Shown: positions 1 through 64,000 of the stretch, one piece after another | Layout: every line of letters begins with the position of its first letter | Position numbering within the stretch: position 1 is the first letter of the stretch | NCBI RefSeq assembly: GCF_963678975.1 | Contig: NC_089281.1 | Location: 4,923,277-4,987,276, forward strand | Length of the DNA: 64,000 bases | Direction of reading: 5' to 3' | From: Dysidea avara | Taxonomy: Eukaryota > Porifera > Demospongiae > Dictyoceratida > Dysideidae | The notes under the pieces: model-generated | Database searches by the model: none | The model's input: the letters and a program-made list of their open reading frames with translations, nothing else | What the model was told of the DNA's origin: nothing | Position numbers and translations under genes: made by a program

Positions 1-847
1 CAGCTCTTACAAGATAAACTCAACCACATAATTTAGTGATCTCAAAAATAGCAATTACATTATTTTGAATGTGAACCTTTAGCTGTTACAAACAAAAGAA
101 ATCTCATTCGTTGCACCAACCAGTCAAATAGACTAACATTTTAGGGTGTTTTTTCTACTAATTAGGCACTGGAGGGAAAACACTGGAGGCAAGAAACTTA
201 GTATGGTATTTAAGTGTGCATATTAACAGCAAGGTATATGGCCTATTTCTGTGCATCCTTTAGCAAATTAATAACTTTTTGCATGGCAGTATATGGGGAC
301 CAAATAGCACAAGTGCACCCCATTAATGGTGTAACTAAGCTCTACAGTTAACCTCTGAACTGAATCCAATTACATTTTCATTGTTTTGCCTTATAGTACA
401 TTTAAAACTTTGTAGTAGAAGTCACCTGACAGTGATTTGACCATATCATGCATTGGGTCTACTACGTTTATGATATTCCTCACTCATAATGGTTGTTACA
501 AGCAAATGAATAATGTAAAGTTAGTGATAAATTGTACAAGCTGAATCATCTTATTGGTACTTTGGTAGCAGCAAATATGAGTGGTATTATAATAGTTCCA
601 TGGCCAATATAGGTCAATCGATATACAGCGGCCATTTGCTGTGAGCAAATTATTCATTGATAACAAAGGACCATTTTAGAAAGAGGTCCAGTGAATGGGT
701 TACAAGTCAGAGCTCTGATGGAATGCCACAACAAAATAGCACTGTAAAAGCTGTAAAGTATTGCCAACTATTTCCAAGTACATTCTGGGGTTCTTTCATG
801 CATGACTACTGTATACCCACTTACTAGGGAATGCATTACCACTCTCA

Positions 848-1138
848 CTATAACGCATCAGACATGCCAGTTAATTTTAGACAACCTGGTGCATTTTCTT
901 GCTTAACAATTACAGGCTGTGTAACAATGAGACTTCCAGTAGTGTGGGTAATGTCCAGTTTATCTCCATAATTGAACTTCATGATGATACAGTCATCAAC
1001 CAGGCAACCAATCTTCTGTTTATGGTCATATGGTAGCAACTTGTTGGAGGTCATCATCACCACTAGCTGGTAGCTGTTGATTGGAACAGCTGGTGGCATG
1101 CAGTAAGGATAATGAATACAAGCCATCAATTTCAACTT
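848..1138 (-). CDS. possible terminal exon of an unidentified gene
   Basis: An open stretch of about 97 codons ends in TAG. It follows a plausible acceptor (TAAAAG, just upstream on the minus strand). The translation looks like ordinary folded protein (short motifs IHYPYCMPPAVP, LPYDHKQKIGCLVDDC, YGDKLDITHTTG) and is not low-complexity, but I do not recognise the family. A second candidate exon at 1404..1350 (minus) reads MYAIDAWYMVGPIVLESK and is followed by a good donor, AAAG|GTGAAT. A third candidate near 2545..2450 reads YYVWMALKEISDAAVFY. The phases of these pieces do not join directly, so at least one exon is missing or some are false. A start could lie near 4.1 kb, divergent from the NACHT gene. 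This is weak support for a real gene. Confidence 0.33.
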   Translation of the reverse strand, partial: KLKLMACIHYPYCMPPAVPINSYQLVVMMTSNKLLPYDHKQKIGCLVDDCIIMKFNYGDKLDITHTTGSLIVTQPVIVKQENAPGCLKLTGMSDAL

Positions 1139-1926
1139 TTACAACACTGATCATGATTGCAAATAACAGTGATCGATAATATTATTTGTAAAGACACTGT
1201 AAGCACAAGTTGACCCTTCACACAATGCTTCTGTAGTATAAGTTTCTAAATGCACTGCTTGGGATTATGAAAATGTTTTCCTGTTATTGTGCTGAGAATA
1301 TAAGAATGTTGATTTCAAATTATAAAATGTATATTCTGTGTACATTCACCTTTACTTTCAAGCACTATTGGCCCAACCATATACCAAGCATCAATTGCAT
1401 ACATCTTTGAATATATTGGGTGGTGCACAGGGTTCTAGTGAAGCATATTGATTTAATATCAAAACATCTTCATATGAATGTTGAGAACTTGAGAAACAAA
1501 TTTGTATGTAAACAAATTTTAGGCCCCAGCCAATCATGCCAGCATAATTTAAAGCATAATATATAACCAAAAGCATCATGCATTATCTAGCATAATAGAG
1601 ATGATTATCAAATTTTTAAAATGGAAATGAGCACACCTTAACGAATAAATATCATCATTGCATTTCAAAAACATCATAAAATGCACTAGCTATTTCTTTG
1701 CTGATTACTTGCAACTTGGCAGGCTTAAGATCAAGATACTCTAATAGAGCAGTCACTTTCTCCAATATAACAGTCAGTGAATACTGTTACACTCTAATAA
1801 AACAGTCAACTCTTGTGAGCACAATCTTCATTTTGAAAGCGCAATATTGAACATAAAAGGCTTGATTTTTGAGTTAATAAGCTGGAGCCTATAAACCATG
1901 TACTTTCATTTAATACAAAACAATTG

Positions 1927-1967
1927 CACACACACATGCACGCACACACACACACACACACACACAG
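1927..1967. repeat. (CA)n microsatellite
   Basis: Short, slightly interrupted CA dinucleotide run of about 41 bp in non-coding DNA. Confidence 0.9.
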
Positions 1968-2601
1968 ATATATATTGTAATACCTTCTCAGTCTTTAAAC
2001 TCCTTGCACAATCATATCAAAATGAACAGGTTTTTATTATTGATATCAATCATGTGTTTGCTAATAGCTTATCTACTGCACCTTAACAATAGCTATAATG
2101 ATGCACCGATTTTGTGCAAGTTGATCTCTCAATTGTTCCTTTAATTGAATGTTATTATTTGTTAAAGGAATATAATTATGGTACAGAGACCATCCATTTT
2201 ACGTTAAAATATTTTTAGAAGACTATTCTACAGTTAATTTCAGAAATGATTTCTTTAGCTACGTATACGTATAGCTACAACCTGGCCACTACACTGTCAA
2301 TGTACTGTAGCTTAAAGGTTTAACTGATATCTACAAATAGTTACCTGATACTTGATTGTAGACTCACTAAAAATGTATAGTTGTATAGTAGTTGTAAAAC
2401 TAATTCCCTGGTTGTATGCATACCATTACTGATCTGCTAATAGGTGCATACAACTTTATAAAATGGTAATCATTCTTCGCAATATAGAAGACCGCAGCAT
2501 CTGAGATCTCCTTCAGAGCCATCCATACATAGTAGCAGCTATATACATAAAGCAATAAAATTGATATATATAATTTCTTTACAATCATGAGTCGGCTCAA
2601 A

Positions 2602-2735
2602 CAGTGGAACCTATGCACCTTGGGACCAGCTATAGGTGTCCTGATTATAGCAGAGGTGTTCTGATTACAGCAGAGGTGTTCTGATTATAGCAGAGGTGTT
2701 CTGATTTTCCAGGTTCTGGATTAACAGTTCCACTG
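2602..2735. mobile_element. short pogo-type MITE with internal 22-bp tandem repeat
   Basis: The left end reads CAGTGGAACCTATGC and the right end AACAGTTCCACTG followed by TA. This is the CAGTGG-type inverted terminus of pogo/Tigger elements. The interior holds three copies of a unit of about 22 bp built on TGTTCTGATTATAGCAGAGG. It has no coding capacity. The left flank is AA rather than TA, so the target duplication is decayed. Confidence 0.6.
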
Positions 2736-3276
2736 TATATCACCTCAGTTGTAAGAACTGTAACATGCAAGTATTCTTTACTTTATTACTGTATGCAGCA
2801 TTTTTAGGTACCAACTGGCAAGTGCCTGTAGTATAATTATCATGTATAGATGCTTACACCTTAATTGTGACTGGATTTGTGCAAAGGGGTTTTCCACACC
2901 ATCCAATTCTATGAACTTGGAAGATAGTAAAATACAAATCTGAAATTTTCTCCATCCATTAACCTATGTTGGTACACCACAGTCCAAATTTCAAGGCAAT
3001 TACTCTTTTCCAATCTGAAGTTATGAATTGCCAAAGTTTGTATTTAAAATTGGATGCCTGCATGATTTTACCTGATTACCTGATGTTACCTGATGATTTT
3101 ACCTGATGTTGCCTGATTTTAAACTATTAATCCCTTGTGAAAGCTCTAACTGATCAGATTCACTTGTCAGTTGCATATGAGCATAACGCTATAACAGCCA
3201 GACACATGAAAAAAATCATGCATGACCATGCAGCTATATAGCCATCCACTTCTTTTAGTAGTTCAGATACCATGTA

Positions 3277-3426
<150 letters not shown>

Positions 3427-3839
3427 CGCACGCAAGTTACTGCACATGTTGCAAAAAGAAAGAAAAGGAAACATGGAAAAACTGAAATAAAAGTACATAT
3501 AGCTAAACATCTTGGAGATGATTATAGTTGCATGTAGCTGGGATAATTTAATCAGTGGCATATCTAGACTGTACCTGGCTTAAAAAGCAGCCCAATCTGA
3601 TACATCCCCCCACAGATTTACAAAATTATTAGAAAAATTTAACATAGAGTCTTAGCTATTATGAAATAATATGTGCAGCAACCAAATAGCTCAGCTCAGT
3701 ACTTGGGAATTGGCTACCCATGCATGTAGCGGCTAATTATAAATTATGATGCTAATCGAGTTGTCATACTAAAACGTCAACAGCTATCAGCTAAAACTCC
3801 CAAGAGCATTTGAGTGTTCTATTAGAGTATCATTGGTTC

Positions 3840-4257
3840 AGAGTCCAAAAAACTCAGTTGGCTCTCGCGTCCAGTCGCTGCCGGCGCTAAAAGCCAGCGG
3901 AGCGCCTAACCGGCACTGATGCTATGAATATAAAAGAGACAAGTTAGAGTAAACACCAGTGCTAGACATTATAGTGAAGGGGTGATAACTTACCCGGCGG
4001 AATCTCAGGATTTCGCTCGTTTGATCATTGTTGAGCCAGCTGATTCACGGCGGAACTGAGTCTCTTGAGTCTCCCTCGCTCACGGTACGCCTGACGCGAC
4101 GCGCTGATCGACTCCGTACCGTAGCGGCTGCTAAAAGGTACAACCATCTCGACAACCATTTGTGTGGACACTATAATCTATGCTATAATCTAGCTGAGTG
4201 ACTCTCCGGCCTCGGACTCTCGAGACTAACAGCTACAGCTACCGCCGGCCCGGCGCT
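3840..4257. promoter_or_regulatory. GC-richer 5' region of the NACHT gene, possibly bidirectional
   Basis: This stretch is visibly richer in CG dinucleotides than its AT-rich surroundings (for example CTGCCGGCGCTAAAAGCC, CCTGACGCGACGCGCTG) and ends at the ATG of the NACHT gene. On the minus strand a segment from about 4130 ends near 3993 at CCGCCGG|GTAAGT, a strong donor. That would fit a 5'-UTR exon of a divergent gene, since its reading frames carry stops. The role is inferred from position and composition only. Confidence 0.45.
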
Positions 4258-7200
4258 ATGGAGGATGATGATCCGCTGTACATGACTGGCATAGGTATGA
4301 ACTGTGCATGTATAATGGGAACAGGGACTGTTGAGTCCAACTTATAAACTATTCTATTCTATAGCCAACTTGTATCCTTTAATATACCCTTATAGCATTA
4401 TAGTAAATGAAATTAGTAAGTAATTATACTTATGGCTACTGGCAGTGCAAGACACTGGTAGACCCGTGTTTACTGCAGTGCTCTAGCTAATTATTGTAAT
4501 AGTATTCCTTAATCTCTGTATACTGTCCTCTATAATATAAATAAATAAACCCTGTTTTTTTGCCTTTTTACTTATTTATTAAGACTTTACAACACAAGAG
4601 CTGAGGGTCTGTAGGACTCCTGTACCTACAACCTTAAAGTTGTTCCAACAGTTGTCCAGCTGAGGGGTCTGTGACGAGCAAAAATTGCATCTGTACTTGT
4701 GCTAAATGATCTGTAAAAATAAAAATACCTAAGATTTATGGGATTTACAAGATTTAAGATTTACAGAGATTTATGCTAAAAACTTGTCAAAATGCAAAAG
4801 AAGTTTATCAAACTGTTAGCATGTACGTAGTGGAAATTTGGACCAATTTTGAGATTTAAGATTTTCTCCATTGGTCTATGAGATTTACAGTTTGTTGCTA
4901 ACCCCTCGTGTCCAGCACATGCCAACTACTAGCTATTCATACAGCACTGCTGCACAAATATATTTTTTGCTACTTGTATGGCAATTACCCATAACTCTTG
5001 AATCAAACATGCTAGTTGTATGAAGGTAGTTTTTGGTGAATTCGAGGCGAGTTAGGGTTCCTGGCAAAGCTGTACCAACCCTGGCCCTAGCTTGTTTCAA
5101 ATTCACCATAAACTTACCTTCATACAAAGACATCATTATGGCAAACCTAAAGTTAGTGCTAGGGCTTCGGTTTTGTCTTCATGGGGTGTTTAGCTAGCTA
5201 ATAAATTATATTTAGTTCTATTTTAGTGGTTCACATTAATAAGGTACAAATTAAGGGAGCTGGATAGCTAGTAGTGGTGTTGCCTTATAGTAACCTTATT
5301 TGTCTAAGTATTTTACCTCCTGACTGCCGTACAAATAGAAGCAGCCAAAAATTGTACATGTAATTAACACCAGTCTTGCCTCTAGACGGAATCAATCAAC
5401 TTGCCAAGCCATCATCAATTATGGTTAATGAGTTGAATATAGAAACAGCCTGTAGGGTTGAAGATGATGCCTGGCCAGACCATCCAAAGATTTTCATACC
5501 TCCGTTGCTAAGATACTATGAAGGTCAACATTACATACAGCAAGGAACCTCTCTTACAAAATCAATTCAAAAGGGAAGTGTTAGTTCAGAAACAACTGAT
5601 CAACCGGTTCCCAAATATCACTTGCAAGAGGAGTTCTATGAAACCAGGCAGCTTGATGAAATCCTGAATCCACTAGACAAGAGTAGTGAGCCACAATTCA
5701 TCCTGATTGAAGGCCCACCTGGCATTGGAAAATCTGCATTGTTACAAGAAATTTCTTATAGGTGGAGCAAGAAACTTGTATTGACAAATTTCAAGTTTGT
5801 TTTACTAATACACCTTCGTGATCCCATTGTGCAGCAAACAAGTAAAACTCACTCACTCCATAATTTTCTCCAAGTATTATGTAAGTTCAAAGGAGATGGA
5901 AGACAACCGGACATTGCTTTTTCAAGTCACTTCCTTGCTCATAAAGGCAAAGATATTGTTTTCCTCTTTGATGGATTTGATGAATTTCCTAGTGACCTGC
6001 GAGAAGACAGTTTAATTGTTGATATATTGACACGTCAGGTGCTTCCCAAGTGTGGCTTGATTGTGTCATCATGCCCATTTGCCTCTGAGATTCTTTATGA
6101 GGAGGCAACTCTGACAGTGAATATCGTAGGCTTTACTGAAGTAGAAAGAAAGCAGTTCGTGCAACAGGCACTGAGCAAACAGCCACACAAAGTTAAAGAG
6201 CTCACTCAATATCTGGATGACCACTTGAGTATTAGTTGTCTTTGTTCTGTGCCATTCAATATGGCTGTCTTGGTTTACCTGTGCAAACAAGGAGTTCCCT
6301 TCCCTAGCAATGCCACTCAACTATACGAGCGTTTCCTCTGTCTCACAATCACTCACCATCTTTCCAACCTGGGTAACAGTCATGTCAGTGATACCATTTC
6401 TGATCTTGCTGACCTTCCAGAATCTTGTAAGATGATAGTCATGCAGCTATCAAAGTTGGCCCTAGTAGCTCTCAGTAACAAGAAGTTGATCTTTACATTA
6501 GATGAGATCAAGTCCTCATGCCCAGATATCACTGTAGCTATTAATGGTTTTGGTCTGCTGCAAACTGTGCAGTACTTAGGTCTTGCTGAAGAAACAGTGA
6601 CATTCAATTTCATCCATTTTTCAATCCAAGAATTTCTGGCAGCTTATTATGTTACCCATCTACCGCCAGATGAAGAATTAACAGTGCTTCAAGACAAGTT
6701 TGAAAACCATCTTTACAATAACATGTTCTCTTTTTATATCACACTTACCAAAGGTCAACGACAATCATTTAAACAATTTTTATCCAAAGGTGATTATACA
6801 TTTGCAATTTCAGACAAATTCCTGAAAAATATGTTCATATGCTTGTGGCTTTTTCGTTGTTTTTATGAGGTTGGAGATGAAGCAATTTGCAATCTCATAC
6901 AAAATGCAAAAATATTTCAGGATAAACTGCTTGATTTTGTAAGCCCTTACTTAACAATGTACGATGTCGAGTGTATCACATTCTTCCTGATGCACTCGTC
7001 CCACAAAAAATGGGAGATGCTCAGCTTATATGAATCACACATCCAGGATCATGGCTTATGGATGTTGCACCGTGGACTGGTTACTAACAAAATTACAATA
7101 AGAGGGCTACGGTTTTACTTCAATGGTCTTACTCAATTGTCCTCCTCATCCATCAGTGACCTTGTCATCCACTGTGAAGTTGAATGGTTAGTTATTAATG

Positions 7201-7649
7201 GTAACTTCACTATTGGAGAGGATTATAATCTCTACAAAATGCTGTCCCATCCCTCCTCACGGCTAGTTAGATTGTACATGAGTGATATCAAGCTATCATC
7301 TGAAGCAGCCATAGCATTGTTTACTGTCATAGAAAAGCAAAATATACTACAGGTACTCAGTATTAGCCACAATGATATCACTGATGATACTTGTGTTGTT
7401 ATTGCTTCTGCACTGAGGAAAAACAAGTCTCTGATACGGCTAGCAATACATGGCAATACGATTAGCGTAGAAGCTTCAAAGCAAATTATTCAAGCCCTCA
7501 ATGTTAACAACATGTTAGAAGAGTTTTACATACCACAATATTACTCTAAAGATGTCAAGAAAGAAATCAAATCCTTGCAAGAGGATGTTAACGAGAGCAG
7601 ACAAAGTAGAGGTTGTCCCATAAAACTGAACATCTCATTCTACCAATAG
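4258..7649 (+). CDS. NACHT-LRR (NLR-like) protein, two exons
   Basis: Exon 1 is 4258..4294 (MEDDDPLYMTGI) with donor ATAG|GTATGA. Exon 2 is 5386..7649 after acceptor CCTCTAG, and the joined codon gives Asp13. The product is 766 residues. Residues 122-129 are a Walker A loop (GPPGIGKS), and 206-214 are the Walker B/D-rich motif LFDGFDEFP, as in STAND NTPases of the NACHT class. A helical region follows. The C-terminus (about 640-740) carries degenerate leucine-rich repeats of the NLR ribonuclease-inhibitor type (ISHNDITDDTCVVIASALRK, then a second IHGNTIS repeat). The N-terminal 80 residues hold no recognisable CARD, DEATH or PYD domain. Family knowledge: such proteins are cytosolic pattern-recognition or scaffold ATPases, and early animals often have many. 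The ligand is unknown. No in-frame stop or frameshift was seen. A frame beginning nearer the acceptor with TTG would be intronic. Confidence 0.88.
4563..4700 (-). repeat. SINE 3' tail fragment
   Basis: Contains TTTATTAAGACTTTACAACACAAG then GGTCTGTAGGACTCCTG on the plus strand, matching the 3' portion of the SINE copies at 7.97 and 31.63 kb. It lies in the intron of the NACHT gene. Confidence 0.65.
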
Positions 7650-7965
7650 TTTATATTATTCTGTAGATATGCACTGGGTAGAAATATAACTGCATTGCTT
7701 TCTTTGTTTAATGCATAGCTGTTTACTATGTGTTACACTCAACAAAATTGCTAGTTAACAAGCCTTATCCACAAAGATTAAAATGCCATTGTCAGTATTA
7801 TAACAAAACAACAAACAAAACATACTTTTTTATTGTTCAGAAAGCACCAACTGCAAGTTCTAAGAATCACTGCTTGGTTGCTGTGAACTCGTGCTTGAAT
7901 GTGTTTGTAGTTGTGTCTACACAACTGACAATAGACATTGTAAACACAATCATATTGTATTTTGT

Positions 7966-8180
7966 TTATTAAAGCTTTTTACAGCACAAGTGCTGAAAGG
8001 AACCTGGTCCTACAGCCTGTTTAAAGATGTTACCTGTATTTAAAGTATGTTTGAAAAGGTGAAGGAGAAAATCCATGACTGGACCTGGGCAGTCTCGAAA
8101 CTGCAGCCTTCTGATTTACACTTGAACAGTCTGCCAGGCGGTCAGGATGTTTTCTCCTTGTCAATTTCATGTATACCATT
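7966..8180 (-). repeat. tRNA-derived SINE copy
   Basis: Read on the minus strand it starts with a tRNA-like head, with an A-box-like CCTGGCAGACTG and a B-box-like GTTTCGAGACTGCC. It continues through a conserved body (CCCAGGTCCAGTCATGG) and ends in CTGTAAAAAGCTTTAATAAA. The same arrangement recurs at 31.6-31.9 kb, and a further tail fragment lies at about 8236..8266. Confidence 0.75.
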
Positions 8181-8539
8181 TCATCCATAGCTCTAGAGTG
8201 ACTTATCTCAAAGTACCACATGTAGAACCAAATGAACATTAGTTTATTTATTAAGGCTTTACAGCACAAGGTTCACTGTAAAGGGAAATTAAGTTTTACT
8301 CCAAGACAGCATTAGCATGCTGCGGGGTTCCCAAACGTTGAGGCTGTGTTCACATACTATACATTTTTCAGTATCATAAACAGTTTATTGGAACTGTTAG
8401 TTGAAGCCATGAAAATAATGTTATTCATAAAGGATATGCATTCTACATACAAGCGAATTCATAGATACCACAATAGTTCCAGTACATTTCTTCACATACC
8501 TATACCATACAGTCAGTTCCATAGTACACAGCGTACTTC

Positions 8540-10085
8540 TACAGTGAATTTGTACACAAAGGGAATGTCAATGAGACCTATAACTAGCAACTGATGACTG
8601 TTAGTGATGAATAGATGATGGGACACTTAACTGTTAGAAAGAATGTAGGGTAGTATACTATGGACAGACTATTAGATATACATAGAGATATAGCCTATAG
8701 CATTATAGGAAGTTTTAAAACATGGAAAAGTGGAATGGAACAGAATGAATTAGTAACCATAATGCTTACCAGCTGGATTGTTTCCAATATTATGACTCTT
8801 ATGATCATAATCTACCTATACCTGTAGTCCTATAGTAGTGTGGGTAAACTCTAGTGATGTCACTTGTCTTTGATGACATACCATCTGAACTTATAACTAT
8901 GTTTGTGTTAATGCCATGTAGCACAAATCCTGCAATATGGATAAAGTGTTTAACTTATAATACAGTACTACCAGTACTGCATGATAGTCGAGGTCATTTA
9001 AGTGATCCCTTAATATCACAATCACTGTAAGAGGCCAGGCAGTTTTAAAGTATGGTAAGCAATGACAATGGAGAAATTGTGAATAACAATCAAAAGGTAT
9101 ACTGTAGGGGTCGGGTTCTGGGGTTCAAAGCACAGAGGAAGCAAATCTGAAGTTTGGCATTCAGTAATCAAGTAGTGTATCGGGAAAATACAGAATTGCT
9201 GTTGGAACACCTGATTTGTCTCTAAATTACATGTAGAACAAAATTACTTGTGATAAAATGTACATGCTTAGAGGAATATGATGTTATTTTAGCAGAAAAC
9301 TGTATGCAACAACACTGCAAATACTTATATCTTTCACCTACAGCCTCTTAATCATATGTAGTTCATAACATTAAAGCTCTGTAACATTTATTTAATAGCA
9401 CAGATTAGTGTAACATCAACAGTGATAGTGCTTAGCAGCTACTAAATATTAGTTCTTATCAACAACTATATATATATATACACATGGTCATATGATGCCA
9501 AGTCAGTCAGCAGCAGTTCACACTCCATAAATTATGCACAAGATGATCCAAACAAATATCCATGGAGGGAATATGAAGAAGGTAATTAAAAAATGCAATA
9601 CATGATTGACTCGAGGCTTCTCCCTCACATGTACTACTCGTGCCGCAGGTTGCTGTGAATTAACCACAACTACATTGGTACTTTGTTGTTGTTGACCTCC
9701 AGATGGATACTGTGGTTGGTACTGTGGTTGGTACTGTGGTTGTTGTGGATATTGTTGGGGATATCCCTGTTGAGGTGGATAACCCTGCTGAGGGGGATAC
9801 CCTTGCTGAGGATAAGCAGGTTGTGGGTAGCCTTGAGGAGGATATCCTTGCTGAGGGGGGTACTCTTGTTGTGGAGGGTATCCTGGATCATAAGGGGGTG
9901 GAGCTACAGAAAAGTACAAATACAGGTAAGAAAATTTATATCCACTATATTAAGTGCCCACTGTACACATTGTGTTAAACTATGAAGTATGGTACAGTGC
10001 AATAAAGAATTGCATGCACGTTACCATACACTGATTTAAAGTGTTTTAATATTAATGCACCTATGTTAATATTAGTCTCTCGCCC
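8540..10085. repeat. segmental duplication, copy 1 (Pro-rich gene 3' region)
   Basis: Collinear with 30045..31460, including non-coding DNA. Shared landmarks are TACACAAAGGGAATGTCAAT, GTAACCATAATGCTTACCAG, GTGATGTCACTTGTCTTTGA and the coding exon. Small indels separate the copies. Confidence 0.85.
9518..9903 (-). CDS. Pro/Gln/Tyr-rich small membrane protein, 3' exon (copy 1)
   Basis: The exon starts after acceptor TTTTCTGTAG with two bases completing a codon, so a phase-1 upstream exon exists that I could not place. It encodes about 128 residues. An N-terminal array of [14 protein letters not shown]-type repeats is followed by a polar linker ([20 protein letters not shown]), a basic patch and a hydrophobic C-terminal segment ([20 protein letters not shown]) ending IIYGV. 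Stop at 9518. The layout suggests a tail-anchored or hairpin membrane protein with a disordered cytosolic Pro-rich arm. The family is not identified. The paralogue at 30996..31315 keeps the same acceptor phase and the membrane segment, which supports both being real coding exons. The Pro-rich arm differs in repeat number. Confidence 0.7.
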
Positions 10086-11340
10086 ACACCCTCATGTTTT
10101 TATTTCCATATTGTGCACACAGCGGTGGTTTTAAAGTGCTGTCTTGTCGTCTTGTTTGGAGCGTTCGTTTCGTGAACTCGAACAGCGTCAGTTTTCAGCC
10201 ATCAGACAATTGGTGAGTGTCTATATAGTACAGGTGTGATAGTAAAGCAAACAAATAGTATCTTTTAGGCTACTTCTGATGATTTAAAAATTAACGTTAT
10301 GCACATGATCAATTGCGCTGTATTTTCCGTTCAGTGTTTTATGGAAATAATAGCACTCTTATTCGTTTGATCTTTGCCCAAGTAAATGCTTTAAATATAT
10401 ATATATATATATAGCATTGGTACCTGCCCTACGTGCTGGGATCACTTTATAATAACAACCAAGCATTAAACATCAGTGCTCATGCCCTGCAGCATGCATG
10501 GTGGTAACATTTTTAATACCAACATCTTGCCAAAATCATGGGAAGCACGCAGGTATCCCTGAACATGCAGAATTGCAGTAGCTAAACTACTGTGGTAATG
10601 TGTACGCTTATAACACATAGGTGTGAACAATGTGGACGGTTTGTAGTACCTGTCCTATTACGCAGGCTATAGTTACATGTAGCATCATTTGATAAAAGAT
10701 TGACAACAAAAGAGATTATTTATTGGTACCTATCCTATAATGTAGAAGTTGCCATATTGTGCATTATATTGTGGGCATGCACATCATGTAATGGAATCCA
10801 TGCATTAAAATTCATGTAACTATGTTGTATGTATAATGAATGTCACTTTTAAAGACCATTAAATACCACTAGGCCATCCTGCAAGTATACTGGAATGATG
10901 TGAGCATACAGATAATTTTAAACAGGAAAGCTGTGTGTAGCTACATAAGCAAATACATTACTGTAATATTGTACCACCTGTCCATACCTATAATATTATG
11001 TCTACCACACAGGCACAAACTACATATTATGTGATATTAGTATAGTACCTGTCATGTAGGCCATACATATGACATTTAACTTACTGACAACAAAAAAGAA
11101 ACTACATAATGGTAGGGTGCAGTATGTGCCTACAGTGCAGGCTGAGCTTTGTATGTTAACAATACTACAACATTCCCTCCTGTTCCCTTTACTACACTAC
11201 AACCTATTGTCATCACCTCTAACCTCCATGATCCCTACATTTACAGTATTGTATGAGTAAGCTACTACTGACTATTATCACCTATTGTCATCACCTTTGT
11301 GCAGTAAAATTAGCTACCACAAACTATTATCAACCAATAC
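10086..11340. other. no gene seen
   Basis: AT-rich non-coding DNA. A GC-richer patch at about 10130..10220 could be the promoter or first exon of the Pro-rich gene, but no convincing start joins it. A short (AT)n run lies near 10395. A recurring phrase, TACCTGTCCTA/TACCTATCCTA, is seen several times between 10.4 and 11.1 kb. Confidence 0.4.
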
Positions 11341-11490
11341 AGTGGAACCTGTTAATCAGGACACTTGAAAATAAGGACACCTACATAATCTGGATACTTG
11401 GTAATGCTCCTAAAGTATCCCTTAGCATGTAACTGGACTGAAAATTCAGGAAACCTTAATAATCAGGACACTTTTTGTCAGTCTAATACA
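11341..11490. mobile_element. pogo-type MITE, left end only
   Basis: ATACAGTGGAACCTGTTAATC after TA is a pogo/Tigger-style terminus, with a partial echo AATCAGGACACTTTTTG at about 11460. No matching right terminus was found nearby, so this is probably a truncated copy. Confidence 0.45.
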
Positions 11491-11615
11491 CAGCCTTCAC
11501 TGTAGAGTGAGAAAAACCTGTTACCAAAAAGGCTGCCAAAATGAAAAAAAAAAGTTGTAGCAAAAAAGGTTGTTGAAGAAAAGTTGTAACCAAAAGGTTT
11601 GAAAAAGAAAAAAAA

Positions 11616-11690
11616 GTGACACAACTGGGATTCCAACTCCTATCCTACCAGTTTCCAGCCTAACACTCTACCACATGGACTAAACGTCAC
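11616..11690 (-). tRNA. tRNA-like sequence (SINE head or tRNA pseudogene)
   Basis: On the minus strand 75 nt begin GTGACGTTTAGTCC and end CAGTTGTGTCAC, so the ends can pair (GTGAC/GTCAC). An A-box-like GTGGTAGAGTGTTAGGCT and a B-box-like GGAGTTGGAATCCC lie at the usual spacing. A poly(A)-rich stretch follows downstream on the minus side only weakly, so it may be a SINE head rather than a working tRNA. The anticodon cannot be set with confidence. Confidence 0.45.
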
Positions 11691-12450
11691 TTGTGATTAT
11701 AGAGTCTTTAAAAGTTGTTTATAAAGGCATGCTTAAGTTGAATGGAATACCCCAGTCTTGTTTCATTTTTCTTCTACTGTATTTCTTTTTAATAGATTGA
11801 TGCATCTCTTGGGTAATTACTGAGCTACTAATATGTAGCTTATTAGTGGCTTTTTACTATGCCAGCAATGTCACGATTAAGAACTTATAGTTTAGTAGCA
11901 ATTGTGTAGTGAAGTGTATTTGAAAGTAGTTTAGTTTAGTTAGATTGTTCTAGAGTGGATAGTTTTGTGTGGATTCTATTTAAAGATCACCCTCAAGAAT
12001 CGCCTTAGTCTTGTTCTGTGATTGCGATGGAATTCTCGGTAGAGTTGCTACACAGTGATTATTGTATAAATGCTAGTGTTTAAATATGTGACTGAATATT
12101 GGAAAACGTTCCAAATCACACATTAGAAGTTTCGAGATAAATGGTTTTTAAGAATCCAAGTCAGCATAATTTGCAAACACAATTTACACAAGAGGTGCAT
12201 TAATCTATTACCTTTCAGACTACTTCCAGTACTTGTAGCTGCTTGTAGTGTTTCCCGCCAAATAAGACAGAAAATCTGAGCAGTTGGACAAGCGAAGTAG
12301 TTTCATGAGTGCTCACAAAGGGGAGGAGGGCAAGAGATAGACTTCAAAATGGAGGCAGACCACGATTGAAGTCCAGACACAAAATTACAGGGCAGTACTG
12401 CCTTCTTAGTGGCTGATATGTAGCAAAATCAACAGAAAAATTGTTTGGCC

Positions 12451-12491
12451 AACATTATCAGGCCAACATTATCAGGCCAACATTATCAGGC
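12451..12491. repeat. three tandem copies of a 16-17 bp unit
   Basis: GGCCAACATTATCA is repeated three times head to tail, then changes to GGCCTACAACC. Confidence 0.85.
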
Positions 12492-13137
12492 CTACAACCA
12501 GTAAACCACAGCCAGGCACTTCAAAAGACCTGAAAACACCATTCAAGCTCTCCACACCACCCAGAAAAGACGTCTGTTAATACCAGCCTCAAGCAGTTTC
12601 AGTAGTAGTTAGTGAGGGTCAAAACTATTAGTGCAATAGTGTAGCTATCCACTGGTGATGTTAGTTTGATTTTGCCTGATGTACGATTTGGAACTGTTTT
12701 GGTCACATATACAGAATGTCATTTTAGCTTCTTCTGTTGTTCCGTCCTGCCTTTTATAGCCTCCCAAAAAGTAATGCCTATTGGTTGTTTGAAAGAAATC
12801 AAGATTAAGACAATTAAGATGCAAAAACTAAAAGTTGCTGCAATCACTATTCATGGGATCAGGTTTTGCATTTGGTTGCCATGCTTACTAGGCAATGCTT
12901 ATAGGAATAAGCTGAAAATCAGTGTATGGGTAGTTTATTCATCGTAGAATAATCTTTCAGTGGTTTAGAAAAATTCACAATACTGTTATACAATGAAAAC
13001 CACTATGTGTAATACAGTGGATCCTCGGTTATCCGAATCTGTTATCTGACACCTCGATTATCTGAATTCGAAAACTTGAATCCCACAATTGAAACTATTT
13101 TATATATGAGTAATAAATGGCGGCGTTATGAGCGGGA

Positions 13138-15289
13138 CTCAAGGTGGGAACATGAAGAAGACTGGAGAAAAGAGAAAGAGAGTTGTTCTTTCAATCGAGA
13201 ATAAGCTAAAGATATTTAAGCTCATTGATTCCAATGTTTCTTACACTGTTATCTCGCAGCACTTCGATATTGGACGAAGCAGTGTGTGATACTGAAAGAA
13301 GGATGAATTATTACGATTTTCACAAAAGATGGTTGATATGGGTGCGAAGAATGTTAAAATAATGAAAGTAGGTGAATATGAGAAGCTGGATGAAGCACTG
13401 TACATTTGGTTTAGTCAACAGCATGAAAAGAACATACCAGCGAGTGGCCTGCTTCTTATGGAGAAGGCCAGAATTTTGTTTTTAATATTATACGGTGATT
13501 CAGACAAAAGTTTTACATGGAATACTGGTTTTCAGTGGCGATTTTGCAAGCAACATGGAATAAGGAATCTGGCTATTCAGGGGGAAAAGGCTTCAGCTGA
13601 TAGTGGAGCAGCAGAAGACTTTCAGTAATAGTTTCCATCCCTTATTTCTGGTTATAGCCTAGATCAAATCTTTAATTGTGATGAGACGGGGCTGTATTAT
13701 CGTTGTCTCCCTGACAAAACCCTCGCAAGTGCTTTTGAGAAAAGGGCTGAGGGAAGAAAGAAAGCCAAGGATCATGTAACAGTGAATGCTTGTGCAAATG
13801 TAACTGGTTCTATCAAGCTGCCTTTGTTGTTCATTGGTAAATCTAAGCGTCCTCGATGTTTCAAGAACACCAATATGGATAGTTTTCCCGTCATATATGT
13901 GACCGTCTCAGCAAAAAAACCCAACTTGTTCACACAAGCATGTGTATTGAAAAAAATTGAAATTTAAAAATAATTCGTAAAATTACACATGCTACAAAAA
14001 AAACTACGCAAGTTTTTATCGAGCCAGTACTCGAAGAAAGAATACTCAAATTGATTAAAATTATATACCATCTTATTCGCCTGTTCATGGAGAGTTCGAA
14101 AATTTTTTTGTTTCGTTTCTCTAGCTCCAACGGTATGCGTGTCACGTGCGTTTGTTTACGATGCGGTAAACATAAACAAGATTGTCATCATTTCTTCCAA
14201 AAAACCGCCTTCATATCCATATGTGCAAGTATCTATAGGGCTAATACTATACCTTGGCTGATGTGTTGATCCATGGTGAACGTTTTAAGCCAAATTGCAA
14301 CATTGTAGACTAATCCTAACGGAAGTTATGGCTACGAATGTAAGCGCCTGGAATTTATTTTCAGTATAGTCGCTGTACAAATCGATTACCTTGCTCTTCC
14401 TACTGTCTATCACTATAATTCCGAAACTACACACCACAGAAGGCTGAAACTTTGGTGGTCCATTCATTGGACACTGCTGATATTGCTGAGGGAATAAAAA
14501 AATTTTTTTTAATTGTGCGAACAAGTCGTGTTTTTGCTGAGACGGTCACATATAGGAATCACAAGAATACATGGGGTTACTACAGTAATATTTTCTTCGT
14601 GGTTCCATGACTAGTTTTTGCCCTACGTACAAAGAGAATTGAAGAGCAAAAGTTTACCACCAAAAGCATTGCTTACCCTTGACAACTGCTCTGCACATCC
14701 TGAAGATGTTCTTGTGTCTGATGATGGTTTAGTCATAGCAAAGTTTTTTCCTCCAACGTGACTTCTTTAATTCAACCAACGGATCAAGGTGTGCTCGAGT
14801 CAATGAAAAGGCGATACAAGAGATCTCTTCTTCAAGATGTTTTGCTTTCTGAAGATTTGATTTATCCTACAACATTTACCAAGTCTATTACAATGAAAGT
14901 AGTCGTAGAAAAGATATCTCTTGCTTGGGATCAAATTACCCTTTGGCTGATGCAATATCATCAAACAGTGACAGTGACTCCACTGCTGTGGTACTGGCTG
15001 ACACAACACCGTCAAACAGTGACAGTGAGCCCACTGCAACAGAATTTATTGATGTGTTTCAGTCAATGGGACATGCATTAAGTGAAGATGAGGTTACAGA
15101 GTGGTTGAACAATGATCAGGTTATGAACATTTGCATTATGACGAAATTGTTTCTCATGTTTTCGGAGGTGATGACAGTAGATATTTGTGAAGATGATGGT
15201 GACAATGAAGAGGAGCCAGATATTGTAGCATGTCCAGTAACTCATGCTCAGGCCATGGGCATGTTTGAAAAGTGTATCACTTGGCTTTA
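13138..15289 (+). pseudogene. pogo/Tigger transposase, disrupted
   Basis: The N-terminal CENP-B/Psq-type helix-turn-helix is clear (KRVVLSIENKLKIFKLID, ISQHFDIGRSSV). It is broken near 13287 by two in-frame stops. A second DNA-binding half follows (LDEALYIWFSQQHEKNIPAS), and further stops lie at about 13626. The DDE core is visible: FNCDETGLYYRCLP (first Asp, near 13678), LDNCSAHP (second, near 14680) and LIQPTDQGVLESMKR (third, near 14765). The C-terminal tail ends ACPVTHAQAMGMFEKC. A 651-bp MITE splits the catalytic region between the first and second Asp. This copy cannot encode an active enzyme. In family terms the intact protein would cut and paste elements with TA target duplications. 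Confidence 0.9.
13899..14549. mobile_element. MITE nested in the pogo transposase
   Basis: The left end GTGACCGTCTCAGCAAAAA is mirrored at the right end by TTTTTGCTGAGACGGTCAC. Arms of about 38 bp extend to ACTTGTTCACAC/GTGCGAACAAGT. The flanks are TATAT on both sides. Removing it rejoins pogo coding sequence. Small open frames inside are not supported. Confidence 0.88.
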
Positions 15290-16143
15290 GTATCAACCTG
15301 AGGCATCTGCCTACAACACAAGTGTTTTGATATCACTGAAGGACATGGCTGCCAAGAAACACTTATCATCTCTTAAACAGATGTCTATAACATCATATAT
15401 GTATGAACTGTACAGTATTGTTATATTACTCAATACCTTAAGCATGTCAACTACTATACAGTAGTCTTATCTTATGTAATACAGTGTACTTAACCTCAGG
15501 CTATTTGTATACATGTGTATATATACAGGTATGTATGTACAGTAACATTATGATGTAGACTCTACAGCTTTTTTGTATTATATCATTATACAAAGCTCTT
15601 TGTACAGTAGATCAGATGATTATCTTGTATTGTATCTGTAAAAGCACATTATGTACATATTTACTATACATAATATACTAAGATTCATTGCTTATTCAGT
15701 TATCCGAATGTTTTTCCCAGAAGCTTGGAAATGAGGTGTTCGGATAATTGAGGATCCACTGTAGACGCTTGATTGTGATACTCTAGTAATGGAGTCATCC
15801 TATTAGAACATTCAGTAAATCTCAGCTACAAACAAGTAACCATGTAGAGAGTTCAGCTACAAACAAGTTATCCTGCAGAGACAAACAACTAAAAAGGGTT
15901 CAGCTACTCAGACCGGTGTCACCCTGTAAGGAGTTCCTGTAGAAGGTACAGCTACAAACAAGTCACTCTATGGAAAGTTTAACTACAATACAAGTCATCA
16001 TGCAGGTAGTTCAGCTACTAAACGTCACCATGTAGAGAGTTCAGCTACAAACAAGTTGACAGTTTAGCCACACACAAGCCACCCTGTGAAGAGTTCAGTC
16101 ACAAAAGTCACCCTATAGAGTTCAGCTATGTTACAAGTAGCAG

Positions 16144-16236
16144 TTGTAACACGGGCATGAGGGCTTTGCCTGATATGAACGCCCAACAGCCCGAGGGCGT
16201 ACATATTAGGCAACAGCCCGAATGCCCTGTGTTACA
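16144..16236. repeat. 93-bp hairpin repeat
   Basis: TGTAACACGGGCATGAGGGC on the left pairs with GCCCGAATGCCCTGTGTTACA on the right, with inner pairing of AACGCCC/GGGCGT. It is an imperfect palindrome at the edge of the minisatellite element. The following 16285..16345 (AGTACAACCACTGG...) resembles 33108..33170, so this may be the end of a larger dispersed repeat. Confidence 0.7.
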
Positions 16237-17439
16237 GCTAATATGTAACACTTCCGATCTGTACCAGGTTAATATCCAGAAGCAGGTGATCAATCACCCA
16301 AGCCAATATGAGTACAACCACTGGATGCATTATATTATACGTACCAAAAGATGAATTTCAGTTATACAAGTTTAAAATTTTAATCAGTGCTATTGAATTG
16401 TTTATGCAATAATTAGAGTTTTTACTAAAGGCCTAGATGTGTAAGTTTGCTAGTAGAGTAGTTACTTTGGTTAGAGCGGCAATTTTGTGTTATCAGTAAT
16501 GGGGATGTGGTCCGTATTCAAAAATGTGCAGAAACGATTGGTGAAAATAAGCTGTAGCACTAGTTCTCACCTTAGCCCACCATTTTTCAACTCGTAGGGT
16601 AGCGAGGATAACAAAATGCTTAGTGGTTTTCGTAGCCAAACCCAAGTCATGTATACTAATCAAATGGGTATTAATTGATCCCCACAATCGATTTTGGCCT
16701 TAATATCTACGTATGAAATCGCTGCCCAGCTGTAGCCCAGGCTCATTCAGATGTAGCTTGGGAAAAGTTGCTGGGCTAAATTACGAAGTAGCCCAGGCGG
16801 CTGAGATGTGAAAGTGATACATATCACCCTGTAGAGATATCTACTACAATCAAGTTGCCACAGGCTATAAACTAGCTACTTTACATAAAGCATTCAATTT
16901 ACACTCAAATGTTTGGCAGAGTATCTGCAAGTACATCCGGCAAGACACACAGTAGTGTGTTGTGCGGCCAAGAAAGCCAGTGAGCCACATGACAGCTATG
17001 GATTTACAAGGAGAAAACCAACCTGGTATATATTCATAGGGTCAAAATACAAAACAGCTTTAAAAAGATGCACAAAATGTTAAAAACAAAAGTTGTCCAG
17101 GGTTCACACCACACCTAACTCACAAGCCAACCACTGTTGTTAGCTGTTCAGCTCATATAATTTTTACCTTATAAGTAAAGTTCCAGGTTGATTATTAACA
17201 AAAGTTACACGGATCTACCAATGGAAAATCTAGATTGTTCAAAATTCTATGTCTGTTGTATTAGAACTCCTAAAACATGCACTTCATTACAGAATAATAC
17301 CATGACTGAAGTAGGGATTAAATGCCCACTAGAATATCTTCAGTTGTAGGCAACCTTCCTTGTTATAACTGCTTTTATTTCTTTGATCCCTAATCAAATT
17401 TAAAATTCCCAAGTTTTCCTTGTGCTTGTTTGTTTACTT

Positions 17440-17780
17440 TTTTGTAACATTATTATGACCAGTGAACCCACGCATACCACATTATACGAAAGAATGGCGT
17501 CAGGTTTATTGTTTTCATCTGAATGTGTGCCTCAACTATCAATTACTGAAACAGCCATTATGCTTCGTTTTCAGCTATGTTCAGCCTGTTATGCAACATT
17601 GCAAAGAAAAAATAATCATGAGACCAGTCACAATGAAAAACTTCCATTAAAAACATAGAGAAACCATCACATAGTGCTACCACAAATCAACACCTTGTGC
17701 TGTCAGCAAAGATAAATGGGACACAAAGGAGGACACAGGTAAGTCCATAAAACATATACACTGGATGTACTGTGGTAAGC
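17440..17780 (+). repeat. dispersed repeat of unknown class
   Basis: Shares long blocks with the minus strand of 56060..56400: AGAATGGCGTCAGGTTTATT, CAGCTATGTTCAGCCTGTTA, GACACAAAGGAGGACACAGG. Partial relatives occur near 21.53 kb, 36.9 kb and 39.56 kb. Open frames inside (MTSEPTHTT...) are not conserved as protein between copies. Confidence 0.65.
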
Positions 17781-18287
17781 CAAAAGATACCTGTTAGGCT
17801 AGAACTAGGGCTGTGTGATAATGAAAAAAGCTTGTATCTCGATAAGTTTCAATAGCAAAAACCATTTTATCACAATAAATGATGATAATGAAGTATTGTC
17901 ATAGAGTATTTTAAGCACAGTTTTGTGTAGTAACACTTCACCTTTTTCAGCATTACCGCAGCTGATTGTGACCTTACTCACAAGGTACATCAGATACAAT
18001 GAAAGTGCCAAGGAATACTTTTTGTACCATGATGGCTGTATTGTTCTGCATTATTGCATACGTTGCTTGCTAGAATAGGACACTGCCCACTTCTGATCGT
18101 GGTGATTCTAGGGGTTGATGTGGGATACTAAAATCACTACATCCCAAACGTGTACATGGCAGCGACAGAGCTCTTAAAACACTACTAACGGTACCAGTAC
18201 CTTCTGTTTCGAAATCTCTATCATTCACATTGTTACTGCTGCTAGCCTCATTTGCTGTGTTGCCATCATCTCCTCCATTACTGCCGT

Positions 18288-18502
18288 AATTGTTACAACT
18301 GGAACCGGAACTACATGTGCGAGACACGTGGCATTTTCTTGGATTGCACCTTGCTGAGAACGCATCGCTTCCTGCTCTTTATCCGATTCACGCCATAATT
18401 GTTACAACTGGAACCGGAACTACACGTGGAAAGATACATGGCATCTTCTTGCATTGCACCTTGCTGCGAACCCATCGCTTAATGCTCTTTACCCAAGTCA
18501 CT
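18288..18502. repeat. two tandem copies of a unit of about 108 bp
   Basis: TTGTTACAACTGGAACCGGA begins each copy (about 18289 and 18397). Both continue through GGCAT-TTCTT, ATTGCACCTTGCTG and CCCATCGCTT-type sequence with scattered changes. Unknown function. An open frame on the minus strand (18327..18070) overlaps it but has biased, low-complexity composition. Confidence 0.75.
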
Positions 18503-19985
18503 AATAATAATGACATTACTGTCATTAATGCCAGACATATCACTCAGTGGTGCATAGCAAGATACAACAACAACAAAGTCATTAATTGCAGTTTACATCA
18601 CAATACGATCACTTGATCTCAAAGTAATTATGTGCACGCAAGCAAGGCGCCATAAAGGTATTGTGTTTCTGGTCAATTTTCTTGTGAGAAGGTGCAACGA
18701 TTCCTAGTATACAGTACTACCATACTGTATGGCACATAGCCATGCTATAACAAAAAAAGAAGAAGTTAACGAGTAATATTCCAGCGATAAAAAGTAGTGA
18801 AACAAGAGATGAGAACAATGGAAGTTATGTGGATAAATTGTAGACTATAACACTTGTACACACACACTACAACTTAAATAACAAAACACTTGTTCATTTT
18901 ACGAACTACACATTTAATATGTGCTGTAACAGTTTTATCATGCTAAGAATAGACAATTATATCATAAACCATTAGCTGTAAGTGGTACAAAGTGCTCATA
19001 GAGAAACTTGAGACTATACACTTTTAGTATTAGCTGAAAACTAAACATTGATTAGTATCCAAAATAATGGTCGAAACCCAATCAGTAAGCAATATGTCAC
19101 TAGCTTGGTTGATCATGAGTCAAAGATCCTCACAATCCAATACAACACATTGGCAGCCACTTTTTGTTCATCCAATTTCATGTAAACAACAGGGTCATTG
19201 ATATTGTGCTATAGTATTGTGTGGAAACAACTACACAAGTATACTATTCCACAGCAAACACATGCGAATACACATAAATATGACTAACTACTTTATTAAT
19301 AAGTGCCAGTAGGGGCATATAATATATTGTATATGATTTAAGTACTACTGATCTCAAGAGTATATAATGGGAAGGGAGAGTGTCAATACACGTATGAAAT
19401 TGTAAGGTTAACCTTCGTTTCCTCTCATAAACCTGACCACTTTTGATTGCCCAGAATTAACACTTTACTAGATTTGACGGGTGGTCTACATGGAATCACA
19501 ATGGCTGAAACTCCATCTACTCAATTTTGCTAGCAGAATTGTCAAGGCAAGGGATGGCAAAACAGTAGATGTCCCATACGGAACTGATGACTACAGTACA
19601 ATGCACGTAGGAACTGGAACCCAGGTAGTGTCAATGTTCTTGGGGATGTTGCCATTGTAAATGAGGATGAACAATGGCCGCCAAAGATTGATGAACATGA
19701 TAGGGTGAAGAACTCATCAAGAAGTTTGCGATAAATTAGCCTACATCTTTCTGGATCTCTGCTTTGTAAAAGCCCATGACAATTCAGGAAATTTGATGGT
19801 CATCATAACACAATGAACGCTGATGTTCCATCCTCCAATGGGTTTTATGGTGTCGGCGAGTTAATAAAAGAAATATGGTACACAGATAGCAAGCGTCAAC
19901 AACAGCAGTATCTACCTGACCAATCTAATAACGGTAAGCGTGGCCTTTCAATGATTGTGGACTTCAGTTACAAAATATTTTGTTA
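18503..19985. other. no gene seen
   Basis: AT-rich DNA without a recognisable coding exon. A palindromic phrase, ACAGTACTACCATACTGTAT, at about 18710 recurs near 21955 and suggests a further small repeat family. Confidence 0.4.
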
Positions 19986-19989
19986 GTTT

Positions 19990-20400
19990 CTGGATCATGA
20001 AGCAATAGGTGGAGCATGATAACCATTAAAATTGGTAAAAAAATACTATCATAACTTTATCTGTTTGTTTGCAGTTTTAGCAGTGTATATGAGAAGCCCT
20101 GCTGCTTATGAAACTCTTAAGAATTTTGGGATTATTCAACTGTTATCGAAGTCCACTTTACAGTCTTATACAGGTGCTTGTATGCATGAGCCTGAAGCAA
20201 GAAAACAGTGCATAGCCAGTCAAGTTGCTTGTTACATCCTCTTCAAAGAACAGTATAGAGTCTGGCAAGCAAGAGCCCAAATCAGATGGAGTGCTAATCT
20301 TGGACGAAGCTAAGGCTACATGCCAACTGATGTTGAATTCATGTAGCCATCAGTTGATGGGCCTTACAATGACACAAAAAGAATTGCCTCACTAAAAGAC
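19990..20400 (+). pseudogene. transposase-derived fragment, frameshifted
   Basis: After an acceptor-like TTTGTTTGCAG, a frame reads RSPAAYETLKNFGIIQLLSK and STLQSYTGACMHEPEARKQC. A one-base shift near 20270 then restores KQEPKSDGVLILDEAKATCQ, and it ends at a stop after MTQKELPH. The LILDEAK motif looks like an acidic catalytic position of a DDE-type transposase, and the phrasing resembles THAP/P-element-like or other transposase-derived proteins common in sponges and cnidarians. The family assignment is from memory of sequence style, not a search. The frameshift and short length make it a relic. Another open frame at 20616..20876 (SHQMLNYNAIEPIVRACKN) has no recognised domain. Confidence 0.5.
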
Positions 20401-21287
20401 ATTTAAGATACATGATATATGATAAAAGTTACATACTTATATGAACAAGTATAAACATTTTACGGATCATAAAAGTATAAAGCAATCAAACAAGGGAGGT
20501 CCCAACTAAAATGTGAGGTGACTATCCACTTCAGCTCTGTTCCAACTGTTATACAACATTAAGGTGGCGGTTACATCACAATTTCTGGTTTGAAGGATAT
20601 TTTTAAAATTCAGTTGTGAACACATTTGTAGAGCTATGCGAAAGCAAACACTGTTACATTGTAGACCAGCTCTTCCTCTACCTACATGATGATTTGTACA
20701 GCCATCAGATGCTGAACTATAATGCTATAGAGCCGATTGTAAGAGCATGCAAAAATATTTTCGGCATCAGTTTACGCAAAGCTTGTTGCACATTATGGCA
20801 AAATAAAACCTGTAATCTATTGTTTAGCACCATAAGCAGGGAGCAATCAACACAACTTCAGCCTATGCCAGGTTGAAACACAGCTATGGGATTTTGAAAC
20901 CCTTTTGGCCACGGCGAAGGGACCTAAAACCTACTCTAACATAGACAGGCAGTAGAAAAATCTTTTTTTCTCGACATGTGGCCCTGCTACAATAACCAAT
21001 CGCTTATTTTACACTAATACAGAGGTCTCCCTCACTAGTATACAAGAAAAAAACTGACGCAGAAAGTTGTACTAACACTTTAGCATACCATACAAAACCA
21101 CAAATGACGTATGCCGCCTAAGTTTCGCGCGAACCACCCGAATCCCTGTGAACAAAGCTTCTAAACTACTCTACTTACTTTAGTGAATGTCTTCTTTAAT
21201 AATACTCGCACAATAGTAACAAATTTCTTCTTGTTACAAGGCAATGGGTCTTAGTACATGTAGCTGCCATTTTAATTATTACATAAA

Positions 21288-21352
21288 CACTAATCACATG
21301 ATGCAATAACACTAATCACATGATGCAATAACATTAATCACATGATGCAATA
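21288..21352. repeat. three tandem copies of a 23-bp unit
   Basis: CACTAATCACATGATGCAATAA is repeated three times with one substitution. Confidence 0.9.
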
Positions 21353-22207
21353 AATGAATTTTTGTGGCAGGACGTATGGCTTCATTTGCAAAACCACGAC
21401 TTCCAGGTAACTGCCACCTTAAAAACAGAACAAAAAACATTTCTGCCAGTCACACTACAGAAATTAAAACACTAAAGCCATAACTCATCACCACAAGTCA
21501 ATAGTTATGTGGCAGACAATAAAGAACACAAAGGAGGACAAAAGCATGTATCCACTGCAGTAGGCACATCTCAGGCTAAAGTGATGCTGAACAGACCTTA
21601 GTTAATATTATGTTTACGCTTGGCTGAAGGCAACAATGAGTAATTTGAAGTAAGTGACAATTAAAAAAAAATACAAATAGGTTGGCAGAAAAGTAAAGAT
21701 AGACTTACACTTCTTTGAAGTCAGGTCAGTGATGACTATGTTACAATGGGGTGCTGTGTGAGCACTGACAGTGGGTCCCCCTTCAGTTATCAGATAATTT
21801 AGCTATATAAAATTCATAGACACTATCGAGGTTGCTTTGAAGACTTGGATATGCCCATAACCAGTACTGCCAAGCTTCATGAAGGAGGAGTGGTGCTGCA
21901 GGCTTTTTGGTGATATATTTGGATTTGGACAAGAAAGCACAAACCTCCATATACAGTACTACCATACTGTATGATACTCAATGAACAGATACTGTTTGTG
22001 ATAAACTATTCCAAACAACTTCAAGAGAACCAAAGTCAGTTTTTTTTGTTTTGAAATTCTACTTACTGGCTTAGGATACGAGTTGCTCAGATGCCCAGAT
22101 GTTCCCAAAAATTCCTACAATTTATCACCATTACGAATACTCTTACAGTAGCAAGGGTACTGTATGGAAAACAAGGTAGAGTTATGAAAAGCATGTCAGT
22201 ATTGTAC

Positions 22208-22239
22208 CAAGAGTTCATAATATATATTATGAACTCTTG
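22208..22239. repeat. perfect 32-bp palindrome
   Basis: CAAGAGTTCATAATAT followed by its exact reverse complement, with no loop. The same termini occur at 59478..59534 and 59958..59998 with inserted centres, so this is probably the minimal form of a foldback element. Confidence 0.9.
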
Positions 22240-22301
22240 ATTGTACTGAACACCCAAGATTAACATTTTGAAAACTATAGCTGACACCTATTATTTGAAT
22301 A

Positions 22302-23016
22302 CAGTGGAACCCCTTTAAGACGGACACCATTGGGGAAATGAAATAAGTCCTTTATGTGGAGATGTCCTTACTTAAGGGGTTTTATAAAATTTTAAATGTA
22401 CGAGACTAGACCAAGTGGTGGAGCAAGATGGGTAATGGTACAGATATGATCAGTTTAATAGCAACAGAAGTGATACTATTGAGCATGGGTTACCACCTAT
22501 GGTGTGTGGCCTCTACTACACTATCCAGACAAATAGGCACCACAAAAATTTTACACATGTTCCCATAAATACTTATCTGGATTACTCTGTATTTAACTAC
22601 AGATTATGTAGTTGATCCTGTTGTGCAATTTATTCTTAAAGTGTACTAGCTACTATTTTCAGAAAACCAGGATAAGAAAATTAACAGTACTTGTATACAC
22701 ATTCATATGGTTTCTTGTAACTTCAGTGCTTTGTCTTGCACTTTCTGCTTTAGCTAAATGATGTAGCTAGTTCGATTGATTGTTGTAACTGGCAATGAAC
22801 CTTTGTTACTTGTGTCCGTGATTATTGAGGTGTTGTACTGCAGTGCTTGCCATGTCTGGGAATTGTGCAGTGTCTGGTTTATGGAATAGAGAGGTGTCTG
22901 CTATTGAGGGGGCATTAATACACATAGGTATTGAAGTTGCATTTGGGACTTTATTAATTGTCCATTATAAAGAGGCTGTCCGCCATTCAGGGGTGTCATT
23001 AAGAGGGGTTTCACCG
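22302..23016. mobile_element. pogo-type non-autonomous element
   Basis: 715 bp between TA dinucleotides (22300-22301 and 23017-23018). Left end CAGTGGAACCCCTTTAAGAC; right end, reverse complemented, CGGTGAAACCCCTCTTAATG. It has no transposase. Confidence 0.85.
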
Positions 23017-23019
23017 TAG

Positions 23020-24240
23020 TTTGGATATTCGTGTGCTATAGTATTCAAATACCACAGTAAGTTTCCACATACAAAGCAAATAATGGTTTAGCAATAATGG
23101 TAATCTCCCATCCCCAGGCAGCTGTATAAATGAATAATAAAATGCAATTTACTGGCCCACAATCTAGGAATTCATTGTTTTGTAGCAATTTACCATGTGC
23201 CCACACAATCAATGACCTTGGAGCTACACACTCCTTCATTGTAGTAATTCATTTGATTATGCAGACAGCAAACAAAGTCTAGTACACAGAAACATATCAC
23301 CAAAGACTATTGAAATTGAAAATTTTACATAGCACTGAATTTTAATCTCAATTCTTACACGTAATTGCATTATATACAAATAAGGCAAATTAAAAGTGCA
23401 CCTGTTAGAATCCATAAATTATCTGACAAACCGTACATAAAAACAAAGCCCTTGAATTTCTCTACACAAGGGCATCCAAACTTTTGTTGCAATGCTTTTA
23501 TGGTGGCAGTTATTTACAGCTGACTACGCTATAATGCAAGCTCCAAACAATTTTCTATGGGAGAAATTTGTTACTTCGGTGCGCAGCCCCAAAAGTGCAC
23601 TGGGTTGTCCTTATTTAAATTTGCCAAACTTGGTCTTATTCAATGAGTTGAATCGTATTGACTAAGAATCCATGGTACAAGGCTCTTTCCTCTCTTTTCC
23701 ATTGGTTGCTGTTCAAAATGTTGTATATCACTAGATACACTTTTCATCAAGGACTCTGATAAACGCAAGCCTATCTCTGTAAACTGAAGTATGCAGAAGT
23801 TATGGTGCATTGTTTGGAAAAGACAGTATTTTCCAATATTTTAATTCGTAAAAAATATATACTCAGTACAGTATATGCATCACAGATATGAATAGAGAAG
23901 CCATGTCCGAGGCATATCAGGAAACTGAAACTAAAGTTAGGATCGTTCTTTGTAAAGTCTAAGCAGTCATCTCATCAAGCTCCCGTCAGATGTCTTGTAG
24001 ACATGACATCAAATATGCATAGTGCACTACCCACACTGTGCTGTTAGGAGGACTCACCAAATAAGGAAATGCAAATGGCAGGTATGAGGTATCACAATAA
24101 GCTGTTAAGATAACAACCAGACAATTTGGCAGCTATAAGGTGTACCGTCAAGCCTCGAGAACCAAGCATAAAAGCAGGCTGTGAGGAATTGATCGGGAAG
24201 GCTTCACTACGGACCATCACATCAAAACGGCATCACACAA
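23020..24240. other. duplicated non-coding DNA, no gene seen
   Basis: Part of the large duplication (partner about 40.8-42.2 kb). Neither copy shows a convincing exon here. Confidence 0.4.
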
Positions 24241-24366
24241 AGAAGTAACTGCACTACGGCCTGACAATTCGGATCGGTACGATTCAATTTTCAGAGCTCA
24301 GTAGCAACATAGATATGGTAGCAAGTAGTCTATAACTCGGCTTTCCGTTACGGAGTACACACAACG

Positions 24367-24459
24367 TAGTCTCGCGTAGCCAGACCGCTTCTTTTCCTTT
24401 TGCGTTTGGGTGAGGGAAAAACACAAAAGGAAAAAAAGCAGTCTGGCTACGCGAGACTA
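24367..24459. repeat. 93-bp hairpin MITE
   Basis: TAGTCTCGCGTAGCCAGACC pairs with GGTCTGGCTACGCGAGACTA-like sequence at the right end (one mismatch), and the inner CTTTTCCTTTTG pairs with CAAAAGGAAAA. The corresponding place in the 42.25 kb copy lacks it, so it inserted after the duplication. Confidence 0.88.
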
Positions 24460-24655
24460 TACACAACAGCGAAACACTTAAATATTTACAACTACATTTA
24501 TAACACACATACCACTTACCAGTCGCCATAATAACTTCAGTACGGAGTAACTTGCCTAGCTGCTAGCTGCGCTACCTCTAGAAAACAAAGCAATTAAGAA
24601 TTCACGTGATTAAATACTTAATGACGTAATTTATTAAGGAGGTGGTGAATTCGCC

Positions 24656-25284
24656 ATGCAAACGAAAATGGTGCAGCCTTCCTTTTAAGGGTTTACGCGA
24701 GCAACAGGTCACGCTGAGGTATGGGAGGATGAGAAGAAGTTTCAGCAGTTTGGTTGGCGAACAACGACCAGCGAGAGCGCTTTCTTCACACCTACACGCT
24801 AAGGATTTGATGTGCAGGAAATTGCAAAGCTGGAAGCCGCTCAGGTGATGCACCAAATAGCAAGGGAAAATAATATGGTGTTAACGAACACTGAAGCTCA
24901 AGTTATAATACATCAAGTTTTTCATTTTAAATTCACAAGTTGACACCTGTGTGTGAAGGCATACGAACTTGTAGTGGCCCAGTAGCTCGTGTATTATGGT
25001 GAGGGACAAGTTTGAGTGTGCTTGTCTTGCTTGCAGACTTGTTCACAACGGATAATGGTTGTAATATAAAGGTATTGGCATTATCTGCCTGCTTTAAAAC
25101 AGTTGAGTAGTTCCACTTTATATGTGTGCTCTAGCACAGGTCTCAGCGAGCCAGCATTTCCTGGTCATCAACCAGTCCTGGGCACTGCTAAGCTGAAGAA
25201 CTGAAAGACTTATTTGACAACGTCTGAGGAAGCTTATCATTATCACTGACTGCTATTTCTAGAACCTCAAATGATAAACCTTAA
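24656..25284 (+). pseudogene. CFAP68: CFAP68 pseudogene
   Basis: Aligns with the CFAP68 exons at 42507..43497. The first exon opens MQTKMVQPSF and then meets TAA where the other copy has CAA. The rest of the exon is readable in DNA (GTATGGGAGGATGAGAAGAA) but a block is lost before GATTTGATGTGCAGG. The last exon keeps TTTCCTGGTCATCAACCAGT and CTGAGGAAGCTTATCATTA but has a 9-11 base loss and a TGA. Between them, at 25034..25068, is a candidate 35-bp exon (after GCTTGCAG, before GTATTGG) that the other copy appears to lack. One frame of it reads LFTTDNGCNIK. Confidence 0.8.
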
Positions 25285-25429
25285 ATTATGGCAGGTAGAC
25301 AAGTTCTAGTTTTATATATTCAAATACTACAAATGTTTGTCACAGCACATACTTAAAATTTATAATGTATATATGTGCATATGTAAGTATATTTGTACAA
25401 CAGAATTTGAAAATGTTGTATACATACCA

Positions 25430-28400
25430 GAGATCACATATAACCACCTATACCAGGTGTTCTTGTCATGGTATTGTTTCCCCCCATCCCTCGTCTTCTG
25501 CCACATCCAGCACCCTTAGGAGGTGGACATTTTGGTCACAGGGTCTCGATTTCATCAGTGTTAGGGATAACTGCATGGTCAGCAAAAAAGTCACTTGTAG
25601 TTGCTGCTGGATAAGTCTGGACCAAGTGTAAGCCGAGTAAGATGTGTGGAGTACATGTCATATAATATGTACTATTGTAATACAACAATGAGTCATATTG
25701 TGTGTACTAGTTAAATTGTGCTGTATGCTAGAAACACAAGAGTTTTAGCTAAGATATTTTCAAGGATGCATAAAGAATATAGTACATTATGCAAAACACT
25801 GAGCATGCTATGTCCACAAGCATGAGTCCAAAAACAGCAAACATCATCACTCAAAATTCCTACCTGTAGATAATTACAACATAAAATATGTACTATAAAG
25901 CCACCCAATTTCAAAGACAAATTACAGTGAACATACAGGTCACAATAGTATCCCTTGATTCGTGTGGCTATTGGTGGAATGTTAAAGGTTGGAATGGAAT
26001 GAAGAGGGGTGGGGATCACTTATATAATCATGTTCATAGCCGTACACGTAATAATATTACACAGGTAGGTAATCTTCAAGGGCTTGATTATACACAATAG
26101 TACAACAACTTATCCACAGGTAGTGCATTTGAATATAGAACTATGTCTTGAATAACACGAAATAACTGCAGTGAAGCTTACTCCTATAGATGTTTATTAA
26201 TTAACAGTTTAAAACACTAAATTTAATTTACTTGCTGCTGCTGACCTATAATCTAAGGATGTCTATAAATCCATTAGTTATAGACTTGTATTTGGCTATT
26301 AGCCTGGAAGAGGCATGGTACACATCATTTGTATATGTACCCTCGTGATTTGCTTGATATGTACACTCAGGCCTGCAGTCCTCAGGCTTGGGTGTACATA
26401 TCTTGTCAACCATGATACAACTATTACCCTCTTGTTTACTTGTTTCTTAAAAGCATACCTGGTCTTTTCGTATCATCACCACCAAAAAAGTGTATTCTTC
26501 TCCTACCAAGACAGAAATGTTCCATGATGTGAAATATTTCTTCTGGTTTCTTGACTGAACTATATATTCTGACTAACAACCAAGTTTTATAAAAATAGAC
26601 AATACCACAGCTAATTTCTACTTCTAATTATATGTACGTTATGTGTACTGCAAATGTAAATAGTGTGTAACACAATTTCCCCAAGAAAAGCTGTAAAGTG
26701 CAAATGTTCTTTTGTTTTGTAGACACTACACACACCATATGTTACAGTGAACGGTAGCCCATATACTCACCTCTTCAGTGATGATGATATCTAGGTCCAC
26801 ATTAGGATGCTCCAAAACCTTTATTCACTAAAATTTCATCTTCCAATATTCTACCCTCATTTCTGAATGTCTAAGAGTTTTCTCTGCATTTCATGATGAC
26901 CAACATACACTAGTTTAGGTGTACCTATAGAACACTAAGATACATACCTTAGTATGCTGAAACACAGAGCGTGATTCTATGTGTTTCACATTACCCGGGT
27001 TACTAAAGTTGGTCTTCATCCAACAGATGTCTTCACAGTGACGAAACCCCCACTTCTGAAAACACTGTAATGATATATGACATGTAAGTAACCTTAAAGT
27101 GGTCTATTCAACAAGTACACTAGAATAAATGAATACTGTTTTCCTTCTACCTAAACAGCCTTTATATTTCTAGGACTGCTGTCATAGAATCTGCTATTTA
27201 TTACAGGAATTCTTTATTTAATCTGACAATCTGATTGTTGCACTCAGAACACACAGAGGCCAGTCAATTGAAATAGCACATATGGCAGCTCCTTGTATGA
27301 AATATTTATAACAATTGTCACATACTAATAGTTGTACAATGAAGACATTATGAGATTATCATTACCTGCCTCCAAGGTCCAGTCCCTCACAACTACCACA
27401 CCAGAGAAACCTTAAGACACATGATCTGAGAAACAAAATATGCACATATACAGCTTGATGTACATGACCACTCATTATTCATGTTTTTTGATCCCCTAGA
27501 TGTCTTGTAGGATGTTTACAAAGTCAATACAGGGTCAAGAGTGGATGAATTCATATGCGAACAATGAAACATGCAAAAGTAACTCAAATTCTGTTTAAAA
27601 TATCATCAATAATAATGAGTGTTACAAACTCTAAATTATATTTGTTATCCAGCACTTCAATTACAGGAATGATTTATAAATTTATGGCATAATAGGCTCA
27701 AGAAGCAAATACCCAACTGCCCTTGTCTGACACAGTGCATACAGTTTCTTGACTCTCCAAAATTTTATCCATTACACTTGATATAGCTTCCTGTAGGTTT
27801 AACCTGGGGGGGGGGTATTACTTATTACTAGAGCCTGTAAGGGGCGTCCCAGCATTTTCTGGGCAGCAATGTTGCACATATAATGAGACCACTCAGGCTT
27901 TGCTTTCATACAGATAAATGTTGTAGTACTTTAACATCAACTACAATCGACTGTACGTATTTATCTGACCTCTTCAAAGCCCCATGGGGGAAGGTTATGC
28001 TGGACACTTTTCGCTGGTACTCTTCTAGTAGAGGGTTGATATATATGACATCAAAACATTGTCCCTAGTCAGACAAGTTGTAGTCATACATGTCACACTT
28101 CAGGTACCTGGAAAGTAATCAATACAGTGAACTACGGGTGGTTTGCTTTATACCCTATGTGTGTGTGTGTGTGTGTGAGTGAGTGCATACGTGTAATAAT
28201 CTGGCATAGCTGACTTGCGTGCGAAGTGTGAGGGTCTGGTGACAGCCACATTAAACACCTGTGCAAATGGAATGCAATTAATTCAAAACGCGCATGTAAA
28301 CACATGAACAATTTCTGGTTACAGTACGAAGGAGACACTTGAATGGTGACAAACTCATGTTGGATGTAGAATATAACAAACTCACCAGAGAGGAGGCTAC

Positions 28401-28611
28401 TGTGTACTGTTGCCTGTCAATATGTTTCAGTTATATGGCATGCACAAATTAAGTCAAGGCTCAGTGGGAATCATGTCATAGAATGTTGCTGTAATTGATC
28501 TCCAAGCATTTTGATTGGACACACCAGTTTTCTGTAAGACTGGTACAGGTGTGTAATGTGGCTGTCACCAGACCCTCATGCTCCACGCATGGGTCGGCTA
28601 CACCAGACTAG

Positions 28612-28663
<52 letters not shown>

Positions 28664-29650
28664 CGTGCGTGCGTGCGTGCGTACGTGCATTCAGGGTATA
28701 GCGTATTTTTCAGGTTGCAGTTTGAGATATCTGTATTGTTTGATCACTTTACTGCACCGTTTTCCAAGCAACCTGAATTTGACCCAAATCCTTCCTGCTA
28801 AAACATTATAATAAACTTCATCTATAGCCCACAGCATACACAGCTATCAGCTTACATCGGTGGGTTGGCAAATTTGGCTATTTGTAGATCTTTCAGCCGA
28901 ATCAGTTCTTTGAGCTTGCGATAGTCCTCAAACCTGTCCTCCAAGCTTGTAAAAGAGAACACAATGACACATGTACATACAAACATACTGAGTTGGCCAT
29001 TATAGTACCTAGCTCACATTCAGATGTATACCTACTATTCTGTCTCTACTGTCAACGTACATAGCAGTACATGGAATTACGTATAGGAACAAACAGGGAA
29101 TCTTTACATAAGAAAAGAATGTTTACAAAAGCCTTTCAACAGTACAAAAATTGAACTTTTGACTATCTTTTCATAGTGAATCGCACAATTTGTTCATCAA
29201 GAAAACGACCAGGCAGGGAACCAGAGACGTAATACATTGTGGCCTTTGATAGGATTTTTTCTGCATTAAACAGCAAATATTTTCAATGTCAATATTCATA
29301 TAGCGGGATAGCAATCATAAAAGCTCAGTCAGTATTATTTTATGTGGTAGTCTCATGGAGTATTGTGCACATAAATGTGTTATTGTACTGTCAAATTAAC
29401 CCTAAGAAGCAGGTCACCTGGTCAGTTTTTGGGAGTTGGTAGGACCAGAAAACACATAATTAACTTTGTACAACTAAATATTGTGCCCCACCAAAAGGGA
29501 CCAATCCATTACACACAATATACTGCATCATGGATGAAGTTTTGTGGTTGTTGTCCACAAAGTGGTGAGAGTAGTCATTTCTGGGTTGGAGCTATTAGTA
29601 CCTTTGAGGAATACTGTCTTTGTACATCGAATGAATGTCCTCCTGTATGA
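25430..29650 (-). pseudogene. METTL14: METTL14 pseudogene (exons 10 to 3)
   Basis: All exons from 3 to 10 are present in order on the minus strand but damaged. Exon 10 (about 25628..25430) lacks its acceptor and has a 14-bp deletion. Exon 9 is at about 26570..26469. Exon 8 (about 26815..26771) is truncated. Exon 7 (27054..26947) is nearly intact (KWGFR, CEDICWMKT). Exon 6 (about 27425..27368) has an internal deletion. Exon 5 (about 28113..27970) has TAG after CTGAC, in place of the Leu-Gly codons before the Gln-Arg-Phe-Asp stretch. Exon 4 is at about 28950..28857. Exon 3 (about 29643..29523) has 5- and 7-base deletions and has lost the donor. Exons 1 and 2 are absent because the duplication stops in intron 2. 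No functional protein is possible. Confidence 0.92.
28161..28688. mobile_element. inverted-repeat element bounded by (GT)n tracts
   Basis: GAGGGTCTGGTGACAGCCAC at about 28230 is repeated in inverted form near 28560 (GTGGCTGTCACCAGACCCTC). GT-rich tracts lie at both outer edges (28159..28178 and 28613..28688). The matching place in the METTL14 intron (about 49550) has only a short GT tract, so this is an insertion into the pseudogene copy. Confidence 0.7.
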
Positions 29651-30044
29651 TGTGACAAACATGTCTTCTACGATATTGTACACTATATACATGATAGTAA
29701 AACTTGATTTCAAGAGTTAATCATTAATGTATGTTCACTATGTAATTTAAATATCACATTATATAGAGCAGGGTGAAAATAACAGTCAGCCATCATCAAT
29801 CTGCTGATTAAATTAGCAAGTTGCTGTCCATTTCCTTTCTGGTCTGACATATTTCAGTCAACAAAGACAGTTAGTTTATTACCACCTGTGTTTACAGTTA
29901 ACATGAAGACATTTGTTGCTAGATGATAATATAGGTTGGGAGGGATTACAATGTACCACTCAACTGGTTTAGGGCTGTCAGACAACCATCTAATTGATAC
30001 TTTTGAAAACTTATTTTCACCCCTGTAGAGAATGTCACAAGTTT

Positions 30045-31460
30045 GTACAGTGGATTTGTACACAAAGGGAATGTCAATGAGATTGTAGCCATTAGACCTA
30101 TACCTAGCAATTGATAACTGGTAGTGATGACGTAACTGTTAGAAAGAATGTAGGGTAGTATACTGTGGACAAACAATTAGATACACATATATAGAGATAT
30201 CACCTATAGCATTATAGGACATGGAAAAGTGGAATGGAACAGAATGAATTAGTAACCATAATGCTTACCAGCTGGATTGTTTCCAATAATATGACTCTTA
30301 TGATCACCATAATCTACCTATACCTGTAGTCTTATAGTAGTGTGGGTAAACTCTAGTGATGTCACTTGTCTTTGATGACATACCATCTGAACTTATAACT
30401 GTTTGTGTTAATGCCATGTAGCACAAATCCTGCAATTAAAGTGTTGAACTTATACCCGCATTATATGATGGTCAAGATCATTGAAGTGATCCCTTAATAT
30501 CACAATCAATTGATTGTAAGAGTTAGGCCAGGCAGTTTTAAAGTATAGTAAGCAATTACAATGGAGTAACAATCAAAGGGTCAGGCACTGGTGTTCAAAG
30601 CACAGAGGAAGCAAATCTGAAGATTGGTATTCAGTAGTCAAGTAGTGCATTTGGAAAATACAGAATTGTCATTGAAACACCTGATATGTATCATGTATCT
30701 GAGTGAATCACATGTAGAGCAAAATTACTTGTGCTAAAATATACATGCTTAGAGGAATGTGATGTTATTTTGGTGGCTGACCAGAAAACTGTATGCAATA
30801 ACACCGGTATCTTTCACCAATAGCCAGTCAGACGTACCCCATAACTTTAAAGCCTTATAACATTTATTTAATGGTACAAATTAGTGCAACATCAACAGTG
30901 ATAGTACCTTAGCAGCTACTAACTATTAGTTCTTATCTTACAAGTACATACATACATACACATGGTTGTTTGGTGCCAAGTCAGTCAGCAGCAGTTCACA
31001 CTCCATAAATTACGCACAAGATGATCCAAATAAATATCCATGGAGGGAAAAGGAAGAAGGTAATTAAAAAGTGCAACACGTGATTGACTTGAGGCTTCTG
31101 CTTCACATGTATTACTTGTGCCGCAGGTTGCTGTGCATTAACCACAACTACATTGGTACTTTGTTGTTGTTGACCTCCAGATGGATACTGTGGCTGTTGT
31201 GGATATTGTTGGGGATATCCCTGTTGAGGTGGATACCCCTGCTGAGGATATGCAGGTTGTGGGTAGCCTTGCTGAGGGGGGTACTCTTGCTGTGGAGGGT
31301 ATCCATAAGGGGGTACTACAGAAAAGTACAAATATAGACAATTTATATCCGCTAAACTACGAAATGCAGTACAATGCAATAAAGGAATTAAGTTACCATA
31401 TACTGATATAAGGGTAAAGTGTTTTAATGCATCTAGGGTAATGTAATTGATTCTCTCTGT
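30045..31460. repeat. segmental duplication, copy 2 (Pro-rich gene 3' region)
   Basis: Collinear with 8540..10085. It abuts the METTL14-derived duplication at about 30040, where GAGAATGTCACA (shared with 53668) changes to GTACAGTGGATTTGTACACA (shared with 8540). Confidence 0.85.
30996..31315 (-). CDS. Pro/Gln/Tyr-rich small membrane protein, 3' exon (copy 2)
   Basis: The acceptor TTTTCTGTAG is followed by two bases completing a codon, the same phase as copy 1. It encodes about 106 residues: a shorter Pro-rich array ([16 protein letters not shown]), the conserved [12 protein letters not shown] linker, and the hydrophobic C-terminus [20 protein letters not shown] ending VIYGV. Compared with copy 1 it lacks several repeat units but has no stop or frameshift. 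Changes between copies in the membrane part are conservative (I/L, V/I), which suggests selection on both. The upstream exon was not found. Function unknown. The product is probably membrane-anchored. Confidence 0.65.
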
Positions 31461-31631
31461 AAAATGAATCTCAATCATCATTGGTCACGAGAAATTCCAT
31501 ATCAACAAGTGACTTTAGGTCATCCTTTTTTCACCTTTTTAAAGCATGTAATTGCAAGCCCCAAAGCCAGCCTATGGCCAGCTTTGTGGCTTTCTTTTAA
31601 CTTGTTTTTTTTTTTTAATTTTATTTATTTA

Positions 31632-31868
31632 TTATTTTTATTTATTAAGACTTTACAGCACAAGTGCTGAAGGTCTGTAGGACACCTGGTCCTACAGCCT
31701 GTTTAAAGTTGTTATATAAAGTATGTTTGAAAAGGTTCAGAAAGGAGAAAAAATCCATGACTGGACCTGGGCAGCCTCAAACCTGCAGCCATCAAATTAA
31801 CACTCAAACACTTACAGGAGTCTGCCAGGTGGTCAGGATGTTTTCTCCTTTTCAATTTCATGCATAGG
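31632..31868 (-). repeat. tRNA-derived SINE, most complete copy
   Basis: Minus strand: ACCACCTGGCAGACTCC (A-box-like), GCAGGTTTGAGGCTGCCC (B-box-like), AGGTCCAGTCATGG body, CTACAGACCTTCAGCACTTG, then GTCTTAATAAATAAA-type tail. Related copies lie at 4.56, 7.97, 35.88 and 42.87 kb. Confidence 0.8.
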
Positions 31869-31929
31869 AACTCTAGAGAGTGACTTATCGTCTCAACTAC
31901 TACAGCCTACAGGAATCATCAAAAAAAGA

Positions 31930-32720
31930 CTGTGACTTGCTTGGAGCTGAACTCTCTACAGGGTGACTTGATTGAAGGTAAACTCTATACAGGGTACCTT
32001 GCTTGTAATTGTACTTTCTACAGGAGCCTTGTTTCTAGCTGAACTAACATCAGTGTATGTAGCTGAACTCTCTACAGGATGACTTGTTTGTATCTGAACT
32101 CTCTAAATACAACAGGATTATTTGCTATGCACTGAATGTTCTAATAGGGTGACTGCACTATTAGAATATTTCACAGTCCTCTATAACTAGGTGTTTTTAT
32201 TGTGAATTCTCCGAAAGTTTACTCTACAAACCTATGCACTGATTTTCAGCTTATTCCCATAAGCAGTTTGCCTAGTAAGCATGGCAACTAAATGCTTTTT
32301 ACAAAACTCAATTATGTCATTGTTGCACACCGTTGGTTTTTGTGTTGTACCTTCATAGTCTTAATCTTGATTTCTTTCAACCACCAAAAAGCACTGCTGT
32401 GGTGGTTACTCTAATTACAGACCATTTTTCAACTGAAAACAATTTGCATTTGATCGGATTCCCACCAAAATTGGTACTGAGATTTGCTTTAATAACCCCT
32501 TTAAGTGTGCCAAATTCCAGTTTGATTGGGTACGCGTTTGTGTTTTATGGCCAGTGTGCAAAAGAAGCACAAAAAACAAGAATGAAAAATGTAACTTTGG
32601 CCGCTCATATCTCTGGGGTGATTACCTTCAAATGTGGTATGTGTACTCCCTAACCTGTATACCCACAGTGTGGCTGGCACACAGGTTTCTTGGACACACT
32701 AACATGTGTCTTGATACTAT
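31930..32720 (+). repeat. minisatellite-bearing dispersed element, copy B
   Basis: About six degenerate 31-bp units (GCTGAACTCTCTACAGGGTG) at 31945..32125, then GACTGCACTATTAGAATA, CTGATTTTCAGCTTATTCCC, TTTGCCTAGTAAGCATGGCA, AATCTTGATTTCTTTCAACC and a tail ending ACACTAACATGTGTCTTGAT. It is uninterrupted, so it shows the layout before the pogo insertion in copy A. Confidence 0.75.
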
Positions 32721-32919
32721 GACAGTGTTGTTTCTACACAATTGGAGATGATGTGGGCAAAGTTAATAATCACCAAGGGGGTAATTATCACTTGATAAAT
32801 TATATTTTTCTGAGTGCAATGTGTATAGTTATAGAACTTTGCGTGGGCGAGATCAAAGGAAAAAGTGTATTTTAAATTTCATGAAGTACACTCTCAGCCG
32901 GCCAACAGCTTCATCGACC

Positions 32920-33010
32920 ACAAAGAGTACTTTATTGCACCACAAAGAGTGCTTTATTCGTTCAATACAGCACTCTTTGCGGTGCAATAAAGCACTCTTT
33001 GTGGGCAATA
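32920..33010. repeat. inverted/tandem AT repeat
   Basis: GTGCTTTATT and its complement AATAAAGCAC, with AAAGAGTGC/GCACTCTTTG, recur in both orientations and form a local hairpin. Confidence 0.6.
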
Positions 33011-33464
33011 AAGCACAGTTGCCCACGTACTCTAGTGCAGGCTAATAGCCTGCTGGGCTCACGCCAGTACGACTAATCACCCAAGGCTAATAATTAGCCT
33101 CGCCACGCTAAGTGATCAATCACCCCAGCCAATACGAATTCTACCACTGGATTGCTTTTATAGACATACCTAAATGCTTCGATGATGGGTGGGAGAAGGT
33201 AACGTTGCTGTTACGATTGTTAATGTAAACGGACAAGTCCTGGAGATATCATGGAAATATTTCACCATGTGACTCACATTAAAATCGATTGTGGGTTGCG
33301 AGCAAAACCTGCCAAAATACACGATGAATGTCTACCATGCCAAACTATGGTGAAATACGCGTGAGTTACTTTGTTAAACTAGTTTGTGTGCGTTCGGGCT
33401 GCTAATAATTCGTGCAACACGTGTTAGTGCATGGTGAAGCTACACGACTAGAAAGTTTCATAAA

Positions 33465-33625
33465 TCATTTAAAGCATAGCCTTGCTCGTGCTATATCAAA
33501 AATAAAGTACTCAGCGCTTGGCCTCGATACTAATAAAGCACTCAGCTTCGCCTTGTGCTTTATTAGCATCTCGGCCGCGCACTTCGTACTTTATTTTTCA
33601 TATAGCACTCGCAGCTATGCTTTTA
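33465..33625. repeat. imperfect hairpin of about 160 bp
   Basis: AAAGCATAGCCTTGCTCGTG on the left matches GCACTCGCAGCTATGCTTTT on the right. AAAATAAAGTAC/GTACTTTATTTT and AATAAAGCAC/GTGCTTTATT pair further in, with the centre near 33545. Confidence 0.75.
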
Positions 33626-33970
33626 ACATATACATAAAGAAATGGCAAGAGAAAGGAGCTGGTAGCATAATCTTCTTTACCCCTCAAAGTTTATAGTGGC
33701 AGCATTAGTATCCCCACTCATGATACTGATGCCAATGAAACCTACAGAAAGTAAACTAGTAGTTAGGTTATTTATTTTCAGTTGTCAATTCTTTTTGGTC
33801 AACGGTAAATAAGACCCCAGGCTACAAACTAGCTAGTTACCATATTTTTACATAAAGCAGTCAATTTACACTCACAGTATCTGCAAGTATATCAAGACAC
33901 ATGGTAGTGTGTTGTGTGGCCAAGAAAGCCAGTGTGTCATGACAGCTACAGGGTTCTACAGGGTTACAAG

Positions 33971-34618
33971 TAGAGATGGACCGATACCACTTTTTACCAA
34001 TATTTCCGATACGAGTATTTGTACTGAAATTATTTGCTGATACCGATACCGATACTATACATTGAAGCCTAGACAACTTTATTATAGAAATTTCATTGTT
34101 GTGATACATAGCTAGCTATTAAAATTGATTGATCTCAGTTCAATCACGTTTTTAAATACTCATTGTGTAACAGTAAACATGATAAACATTACTAATTTCT
34201 TGATTTGAGGTAGTTTTCTTGTATGCTTATTGATAAGGCAATTAATTGCGTGGGTGGCGGATAATTGTACAGTGTTTGTTACAGCTTTTCAACCAAACCT
34301 TTTCATGAAAAAGCTAGCCAAGTAGTCATAAACTTATTTCTTGAGGAACAACTGCACTACCATTTAATTACAAAGGATTCACATGCTCTAATATATTAGA
34401 ATACACACGGAACAATTGCAGCAATACTTGGAAAAGAGTAACAAAGACTTTGTTTCGCTACTTTGTTAGCTCAACTAAGTTACTGATTAGCTAAACTAAG
34501 TTATTAGCTACTGCTAGAGATGGTTTAATAAAAGTGGTGAGTGTCTACTGTGGTATCTGTACCTTGTATTACCGATACCGATCCGATACCGATACCACTC
34601 GGTATCGGTCCACCTTTA
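33971..34618. mobile_element. hAT-type MITE with 8-bp target duplication
   Basis: Left end TAGAGATGGACCGATACC; right end, reverse complemented, TAAAGGTGGACCGATACC. It is flanked by GTTACAAG on both sides (33963-33970 and 34619-34626), the 8-bp duplication expected of hAT elements. A second copy lies at 50870..51992. Open frames inside are not supported. Confidence 0.92.
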
Positions 34619-34626
34619 GTTACAAG

Positions 34627-37380
34627 TAACTAGTGTATAATCGTGGGGTCAAAATACTGTAGTAATAAAACAGCCACTGAGAAGCTTTAAAAAGATGCGC
34701 AAAGCTGAAACAAAAATTCTAGGTTAGAATCTGCTTATTAGCAAAAGTTAGAGATCTACCAACAAAAAATCTATATATATATTCGCATTCACTGTAGGCT
34801 GTGTTAAACATAAATAATTTCCTTTTAATAATGACTAAAATATTAATATGGGCATGAAGTTCTTCAAATGCCTGAGATGATGGGATAATTAATCCCATAC
34901 ACTGTCAAGAAGTCAGTGCACTTCAAATTTTCCCATACATTTATATAGGGAAAGCTGTTTAAGAAGAATGCTTTGAAGTGAGCAACTAGACAAATTTGTG
35001 GTTGAAGCCCTACTGACATGTCGTATGGGAGTTATATATGATTAAATAACACCTTTTCTGTATGAGAAGATTGTGTTGGTGTTCCATAATCTTTATGGTC
35101 CTAGCAGATCTGACCCCATCATTTTTTTGCCTATGCTGTTGCCACTGGACATTCTTCCTAGCAAATGTGTGATAGGCATTGTTTATTCTGTTATCTACCA
35201 CTGTTGTTTTGCAAGTGTACTTCAATTGTAGTACTAATAGTTTAGCTCACTAACATCACAGAATGAAAGACAATTTCCCGTCTACCACTTTTGATTTTGT
35301 AACTTTTCACCCAGGCTTTTGAAAGGTTTCATCCTTTTTGTAGCTGGACTATCTAAGTATATGTATTGTATTGCATATTGATGCCTAACCATTTGGTAAG
35401 TCTCTATTACAAACACTGTAGTTTGAAATAATGGAGAAATAAGAGTAAACCATAACTTTTTATTTCTACGATCACTACCCAAATTTAAAATAACTAAATT
35501 GGCTGTTTACCACAATTCATGACTAGTAAACCTGCACATACCACGTCAAAAGAAGGAATCACGACATACATGTGATAAAATTATTTCCCATCTGAATACA
35601 TAGCCTGAGGGCATAATGTATTTCACGGGTGGAATCGACTTCTTAACAGTAATCCAAGGATAATTGGAAAAGGAAGATATAGGACACAGACACGGACATT
35701 TTCAAAATGCACTTTTACATTTATATAAGTTATTTTTTATACCTAACGTTGTACTATGCAGTAGTCTTCGCTGCCAGACACAGAGACTGACTTTGAGTAG
35801 TACTTATCAATTTATAAGTGCATGTACAGAGAGGATAGGCTAGAACGCTACAGAGTACCATACACCATATTTATTTGTTTTATTTATGCTTTACAGCATA
35901 CAAGCTGAGGACTCGCATGTTCCTACAGCCTAAAAATTACAACAATAAATAAATATTATACTGTTGTACACACCTAATGCATACTCAGAGATTCAGCTGA
36001 CATGCCCCAACTTAGCCTCGCAAGCCAGGACCTTAGTAGGTATAAGTGCCTATGCCTTATACTGAAAGCTGAGAGCTCCTGGATCTGGCCTACGACAGTG
36101 GGTCTCTACAATTACATAGATTTCAAGTACACTTGTACAACAGTACATTGTCTATAATACTTGTAGCGTGAGCATTATCCATCTTTTGTAATGCTGGAGA
36201 CACCATCACAACTGTTGGTACTGCTCTTCCTTGGAAGTCACAATGGTTGTGCATGCAGCAATTTATTAGATTATTTACGTACTTGTGCGTACTAATAGCG
36301 ATAGAGGTTATTGTTGCAGCACAGATTTATTCCTTTGTTGCTCCAGTACTTAACACTAACATTAAGGCTTCAGTGATGAGCCAAAAAGTATTTAGTTAGA
36401 TAGTCACATAGTTGTGTTGCCCACCTTTTCAATATATCAAAATTAATAGTAAATTTATAATATCCAGGTGTGCATTTACTATAAATTATGGGTAAACCAT
36501 GTAGGAATAGCTATGTCACCATACAAAATTATTTAGCTCGACTACTATCATACGTTTTTGTTAATATTCTAACTATTTTGTGCATACAAAACTTTCATGA
36601 CTTGTAAGGAAGAGTAGTATTAAGCTTGATAATGGTCTCCAGCGTTACAATAGATAATGCCTGCATTATTGTTAAGAAGCTGTTTTCAGCTCAGTCTGTG
36701 AGTCCGGTACATGAAGTACATTATGCCTACCCTATATGGAAAAAAGCAAGGAGTTATTTTCTGCCTGTTACATAGCATTACAATCAGAGAGCAGCATCTC
36801 TGCAATCAATCTACTTCCTTCACATGTAGGAGGTGAAGTACAGAACTTACAAATTCTGTTATTCTTGTGATACCCAGCACAAGAATCCATTGACACACTC
36901 GCTACCCACAAATCAATGTCTTTGTGAAGGAAATGGGACAGACAGGAAGACAAAGGTAGGTCTATGATATGTGGATTGTTACTGCTACAGTAAACAAAAA
37001 GGACATCTTGGGCATAAGTGATGTTGAGCAGAGAAAAAATCAACCCATAGTGTTAGCTTTCATTGAGATAATTTTGCTTGGCAACAGTCAGTCAGTAGAA
37101 AATCAAAATTATCAGTGTCACTCTAAATGCTATGTATATTGAAAGATGGCATTGAGGCACCAGTGATAGTAAAAGTGAGAATGACACTGATTACTTGATT
37201 GTTAAGTGACCATCATAATTGTGAAGTAATATCTGATAATCATGACAATAGTGATATTCATAACATACTATTTGTAGAACATACCACGTTCCAAATTGTA
37301 CACAGCTTGGAAGATACATTACATGTGCTACAATTATAGTAGTAGCAATCAATTACCAACACCTTTATTTCCACGGAACA
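34627..37380. other. no gene seen; repeat fragments
   Basis: AT-rich DNA with a SINE tail at about 35874..35940 (TTTATTTATGCTTTACAGCA) and fragments of the 17.4/56.1 kb dispersed repeat (35520..35600, 36660..37080). No exon is convincing. Confidence 0.4.
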
Positions 37381-37383
37381 TAC

Positions 37384-37492
37384 CTTCACCTTCAAACATT
37401 CTTTAGGCACGATATTGGCAGAGGCATGCATTCTATTGGATATCGTCTTCCCAAGTTTGATGTCAATAGCTGCCTCCCCTGACAAGTGACAG
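37384..37492 (-). CDS. possible isolated internal exon
   Basis: Bounded by CTTTTCAG acceptor and GTGAAG|GTATGT donor. It reads GEAAIDIKLGKTISNRMHAS then ANIVPKECLKVK without stops. No adjoining exon was found, and it lies in a repeat-rich stretch, so it may be chance or a relic. Confidence 0.22.
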
Positions 37493-38439
37493 CTGAAAAG
37501 ATGCGGAGTTGAAGTAACTGGTAGCCGGAACTGTATTTCATACTGGAACGTATCAATTACCAGTACACTATCTAACCACTGACTAGAATATTACTACCAA
37601 AGCCATGAAAAATTGATAATAATCCTACAAAATTACGAGTCACATCAGATTGTATAATGTACAAGCTATAGATTTTTTGCTGTAAAAATGTGCGTATAAA
37701 TTGTGTGACAATGAAATTAGGGGCTCTACAGTAATTAATAGTGGAACAACCAGCTACCAATCAATTTTAAGTCCTTCTCTTTGTTCTGTTCTTGATCTCT
37801 TGGTGGTTTTTAGATGCTTTGAGGGAAACCATAGTGGCATACTTGAATTCCAGTCATGGAGTATTAGGTTCCCTACTTTCTCAACAGTTGGCTAGATGGT
37901 AGTACACTACTTTGGACTACATTCTCATCAATCTTTGCTTTCATTACAGCCACCATAGGTTGCGCCAGTTCAACCTCCAAGTTTGACACTAGCTGTACCA
38001 TGTTTATCTGTGGAAGTTTCAGTGAGCACTAGCCTTGATCATGGCTTGGCTTGTTTCCTTTATTGCTTGGTGACTAACATTTGAAGTGGAAATTAATGGT
38101 ACAGCGCACAGTCTGGGCTGAAGAACAAGCACCATTGATGGCACAGGCTGAACTCGCTTCCAAAAACAGCTGCAAATCTACAGTAAGCAAGTTACAAACT
38201 GTTAATCTTTGTCCATTTTTTCATCAGTAGTATTATTACCTTTAACAAACATAACATGCTCTTTGTCAACCATGCCACTTCTTTGTACCACGGAATTTTA
38301 CCCGTCCGATAATTGAAGCATGCATTTCCGGTAACTGGGTCAATCTGATAAATGATTGCTTACACCGCATACAATAAAAATATGATACAAAAAATCAACA
38401 ACCGTCATTTAAGTATATTGTATACATGGGTGGATATGT

Positions 38440-38870
38440 ACTGCAATGCCTGGTTATATTATCTATCAGATTTGGCTAATTTAGATGATGATGATGAGAA
38501 AGATAAGCCTCCTACCTATCAAAGAAGTCAAAAGGAGAATACAAACTCATGTAGTTCACTGGTGACATCATCGACCCAGCAGACAATAACAGCTTATCTA
38601 AAAGCTAATTCAGAAGTGAAATGATACCAAGATGCTGCAGTGACTATAGATGAAAAAGAGAAATCCCCATTCACTTGGTGGAAGTACAATGCTATGAAGT
38701 ACCCCATTCTGAGCAAGTTGGCTAAGAAGTACTTAGCCATCCCAGCTACATCAGTCCCATCCGAGAGGGCTTTCAGTATTGCAGGTCATGCGTTGTCTTC
38801 TACCAGCATCCCTAGTCTTCTTAGCAGAGAATCTATAGTAATAGAAACTTGTGGTAAAGTTAGTGCTAAT
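38440..38870 (+). pseudogene. hAT transposase C-terminal remnant
   Basis: The frame from 38352 to 38951 is interrupted by one TGA (38622). After it comes the hAT dimerisation signature: [40 protein letters not shown]. This is the C-terminal domain of ZBED/hAT transposases. Upstream acidic text (LDDDDEKDKPPTYQR) fits the linker. The upstream catalytic part is absent. TAGGGCTGAGCGATACTGCC on the minus strand near 39212 looks like a hAT terminus and may be the element's right end. Confidence 0.85.
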
Positions 38871-39056
38871 GCTTACTCCTACTTTTACACTACAGTACCT
38901 GTTGGTGTTGTACCACTTGATGTATCCATTGTTTTTACATGTAATTTTTAGCAGATTGTTACTTGATGTTGTACCACATGACTTACTGTTACTTGTTGGC
39001 TTTGTACCACTTGACTTGATGTACCTTGTTTTACAGACTTGAATATTATTATGAAG

Positions 39057-39067
39057 TGTGTGTGTGT

Positions 39068-39138
<71 letters not shown>
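39057..39138. repeat. (TG)n microsatellite
   Basis: About 40 TG units with one interruption, within the hAT remnant region. Confidence 0.95.
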
Positions 39139-39140
<2 letters not shown>

Positions 39141-39699
39141 GTATTCGGTATTGTAAATAGTTGGTGTAGTATCAATTGTGATACTAAAATGGCAGTATCG
39201 CTCAGCCCTACTTCACGTGACCATGATTTCTCACATAACAGCACAAGCACTAGATGTAGAGGAGTATAGCAGCCATTATTAGGATAAGGAGTGAAGAGAT
39301 ATAGCTATGCAGTGTAGCTGTAGGCTTATTAGCTAGTGATAACATACTTCACAACATCTTTACATAAAGCATGTATGAACTGAGCTGCAGAAGCCATATC
39401 AGTGGGACACTGTGTGTCTGAATGGGCGTTGATCATTTTGTGGTTAATTTGTTATTGGCCTTCCTACACCCCTGAATTCTCTGCAATCAATCCAGTCACA
39501 CTATGGAAATTAAAGCATTGAAGTAATGACTTGTTGCTATGCAACAGTGGAAAAAGAAATGGGACACAAAGGAGGATAAAGGTAAGAGGTAAGACCATCA
39601 TGCAGCATTATAGTTGCTTTGGTAGGCGGAAGTGATGCCAAGCAGTCTTCATCTTGATTGAGTTATGCTTGGCTGAAGGCATCAGTTAGTCAGTTAGGC

Positions 39700-41900
39700 C
39701 AATATTTAATGATTTTCTGTTTTTCATCAGCACCTGCACGTATTTTTTTATTTCCGCACAAAATTTCCCAACTTTAACCATCATTTCATCTGATTAACCA
39801 AATATTGAGAGTGTGCAGTTTAGTTTTCAACATTGCTGCACTCATACAGTAACTACCTTGCGCATTGTAGCCAAAAGAATGAGAAAGATAGGTGTAATGA
39901 AGTTCACAAGTAAGAAGTTGATCTTTGATCACGTGACGAAAGACAACTATATGTAGCTACATTAAAAGAGGATACTAGCTATGTTGAGTTAGCCACCAGT
40001 TTGAAAATTGACTCTACATTTGAAAGTTTCTAATGAAAACAAAAAATCACCAAATAGCGGCCTTATTAGAAAATCCAGTTAAATATTTTATTTTAAATCA
40101 TAGAAACTTGCTATACCTGCCAAGCTGTCATAAAGGGAAAGTGAGACTTGTTTTTGGGTGACATGTAAGCCCAAACCTCCATGATCAATACTATACTTTA
40201 CTGTATGATATACTCAATGAAGACACTGTTTGTGTTTCTTGTGACTTTCTTTTTGCAAATTCTACTCATTGGCTTGGGTTATGAGTTGCTCATGGTCAGA
40301 TAACCAGATGTTTCCAACTTGTACATGCGTGGGGTCTTCCTTCCAGGAATACTGCTAACTTAATTAAATATATTACATCACTCACCTTTTAACACTCCTA
40401 CAACCTATCACCTTATGAATAACTCTTACATTGACCATCAAATGTGATATGAATTGGACAAAAAAAAAGAAAAAAAAAGAAAAAGAAATAAACAAGAAAT
40501 ATTTTATATCTTAGCCAGTTAGTTCATTGTGAAGCAATGACCATTAGATTGCTGGGCCATTAAATTGTATTTTAGCATGCAATCACTAAATTGTATTTTA
40601 GCATTATTTGTGTATACAGTTGCCTGGGGGTGAGGCACTACCATTATTGCTAAACTGTTGCCTTGTAACCATGGTATTTTAGCAAAGTGTTAATTAATCT
40701 CAGGTATTCAAATTGCTTCAGTTCTTTGCTAATTAATCATATTTTTTGTAACTATACTGTGTTTCCATATAGCACCATTGCTACTATGTGTAATAACAAA
40801 CATCACACTTCAATCCTCTGACAAAAAATATTATGCAATGTAGTAAGTCACCACTTGATTAAGCGATTCAACCCTACACAATCAATGACCTTAGGGCTAC
40901 ACTCACCTTCATGTAGCAGCAGATTTGACCACATACACCACAAACAGCCTAGTACAAAGAAACTACAAAGAAACAAAGAAGCCATGCTCTAGCTAGCTAT
41001 AATATTATTATATTAGACTAGAAAAGCTAGGATTGTTATTTGTAAAATCTGAGGTGCATCCCACTTCTTTCATCAAACTCTTTATACCACAGCAGTTCAG
41101 ACAATAGCCTTGTATAGACACCAGTGACTTGCTATTAGGAGGATACATCAAATAAGGAAATCCTGTTACCTTCACTGGTATTTTATTGTTACTGGGCAGG
41201 CAGTGTTTACTGATTGTGCCAGGGAAGGGGGAGGGAATTTACAATGTACAATTAGCTATAAATGATTAGTTAGGTATTAGAAATAATTTCTTATCAGTCA
41301 TTCCAATTAATGAGGTCGATAAGAATTCCAATCAATGACAGTTCTTGGGTAGTAGCTGTTTCGATATACTGTGATGTTTGCGCTTGGGTGGATAAAACTG
41401 AAGTGGATGGTGGTGGCGAGTGTCTAGTTGTCTTCAAAAAATGCTGTGGTATATTTACTACACTAGCTTTGTATACAATATCATGAAAGAAGGATAATCT
41501 AGCAATCTTGCAGCATTCTCTTAGAGTGGCCCAATTTAGAGACTATCATAGTACACTATTATTATGTGCTATAGTTGTTACATACCCATCTCACTCTTCT
41601 CCTCTGGTATGAGGTATCACAATTAGCCGTAAAAGCGTAGAGCGTGGTATGGCTTCTTACAGTTAACTAGCCACAAACATGTATAGTTTACTCCCATTAT
41701 GGTGGTTGTTTACTGTTTATCATTCCTAGTATGGACTATAGAAAAACATTCTTGGTCAATTAAAGAAGCCATATGACGCTTTACGCTTTTTGTCTTGTGT
41801 TGCAAGAAGTAATAAATCCCCTGTAAGATAACAGGAGCTTATAAGCACCGAAGGCGCCTTGAGGCGCTTTTGAGCTCCTGAAGATAACCAGCTATAATGT
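39700..41900. other. duplicated non-coding DNA, no gene seen
   Basis: Partner of 21.6-24.1 kb. A purine tract lies at 40460..40490. An imperfect hairpin at about 41832..41880 (AGGAGCTTATAAGC against GCGCTTTTGAGCTCC) is the only structure noted. Confidence 0.4.
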
Positions 41901-41924
41901 GCATCCTCAGGCCTCACTACGAAC

Positions 41925-42077
41925 AAGCTTAACAACGAACAAGCTTAAAAACGAACAAACTTAAAAACGAACAAGCTTAAAAACGAACAAGCTTAAAAAC
42001 GAACAAGCTTTAAAACGAACAAGCTTAAAAACGAACAAGCTTAAAAACGAACAAGCTTAAAAACGAACAAGCTTAAA
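41925..42077. repeat. 16-bp tandem repeat, about 10 copies
   Basis: Unit AACGAACAAGCTTAAA, nearly invariant, with two variant copies (AACAAACTTAAA, AAGCTTTAAA). It begins about 430 bp upstream of the CFAP68 start and is absent from the paired position at 24.2 kb. Confidence 0.95.
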
Positions 42078-42506
42078 TCAAAGTAGATCATTACAGTACC
42101 GTGAAAAGTGATGGAATCATAGAATTGACCGGGATCAATTACGGACCACTGCTCACCTTCAAACTAAAGAGTATCATACATTGAAGTAACCACAATACAT
42201 TATCGACTGCACTAGGGCCTGACAATTTGGATAGTAGTGTCAGAGCTCCGAGTGAACAGTGAGAGTGCACAACAACGTGTCATTGGAAATAGCTCACAGA
42301 CAGCAAAACATTTATTATAACACACATAAACACACACATACCACTTACCATTCGCCATAATAAGTTCAGTATCAGTTAACTTGCCTAGCTGCGCTACACT
42401 GTGCAATCGAGCTGTGCAATCGAGCTGTGCAATCGAGCTATGAAGCAATTAAGATTTCACGTGATTTAAATAATGACGTATTTTATTAAAGAGGTGGTGA
42501 TTCGCC

Positions 42507-43497
42507 ATGGAAACAAAAATGGTGCAGCCTTCCTTTCAAGGGTTTATGCGAGCAACTGGTCACGCTGAGGTATGGGAGGATGAGAAGAAGTTTCAGCAGT
42601 TTGGTTGGCGAACAACGACCAGCGAGAGCGCTTTCTCCACCGACACGCTGATAGGAAATTGGAACGAGGAACGATTTGATGTGCAGGAAGTTGCAAAGCA
42701 GAAGCCGCTCCCATCTCAGGTGAGCTCACCGTAATTTTAAAATGCAAGCAACAACTTGACCAAGGGAATATGAATACTATGGTTAACAACACCATTGTGT
42801 TAGTGACCACTGAAGCTCAAGTTTTTAAATTCACAAATCGACACCTGTGTGTGAAAGCATATGTCACAACTGTAAACAGGACCAGGTGTCCTACAGACCT
42901 TCAGCACTGTGCTGTAAAGCCTTAGTAATAATAAAGAGTTTAGTGTGTTTAAAAAGCTGGAGAAATGGACCTGGGCAGCTTCAAACCTGCAGCCATCTGA
43001 CTAAACTTGCAGTGGCCCAGTAGTTCTTGTATTATGGTGAAGGACCTGTATTGCGTGCTTATTTGTTGCATCATCAGGTGTCATTATCTGCCTGCTTTGA
43101 AACAGCTGGGTTCCCACTTTATTTGTACCAAAAGGATCAGTACTTTACACATTGTTGAAGTGCTTTCTATATCGTTTACCACAGCTTTCCATCATGTTTT
43201 GTCTGTAGTATGGACATTGTTTCTCTACTACCTACACTAATTCCTACAGTCACAGGAAACCACCACCAATGAATGAGCTAAGATATGGACACGAAGGTAA
43301 CACTGTAGACATTCAGTAGCTGATGTATGTGCTCTAGTACAGGTCCCAGCAAGCCAGTGTTTCCTGGTCATCAACCAGTCCTGGACACTGCTAAGCTGAA
43401 GAAAAACTGCAACACTTACTTGACGACATCCGAGGAGGCTTATCATTACCACCGACAAAGCACTGCTAGTTCTAAAACCACAAATGATAAACCTTAA
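42507..43497 (+). CDS. CFAP68: cilia- and flagella-associated protein 68 (C11orf1 homologue), exons
   Basis: Exon 1 is 42507..42719. It opens METKMVQPSFQGFM and carries the diagnostic core GHAEVWEDEKKFQQFGW, then GNWNEERFDVQEVAKQKPLP, ending SQ at CAG|GTGAGC. This matches the vertebrate C11orf1/CFAP68 pattern YGWR...LMGNWNQERYD...PKPLPSQ. An exon at 43250..43296 (HRKPPPMNELRYGHE) and the last exon 43343..43497 (SKPVFPGHQPVLDTAKLKKN, then stop TAA) join in phase and include the conserved FPGHQP motif. Exon 1 ends in phase 0 while the next exon needs phase 2, so an exon is missing. Family role: a microtubule inner protein of ciliary axonemes. It runs tail to tail with METTL14. Whether this copy is intact is open. 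Confidence 0.8.
42874..43005. repeat. rearranged SINE insertion in the CFAP68 intron
   Basis: GGTGTCCTACAGACCTTCAG...CTGTAAAGCCTTAGTAATAA is the SINE tail in plus orientation. It is followed directly by CCTGGGCAGCTTCAAACCTG, the SINE body in minus orientation. The decayed locus has an uninterrupted join (GTGTGTGAAGGCATACGAAC then TTGTAGTGGCCC) at 24950, so it inserted after the duplication. Confidence 0.75.
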
Positions 43498-43664
43498 GTT
43501 ATGGCAGGTAGACTAAGTTCTAGTTTTTTTATATATATATTAAAATACTACAAATGTTTATCACCGCATATAAGAAAATTTGTAATGCATATTATATGTG
43601 CACATGTATGTAAATGTAGTATATTTGTGCAACAATTTGAAAAATGTTGTATACATATCAGAGG

Positions 43665-46600
43665 TCACATATAACCACCTACACCTGGTGTTCTTGTCAT
43701 GGTATTGCTTCCCCCCATCCCTCGTCCTCTGCCACGTCCACCACCCTTAGGGGGTGGGGATTTTGGTCGCAGGGTCTCGATTTCATCAGTGTTAGGGATA
43801 ACTGCATGGTCAGCAAAAAAGTCACTATATTTCTCCTTGTTGTAGTTGCTGCTGGATAAGTCTGGACCAAGTGTAAGCCAACCTGTAGTGGAGTAGGATG
43901 TATGGAATACTAGAAGGCACATGTCAGAAATGTGTACATAAATCAAATTGTTCTGTATGCTAGAAAATTGGGAACACAAGATATTATGGATACGCAGTAC
44001 ATAAAGCACCAAGGCTGAGCACTATGTTCACAAACAGGAGATCCTTAAAAAACCAGCAAACATTGTCCCTACTGTAGAGTACATAATAATAAAATTATAT
44101 ATTACATTCTCTTGGTACCACGAAGCCACCTAACTTCAAAGGCACATTTCAATATGCATAATATTATTATGTATCACCAAGAGGTCATAAAAAACTCTTT
44201 GACATCACATAAAACATGTTGAGTTGGTAAACATATTGATAAACGCTGGAATGAAGAGGGACGGGCAATCGCTTATAAATTGTACACATAGCCATAATTG
44301 TAGATTTATGAAACACCATATACTACTGACACTTTGGCATGCAAATCTTAAAGTGGATTAATTATACACTATTTTAAGTACAACCACTCATCCACAAGCT
44401 ATTAGCCGCATGTTCGAATAAAGAGCAACATCCAATTTTGAACAGTAAACGATAACCTTACAATGAAGTAAACCCCTCTAGATGTTTAGCACACTTTGTA
44501 AAACACAGTCATTAAATGACACAGCAGCTGTAAAACTGCTTACCGTACACAAGGAAACTTTAACGTCAGAAAAATTGATGAATTTGACGAATTGGTTTTA
44601 AGTCATCAAATTTATATTTGTCAAATATTTATAAGCGCCTTAAAAGTACAGGTTTTGTCTATAATTTTTTGATTTTCGTCAACATTTTATTAGTCAAATC
44701 TGCTGAAGTATGAATTCATCAAATTTTTCTTACGTCAAAATTTCCTTGCGTACGGAAGCTGAATTTTTCATGTAGGACTTGGCCATTCAAACCTAATTAC
44801 AATGCTGAACCATAATCAAAATTTTCAAGGATCCAATAGTTAAACTTGTATTTGTGATTGGTAGCCCGCAACGGGCTATTAGCCATGATACATGTCAGTT
44901 GTATCATGTACTCGCATGATTTGCTTGATATGTAAACCCACATCTTCAAGCTTGGATGTGCATATCTAGGCAACCATGATACAACTATTAGAGGTGCACT
45001 ACTTTTAGCCAACATTCCACGAACAGATATAAAATAATATTATCAAGCTGATAAACTAAGCCGATCCAATAGCATAGACTTTTCTCTAACAATTCACACT
45101 CTAAATTTAGTTATAAAGTGACTTTAATCAACAGTTGAAATTACATAAATAGGTGTTGCTAAGATATTACTAGTGCACAGTGCCCATAAATAGGTGTTTA
45201 TGGATATCTGTATCTGCTACTTGTTTACACATGTTAACGATCTGATACACGATATGCAAAAACAAGGCCAATGTTGGACCAATCCAGTACACCTCTAACA
45301 ATTATGTGTTACCCTCTTGTTTACTTGTTTCTTAAAGGCATACCTGGTCTTATTGTATCATCACCACCAAACAAGTGTATTCTTCTCCTACCAAGACAGA
45401 AATGTTCCATGATGTGAAATATTTCTTCTGGTTTCTTGACTGAACCATATTCTGGCTAACAAACAAGATATATAACATATACAATTATAAACTAAGTACA
45501 ATTTCTACTTCTAATTATACGTACACATGTGTACTGTAAATACAAATACAAACAGAGTAGATGGTAGCCTGTATACTTACCTCTTCAGTGATGATGATAT
45601 CCAGGTCCACATTAGCATGAATAAAATCTCCATCTTGATTTCTCCTCACTGTACCCTTGATACCCATCAGGCAGTGTTCCTAATATAGTGACAAGGAAAT
45701 CTCACATAAATTAAAACATCCAAAATTTTTATCTGATAAGATTTCAACGTCCAATATTCTACCCTCATTTCTAAACTTTTGTGTGCATTTCATGATGACC
45801 AACATACACTAGTTTAGGTGTACCTATAGAACACTAAGATACATACCTTAGTATGCTGAAACACAGAGCGTGATTCTATGTGTTTCACATTACCCGGGTT
45901 ACTAAAGTTGGTCTTCACCCAACAGATGTCTTCACAGCGACGAAACCCCCACTTCTGAAAACACTGTAATGATATATGACATGTAAGTGTGTGGTGTAAC
46001 CTTAAAGTGGTCTATTCAACAAGTACACTAGAATAAGTGAATACTGTTGTCCGTCTACCAAAACAACCTTTATATTTCTAGGACTGCTGTCATAGAACCT
46101 GCTATTTTACTACAGGAATTCTTTATTTAAGTTTGATTGTTGGTAACATAGTACTGTATATGTAGGAATTTTCGAGGTACAAAACTTTCGCAAATTTTGC
46201 AAGTAATGATAGCTTCGTGAAAATATAATCGTGAAATGTTTCAGGTTTATACACATAGCTGTTACCTTACAAAATCCATTTACTAGACTTTCGCGAAGTA
46301 AAAGGTGTGAAAATTGTATTTTACACAGTTTCACGAAAGTTCCATCCTTCAAAAATTTCCCACTATACGGTATTCAGTTACAATTCAGTGGCCAGTCAAT
46401 TGAAATAACACATATGGCAGCTCCTCTTATGGGAATATTTCAATCATCACACACCACACTTGTGCATTGAAGACATATTACAATTACCTGTCTACCAAGG
46501 TCCAGTCCCTCACAACTACCACACCAGAGAAACACAAAAGACCTCTGGGCAGCAATTTCTTCAATCTTAAGACTCATGATCTGAGAAACAAAAAGATGCA

Positions 46601-49600
46601 CATATACAACTTGATGAACGTACTTCAATGATGACCATTTCAATATTGGTCCCCTAATGTTATCATTAATTAGAGTATATCAAGAGTCCATTGTGGATTC
46701 TATAGTGCAGACTGGTACCTAGACTCCCTACATGTGGATACTTTGAATGGTTAAGCTAGTAGTTATGGTTGGACCTACTTGACATGACCACCATAATAAT
46801 AAGATAGCACATAGTATAGCGGCGTAGCCCGCAAAATTGGCAATATTGTGCACTTTTTCATAAAACCATGAAACTTTCCACATAAATAGTACTCCTCATT
46901 ACATGTAATTTTAGATATAGTGCCATCGCTAAGTTGACCCTTGGTGACTTTTACGGCCATTTTTGTACAGAAAATTGATCATTTTTGTCTTTAACTCCCT
47001 GAGGCAGTAATTAACCTGTTAAAACATGGTACCAAACAAAAGATCTTGTTGGTTTTTATTTGAAGTCAATTGGTGATTTCATTACAAAGTTATGATCATT
47101 TTGGTTGTATACAATCACTGGACTGGACTGGTGGACTGGACTACTGGACTCAGGTATTTTCCCTTTTTTAACCAAATATTTGGGCAACTGGTTGAAAGTA
47201 TGTTAGTCTCATGTAGTTAGACCACTCCCCCACACATAAAGAAACCCACACACAAACCAAAGAAAGGTGTGATCATGCCAGACTTGTCAACATTGCCCAG
47301 CTTCAGCTATGTACAGAGGTTCTAATAGTTCTTGCATGTCAACAAATCTAAAACAGAAGTCACATGCGGTAATTATAGTTTAAAGTTCAAAATGGATCAA
47401 TTTGATTGGTTGAAATCTTGTGCATGTGATTTCACTTGTTATTGCCGTCGTGCAAAAACTATAGAACCTTTTTATCAGCTATTGAATAGCAAGACAGTTA
47501 ACTGTCGCCACTTAATTTAGCTGACTCCATGACTATAACTTGCATGGTTACTACATACTGACACATGTACTGTATGGTTTGTACTTCATGATAAGACAAA
47601 TGGTAGTTGTACAATAGACATTATGCCAAGAGAGAGAATTGCACATTATGCCAAGAGAGAGAATTGCACACAATTCTAAGATAACAGACAGTGCCAAGTA
47701 GACAGATTCACCTGCATATTTTACATTCAATGTAGCAATAGCTACGACCAGTTGCCCAAATATGTGCTAAAATGAAAAACAAACAAAAAAAAACTGAGTC
47801 CACCAGTCCAGTCCACCAGTCCAGTCCACCAGTCCAGTCCACTAGTCCAGTCCAGTGATTGTATACAACCGATCATTTTTACTAGTTGCAAAATTTGATA
47901 AATTTACCTGCCCTCGAGGTGTGAATTACCTGTGGGCAGATAATTATGCATAAATTTATCAAATTTTGCAGCTAATAAAAATACTCCTAACTTAAGAATG
48001 AAATCACCTATTGACTTCAAATAAAAACCAAGTTGTTTCTATCAGCAAGATCTTTTGTTTGGTACCATGTTTTAACAAGTTAATTACTGCCTCAGGGAGT
48101 TAAAGAAAAAATGATTAATTTTCTGTACAAATATGGCAGTAAAGGTCACCAAAGGTCAAATCAGCGATGGCACTATATCTGAAAATACATGTATTGAGGA
48201 CTACTATTTATGTGGAAAGTTTCATGGCTTTATGAAAAAGTGCACAATTTTTTGGTTGTGCCGCTATACTAACATGACGAAGTGAAGTGTGTTGGTTATG
48301 GACTACAACTAAGTGAGCTTAAAGGGTTGAGCCTTGCTAGTGTGCAGATGTAGAGGTTTTAATAATAAGCAAATGTCTTGTAGGATGTTTATAAAGTCAA
48401 TAGAGGAATGAGAGAGGATGAATCAGACAAGCAAAAGTAACTCAAATTCTGTTTAAAAATTACACTAATGGTAATGAGTGTTACAGACTCTAAACTACAT
48501 TTGTTATCAATCCTGCATGTAAACACTTTCAATGCTGTGTACAGGAACAATAAGGAATGATTTGGGAAGCAGGTAAATTTATGGACATAATAGGCTCAAA
48601 AAGCAAATACCCAACTGCCCTTGTCTCACAAAATGCATACAGTTTCTTCAAAACTTTCATCATGAGACTTATTAATAATAGCTTCCTCCTGGATACTAGT
48701 CCTACCAAGAGTATATAATAGAAACCAACAGTGTCGAATGGTGTATTAGTCCATGATTAATGATTGCGTAAAATAACACGAATATCTCAGTAATTGTTTG
48801 TTTACGTGAAATGGTAATTTGAAATGTGTACGTGGCAACAGGTCTTTGTACACCAGTTTTCCGTGTTATTCAACCAAGTATTCAACAGTTATTGTACAAA
48901 GAAAGTGTAGTAAGGACCCAAGATAACCCCAGCTTGCTAAAACAATGATTGCACAAATGAGGGTGTTGCCACGCCTTCAGGACCCGCTTGGCAGTGCCAG
49001 AACTTTAACATTAGCCAATTCTCGTTAACGCTATCATGTTTTCGCTTAGTTTAGTGGCTGAATTGGGCTAAATACAGCAATCCTTAATGGCACTATAAAC
49101 AAATAATTACTGAAATATCCGTGTCACTTTATGCAATCATTAACCAAGGGGTAATACACTTGTTCGATACTCTTGGTTACTATTATATACACTTGGTCCT
49201 ACCACAAGCAGTTATACTTACTACTAGAGCTTATATGTTGTGTGTAAGTATCCCAGCATTTTCTGAGCAGCAATGTTGTACATACAATAAGACCACTCAT
49301 TTCTGTAGATAAATGCTGTAGTACTCTACATCAACATACATACTATATATCTGACCTCTTCAAAGCCCCATGGTTTATGGGAGAAAGTTATGCCGGACAC
49401 TCTTCGCTGGTACTCTTCTAGTGGAGGGTCGATATATATGACATCAAAACGTTGTCCCAAATCAGACAAGTTGTAGTCATACATGTCACACTTCAGGTAC
49501 CTGGCAAGTAATAACACAATAAACTGCTGTACGAGTGGTTTGCTTTATACCCTGTGTGTATGAGTGTGTGCATGTGCATGCGTGTAGGGTATAACGTATT

Positions 49601-52600
49601 CTTCAGGTTGCTTACACAAAAATGTAACAGTCATGTCACATGACAATTTTGTCACTCATTTAAGACAATGATTTCCAACATTAGCTTTAGCTGATGACCT
49701 GCTAACTACAACATTAGTCAGTTTGAGATATTTGTATCACGTCTGATCATTTTACTGCTCTGTTTTCACAAGCCACCATTATAATAAACTTTATCTAATC
49801 AAATCGTTCACCTACAGCCCACACCATAAGCACATACAACCACGGTTAGTCTTAGTGTACACACACATATATACAGGTGTACAGCATATACAGTTATCAG
49901 CTTACATCGGTGGCTTGGCAAATTTGGCTATTTGTAGATCTTTCAGCCGAATCAGTTCTTTGAGCTTGGGATATTCCTCAAACCTGTCCTCCAAGCCTGT
50001 AAAAGAGAACACAATGCCACATCTACATACAAACATACTGTGTACCTAAAATAAAAGTACCCTACCATTATGGTATCTACTGTAGCTCACATTCAGACGT
50101 ATACCTACTACTCTGTATCTACTGCCAACAACGTACATAGCAGTACATGTATAAGGACAACTATAGTTGATATATCAGTTAGACCATTTTTGCATAAGAA
50201 AAGAATATTTACAAGACATGACAACCTTTCAACAGTACAAAAATTATAAACCTTAGACTACATTTTTATGGTGAATTGCACAATTCGTTCAACAAGAAAA
50301 TGATCAAGCAGGGAACCAGAACATACAGGTATATCATGCCATTTGACAGGATTTTTATTAAATATTAAACAGCTCTAATGCCAATATTCTGGATAACAAT
50401 TGCAAAAGCTCACAGTCAAAATATTGCAGTATACTTTATACAGTAGTCTTGTACTAGCCTGCATCGTGGATGAAGTTTTGTGGTCGTTGTCCGGTGTCCA
50501 CAAAGTGTTGAGAGTAGTCGTTGTGTGGGTTGGAGCTATGAGTACCTTTGAGGAATACTGTAGAGTCTTTGTACATCGTCTCCTCCTGTATGATGTGACA
50601 AACATGTTTTCTACGATATTGTACACTACATATATACATGATATAAACATTAAACTGGAAATTTAAAATATCACATTATATAGAGCAGGGTGAAAATAAT
50701 AGTCCACCATTAGCAATCTGCTGATAAAATTAGCAAGATTGCTGTCCGTTTCCTTTCTGGTCTGAGACCAACAAACGGTAGGTAAATACAGTGGACCCGG
50801 ACCCACGGGAATCCAACTCTTCTTGGAATTTTATACACTTCACAATATTCTATACTTGTACTGGATACATAGAGATGGACCGATACCACTTTTTACCAAT
50901 ACTTCCGATACGAATATTTGTACTGAAATTATCTGCTGATACCAATTCCGATATCGATACTAAGCATTGAAGCCTAGACAAGTTTATTATAGAAATTTCA
51001 TTGTTGTGATATGTAGCTAGCTATTAAAATATCACAGTAATTGATTGATCTCAGTTCAATCAAGTTTTAAAATATTCATTAACATGATAAACATCATTGT
51101 GGATTACTAATTTCTTGATTTGGGATAGTTTTCTTGTAAGCTTATTGATTAGGCAATTAATTGCGTGGGTGACCGATAATTGTACTACAGTGGAACCTCT
51201 CTTATCTGGGCGGTCTGGTACACACTACTGTTCGTATCTCAGAAATGCCTGTAACTAAGAATAACATGCTATTATGCTAAAGTGACTAACTTAAATACAA
51301 GTAATGTTGTTATTGCTATCAGTTAGTGGTATGCAGTTTAGTGGGCAGAGGGGAAGTCACTACAGAGCATTCATGGTCACTCCCCTGGGCTGTAAAATCC
51401 ATTATCACCCAGCAACCAAGTGGTAGTTATTATTAGTATAATAAACAAGCCACCAAACAGGTAAACAGCAACCTTTAGGCTCCCTCCTTGTGTTTTCATC
51501 TAATCCAAACTTCATTATGGTCAATAAACTACAAGCTACATGACTAAGTTGGGCTGTCCGGACAACGGTGTCCTGACAGGACAATGGTGCCCGGATAATA
51601 GAGGTTTGGATAAGGGAGGTTCCACTGTATGTTTGTTACAGCTTTGCAACCAAACCTTTTCATGAAAAAGCAAGCCAAGTAGTAGTCATAAACTTTCTTG
51701 AGGAACAACTACATTGCCATTAATTACAAAGGATTCACGTGCTCTAATATATTAGAATACACAAGGAGCAATTGTAGCAATATTTGGAAAAAAGTAACAA
51801 AGGCTTTGTTTCGCTGCTCAACTAAGTTACTGATTGGCTTAACTAAGTTATTAGCTACTGGAAACTTAGCTAGAGATAGTTTAATAAAAGTGGCGAGTAT
51901 CTACTGGTGGTATCTGTATCTTGTATTACCAATACCGATCCAGTGGTATCGGCATCAATACCAATACTGGCACCGGTATTGGTCCACCTTTAGTCTTGCA
52001 TGGCCAATCCACTTTTCCCCCCATCACGCATGGTGTCTCGCACGGTGTTTACACCAATTAGAAATTTTAAGTGCCTCTGAAAAAATGTCGGAAGCTGACC
52101 GCATTTATAGGCCACTGCCTGCTGCACAATCAGCATACTAGGCCTACTAGACAGATGCTAAAAGCATGATGGGGCGAGCCTGAGTTGTGTAAAAAGTGAT
52201 GCAGCATCAACTGTATTTCCATGAATAGCGTTTAATGTGTGTGTTCGTAGCTATATCTACAGAAATGCTCAGGCTACTCTAGAGGTAGCTGGAGAAAGGT
52301 GAAAAAAGTTCAAGTTGGGAGGCTCAGTGGCCTGCCAGTATATAGCTACACAACTGTGTGGAAGCATAGTCAGCTAGAACTTATCTCTCTGTCTTCTGCA
52401 GTTTCATTGGCCAACTGCATGCTCTCTTCTGCGAGTGTACATGACGTCTATCAGGTGTCTACTTGCTTGTGCTTCATTGTGGCATTTCTGCTGCCGTCCT
52501 CGCCCTGTCTTGTTCTCTCCCTGCCTTCTTCTAAGACGATCTTCTTTGTCTATGTAGATAACAAGTTGTAACCCACATGACAAATTCTAAGCCAAGTGGT

Positions 52601-55600
52601 GCAAATATAGCCTTTTTCGTACAGGAAGCTTTCGTGAACGTGACGTACGATTCACTCGGGCATTCAGCAGCCAGTGTTCCCTACTCGCCCTGTCTCGTTC
52701 TCTCCCGGCCTTCTTTGTCCATGTCAATGTAGATAAGAATATTAAATTGTGAGCGAAGTGACAAATTCTAAGCCACGTGGCACACTTTTCCGTGTTCGTT
52801 ACGTAAACTCATGGGAATGGTCAGATGTACGGTCGTACGTACAGTTGAGCGGGGCTGTCCGTGTTCGCTACGTAAACTCTCAGGAATGGTCAGACGTACG
52901 GTCGTATGTACAGTTGAGCACTACCAGTGTGGGGCAGTCCGTGTTCGTTACGTAAACTCTCGGGAATGGTCAGACATATGGGTCAGATGTACAAGTGACC
53001 ACTGCCATTTGTGGGGCTCGCTCAGGCTCGCTCCAATTATGCCGCCTAGCTACTAGAGTAGTTTAGAAGCATTGTGAAAACGCACCGTATGAAGTCTGGT
53101 TGTCGAGCTGCTGGAACTTGCTTAGCTAGTAATCACTATTTCCCTGCAATATTAATTTGTTTGCACAATATTTCTAAACTTTAGTAGCTAGACCATACAA
53201 TAGACTAGTATGCTCATTGTGCAGCAGTTGCGAGTGGCCTATAAATGTAGTCAGCTTCAGAAACTTTTTCAGAGGTGCTTATAACATCTAATTGGTATAA
53301 ACATTGTGCAAGACACCATACGCAATGGGGAAAAAAGTGGATTGGCCATGCAAGATTACTTGCATAGGTACCTAGTACAAGTATAGAATATTGTGAAGTG
53401 AATAAAATTCCAAGAAGAGTTGGATTCCCGCGGGCCCCGGGTCCTCTGGCCCACTGTTTTTACCTACCCATCAAAAAAGGCAGCTATAGTTTATCACTAC
53501 CTGTGTTTACATTTGTTGCTAGGTGATAAAACAGGCTGGGAGGGATTACAATGTACCATAGTGTACACAAGACTTAAGGACAATTGGGTTATGGGGTTAT
53601 GGGCTGTCAGACAACCATCTAGTTGATCTGTATATTTTTGAAAGCTTATTGTCACCCCTGTTAGAGAATGTCACAGCCTTGTGGTATTGTGTAGCTGGCT
53701 CAATGGGAGCATATCAGATTGGAGGTTAAGTTTCCAATAGTCAACCATGATGGATCACTACTGTACTTTACTGCCAGACTACTTACAATAGAATAATAAA
53801 TAGCTCTATAATATTTAACAACAAATCGAATACTGCATTTACTTGGTTAAATGCCGCACTTTCAATAGTAGCCCCACCCGAGTTGTACAATGATCATTTT
53901 GAAAAATAAGGGCTGCAACATCATTTTCGAGTGGTCAAGCTCGAATAGTCACCATTAGAACTAAGGTGATAAATGCCACGGCATTTAACTAAGTAAAAAT
54001 AGACAATTTTGGTACTATATATTGTACTGTATAGGCAGAAATTTTCGCTGGACATTTTTTTGTGGAAAGTTTTCACATATTTTTTATTCACAAAATCCCA
54101 GAAACAATCATTAACTTATGATTACATTTTACAAAGCTGTCATCACTCAAGAAATATGGGAAATTTCTATACTCAAAAAATTCCTTATAAAGCAGTGAAG
54201 CTGTTGTACTGTAAATGCTTGAAATAAGCACAGACAAATAGAGGTGTACCAATAATCGGATCGGCTAAAATATCAGCCACCGATGGTATCGGTACAGAAC
54301 GGCAGGAGGACCGATATCGCAACCGATATTTATACAGTAGGAATAGTTTGTACATAAACAGATTATGCATTGGTTTTCTACGTTACCCATGTGGCAGTGG
54401 CTTATTGTTCACTCTGCAACAAGTTACAAGAAACCATACAAATACACGCAATTCTAGTGTTTGTTGCTGGAAAGCTTATTACAGTCTCTACAAATGAAGC
54501 AGTTATAGAGTACCTTTGTAATAAAAAGAAGGGTCACAGGATAGCCAAGGAAACTTGCTGTACCAGCTTTCTCACAAGCCATTAGAATGCAGATAAAAAC
54601 AGAAATATCTGTGTAAGGCTTCATGGGAGTATACATAAAAATGTTTGTGGGTATCTAATTGTCTGGATTGCACAATAGAAACTCAAGCTGTACACCTGTA
54701 CACTTTTATTTGTTTAAAACTATAATGCAAATATCGGCTTGACTATCGGTTATCGGCTTCTTTTGGTGGCATCAATATCGGATATCGGTACATGCCAAAA
54801 ACCCATATCGGTACACCTCTACAGACAAATATTCTAGAGGACAGAGAACAATACTGTATTTGATTAGACATTTGTAAAACTTGCTCAAACATTGTATAAA
54901 TTTTTACCTTGAAACACTGTCAAGTCCGACTGGCTTTTTGTTCTGGGAGAATTGTCTATCAACGGTGAATACATTATGATTGGATATCACATCCAAGCAA
55001 AATGGACCATGGTCAGACAAACACCATCAGATATGCCACAATTATTCCAAACTCTGATATATTGAAGTTCTTTATACCGTATAGTGGCACAAAGATTTTA
55101 TTTTCGCAAACAGTGGCTAGCTGTCGTAATTAAATTTGCACTTATTTCATCTCATGTGTTTTTGTGCAGGAGTTTCGTGTCCTCTCGCTTACCGTCATGA
55201 AGCAAGAACAAACTGCATATCCTTGAGAGGGTGCATAAAATTTTATTTTTGCAGAGAGTTATGTTCACGGAAATTTGTTCCACACTCTTAAGATTCGTGA
55301 TAAATTATTATAGATGTGGCTATACGGTATGGACTATTAAGCTAGGGATGGAATTTATAGATATGAGCACACATACAATATAATGAATTTGGCATCAAAT
55401 TGAATTGCATACTAACAATGTAGCACACAGGTGGATTAATCAACAGGCTTCTGTATGTCCCCACACCTAACACTGAATTCATAAAATTAATGCTTGCAAC
55501 AAAACATAAAATAGGAATCTTTTAAAACCTCAACACATACACCCATCAAAGGCTGTACTATTGTACATCTAATACAGTACTTGTAGTAGATATTTCTATT

Positions 55601-58600
55601 ATACTTTCTCACAAATAAATATTGATCAGAAACCAGCAATACCTTCATGGTGCCTAGGCAGTCACTACAGTATTGGTCAGATAACCAAGCCCAAAAGTGC
55701 CTACCTCAAACGTTTCCAATACCATACAAGAAATTTTGAAAATTTGACAAATCTACACTTCACCAGTATTGATGAATTAAACATTGCCAAAAATCAACAA
55801 ATCACATGATCTAAACACGTACTTTAGGGGGGCTTATGGATGTTTCACTAAAATGATGAGTTCAACTGATTTGTCAAATTTTTTTCCTGTTGTACGGTGC
55901 TGCGGCAAAAAATTATTTTAAAAATATTTTGTGGAATAGTTAACTGATGCCTGATGCCTTCAGATAAGCATAATTCTAAGGCTACAGGCTTGACTTTTTC
56001 ACTGTTTGATGTCACTTCAGCCCTTTTGGCATATACCACAGTATGGAGAATGCATGCTTCATGGACTTACCTGTGTCCTCCTTTGTGTCGCATTTATCTT
56101 TGCTGACAGCACAAGGTGTTGATTTGTGGTACCAACATGAGATGGTTCCCCAAGTCTGTAATGGGAATTGTCTGAGTTTCCATTGTGACTGGATTTGATT
56201 GCAGAGTCCTCCTAGTGTTCTTTATTTGTAATGTTGTGTAACAGGCTGAACATAGCTGAAAACGAAGCGTAATGGCGACTTCACAATTTAAGTAGTTGAT
56301 AGCTGGGGCATGCATTCAGACAAAAGCAATAACCTTGGCGCCATTCTTTCTTCTAATGCGGTATGCACAGATTTACTAGTCATATAATAATGGTAAACAA
56401 ACAAGTACAAGGAAAATAAGGAATTTTAAGTTCGATTAGGAATAAAAAGTAGTGAAACAAGGGAGGTCATCTACAGCAGTATATCTTCAGGTGTAGGTAA
56501 CCTCTCCTATTTCACTACTTTTATTTCTTTGATCCCTGAACTTCATAATTTTTCTTTACATGTATACTAAACAAGCACACTAACAACAAGTAATATAGCA
56601 ACTACTAAACACTCACATCACTGTCAGTGTCCTTCTTGTAATCCCTTCTTGATCTATCCTCTCTCCCCCTACCACCATGTCTGGACTGCCTGTGTGCACA
56701 ATATGATAGTAAACCACTGTACTAGATGGGATATTAAATATGGAGTAATCATATTACAACAACATCAATGACAATTATCATATTACTGGAATCTGAACCT
56801 AGATAACACGGGACCAACCCTAGGCATCAAGGTGCTAGTTTAATTTACTAATGGCAAAGTATTACTTCATTGAGTCCTTCACATGTGTCTGGATTATGTA
56901 CATAGAGTAGGTATCCTCATTTCCTATGAACAATTTCTAGTATATGATGTAGATACCCAGAATCAACAATGTACAGTGAAACTACCCACCTCAATAATAA
57001 GGCCACCTAGTTTGTTTGATATAAGGTACTCTAATGCGCTAATTGATATAAGGCTCCCAGAGCCCTTCTTTCAGTTTCCCAACACTTTGCGTGGCTTTTA
57101 TAACCAAGAAACAAACACTACATTATGTATACTTCTCGTGAATGTGACAAAATACTTCATAATAACGATGCTAATTTCAGGCACCATGTTTTATTGTGCA
57201 ATCATACATAGTAGTGTATCATAGGGCCATGACACGTGACCAACCTCCTCTGGCCACATCTGCAGGACAAAACTGGTAAAACTAACACAATATTTGGGGC
57301 CAGCTGAGCACACAGTCAAGGTGTCACTGCAAAAGTTGCTGCTCCCATGTACCTACGTGCCTATAGTTCTGGCAATATACTTCATACTTTTAGCAGCCAC
57401 TATACTATGCATGCTTCAAATAATGCTGGAATAATTGATATATTCCTACACACCTTTCAAGAAACTCATAGTGTATTTATGCTAATTGTAAATACCTGCA
57501 ATAGCAACTAGCCAGGTATTAATTTGTTGAAAGCCTTGCCACTTTGTTTTGTGGCCAGATTAATGAGGTTTTCAGTAATAGGGGCACCTCACTATTAAGG
57601 CCACTGATCACCAGTGACGTTGCTACGCTGGAGCCCACTAGGGCCTGTGCACCACTGTCAGCTTTCCAGACCCTATTGTCGTCGGTAAATCTTGTAACTC
57701 GCATGATGCGACATGACAATCTCTCACAATACTACCCCCATAACTTTCAACCACAAAAATTGTCACTGTATGTACTAATCTCCCTTGTCTTGGCTGATAT
57801 TTTGCTATAAAAAATAATGTACAATTACACAAGTATATCTAAAATTCCATTTAATACCCACTATCACATGATCACAAGTGTAAGTGAGACTACGCCAAGT
57901 CTCATATCACATCAAGAAGATAATGCTACTCTATGCTGGGGTGCTGAGTGAGGCAATCTTGATAGAAGATGTGAAGACTGTCAATATGAAGCTTAAAATT
58001 TTAATGCCTGCTAATACAAAGAGATTGCCTGACAATATTGGCTACGAATAAAAGATGATGGTGACAGGAGTTAGCATAAAGAATGAAATATCATCTAAGT
58101 GAAAGGGATACATGTGTATTCCTTTTAATGCACACTGTGACTATAAGATAGTCTAGGTACAGAGCTCATGTGGTACAAACAATAAAAGTTGTTAGCAATT
58201 GAAGATTGAATCCTGAAGAGTTGTGAAATCAGGTATAATTGTATGATAGTTGCGCAACAGCATTAGGTTGTAGTGCCAATAAGCTGCATAGCAGTACAGT
58301 TACATAGTTAGGTACAGCCATACACTTAAACAAGTCTTATATACAAATGTATGAAGAGTCCATAGTAAGATAGACTCATATCATGTGTATTTATATTTGC
58401 ATGGATGGAGTTAATGAGAGTGTGGTGCCTTACCTAGACCTCACCATCACTGAAAATCTAGCTACGCCACTGCTTATTAATTAATGAGGTTTCACTGTAT
58501 CTACTGATATTCACAAGCACTGACAAAAATTTACACACACGCACGCACACACAGACTACTTACCTGTACTTGGTGGGATTTAAGCGATATAATAGTCTCT

Positions 58601-58784
58601 TATACTCATCCTGTTCACGACGACCATTTACTTGCTCAGCAATTTCATTCTGTGGACAGTTCAACAAGTGGGACAGCAAACTGCGTCGTTGTTTTGAATG
58701 CTTCCTACACCTTGCAATACGGATATTTACAATACCATCCTTGTTAACAATTGGAGCTGTATCATGTTTGCTTGCAGATGCCAT
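43665..58784 (-). CDS. METTL14: METTL14, m6A methyltransferase non-catalytic subunit, ten exons
   Basis: Exons on the minus strand: 58784..58564, 56689..56617, 50585..50459, 49996..49906, 49500..49356, 46580..46488, 45954..45847, 45679..45581, 45455..45344, 43882..43665. All phases join, giving 428 residues (human about 456). Exon 2 is Arg-rich ([15 protein letters not shown]). Residues from 99 read [14 protein letters not shown] and [20 protein letters not shown], the METTL14 hallmark before the MT-A70 fold. DPPLEEY (195-201) replaces the METTL14 EPPL motif. [41 protein letters not shown] and TIRPGWLTLGP follow. The tail is a short RGG-type arm ([12 protein letters not shown]). It would pair with METTL3 in the nucleus to place N6-methyladenosine on mRNA, binding RNA rather than catalysing. 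The intron after exon 3 uses a GC donor. An in-frame upstream ATG (58805) could add seven residues. Confidence 0.95.
44544..44754. mobile_element. MITE in METTL14 intron 9
   Basis: CGTACACAAGGAAACTTTAACG at the left is mirrored by TCAAAATTTCCTTGCGTACG at the right. The arms continue through AGAAAAATTGATGAATT. No coding. Confidence 0.8.
44989..45297. mobile_element. hAT-type MITE in METTL14 intron 9
   Basis: Left TAGAGGTGCACTACTTTTAG; right end, reverse complemented, TAGAGGTGTACTGGATTGG. The 8-bp duplication is ACAACTAT/ACAATTAT. The decayed locus at about 26418 shows the empty site ACAACTATTACCCTCTTG. Confidence 0.92.
46152..46372. mobile_element. mariner-type MITE in METTL14 intron 6
   Basis: Termini ACTGTATATGTAGGAATTTTCG and, reverse complemented, ACCGTATAGTGGGAAATTTTTG, with TA at the right flank. 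It is missing at the paired position near 27240. Related elements lie at 54.0-54.2 and 55.08-55.33 kb. Confidence 0.78.
46812..48271. mobile_element. 1.46-kb foldback element in METTL14 intron 5
   Basis: The left arm (46812..47140) begins TAGTATAGCGGC. The right arm (47810..48271) ends GCCGCTATACTA. The arms share long blocks such as GCACTTTTTCATAAA, CCCTGAGGCAGTAATTAA and GATTGTATACAA in inverted orientation. Inner edges carry tandem GGACT/AGTCC repeats (CCAGTCCAGTCCACCAGTCC). The right arm holds a further insertion of about 100 bp with its own inverted ends (GCAAAATTTGATAAATTTA, 47893..47985). The spacer has a 26-bp duplication (ATTATGCCAAGAGAGAGAAT). The decayed locus lacks it near 27500. 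No transposase. Confidence 0.88.
48741..49159. mobile_element. MITE with TIRs of about 70 bp in METTL14 intron 5
   Basis: GTGTATTAGTCCATGATTAATG at the left and, reverse complemented, GTGTATTACCCCTTGGTTAATG at the right. The arms run on through TCAGTAATTGTTTGTTTA/TAAACAAATAATTACTGA. The paired interval at about 27.8 kb lacks it. Confidence 0.82.
50870..51992. mobile_element. hAT-type element nested in the left TIR arm
   Basis: TAGAGATGGACCGATACC at the left and TAAAGGTGGACCAATACC (reverse complement) at the right. The body matches 33971..34618. The flanking 8-mers no longer match, so the target duplication has decayed or the join is rearranged. Confidence 0.85.
51188..51627. mobile_element. 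pogo-type MITE nested in the hAT element
   Basis: TA-flanked (51186-51187, 51628-51629). Left CAGTGGAACCTCTCTTATCT; right end, reverse complemented, CAGTGGAACCTCCCTTATCC. The sister hAT copy at about 34268 lacks it, giving a clean empty site. Confidence 0.92.
52791..52990. repeat. three tandem units of about 67-80 bp
   Basis: TCCGTGTTCGTTACGTAAAC starts each unit (about 52791, 52858, 52938), followed by GGAATGGTCAGA and GTACGGTCGTA-type text. It is the internal repeat of the 2.67-kb element. Confidence 0.85.
53841..53994. mobile_element. small MITE
   Basis: ACTTGGTTAAATGCCGC at the left, GGCATTTAACTAAGT at the right. 154 bp. Confidence 0.75.
54239..54821. mobile_element. hAT-type MITE with perfect 8-bp target duplication
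   Basis: Termini TAGAGGTGTACC and GGTACACCTCTA. Both flanks are CAGACAAA (54231-54238, 54822-54829). 583 bp, no transposase. It sits in METTL14 intron 2. Confidence 0.95.
55075..55329. mobile_element. mariner-type MITE in METTL14 intron 2
   Basis: TACCGTATAGTGGCACAAAG at the left and TGTGGCTATACGGTA at the right, about 255 bp. Same terminal style as 46152..46372. Confidence 0.75.
56060..56400 (-). repeat. dispersed repeat, copy in METTL14 intron 2
   Basis: Minus-strand match to 17440..17780 (AACGAAGCGTAATGGCGACT region, GACACAAAGGAGGACACAGG). Confidence 0.65.
56974..58497. mobile_element. pogo-type non-autonomous element in METTL14 intron 1
   Basis: TA-flanked (56972-56973, 58498-58499). 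Left CAGTGAAACTACCCACCTCA; right end, reverse complemented, CAGTGAAACCTCATTAATTA. The interior may hold another element between about 57612 and 58473 (CAGTGACGTTGCTACGC against GCTACGCCACTG), which is less certain. Confidence 0.72.
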
Positions 58785-59470
58785 TACTAGTAGTACGTGG
58801 TGCAACTATAAACAATGTTACATCCATAATACGATAAACAACACTAAGTCTTACACCATTGTGAGAATATCAATTAGATACAGTACAAGAACACCTTGTT
58901 GTTGAGTCGACAAAATATGCTTCCATATTAAACTCGACTTGTCACTTTTTTTCCTAGTTCAACAGTTGAAGGAGTAACTCACTTATTGTTACCAGTTTTA
59001 AGCGTGAACAGGTGAGGAAACTTTTTGAAGAAAACGAAAAAAACGGCTCTTTCTTTGCAAACGGTCAACAATTTTATTCACAATTAGTAAATCAAGACAC
59101 ATTTCAATACCTGCGATTACTGAGAGTTAGCTGGGGAGTGTAGTTTTGGTACTCGAGTTTTGAAGTTCATGCATTTCTCTAAATAAAGCGCATCACTGAA
59201 ATATTAATCCCACAATCGTAAAAACTACGTAAGTATATACTGCAGCTGTACCTCGAGCTGTACAGAGAGGATGGTGGATGGGCGGGATGATCTGATGATC
59301 CAATCTTGTGGATAATTGTATATAAGTGGGAATTGCATGCAGCTAAAAGGACTATTCAAGCTACTGAGAATGTTAATATAGTTAAAATCGTAGGTTTAAT
59401 ATGTAAATCAGCTGTGAAAGTTACCATGACATCTGTCACTAGTCCCCCATGTGAAGGTGTATGTTGATGA
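58785..59470. promoter_or_regulatory. METTL14 upstream region
   Basis: Sequence immediately 5' of METTL14. No TATA box or named site can be assigned with confidence and no other exon was seen. Confidence 0.3.
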
Positions 59471-59477
59471 TCAGTAC

Positions 59478-59534
59478 CAAGAGTTCAAAATATTATAGAG
59501 AGGGAGGGTTCCCTCTATATATTATGAACTCTTG
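59478..59534. repeat. foldback element of the CAAGAGTTC family
   Basis: CAAGAGTTCAAAATATTATA at the left pairs with TATATTATGAACTCTTG, and the inner GAGGGA/TCCCTC pairs too. A third member lies at 59958..59998. Confidence 0.8.
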
Positions 59535-59539
59535 TCAAT

Positions 59540-59769
59540 AGACGATATGCACACTTTATTACTCGAACGAAAAATGATCAATTGTGGGAAAGAAGTGTAT
59601 AGCAAGCGAGATGGCCTGTCCTTAGCTCAAGTGGTGAGTTATTGCTTGAGCTGCATTTGCTTCCCATACTTTTGTATGGGACTTCCACTTTTAAGTTACC
59701 GTCGAGTTTTGCACCGTCTACACTTAATTGATCATTTTTCGTTCGAGTAATAAAATGTGCATATCGTCT
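59540..59769. mobile_element. MITE with 45-bp inverted ends
   Basis: AGACGATATGCACACTTTAT and TCGAACGAAAAATGATCAAT at the left are mirrored by ATTGATCATTTTTCGTTCGA and ATGTGCATATCGTCT at the right. 230 bp. Confidence 0.85.
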
Positions 59770-60470
59770 AGACTGATCTGTTCCACAGGGAAGTTGCAGG
59801 TACCCTGTTTCCAACTATAAGTGTTTTCCAGCAATCACTAGATGTTACATGCTAAAGGCACCACATGTAGGATGGAGCAATCACTCAGAATAGAATGATG
59901 TACATGCTGAGAAGAGTCAATTTAAGTGATTCAAACCAGGAAGCTCATACCTAACACCAAGAGTTCATACCCCTCTCTTACAATATTATGAACTCTTGCT
60001 AACACCCGGAGCTGGCCACCATAGCATACCACTAATAAATTCCATGAACCACCAGGGATATCTTTAATTAATTACGTTGCTTACTATATAGCAATACTTT
60101 TGAGAAGATAATCTTGTTTATAAACATTTTGTTGCATTGATCCCTACAAACTTTTATAATTCTCCTATTTTTTGTCTTACACAACTTTTTGTGACACAAT
60201 TCATTATTAATTTAAAAAAAGAGTGGCAGAGAGTGTAATTGTAGACATGTGCCTCTATACTAATAAACAATGTAGCCATTTTCGTCTATGTTACCCTGCT
60301 ACACACAGAGAACATGTGAAGCTAGTTACCAATCTGCTTACTCTGACTGTTGGAAGTGTGGCTTGAAAGCTACAAACAATCTTCAACATGGAGCCATGCA
60401 TCATGATGCATGTCTAATGTGAATTGAGTATTGATGAAAAAAATCTCACAAAAGGTCCATGATATGTAAT

Positions 60471-60795
60471 ATCTAATCCAAAACAGTCAAGCTGTAAAAA
60501 AAGTGCGGCCCTCAAAAAGGCTATGGTGAAAAAAGATGTGAAATCCAAGGTGGCCGCCAAGAAATGGCTGTGATGGTAGGTTAATGGTAAAAATTTTAAT
60601 AATGACAATTCAGGTGAATTTTTGTGCCGCTTGGTCTTGGCAAAAAATTCACCTGAATTGTCATTATTAAAATTTTTACCATTAACCTACCATCACAGCC
60701 ATTTCTTGGCCGCCACCTTGGATTTCACATTTTTTTCACCATAGCCTTTTTGAGGGCTGCACACTTTTTTACAGCTTGGCTGTTTTGGATTAGAT
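60471..60795. repeat. 325-bp near-perfect hairpin
   Basis: Arms of about 147 bp (60471..60617 and 60646..60795) are inverted copies with only a few differences, around a loop of about 27 bp (TTGTGCCGCTTGGTCTTGG). The outer ends are ATCTAATCCAAAACAG and CTGTTTTGGATTAGAT. No coding. Confidence 0.93.
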
Positions 60796-60983
60796 TTCAT
60801 TTCTTTTTGTATTTGTATACCCCGGCTTTGGGACTTTTTAAACCTATCTTTTTTTCTTTACCACAGGAAGAAGAAAGATGAAGTAGCTGTACTTTAAATA
60901 TTTTATCAGTAAATGTACAAATTATATAGAATTATATAATACATATATTGATTACAGAAATCTCCATGGTGGTTTCTTTGTAA

Positions 60984-62670
60984 CTGAACACTCTACAAGG
61001 TGACTTCTTCTAGATGCTCTCTCTACAGGGTGAATTGTTTGTAGCTGAATGATCTACAAGGTAACTTCTTCTAGCTGATCTCTCTACAGGGTGATTTGTT
61101 TGTAGCTGAATTCTGTACAGGTGATTTATTTGCAGCTGAGCTCTTTACAGAATGGTTTCTTTGTAGCTGAACTCTCTGCAAGGTAACTTCTTCTAGCTGA
61201 TGTCTCTACAAGGTCACTAGTTTGTAGCTGAGCTCTCTACATGGTGGTTTCTTTGTGACTGAACTCTCTACAAGGTGACTTCTTCTAGCTGATCTTTCTA
61301 CAGGGTGATTTGTTTGAAGCTGAACTCTCTACAAGGAAACTTCTTCTAGCTGATCTCTCTACAGGGAGATTTGCTTGTAGCTGAACTCTCTACAGGTGAT
61401 TTGTTTGCAGCTGAACTCTCTACATGATGGTTTCTTTGTAGCTGAACTCTCTACAAGGTAACTTCTTCTATTGATCTCTCTACAGGGCGATTTGTTTGCA
61501 GTTGAACTCTCTACATGGTGGTTTCTTTGTAGCTGAACTCTACAAGGTGATTTGTTATTGTTATGTTATTATCTACTTTACCAGTTAGGCACTTGAGGGT
61601 GTGCACAGAAGGCAGAGCCTGTTCGAGGTGTTTACCCATAGCCTAGGAGCCTAAGCGAAAATCTTTGAGCTAAATATCCTAAAGTGAAATTTCTTCTAGC
61701 TGAACTATCTTTCCATAGTTGCATGAACTCCCTACAAGGTAACTTCTTCTAGCTGATCTCTCTACAGGATGACTTGTGTGTAGCTGATCTCTATACAGGT
61801 TTCTTGTTTCTAGCTGATCTCTTGAATTCTCTTCAGGGTGACTGCTCTATTAGGATGACTGCTCTATTGGAGTATCTCGATCTCGCACTTGCTGCACCAA
61901 GTTGGATTTCGTGTTATAACTCCGTGGCTTTAAGTCTGATTCTTCTATACCATTGATGAGCCTTTCTAAGATGATTACTCCATCTGTACAACGATTTTCA
62001 AAGCATTATCCCAAGCGGTTTATCTGGTAGGCGTGGCAAGCAGTAGTTATTCTATTAGCTAATCTCGATTGCATAATTGTTACACACTGTTGGTTTTTTC
62101 GTTGTATCTTCCTGGTTTTTAGCTCGATTTCTTTCAAACTACAAAAGGTTTGAGGTTCAATAGTTAACCTATTCACCCACCGATTTTCAGCTTCTTCCCA
62201 TACGCGGTTTACCCTGTAGACGTGACAAAATGTTTCGTGAATAATCGCTCATAACTCTTTGCCTGTTTATCGTATTCCAGCCAAAGTTGGTACCGAGATG
62301 GGCCTTTATACCCCCCTTCTGTGTGCCACATTTCAAGGCAATCGGATATGGCGTTCGCGTTTTATAGCAGTTTTTGTAAGTGTGCGACAAGAGGAAGAAA
62401 AATAAGAAAAAAAACGAAGAAACTAAGCCAAATTTTGAAGTCGCATATCTAGGGAACGCTTGAAGCGATTTCGCTCAAATTTGGAATGTGGAGTGCTGAA
62501 GTTGGAGGGCATGTCCACAGCAAAAATCGTCTTGTTTCATCAAGGAAGCACAGAGCTACGGAGGTGCGAAAATTGCGTTTTCTTTCTTCCTGTCAATATA
62601 CTCACGGGTGTTACGCGCCGGCTTCTTGGGCCGCACGACACACTACCGTGTGTCTTGATGTACTGTGGTA
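60984..62670 (+). repeat. minisatellite-bearing dispersed element, copy C (longest)
   Basis: About 20 units of 31 bp (CTGAACTCTCTACATGGTGG type) occupy 60984..61553 and 61690..61830. Two spacer forms alternate, one ending TTCTTCTAGCTGA and one TTGTTTGTAGCTGA. Then come GACTGCTCTATTGGAGTATC, CCGATTTTCAGCTTCTTCCC and a long tail ending CACTACCGTGTGTCTTGATG. Confidence 0.8.
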
Positions 62671-62999
62671 AGCCAAAAGGCACATGTCAAGCTGAAGCGA
62701 CATCTGTGAAAAGGTCAAGCCCATAACATTAGCTGTTATCGAGCTACGCTTGTCTATAGGCAGTCAGTCAATGATCGTTAATTCTATTAGATACAAAAAT
62801 TTCTAAGAAACTTGTTGGAAGCATTCTGATTATACTGAAGGCACTTTTGAGCTTGGCTATACCTCACAATACTGCCAAGCCACCATGAATGTATTGTGAG
62901 CTGGTTTCTGGTCAACTTCTAATATGTATCACTACCACACTTATAAAATTACCCACAGGCTTTAGTAGTTAGACAATACTAGTGTGTGTTCGTGTTTGC

Positions 63000-63059
63000 A
63001 AGGAACAATGTTACTATGCAGGTATACGTGTAGACCTTCAACCAGTAACATTGTTCCTT
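63000..63059. repeat. 60-bp hairpin
   Basis: AAGGAACAATGTTACT pairs with AGTAACATTGTTCCTT around a 28-bp loop. This could be a minimal MITE or a small-RNA precursor-like fold. Confidence 0.8.
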
Positions 63060-63226
63060 TATAAGTTCTCAAAAGTCTTTTATATTAAATTAAACTAACT
63101 ACCTACCTACTTATAAATTACAAAACTAAACTCACTAAAAATAAATTACAAGGCACAAAAATTACATCAGTCATGCTACTACAAAAACCACAAAAAAATA
63201 TTCATACAAGTAAGCAGCATGTGACA

Positions 63227-63480
63227 GTCTACTTTTTTTTGTCCTTTTCTTGTTTTATATTTTTCTGAGGTTTCTTCTTTTAAACTTCTTTTATCTTTCA
63301 ATTTTTTTTCTTTTCAGCTTTTTTTTTTGTCTTTTATCCATTTTAAATTGTTTTTGTCTTTTTTCCCTTTTGAATTGTTTTTGTCTTTTTCTTTTATTAA
63401 TTTTTTTTTTCTTTTCCTTCTTTTAAGCTTTTTTTTTTCCTTTTTTTCTTTAATAAGTTTTATGTTTTTAAAAAAAAAGT
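63227..63480. repeat. polypyrimidine low-complexity tract
   Basis: T-rich with interspersed C (CTTTTTCTTTT-type) on the plus strand, lying just downstream of the terminal exon of the minus-strand gene. Confidence 0.9.
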
Positions 63481-63522
63481 TTATTAAGTAAAAAGAACTA
63501 TATCAATTAATATTGCAGCTGC

Positions 63523-64000
63523 TCAATAATATTCGTCCATGACATCACTTGGTCTAATCAAGGAAGGTAATGGGAAGAAATTTCCCTTTGAAGTCAGCAC
63601 TCTTTCCAACAGTTGATCATTGGGAGAGAACCAGCACAGCAGGTTGTATTCTGCCCAATAAGCATCAAAGTCATTGCGCATTGCTCGAGCTGATTCAATG
63701 GCCTCTTTCAACAATTTCTCTGCTTGCTGGAACTTCTGGTAGATGATATTGTGATAAGCTTTCATGTGCATCAGCCGTGGTTTGAACACCGGATATTTTT
63801 TCACCACTTCTGCAAGTTTGTTGAGTGCCTATACACATACAAACACACTTATGTGAACAAAACATACCGTACGTTTATCAATAGACAAAACAATACATGT
63901 ACAGTGTAAATGGGAAATTATGAAAATATTCACAACTTTGAGATACATATAATGGTACTAACCTTTTCAGCATCTTTTTTCGTGACATAAGCGCTTTTAG
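63523..64000 (-). CDS. C-terminal exons of a gene leaving the window (possibly adenylate cyclase 10-like)
   Basis: The last exon is 63828..63523 (acceptor TATAG; stop at 63523). The previous exon ends at 63963 (GAAAAG|GTTAGT) and runs off the edge. They join in phase 0 through KKDAEK/ALNKLAEVV. The text is helical and TPR-like: KYPVFKPRLMHMKAYHNIIY, then QAEKLLKEAIESARAMRNDF, ending WAEYNLLCWFS and an unstructured tail. The spacing of YPVF.PRL.H.KAY, A...L..A...A and AYWA recalls the C-terminal TPR-like region of soluble adenylate cyclase (ADCY10) as I remember it. That is a tentative call, and other TPR proteins are possible. Confidence 0.6.

Follow-up and report, generated by a model that had tools for sequence, protein, structure and literature searches.

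The window analysed here, i.e. the whole 64,000-nucleotide stretch of Dysidea avara DNA (contig NC_089281.1, positions 4,923,277 to 4,987,276), most likely contains a real, old tandem duplication that was followed by ordinary asymmetric gene loss. Judging from the assembled sequence, a segment of about 22 kb is duplicated head-to-tail, and the duplication is larger than first described. Each unit carries a gene with PYPPQQG repeats, here called X, together with CFAP68 and METTL14. An earlier reading, made from the letters alone and below called the sequence-only reading, had proposed a segmental duplication; this proposal is supported, but the reading missed the tandem junction at about 30,040, the third duplicated gene X and the probable cause of the decay. 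The units and their junction are as follows.

About 8,537 to 30,039, no strand: unit 1 of the tandem duplication, with decayed CFAP68 and METTL14 and an open X copy (X1)
About 30,043 to 53,675, no strand: unit 2 of the tandem duplication, with the second X copy (X2) and open CFAP68 and METTL14 exons
30,036 to 30,046, no strand: junction; in BLAST the sequence homologous to the right edge (53,675) stops at 30,039 and that homologous to the left edge (8,537) begins at 30,043

The course of events that we consider quite probable is a tandem duplication with a breakpoint in METTL14, the decay of METTL14 and CFAP68 in unit 1, the retention of X in both units and the arrival of mobile elements in both. 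The right breakpoint would lie inside METTL14, with the likely 5' exon (58.6 kb) on one side and the exons of the catalytic fold on the other. Free of constraint, the unit 1 METTL14 would have accumulated stops, frameshifts and splice losses. The convergent neighbour CFAP68 would have decayed in unit 1 as well, in our proposal because a complete copy remained in unit 2, and transposons would have inserted into both units later. In other words, one window would display three fates, i.e. X kept twice, METTL14 probably cut by the breakpoint and dead, and CFAP68 lost from one unit. This makes it a tidy natural example. It follows an ordinary course of gene duplication and leaves current understanding unchanged.

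The junction is marked by two homology blocks, the end of one and the start of the other being separated by 3 bp, in the order that a tandem junction predicts. Its right edge was placed by BLAST and by eye; a local aligner continued to 30,088, where the tail was gapped and poor. The strongest self-match of the window in the self-comparison is the left-edge block itself (8,537-9,715 versus 30,043-31,193), which extends to 9,952 and 31,359, respectively. The outer flanks of the duplication (7,500-8,536 versus 53,676-54,700) gave no match at E values up to 1. Recombination between flanking repeats was rejected because no direct repeat shared by the outer edges was found, and for the same reason end joining or template switching would be the likelier origin of the duplication.

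In the self-comparison, matches in 24.5-29.9 kb are also collinear with 42.4-50.8 kb. When 21.4-30.05 kb and 39.44-53.69 kb were aligned globally, 5,854 columns were placed at 84% identity, and the introns around CFAP68 and METTL14 are part of this homology, i.e. the similarity is not confined to exons. The collinearity that the sequence-only reading had drawn between 21.5-30.04 and 39.5-53.7 kb is thereby borne out for 24.46-30.04 versus 42.3-53.68 kb, introns included, while 21.4-24.4 versus 39.5-42.3 kb shows only patches of homology. These patches comprise seven matches above 32.6 bits, the maximum reached in 100 dinucleotide shuffles; the four best (48.3-68.3 bits) are collinear with 70-84% ungapped identity, and the stretch has diverged more than the remaining unit. 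A translated comparison of 21.4-24.4 kb in search of a further gene gave only short matches among those listed. Neither a tRNA scan (bacterial code) nor an Rfam search at gathering scores returned a hit.

The CFAP68 and METTL14 features of the two units are the following.

About 24,649 to 24,845, plus strand: CFAP68 exon remnant, unit 1, with an in-frame early stop and frameshifts
About 25,125 to 25,312, plus strand: CFAP68 second exon remnant, unit 1, with a stop and a 7-bp deletion
25,422 to 29,654, minus strand: METTL14 pseudogene, unit 1, exons E2-E9 with introns, lesions in seven of eight exons
42,507 to 42,720, plus strand: CFAP68 exon, unit 2, open
43,341 to 43,495, plus strand: CFAP68 last exon, unit 2, open, converging on the METTL14 3' end
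43,665 to 50,585, minus strand: METTL14 exons E2-E9, unit 2, open, 333 codons

Both genes are present in both segments, as claimed before, according to structure and Pfam matches and the exon alignment. The unit 2 copy of CFAP68 scores 81.4 bits against the Pfam CFAP68 model (cut-off 24). METTL14 was identified by comparison with solved structures, where two exons match with E 3.1e-36 and the assembled protein scores 504 bits, and by the Pfam MT-A70 domain; the assembled protein is closer to METTL14 than to METTL3 chains and is identical to human METTL14 at 216 of 320 residues. The claim that this second copy stays open also holds: eight exons were found, all eight acceptors are AG and six of seven donors are GT, the first duplicated exon having a non-canonical GC donor at 50,458 that is needed for splicing. 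Relatives of the METTL14 protein were also sought in collections of viral contigs and genome contigs, and none was confirmed.

The stop codons, deletions and lost splice sites reported for the first copy are all there. In the unit 1 METTL14, E2 has deletions of 5, 1 and 7 bp and an insertion of 6 bp, the acceptor AG of E3 is displaced by one base, E4 has a stop and a 7-bp deletion, and E5 has deletions of 32 and 1 bp. E6 is free of lesions. E7 is missing the acceptor and the first 43 bp (about 60 bp in the global alignment), E8 has a 2-bp insertion, and E9 contains a stop, an insertion of 4 bp and a deletion of 14 bp and has lost its acceptor. The unit 1 METTL14 retains its introns, is disabled by lesions and shows no trace of constraint, which makes it an unprocessed (duplicated) pseudogene; no essential difference from others of this kind was seen. 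A processed pseudogene was rejected, since the introns are kept. Literature searches, judged by title, on METTL14 pseudogenes and tandem duplication gave no animal METTL14 tandem duplicate, and among the listed matches for METTL14 in sponge genomes no title dealt with sponge animals.

The replacements between the METTL14 copies are one-sided. The comparison covered 285 of the 333 codons (48 gapped codons were dropped) and found 28 differing residues, stops included. Human METTL14 agrees with unit 2 at 18 of these and with unit 1 at none; it agrees with neither at nine, and one is unaligned. Unit 2 equals the human protein at 179 of the 285 compared codons, so the changes strike conserved sites at about chance frequency. 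The pN is 0.041 and the pS 0.056, i.e. a pN/pS of about 0.73 with no sign of lasting constraint. The exon differences are also skewed in composition: unit 2 has GC where unit 1 has AT in 22 of them, and the reverse holds in seven, as compared to 99 and 98 in the noncoding differences (Fisher p 0.010). Hypermutation of unit 1 is unsupported, the noncoding GC/AT differences being symmetric. Taken as patterns in the sequence, the one-sided replacements and the GC/AT skew fit a free unit 1 copy and a constrained unit 2 copy.

A probable reason for this asymmetry lies at the 5' end of METTL14, where two candidate exons were found beyond the right breakpoint.

56,617 to 56,680, minus strand: tentative METTL14 linker exon, short and charged, with a good donor, outside the duplicated unit
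58,563 to 58,784, minus strand: likely METTL14 N-terminal exon, weak match to human, outside the duplicated unit

The minus-strand open reading frame at 58,563-58,805 resembles residues 4-44 of human METTL14 with a score of 45, as against 33 for the runner-up among 2,142 open reading frames, and none of 300 shuffles reached this score. The match is weak, i.e. the same stretch falls below zero bits in the full structure search, and the exon alone gave no match in the PDB set at E values up to 10. The linker exon was chosen by its acidity and its donor among 332 candidates, all pre-filtered for phase, and it lies outside the 12 candidates that are most similar to the human sequence. Both exons occur once in the window, past the right breakpoint at 53,675. 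Since the likely N-terminal exon is single and lies beyond the breakpoint, the unit 1 METTL14 was probably born 5'-truncated, without its start and promoter. Small-scale tandem duplications with partial gene copies resemble this case in that the span misses a part of METTL14. Such spans are treated in two papers: in young Caenorhabditis elegans paralogs, short duplication spans that miss a part of the gene are associated with faster, asymmetric divergence (PMC3637608), and compact spans yield unequal gene copies (PMC2728529). A section heading of the former paper states that duplicate pairs containing a pseudogene do not show greater asymmetry at the sequence level. In contrast to these small partial duplications, the unit described here comprises several genes and combines a twice-kept X, a probably cut METTL14 and a lost CFAP68.

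The distribution of divergence along the units is less simple. By strict alignment, the noncoding divergence is 240/2235 (10.7%, range 8-12%), comprising 55/679 (8.1%) within 60 bp of exons and 185/1556 beyond; the lenient alignment gives 480/3231 (14.9%). In the latter the exons differ at 5.6% of sites, and the difference rises with distance from them, reaching 7.6% within 1-20 bp, 11.4% within 21-50 bp and 15.0-18.6% further out. The synonymous divergence of METTL14, 10/178 (5.6%), is below the strict (p 0.029) and also below the lenient noncoding value; as compared to the near-exon noncoding sites, the deficit does not reach significance (Fisher p 0.34). Given the near-exon value of 8.1%, the low synonymous divergence is less of a sharp anomaly, though it is still low against 15%. 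Moreover, the divergence is over-dispersed between alignment windows, with a chi2/df of 5.0 versus 0.60-1.94 in 18 simulations at a uniform rate, the control being imperfect in that the number of gaps was 104-124 in the simulated alignments and 186 in the observed one. The low synonymous divergence and the over-dispersion together suggest that a single event at a uniform rate does not explain everything.

Gene conversion, local constraint or rate differences are possible sources of the exon-centred peaks of identity. One reading of these peaks is that the two METTL14 copies both functioned at first and that unit 1 died later, its exons having been kept similar to those of unit 2 by selection or by gene conversion. 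The gradient away from the exons and the over-dispersion would be expected under a late death, but selection at the protein level alone does not produce a low synonymous divergence, the synonymous deficit is not significant against the near-exon sites, and the pN/pS ratio gives no sign of lasting constraint. We regard a late death as rather unlikely. It is about equally doubtful that short conversion tracts, lying on the exons and on the X-side 200-bp island described below, kept overwriting a METTL14 that was already dead; if they did, the exons of the pseudogene would appear younger than its own introns.

The following length differences and insertions were located.

About 28,197 to 28,610, no strand: MITE-like insertion in unit 1, next to (GT)n, with inverted repeats of 68 bp (81%)
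33,971 to 34,618, no strand: second copy of the element at 50,870-51,992, exact 8-bp target-site duplication, without the nested MITE
42,864 to 43,003, no strand: length difference, with related repeats at 31.6 kb and 8 kb
44,989 to 45,297, no strand: hAT-like MITE in unit 2, one mismatch in its 8-bp target-site duplication, empty site visible in unit 1
46,151 to 46,385, no strand: MITE in unit 2, terminal inverted repeats of about 60 bp (71%), possible TA target
46,812 to 48,271, no strand: DNA transposon in unit 2, terminal inverted repeats of about 275 bp (87%)
48,707 to 49,195, no strand: fold-back MITE in unit 2, exact 8-bp target-site duplication
50,777 to 53,468, no strand: nest of insertions in unit 2, the outer element having inverted repeats of about 100 bp and a decayed target-site duplication

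The six insertions that the sequence-only reading had named in unit 2 all exist as length differences, at most about 40 bp away from where it had placed them and exactly there at 44,989 and 46,812. Terminal inverted repeats were found in five of the six. In the one given as 42874, long inverted repeats and a clear target-site duplication are both absent, so that either copy may have changed. The ends of the element at 44,989 are hAT-like. The insertion given as 50789 begins at 50,777 and consists of at least four nested elements: inside the outer one lie two others (50,870-51,992 and 51,991-53,358), and the first of these two contains a TA-flanked MITE (51,188-51,627). The claim that empty sites are visible in the decayed copy applies to 44,989; at 48,707 the unit 1 counterpart is too diverged for a clean empty site. 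Likewise, the order of events read from these insertions stands where a target-site duplication, judged by eye, is clear, i.e. in two of the six (44,989 and 48,707), and it is decayed at 50,777; it does not extend to the remainder. The picture of one copy decaying and the other gaining transposons is correct as regards the decay of unit 1, but unit 1 has an insertion of its own, i.e. both units have gained elements. Where target-site duplications are present, the insertions give a hint of the kinds of DNA transposon that moved after the segment was duplicated; the spread between the terminal repeats of a DNA transposon is no clock.

The copy-specific elements also bear on whether there are two loci at all. 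In a false (heterotype) duplication, one locus is assembled as two divergent haplotypes side by side, as in the case of ZBTB11, whose copy is described as adjacent to itself in PMC9516828. Adjacent divergent copies are what we see here, and a layout of left flank, copy, copy and right flank is equally expected from such an artefact. On the other hand, the strict noncoding divergence, the transposons specific to one copy and the replacements that fall 18 to none are at odds with it, the window contains no N, and an ancient METTL14 null allele would have to be maintained as one haplotype. Judged from the assembly, a haplotype artefact is unlikely in view of the strong divergence, the decay of one side and the insertions specific to one copy.

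The left part of each unit contains gene X, for which one coding exon was compared.

9,518 to 9,901, minus strand: X1 coding exon, PYPPQQG repeats, hydrophobic C-terminus
30,996 to 31,313, minus strand: X2 coding exon, unit 2 copy of the X1 exon

The exon is open in both units, and all four coding gaps (6, 15, 18 and 24 bp) keep the frame, as compared to 4 of 20 noncoding gaps that are divisible by three. With a pN of 0.037 (9/246 sites) and a pS of 0.115 (8/69), both copies of the exon look constrained. No Pfam match was found for X1 or X2. The sequence downstream of X differs at 81/905 sites (9.0%), similar to the 10.7% around CFAP68 and METTL14, which fits the prediction of one event. Between X and CFAP68 (about 10.1-21.4 versus 31.5-39.5 kb) no reliable collinear alignment was obtained, and both stretches contain transposon-derived sequence. 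This gap in homology would suit a moved copy of X next to an unrelated local duplication of CFAP68 and METTL14, a pair of events that we consider very unlikely given that the blocks lie 3 bp apart in the order of a tandem junction and have similar divergence.

Beside X there is a 200-bp island (8,721-8,920 and its unit 2 copy at about 30.2-30.4 kb) that is 99% identical in surroundings of 82-92%. It has two differences in 198 positions (P 1.6e-6 under 9% divergence, for a stretch picked after inspection). By eye it is exon-like in unit 1, and the unit 2 copy has a 2-bp deletion.

Several other features were observed in the window. A long open frame at 5,364-7,646 (plus strand) with a NACHT domain (Pfam E 5.5e-20) and weak leucine-rich-repeat matches corresponds to an NLR-like gene. 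Broken pieces of a Tc5/pogo-type transposase (DDE_1, HTH_Tnp_Tc5) lie at 13,296-15,080 (plus strand), and a fragment of a hAT transposase dimerisation domain lies at 38,625-38,948 (plus strand), between the two CFAP68-METTL14 copies. A minisatellite of 30-31 bp is dispersed in both orientations (15,822-16,128; 31,932-32,105; 60,961-61,556; 61,737-61,822), and long (TG)n tracts occur at 3,273-3,424 (152 bp) and 39,056-39,138 (83 bp). Finally, a repeat of about 430 bp is found in opposite orientations at 17,382-17,786 and 56,023-56,447, the two copies being 77% identical.
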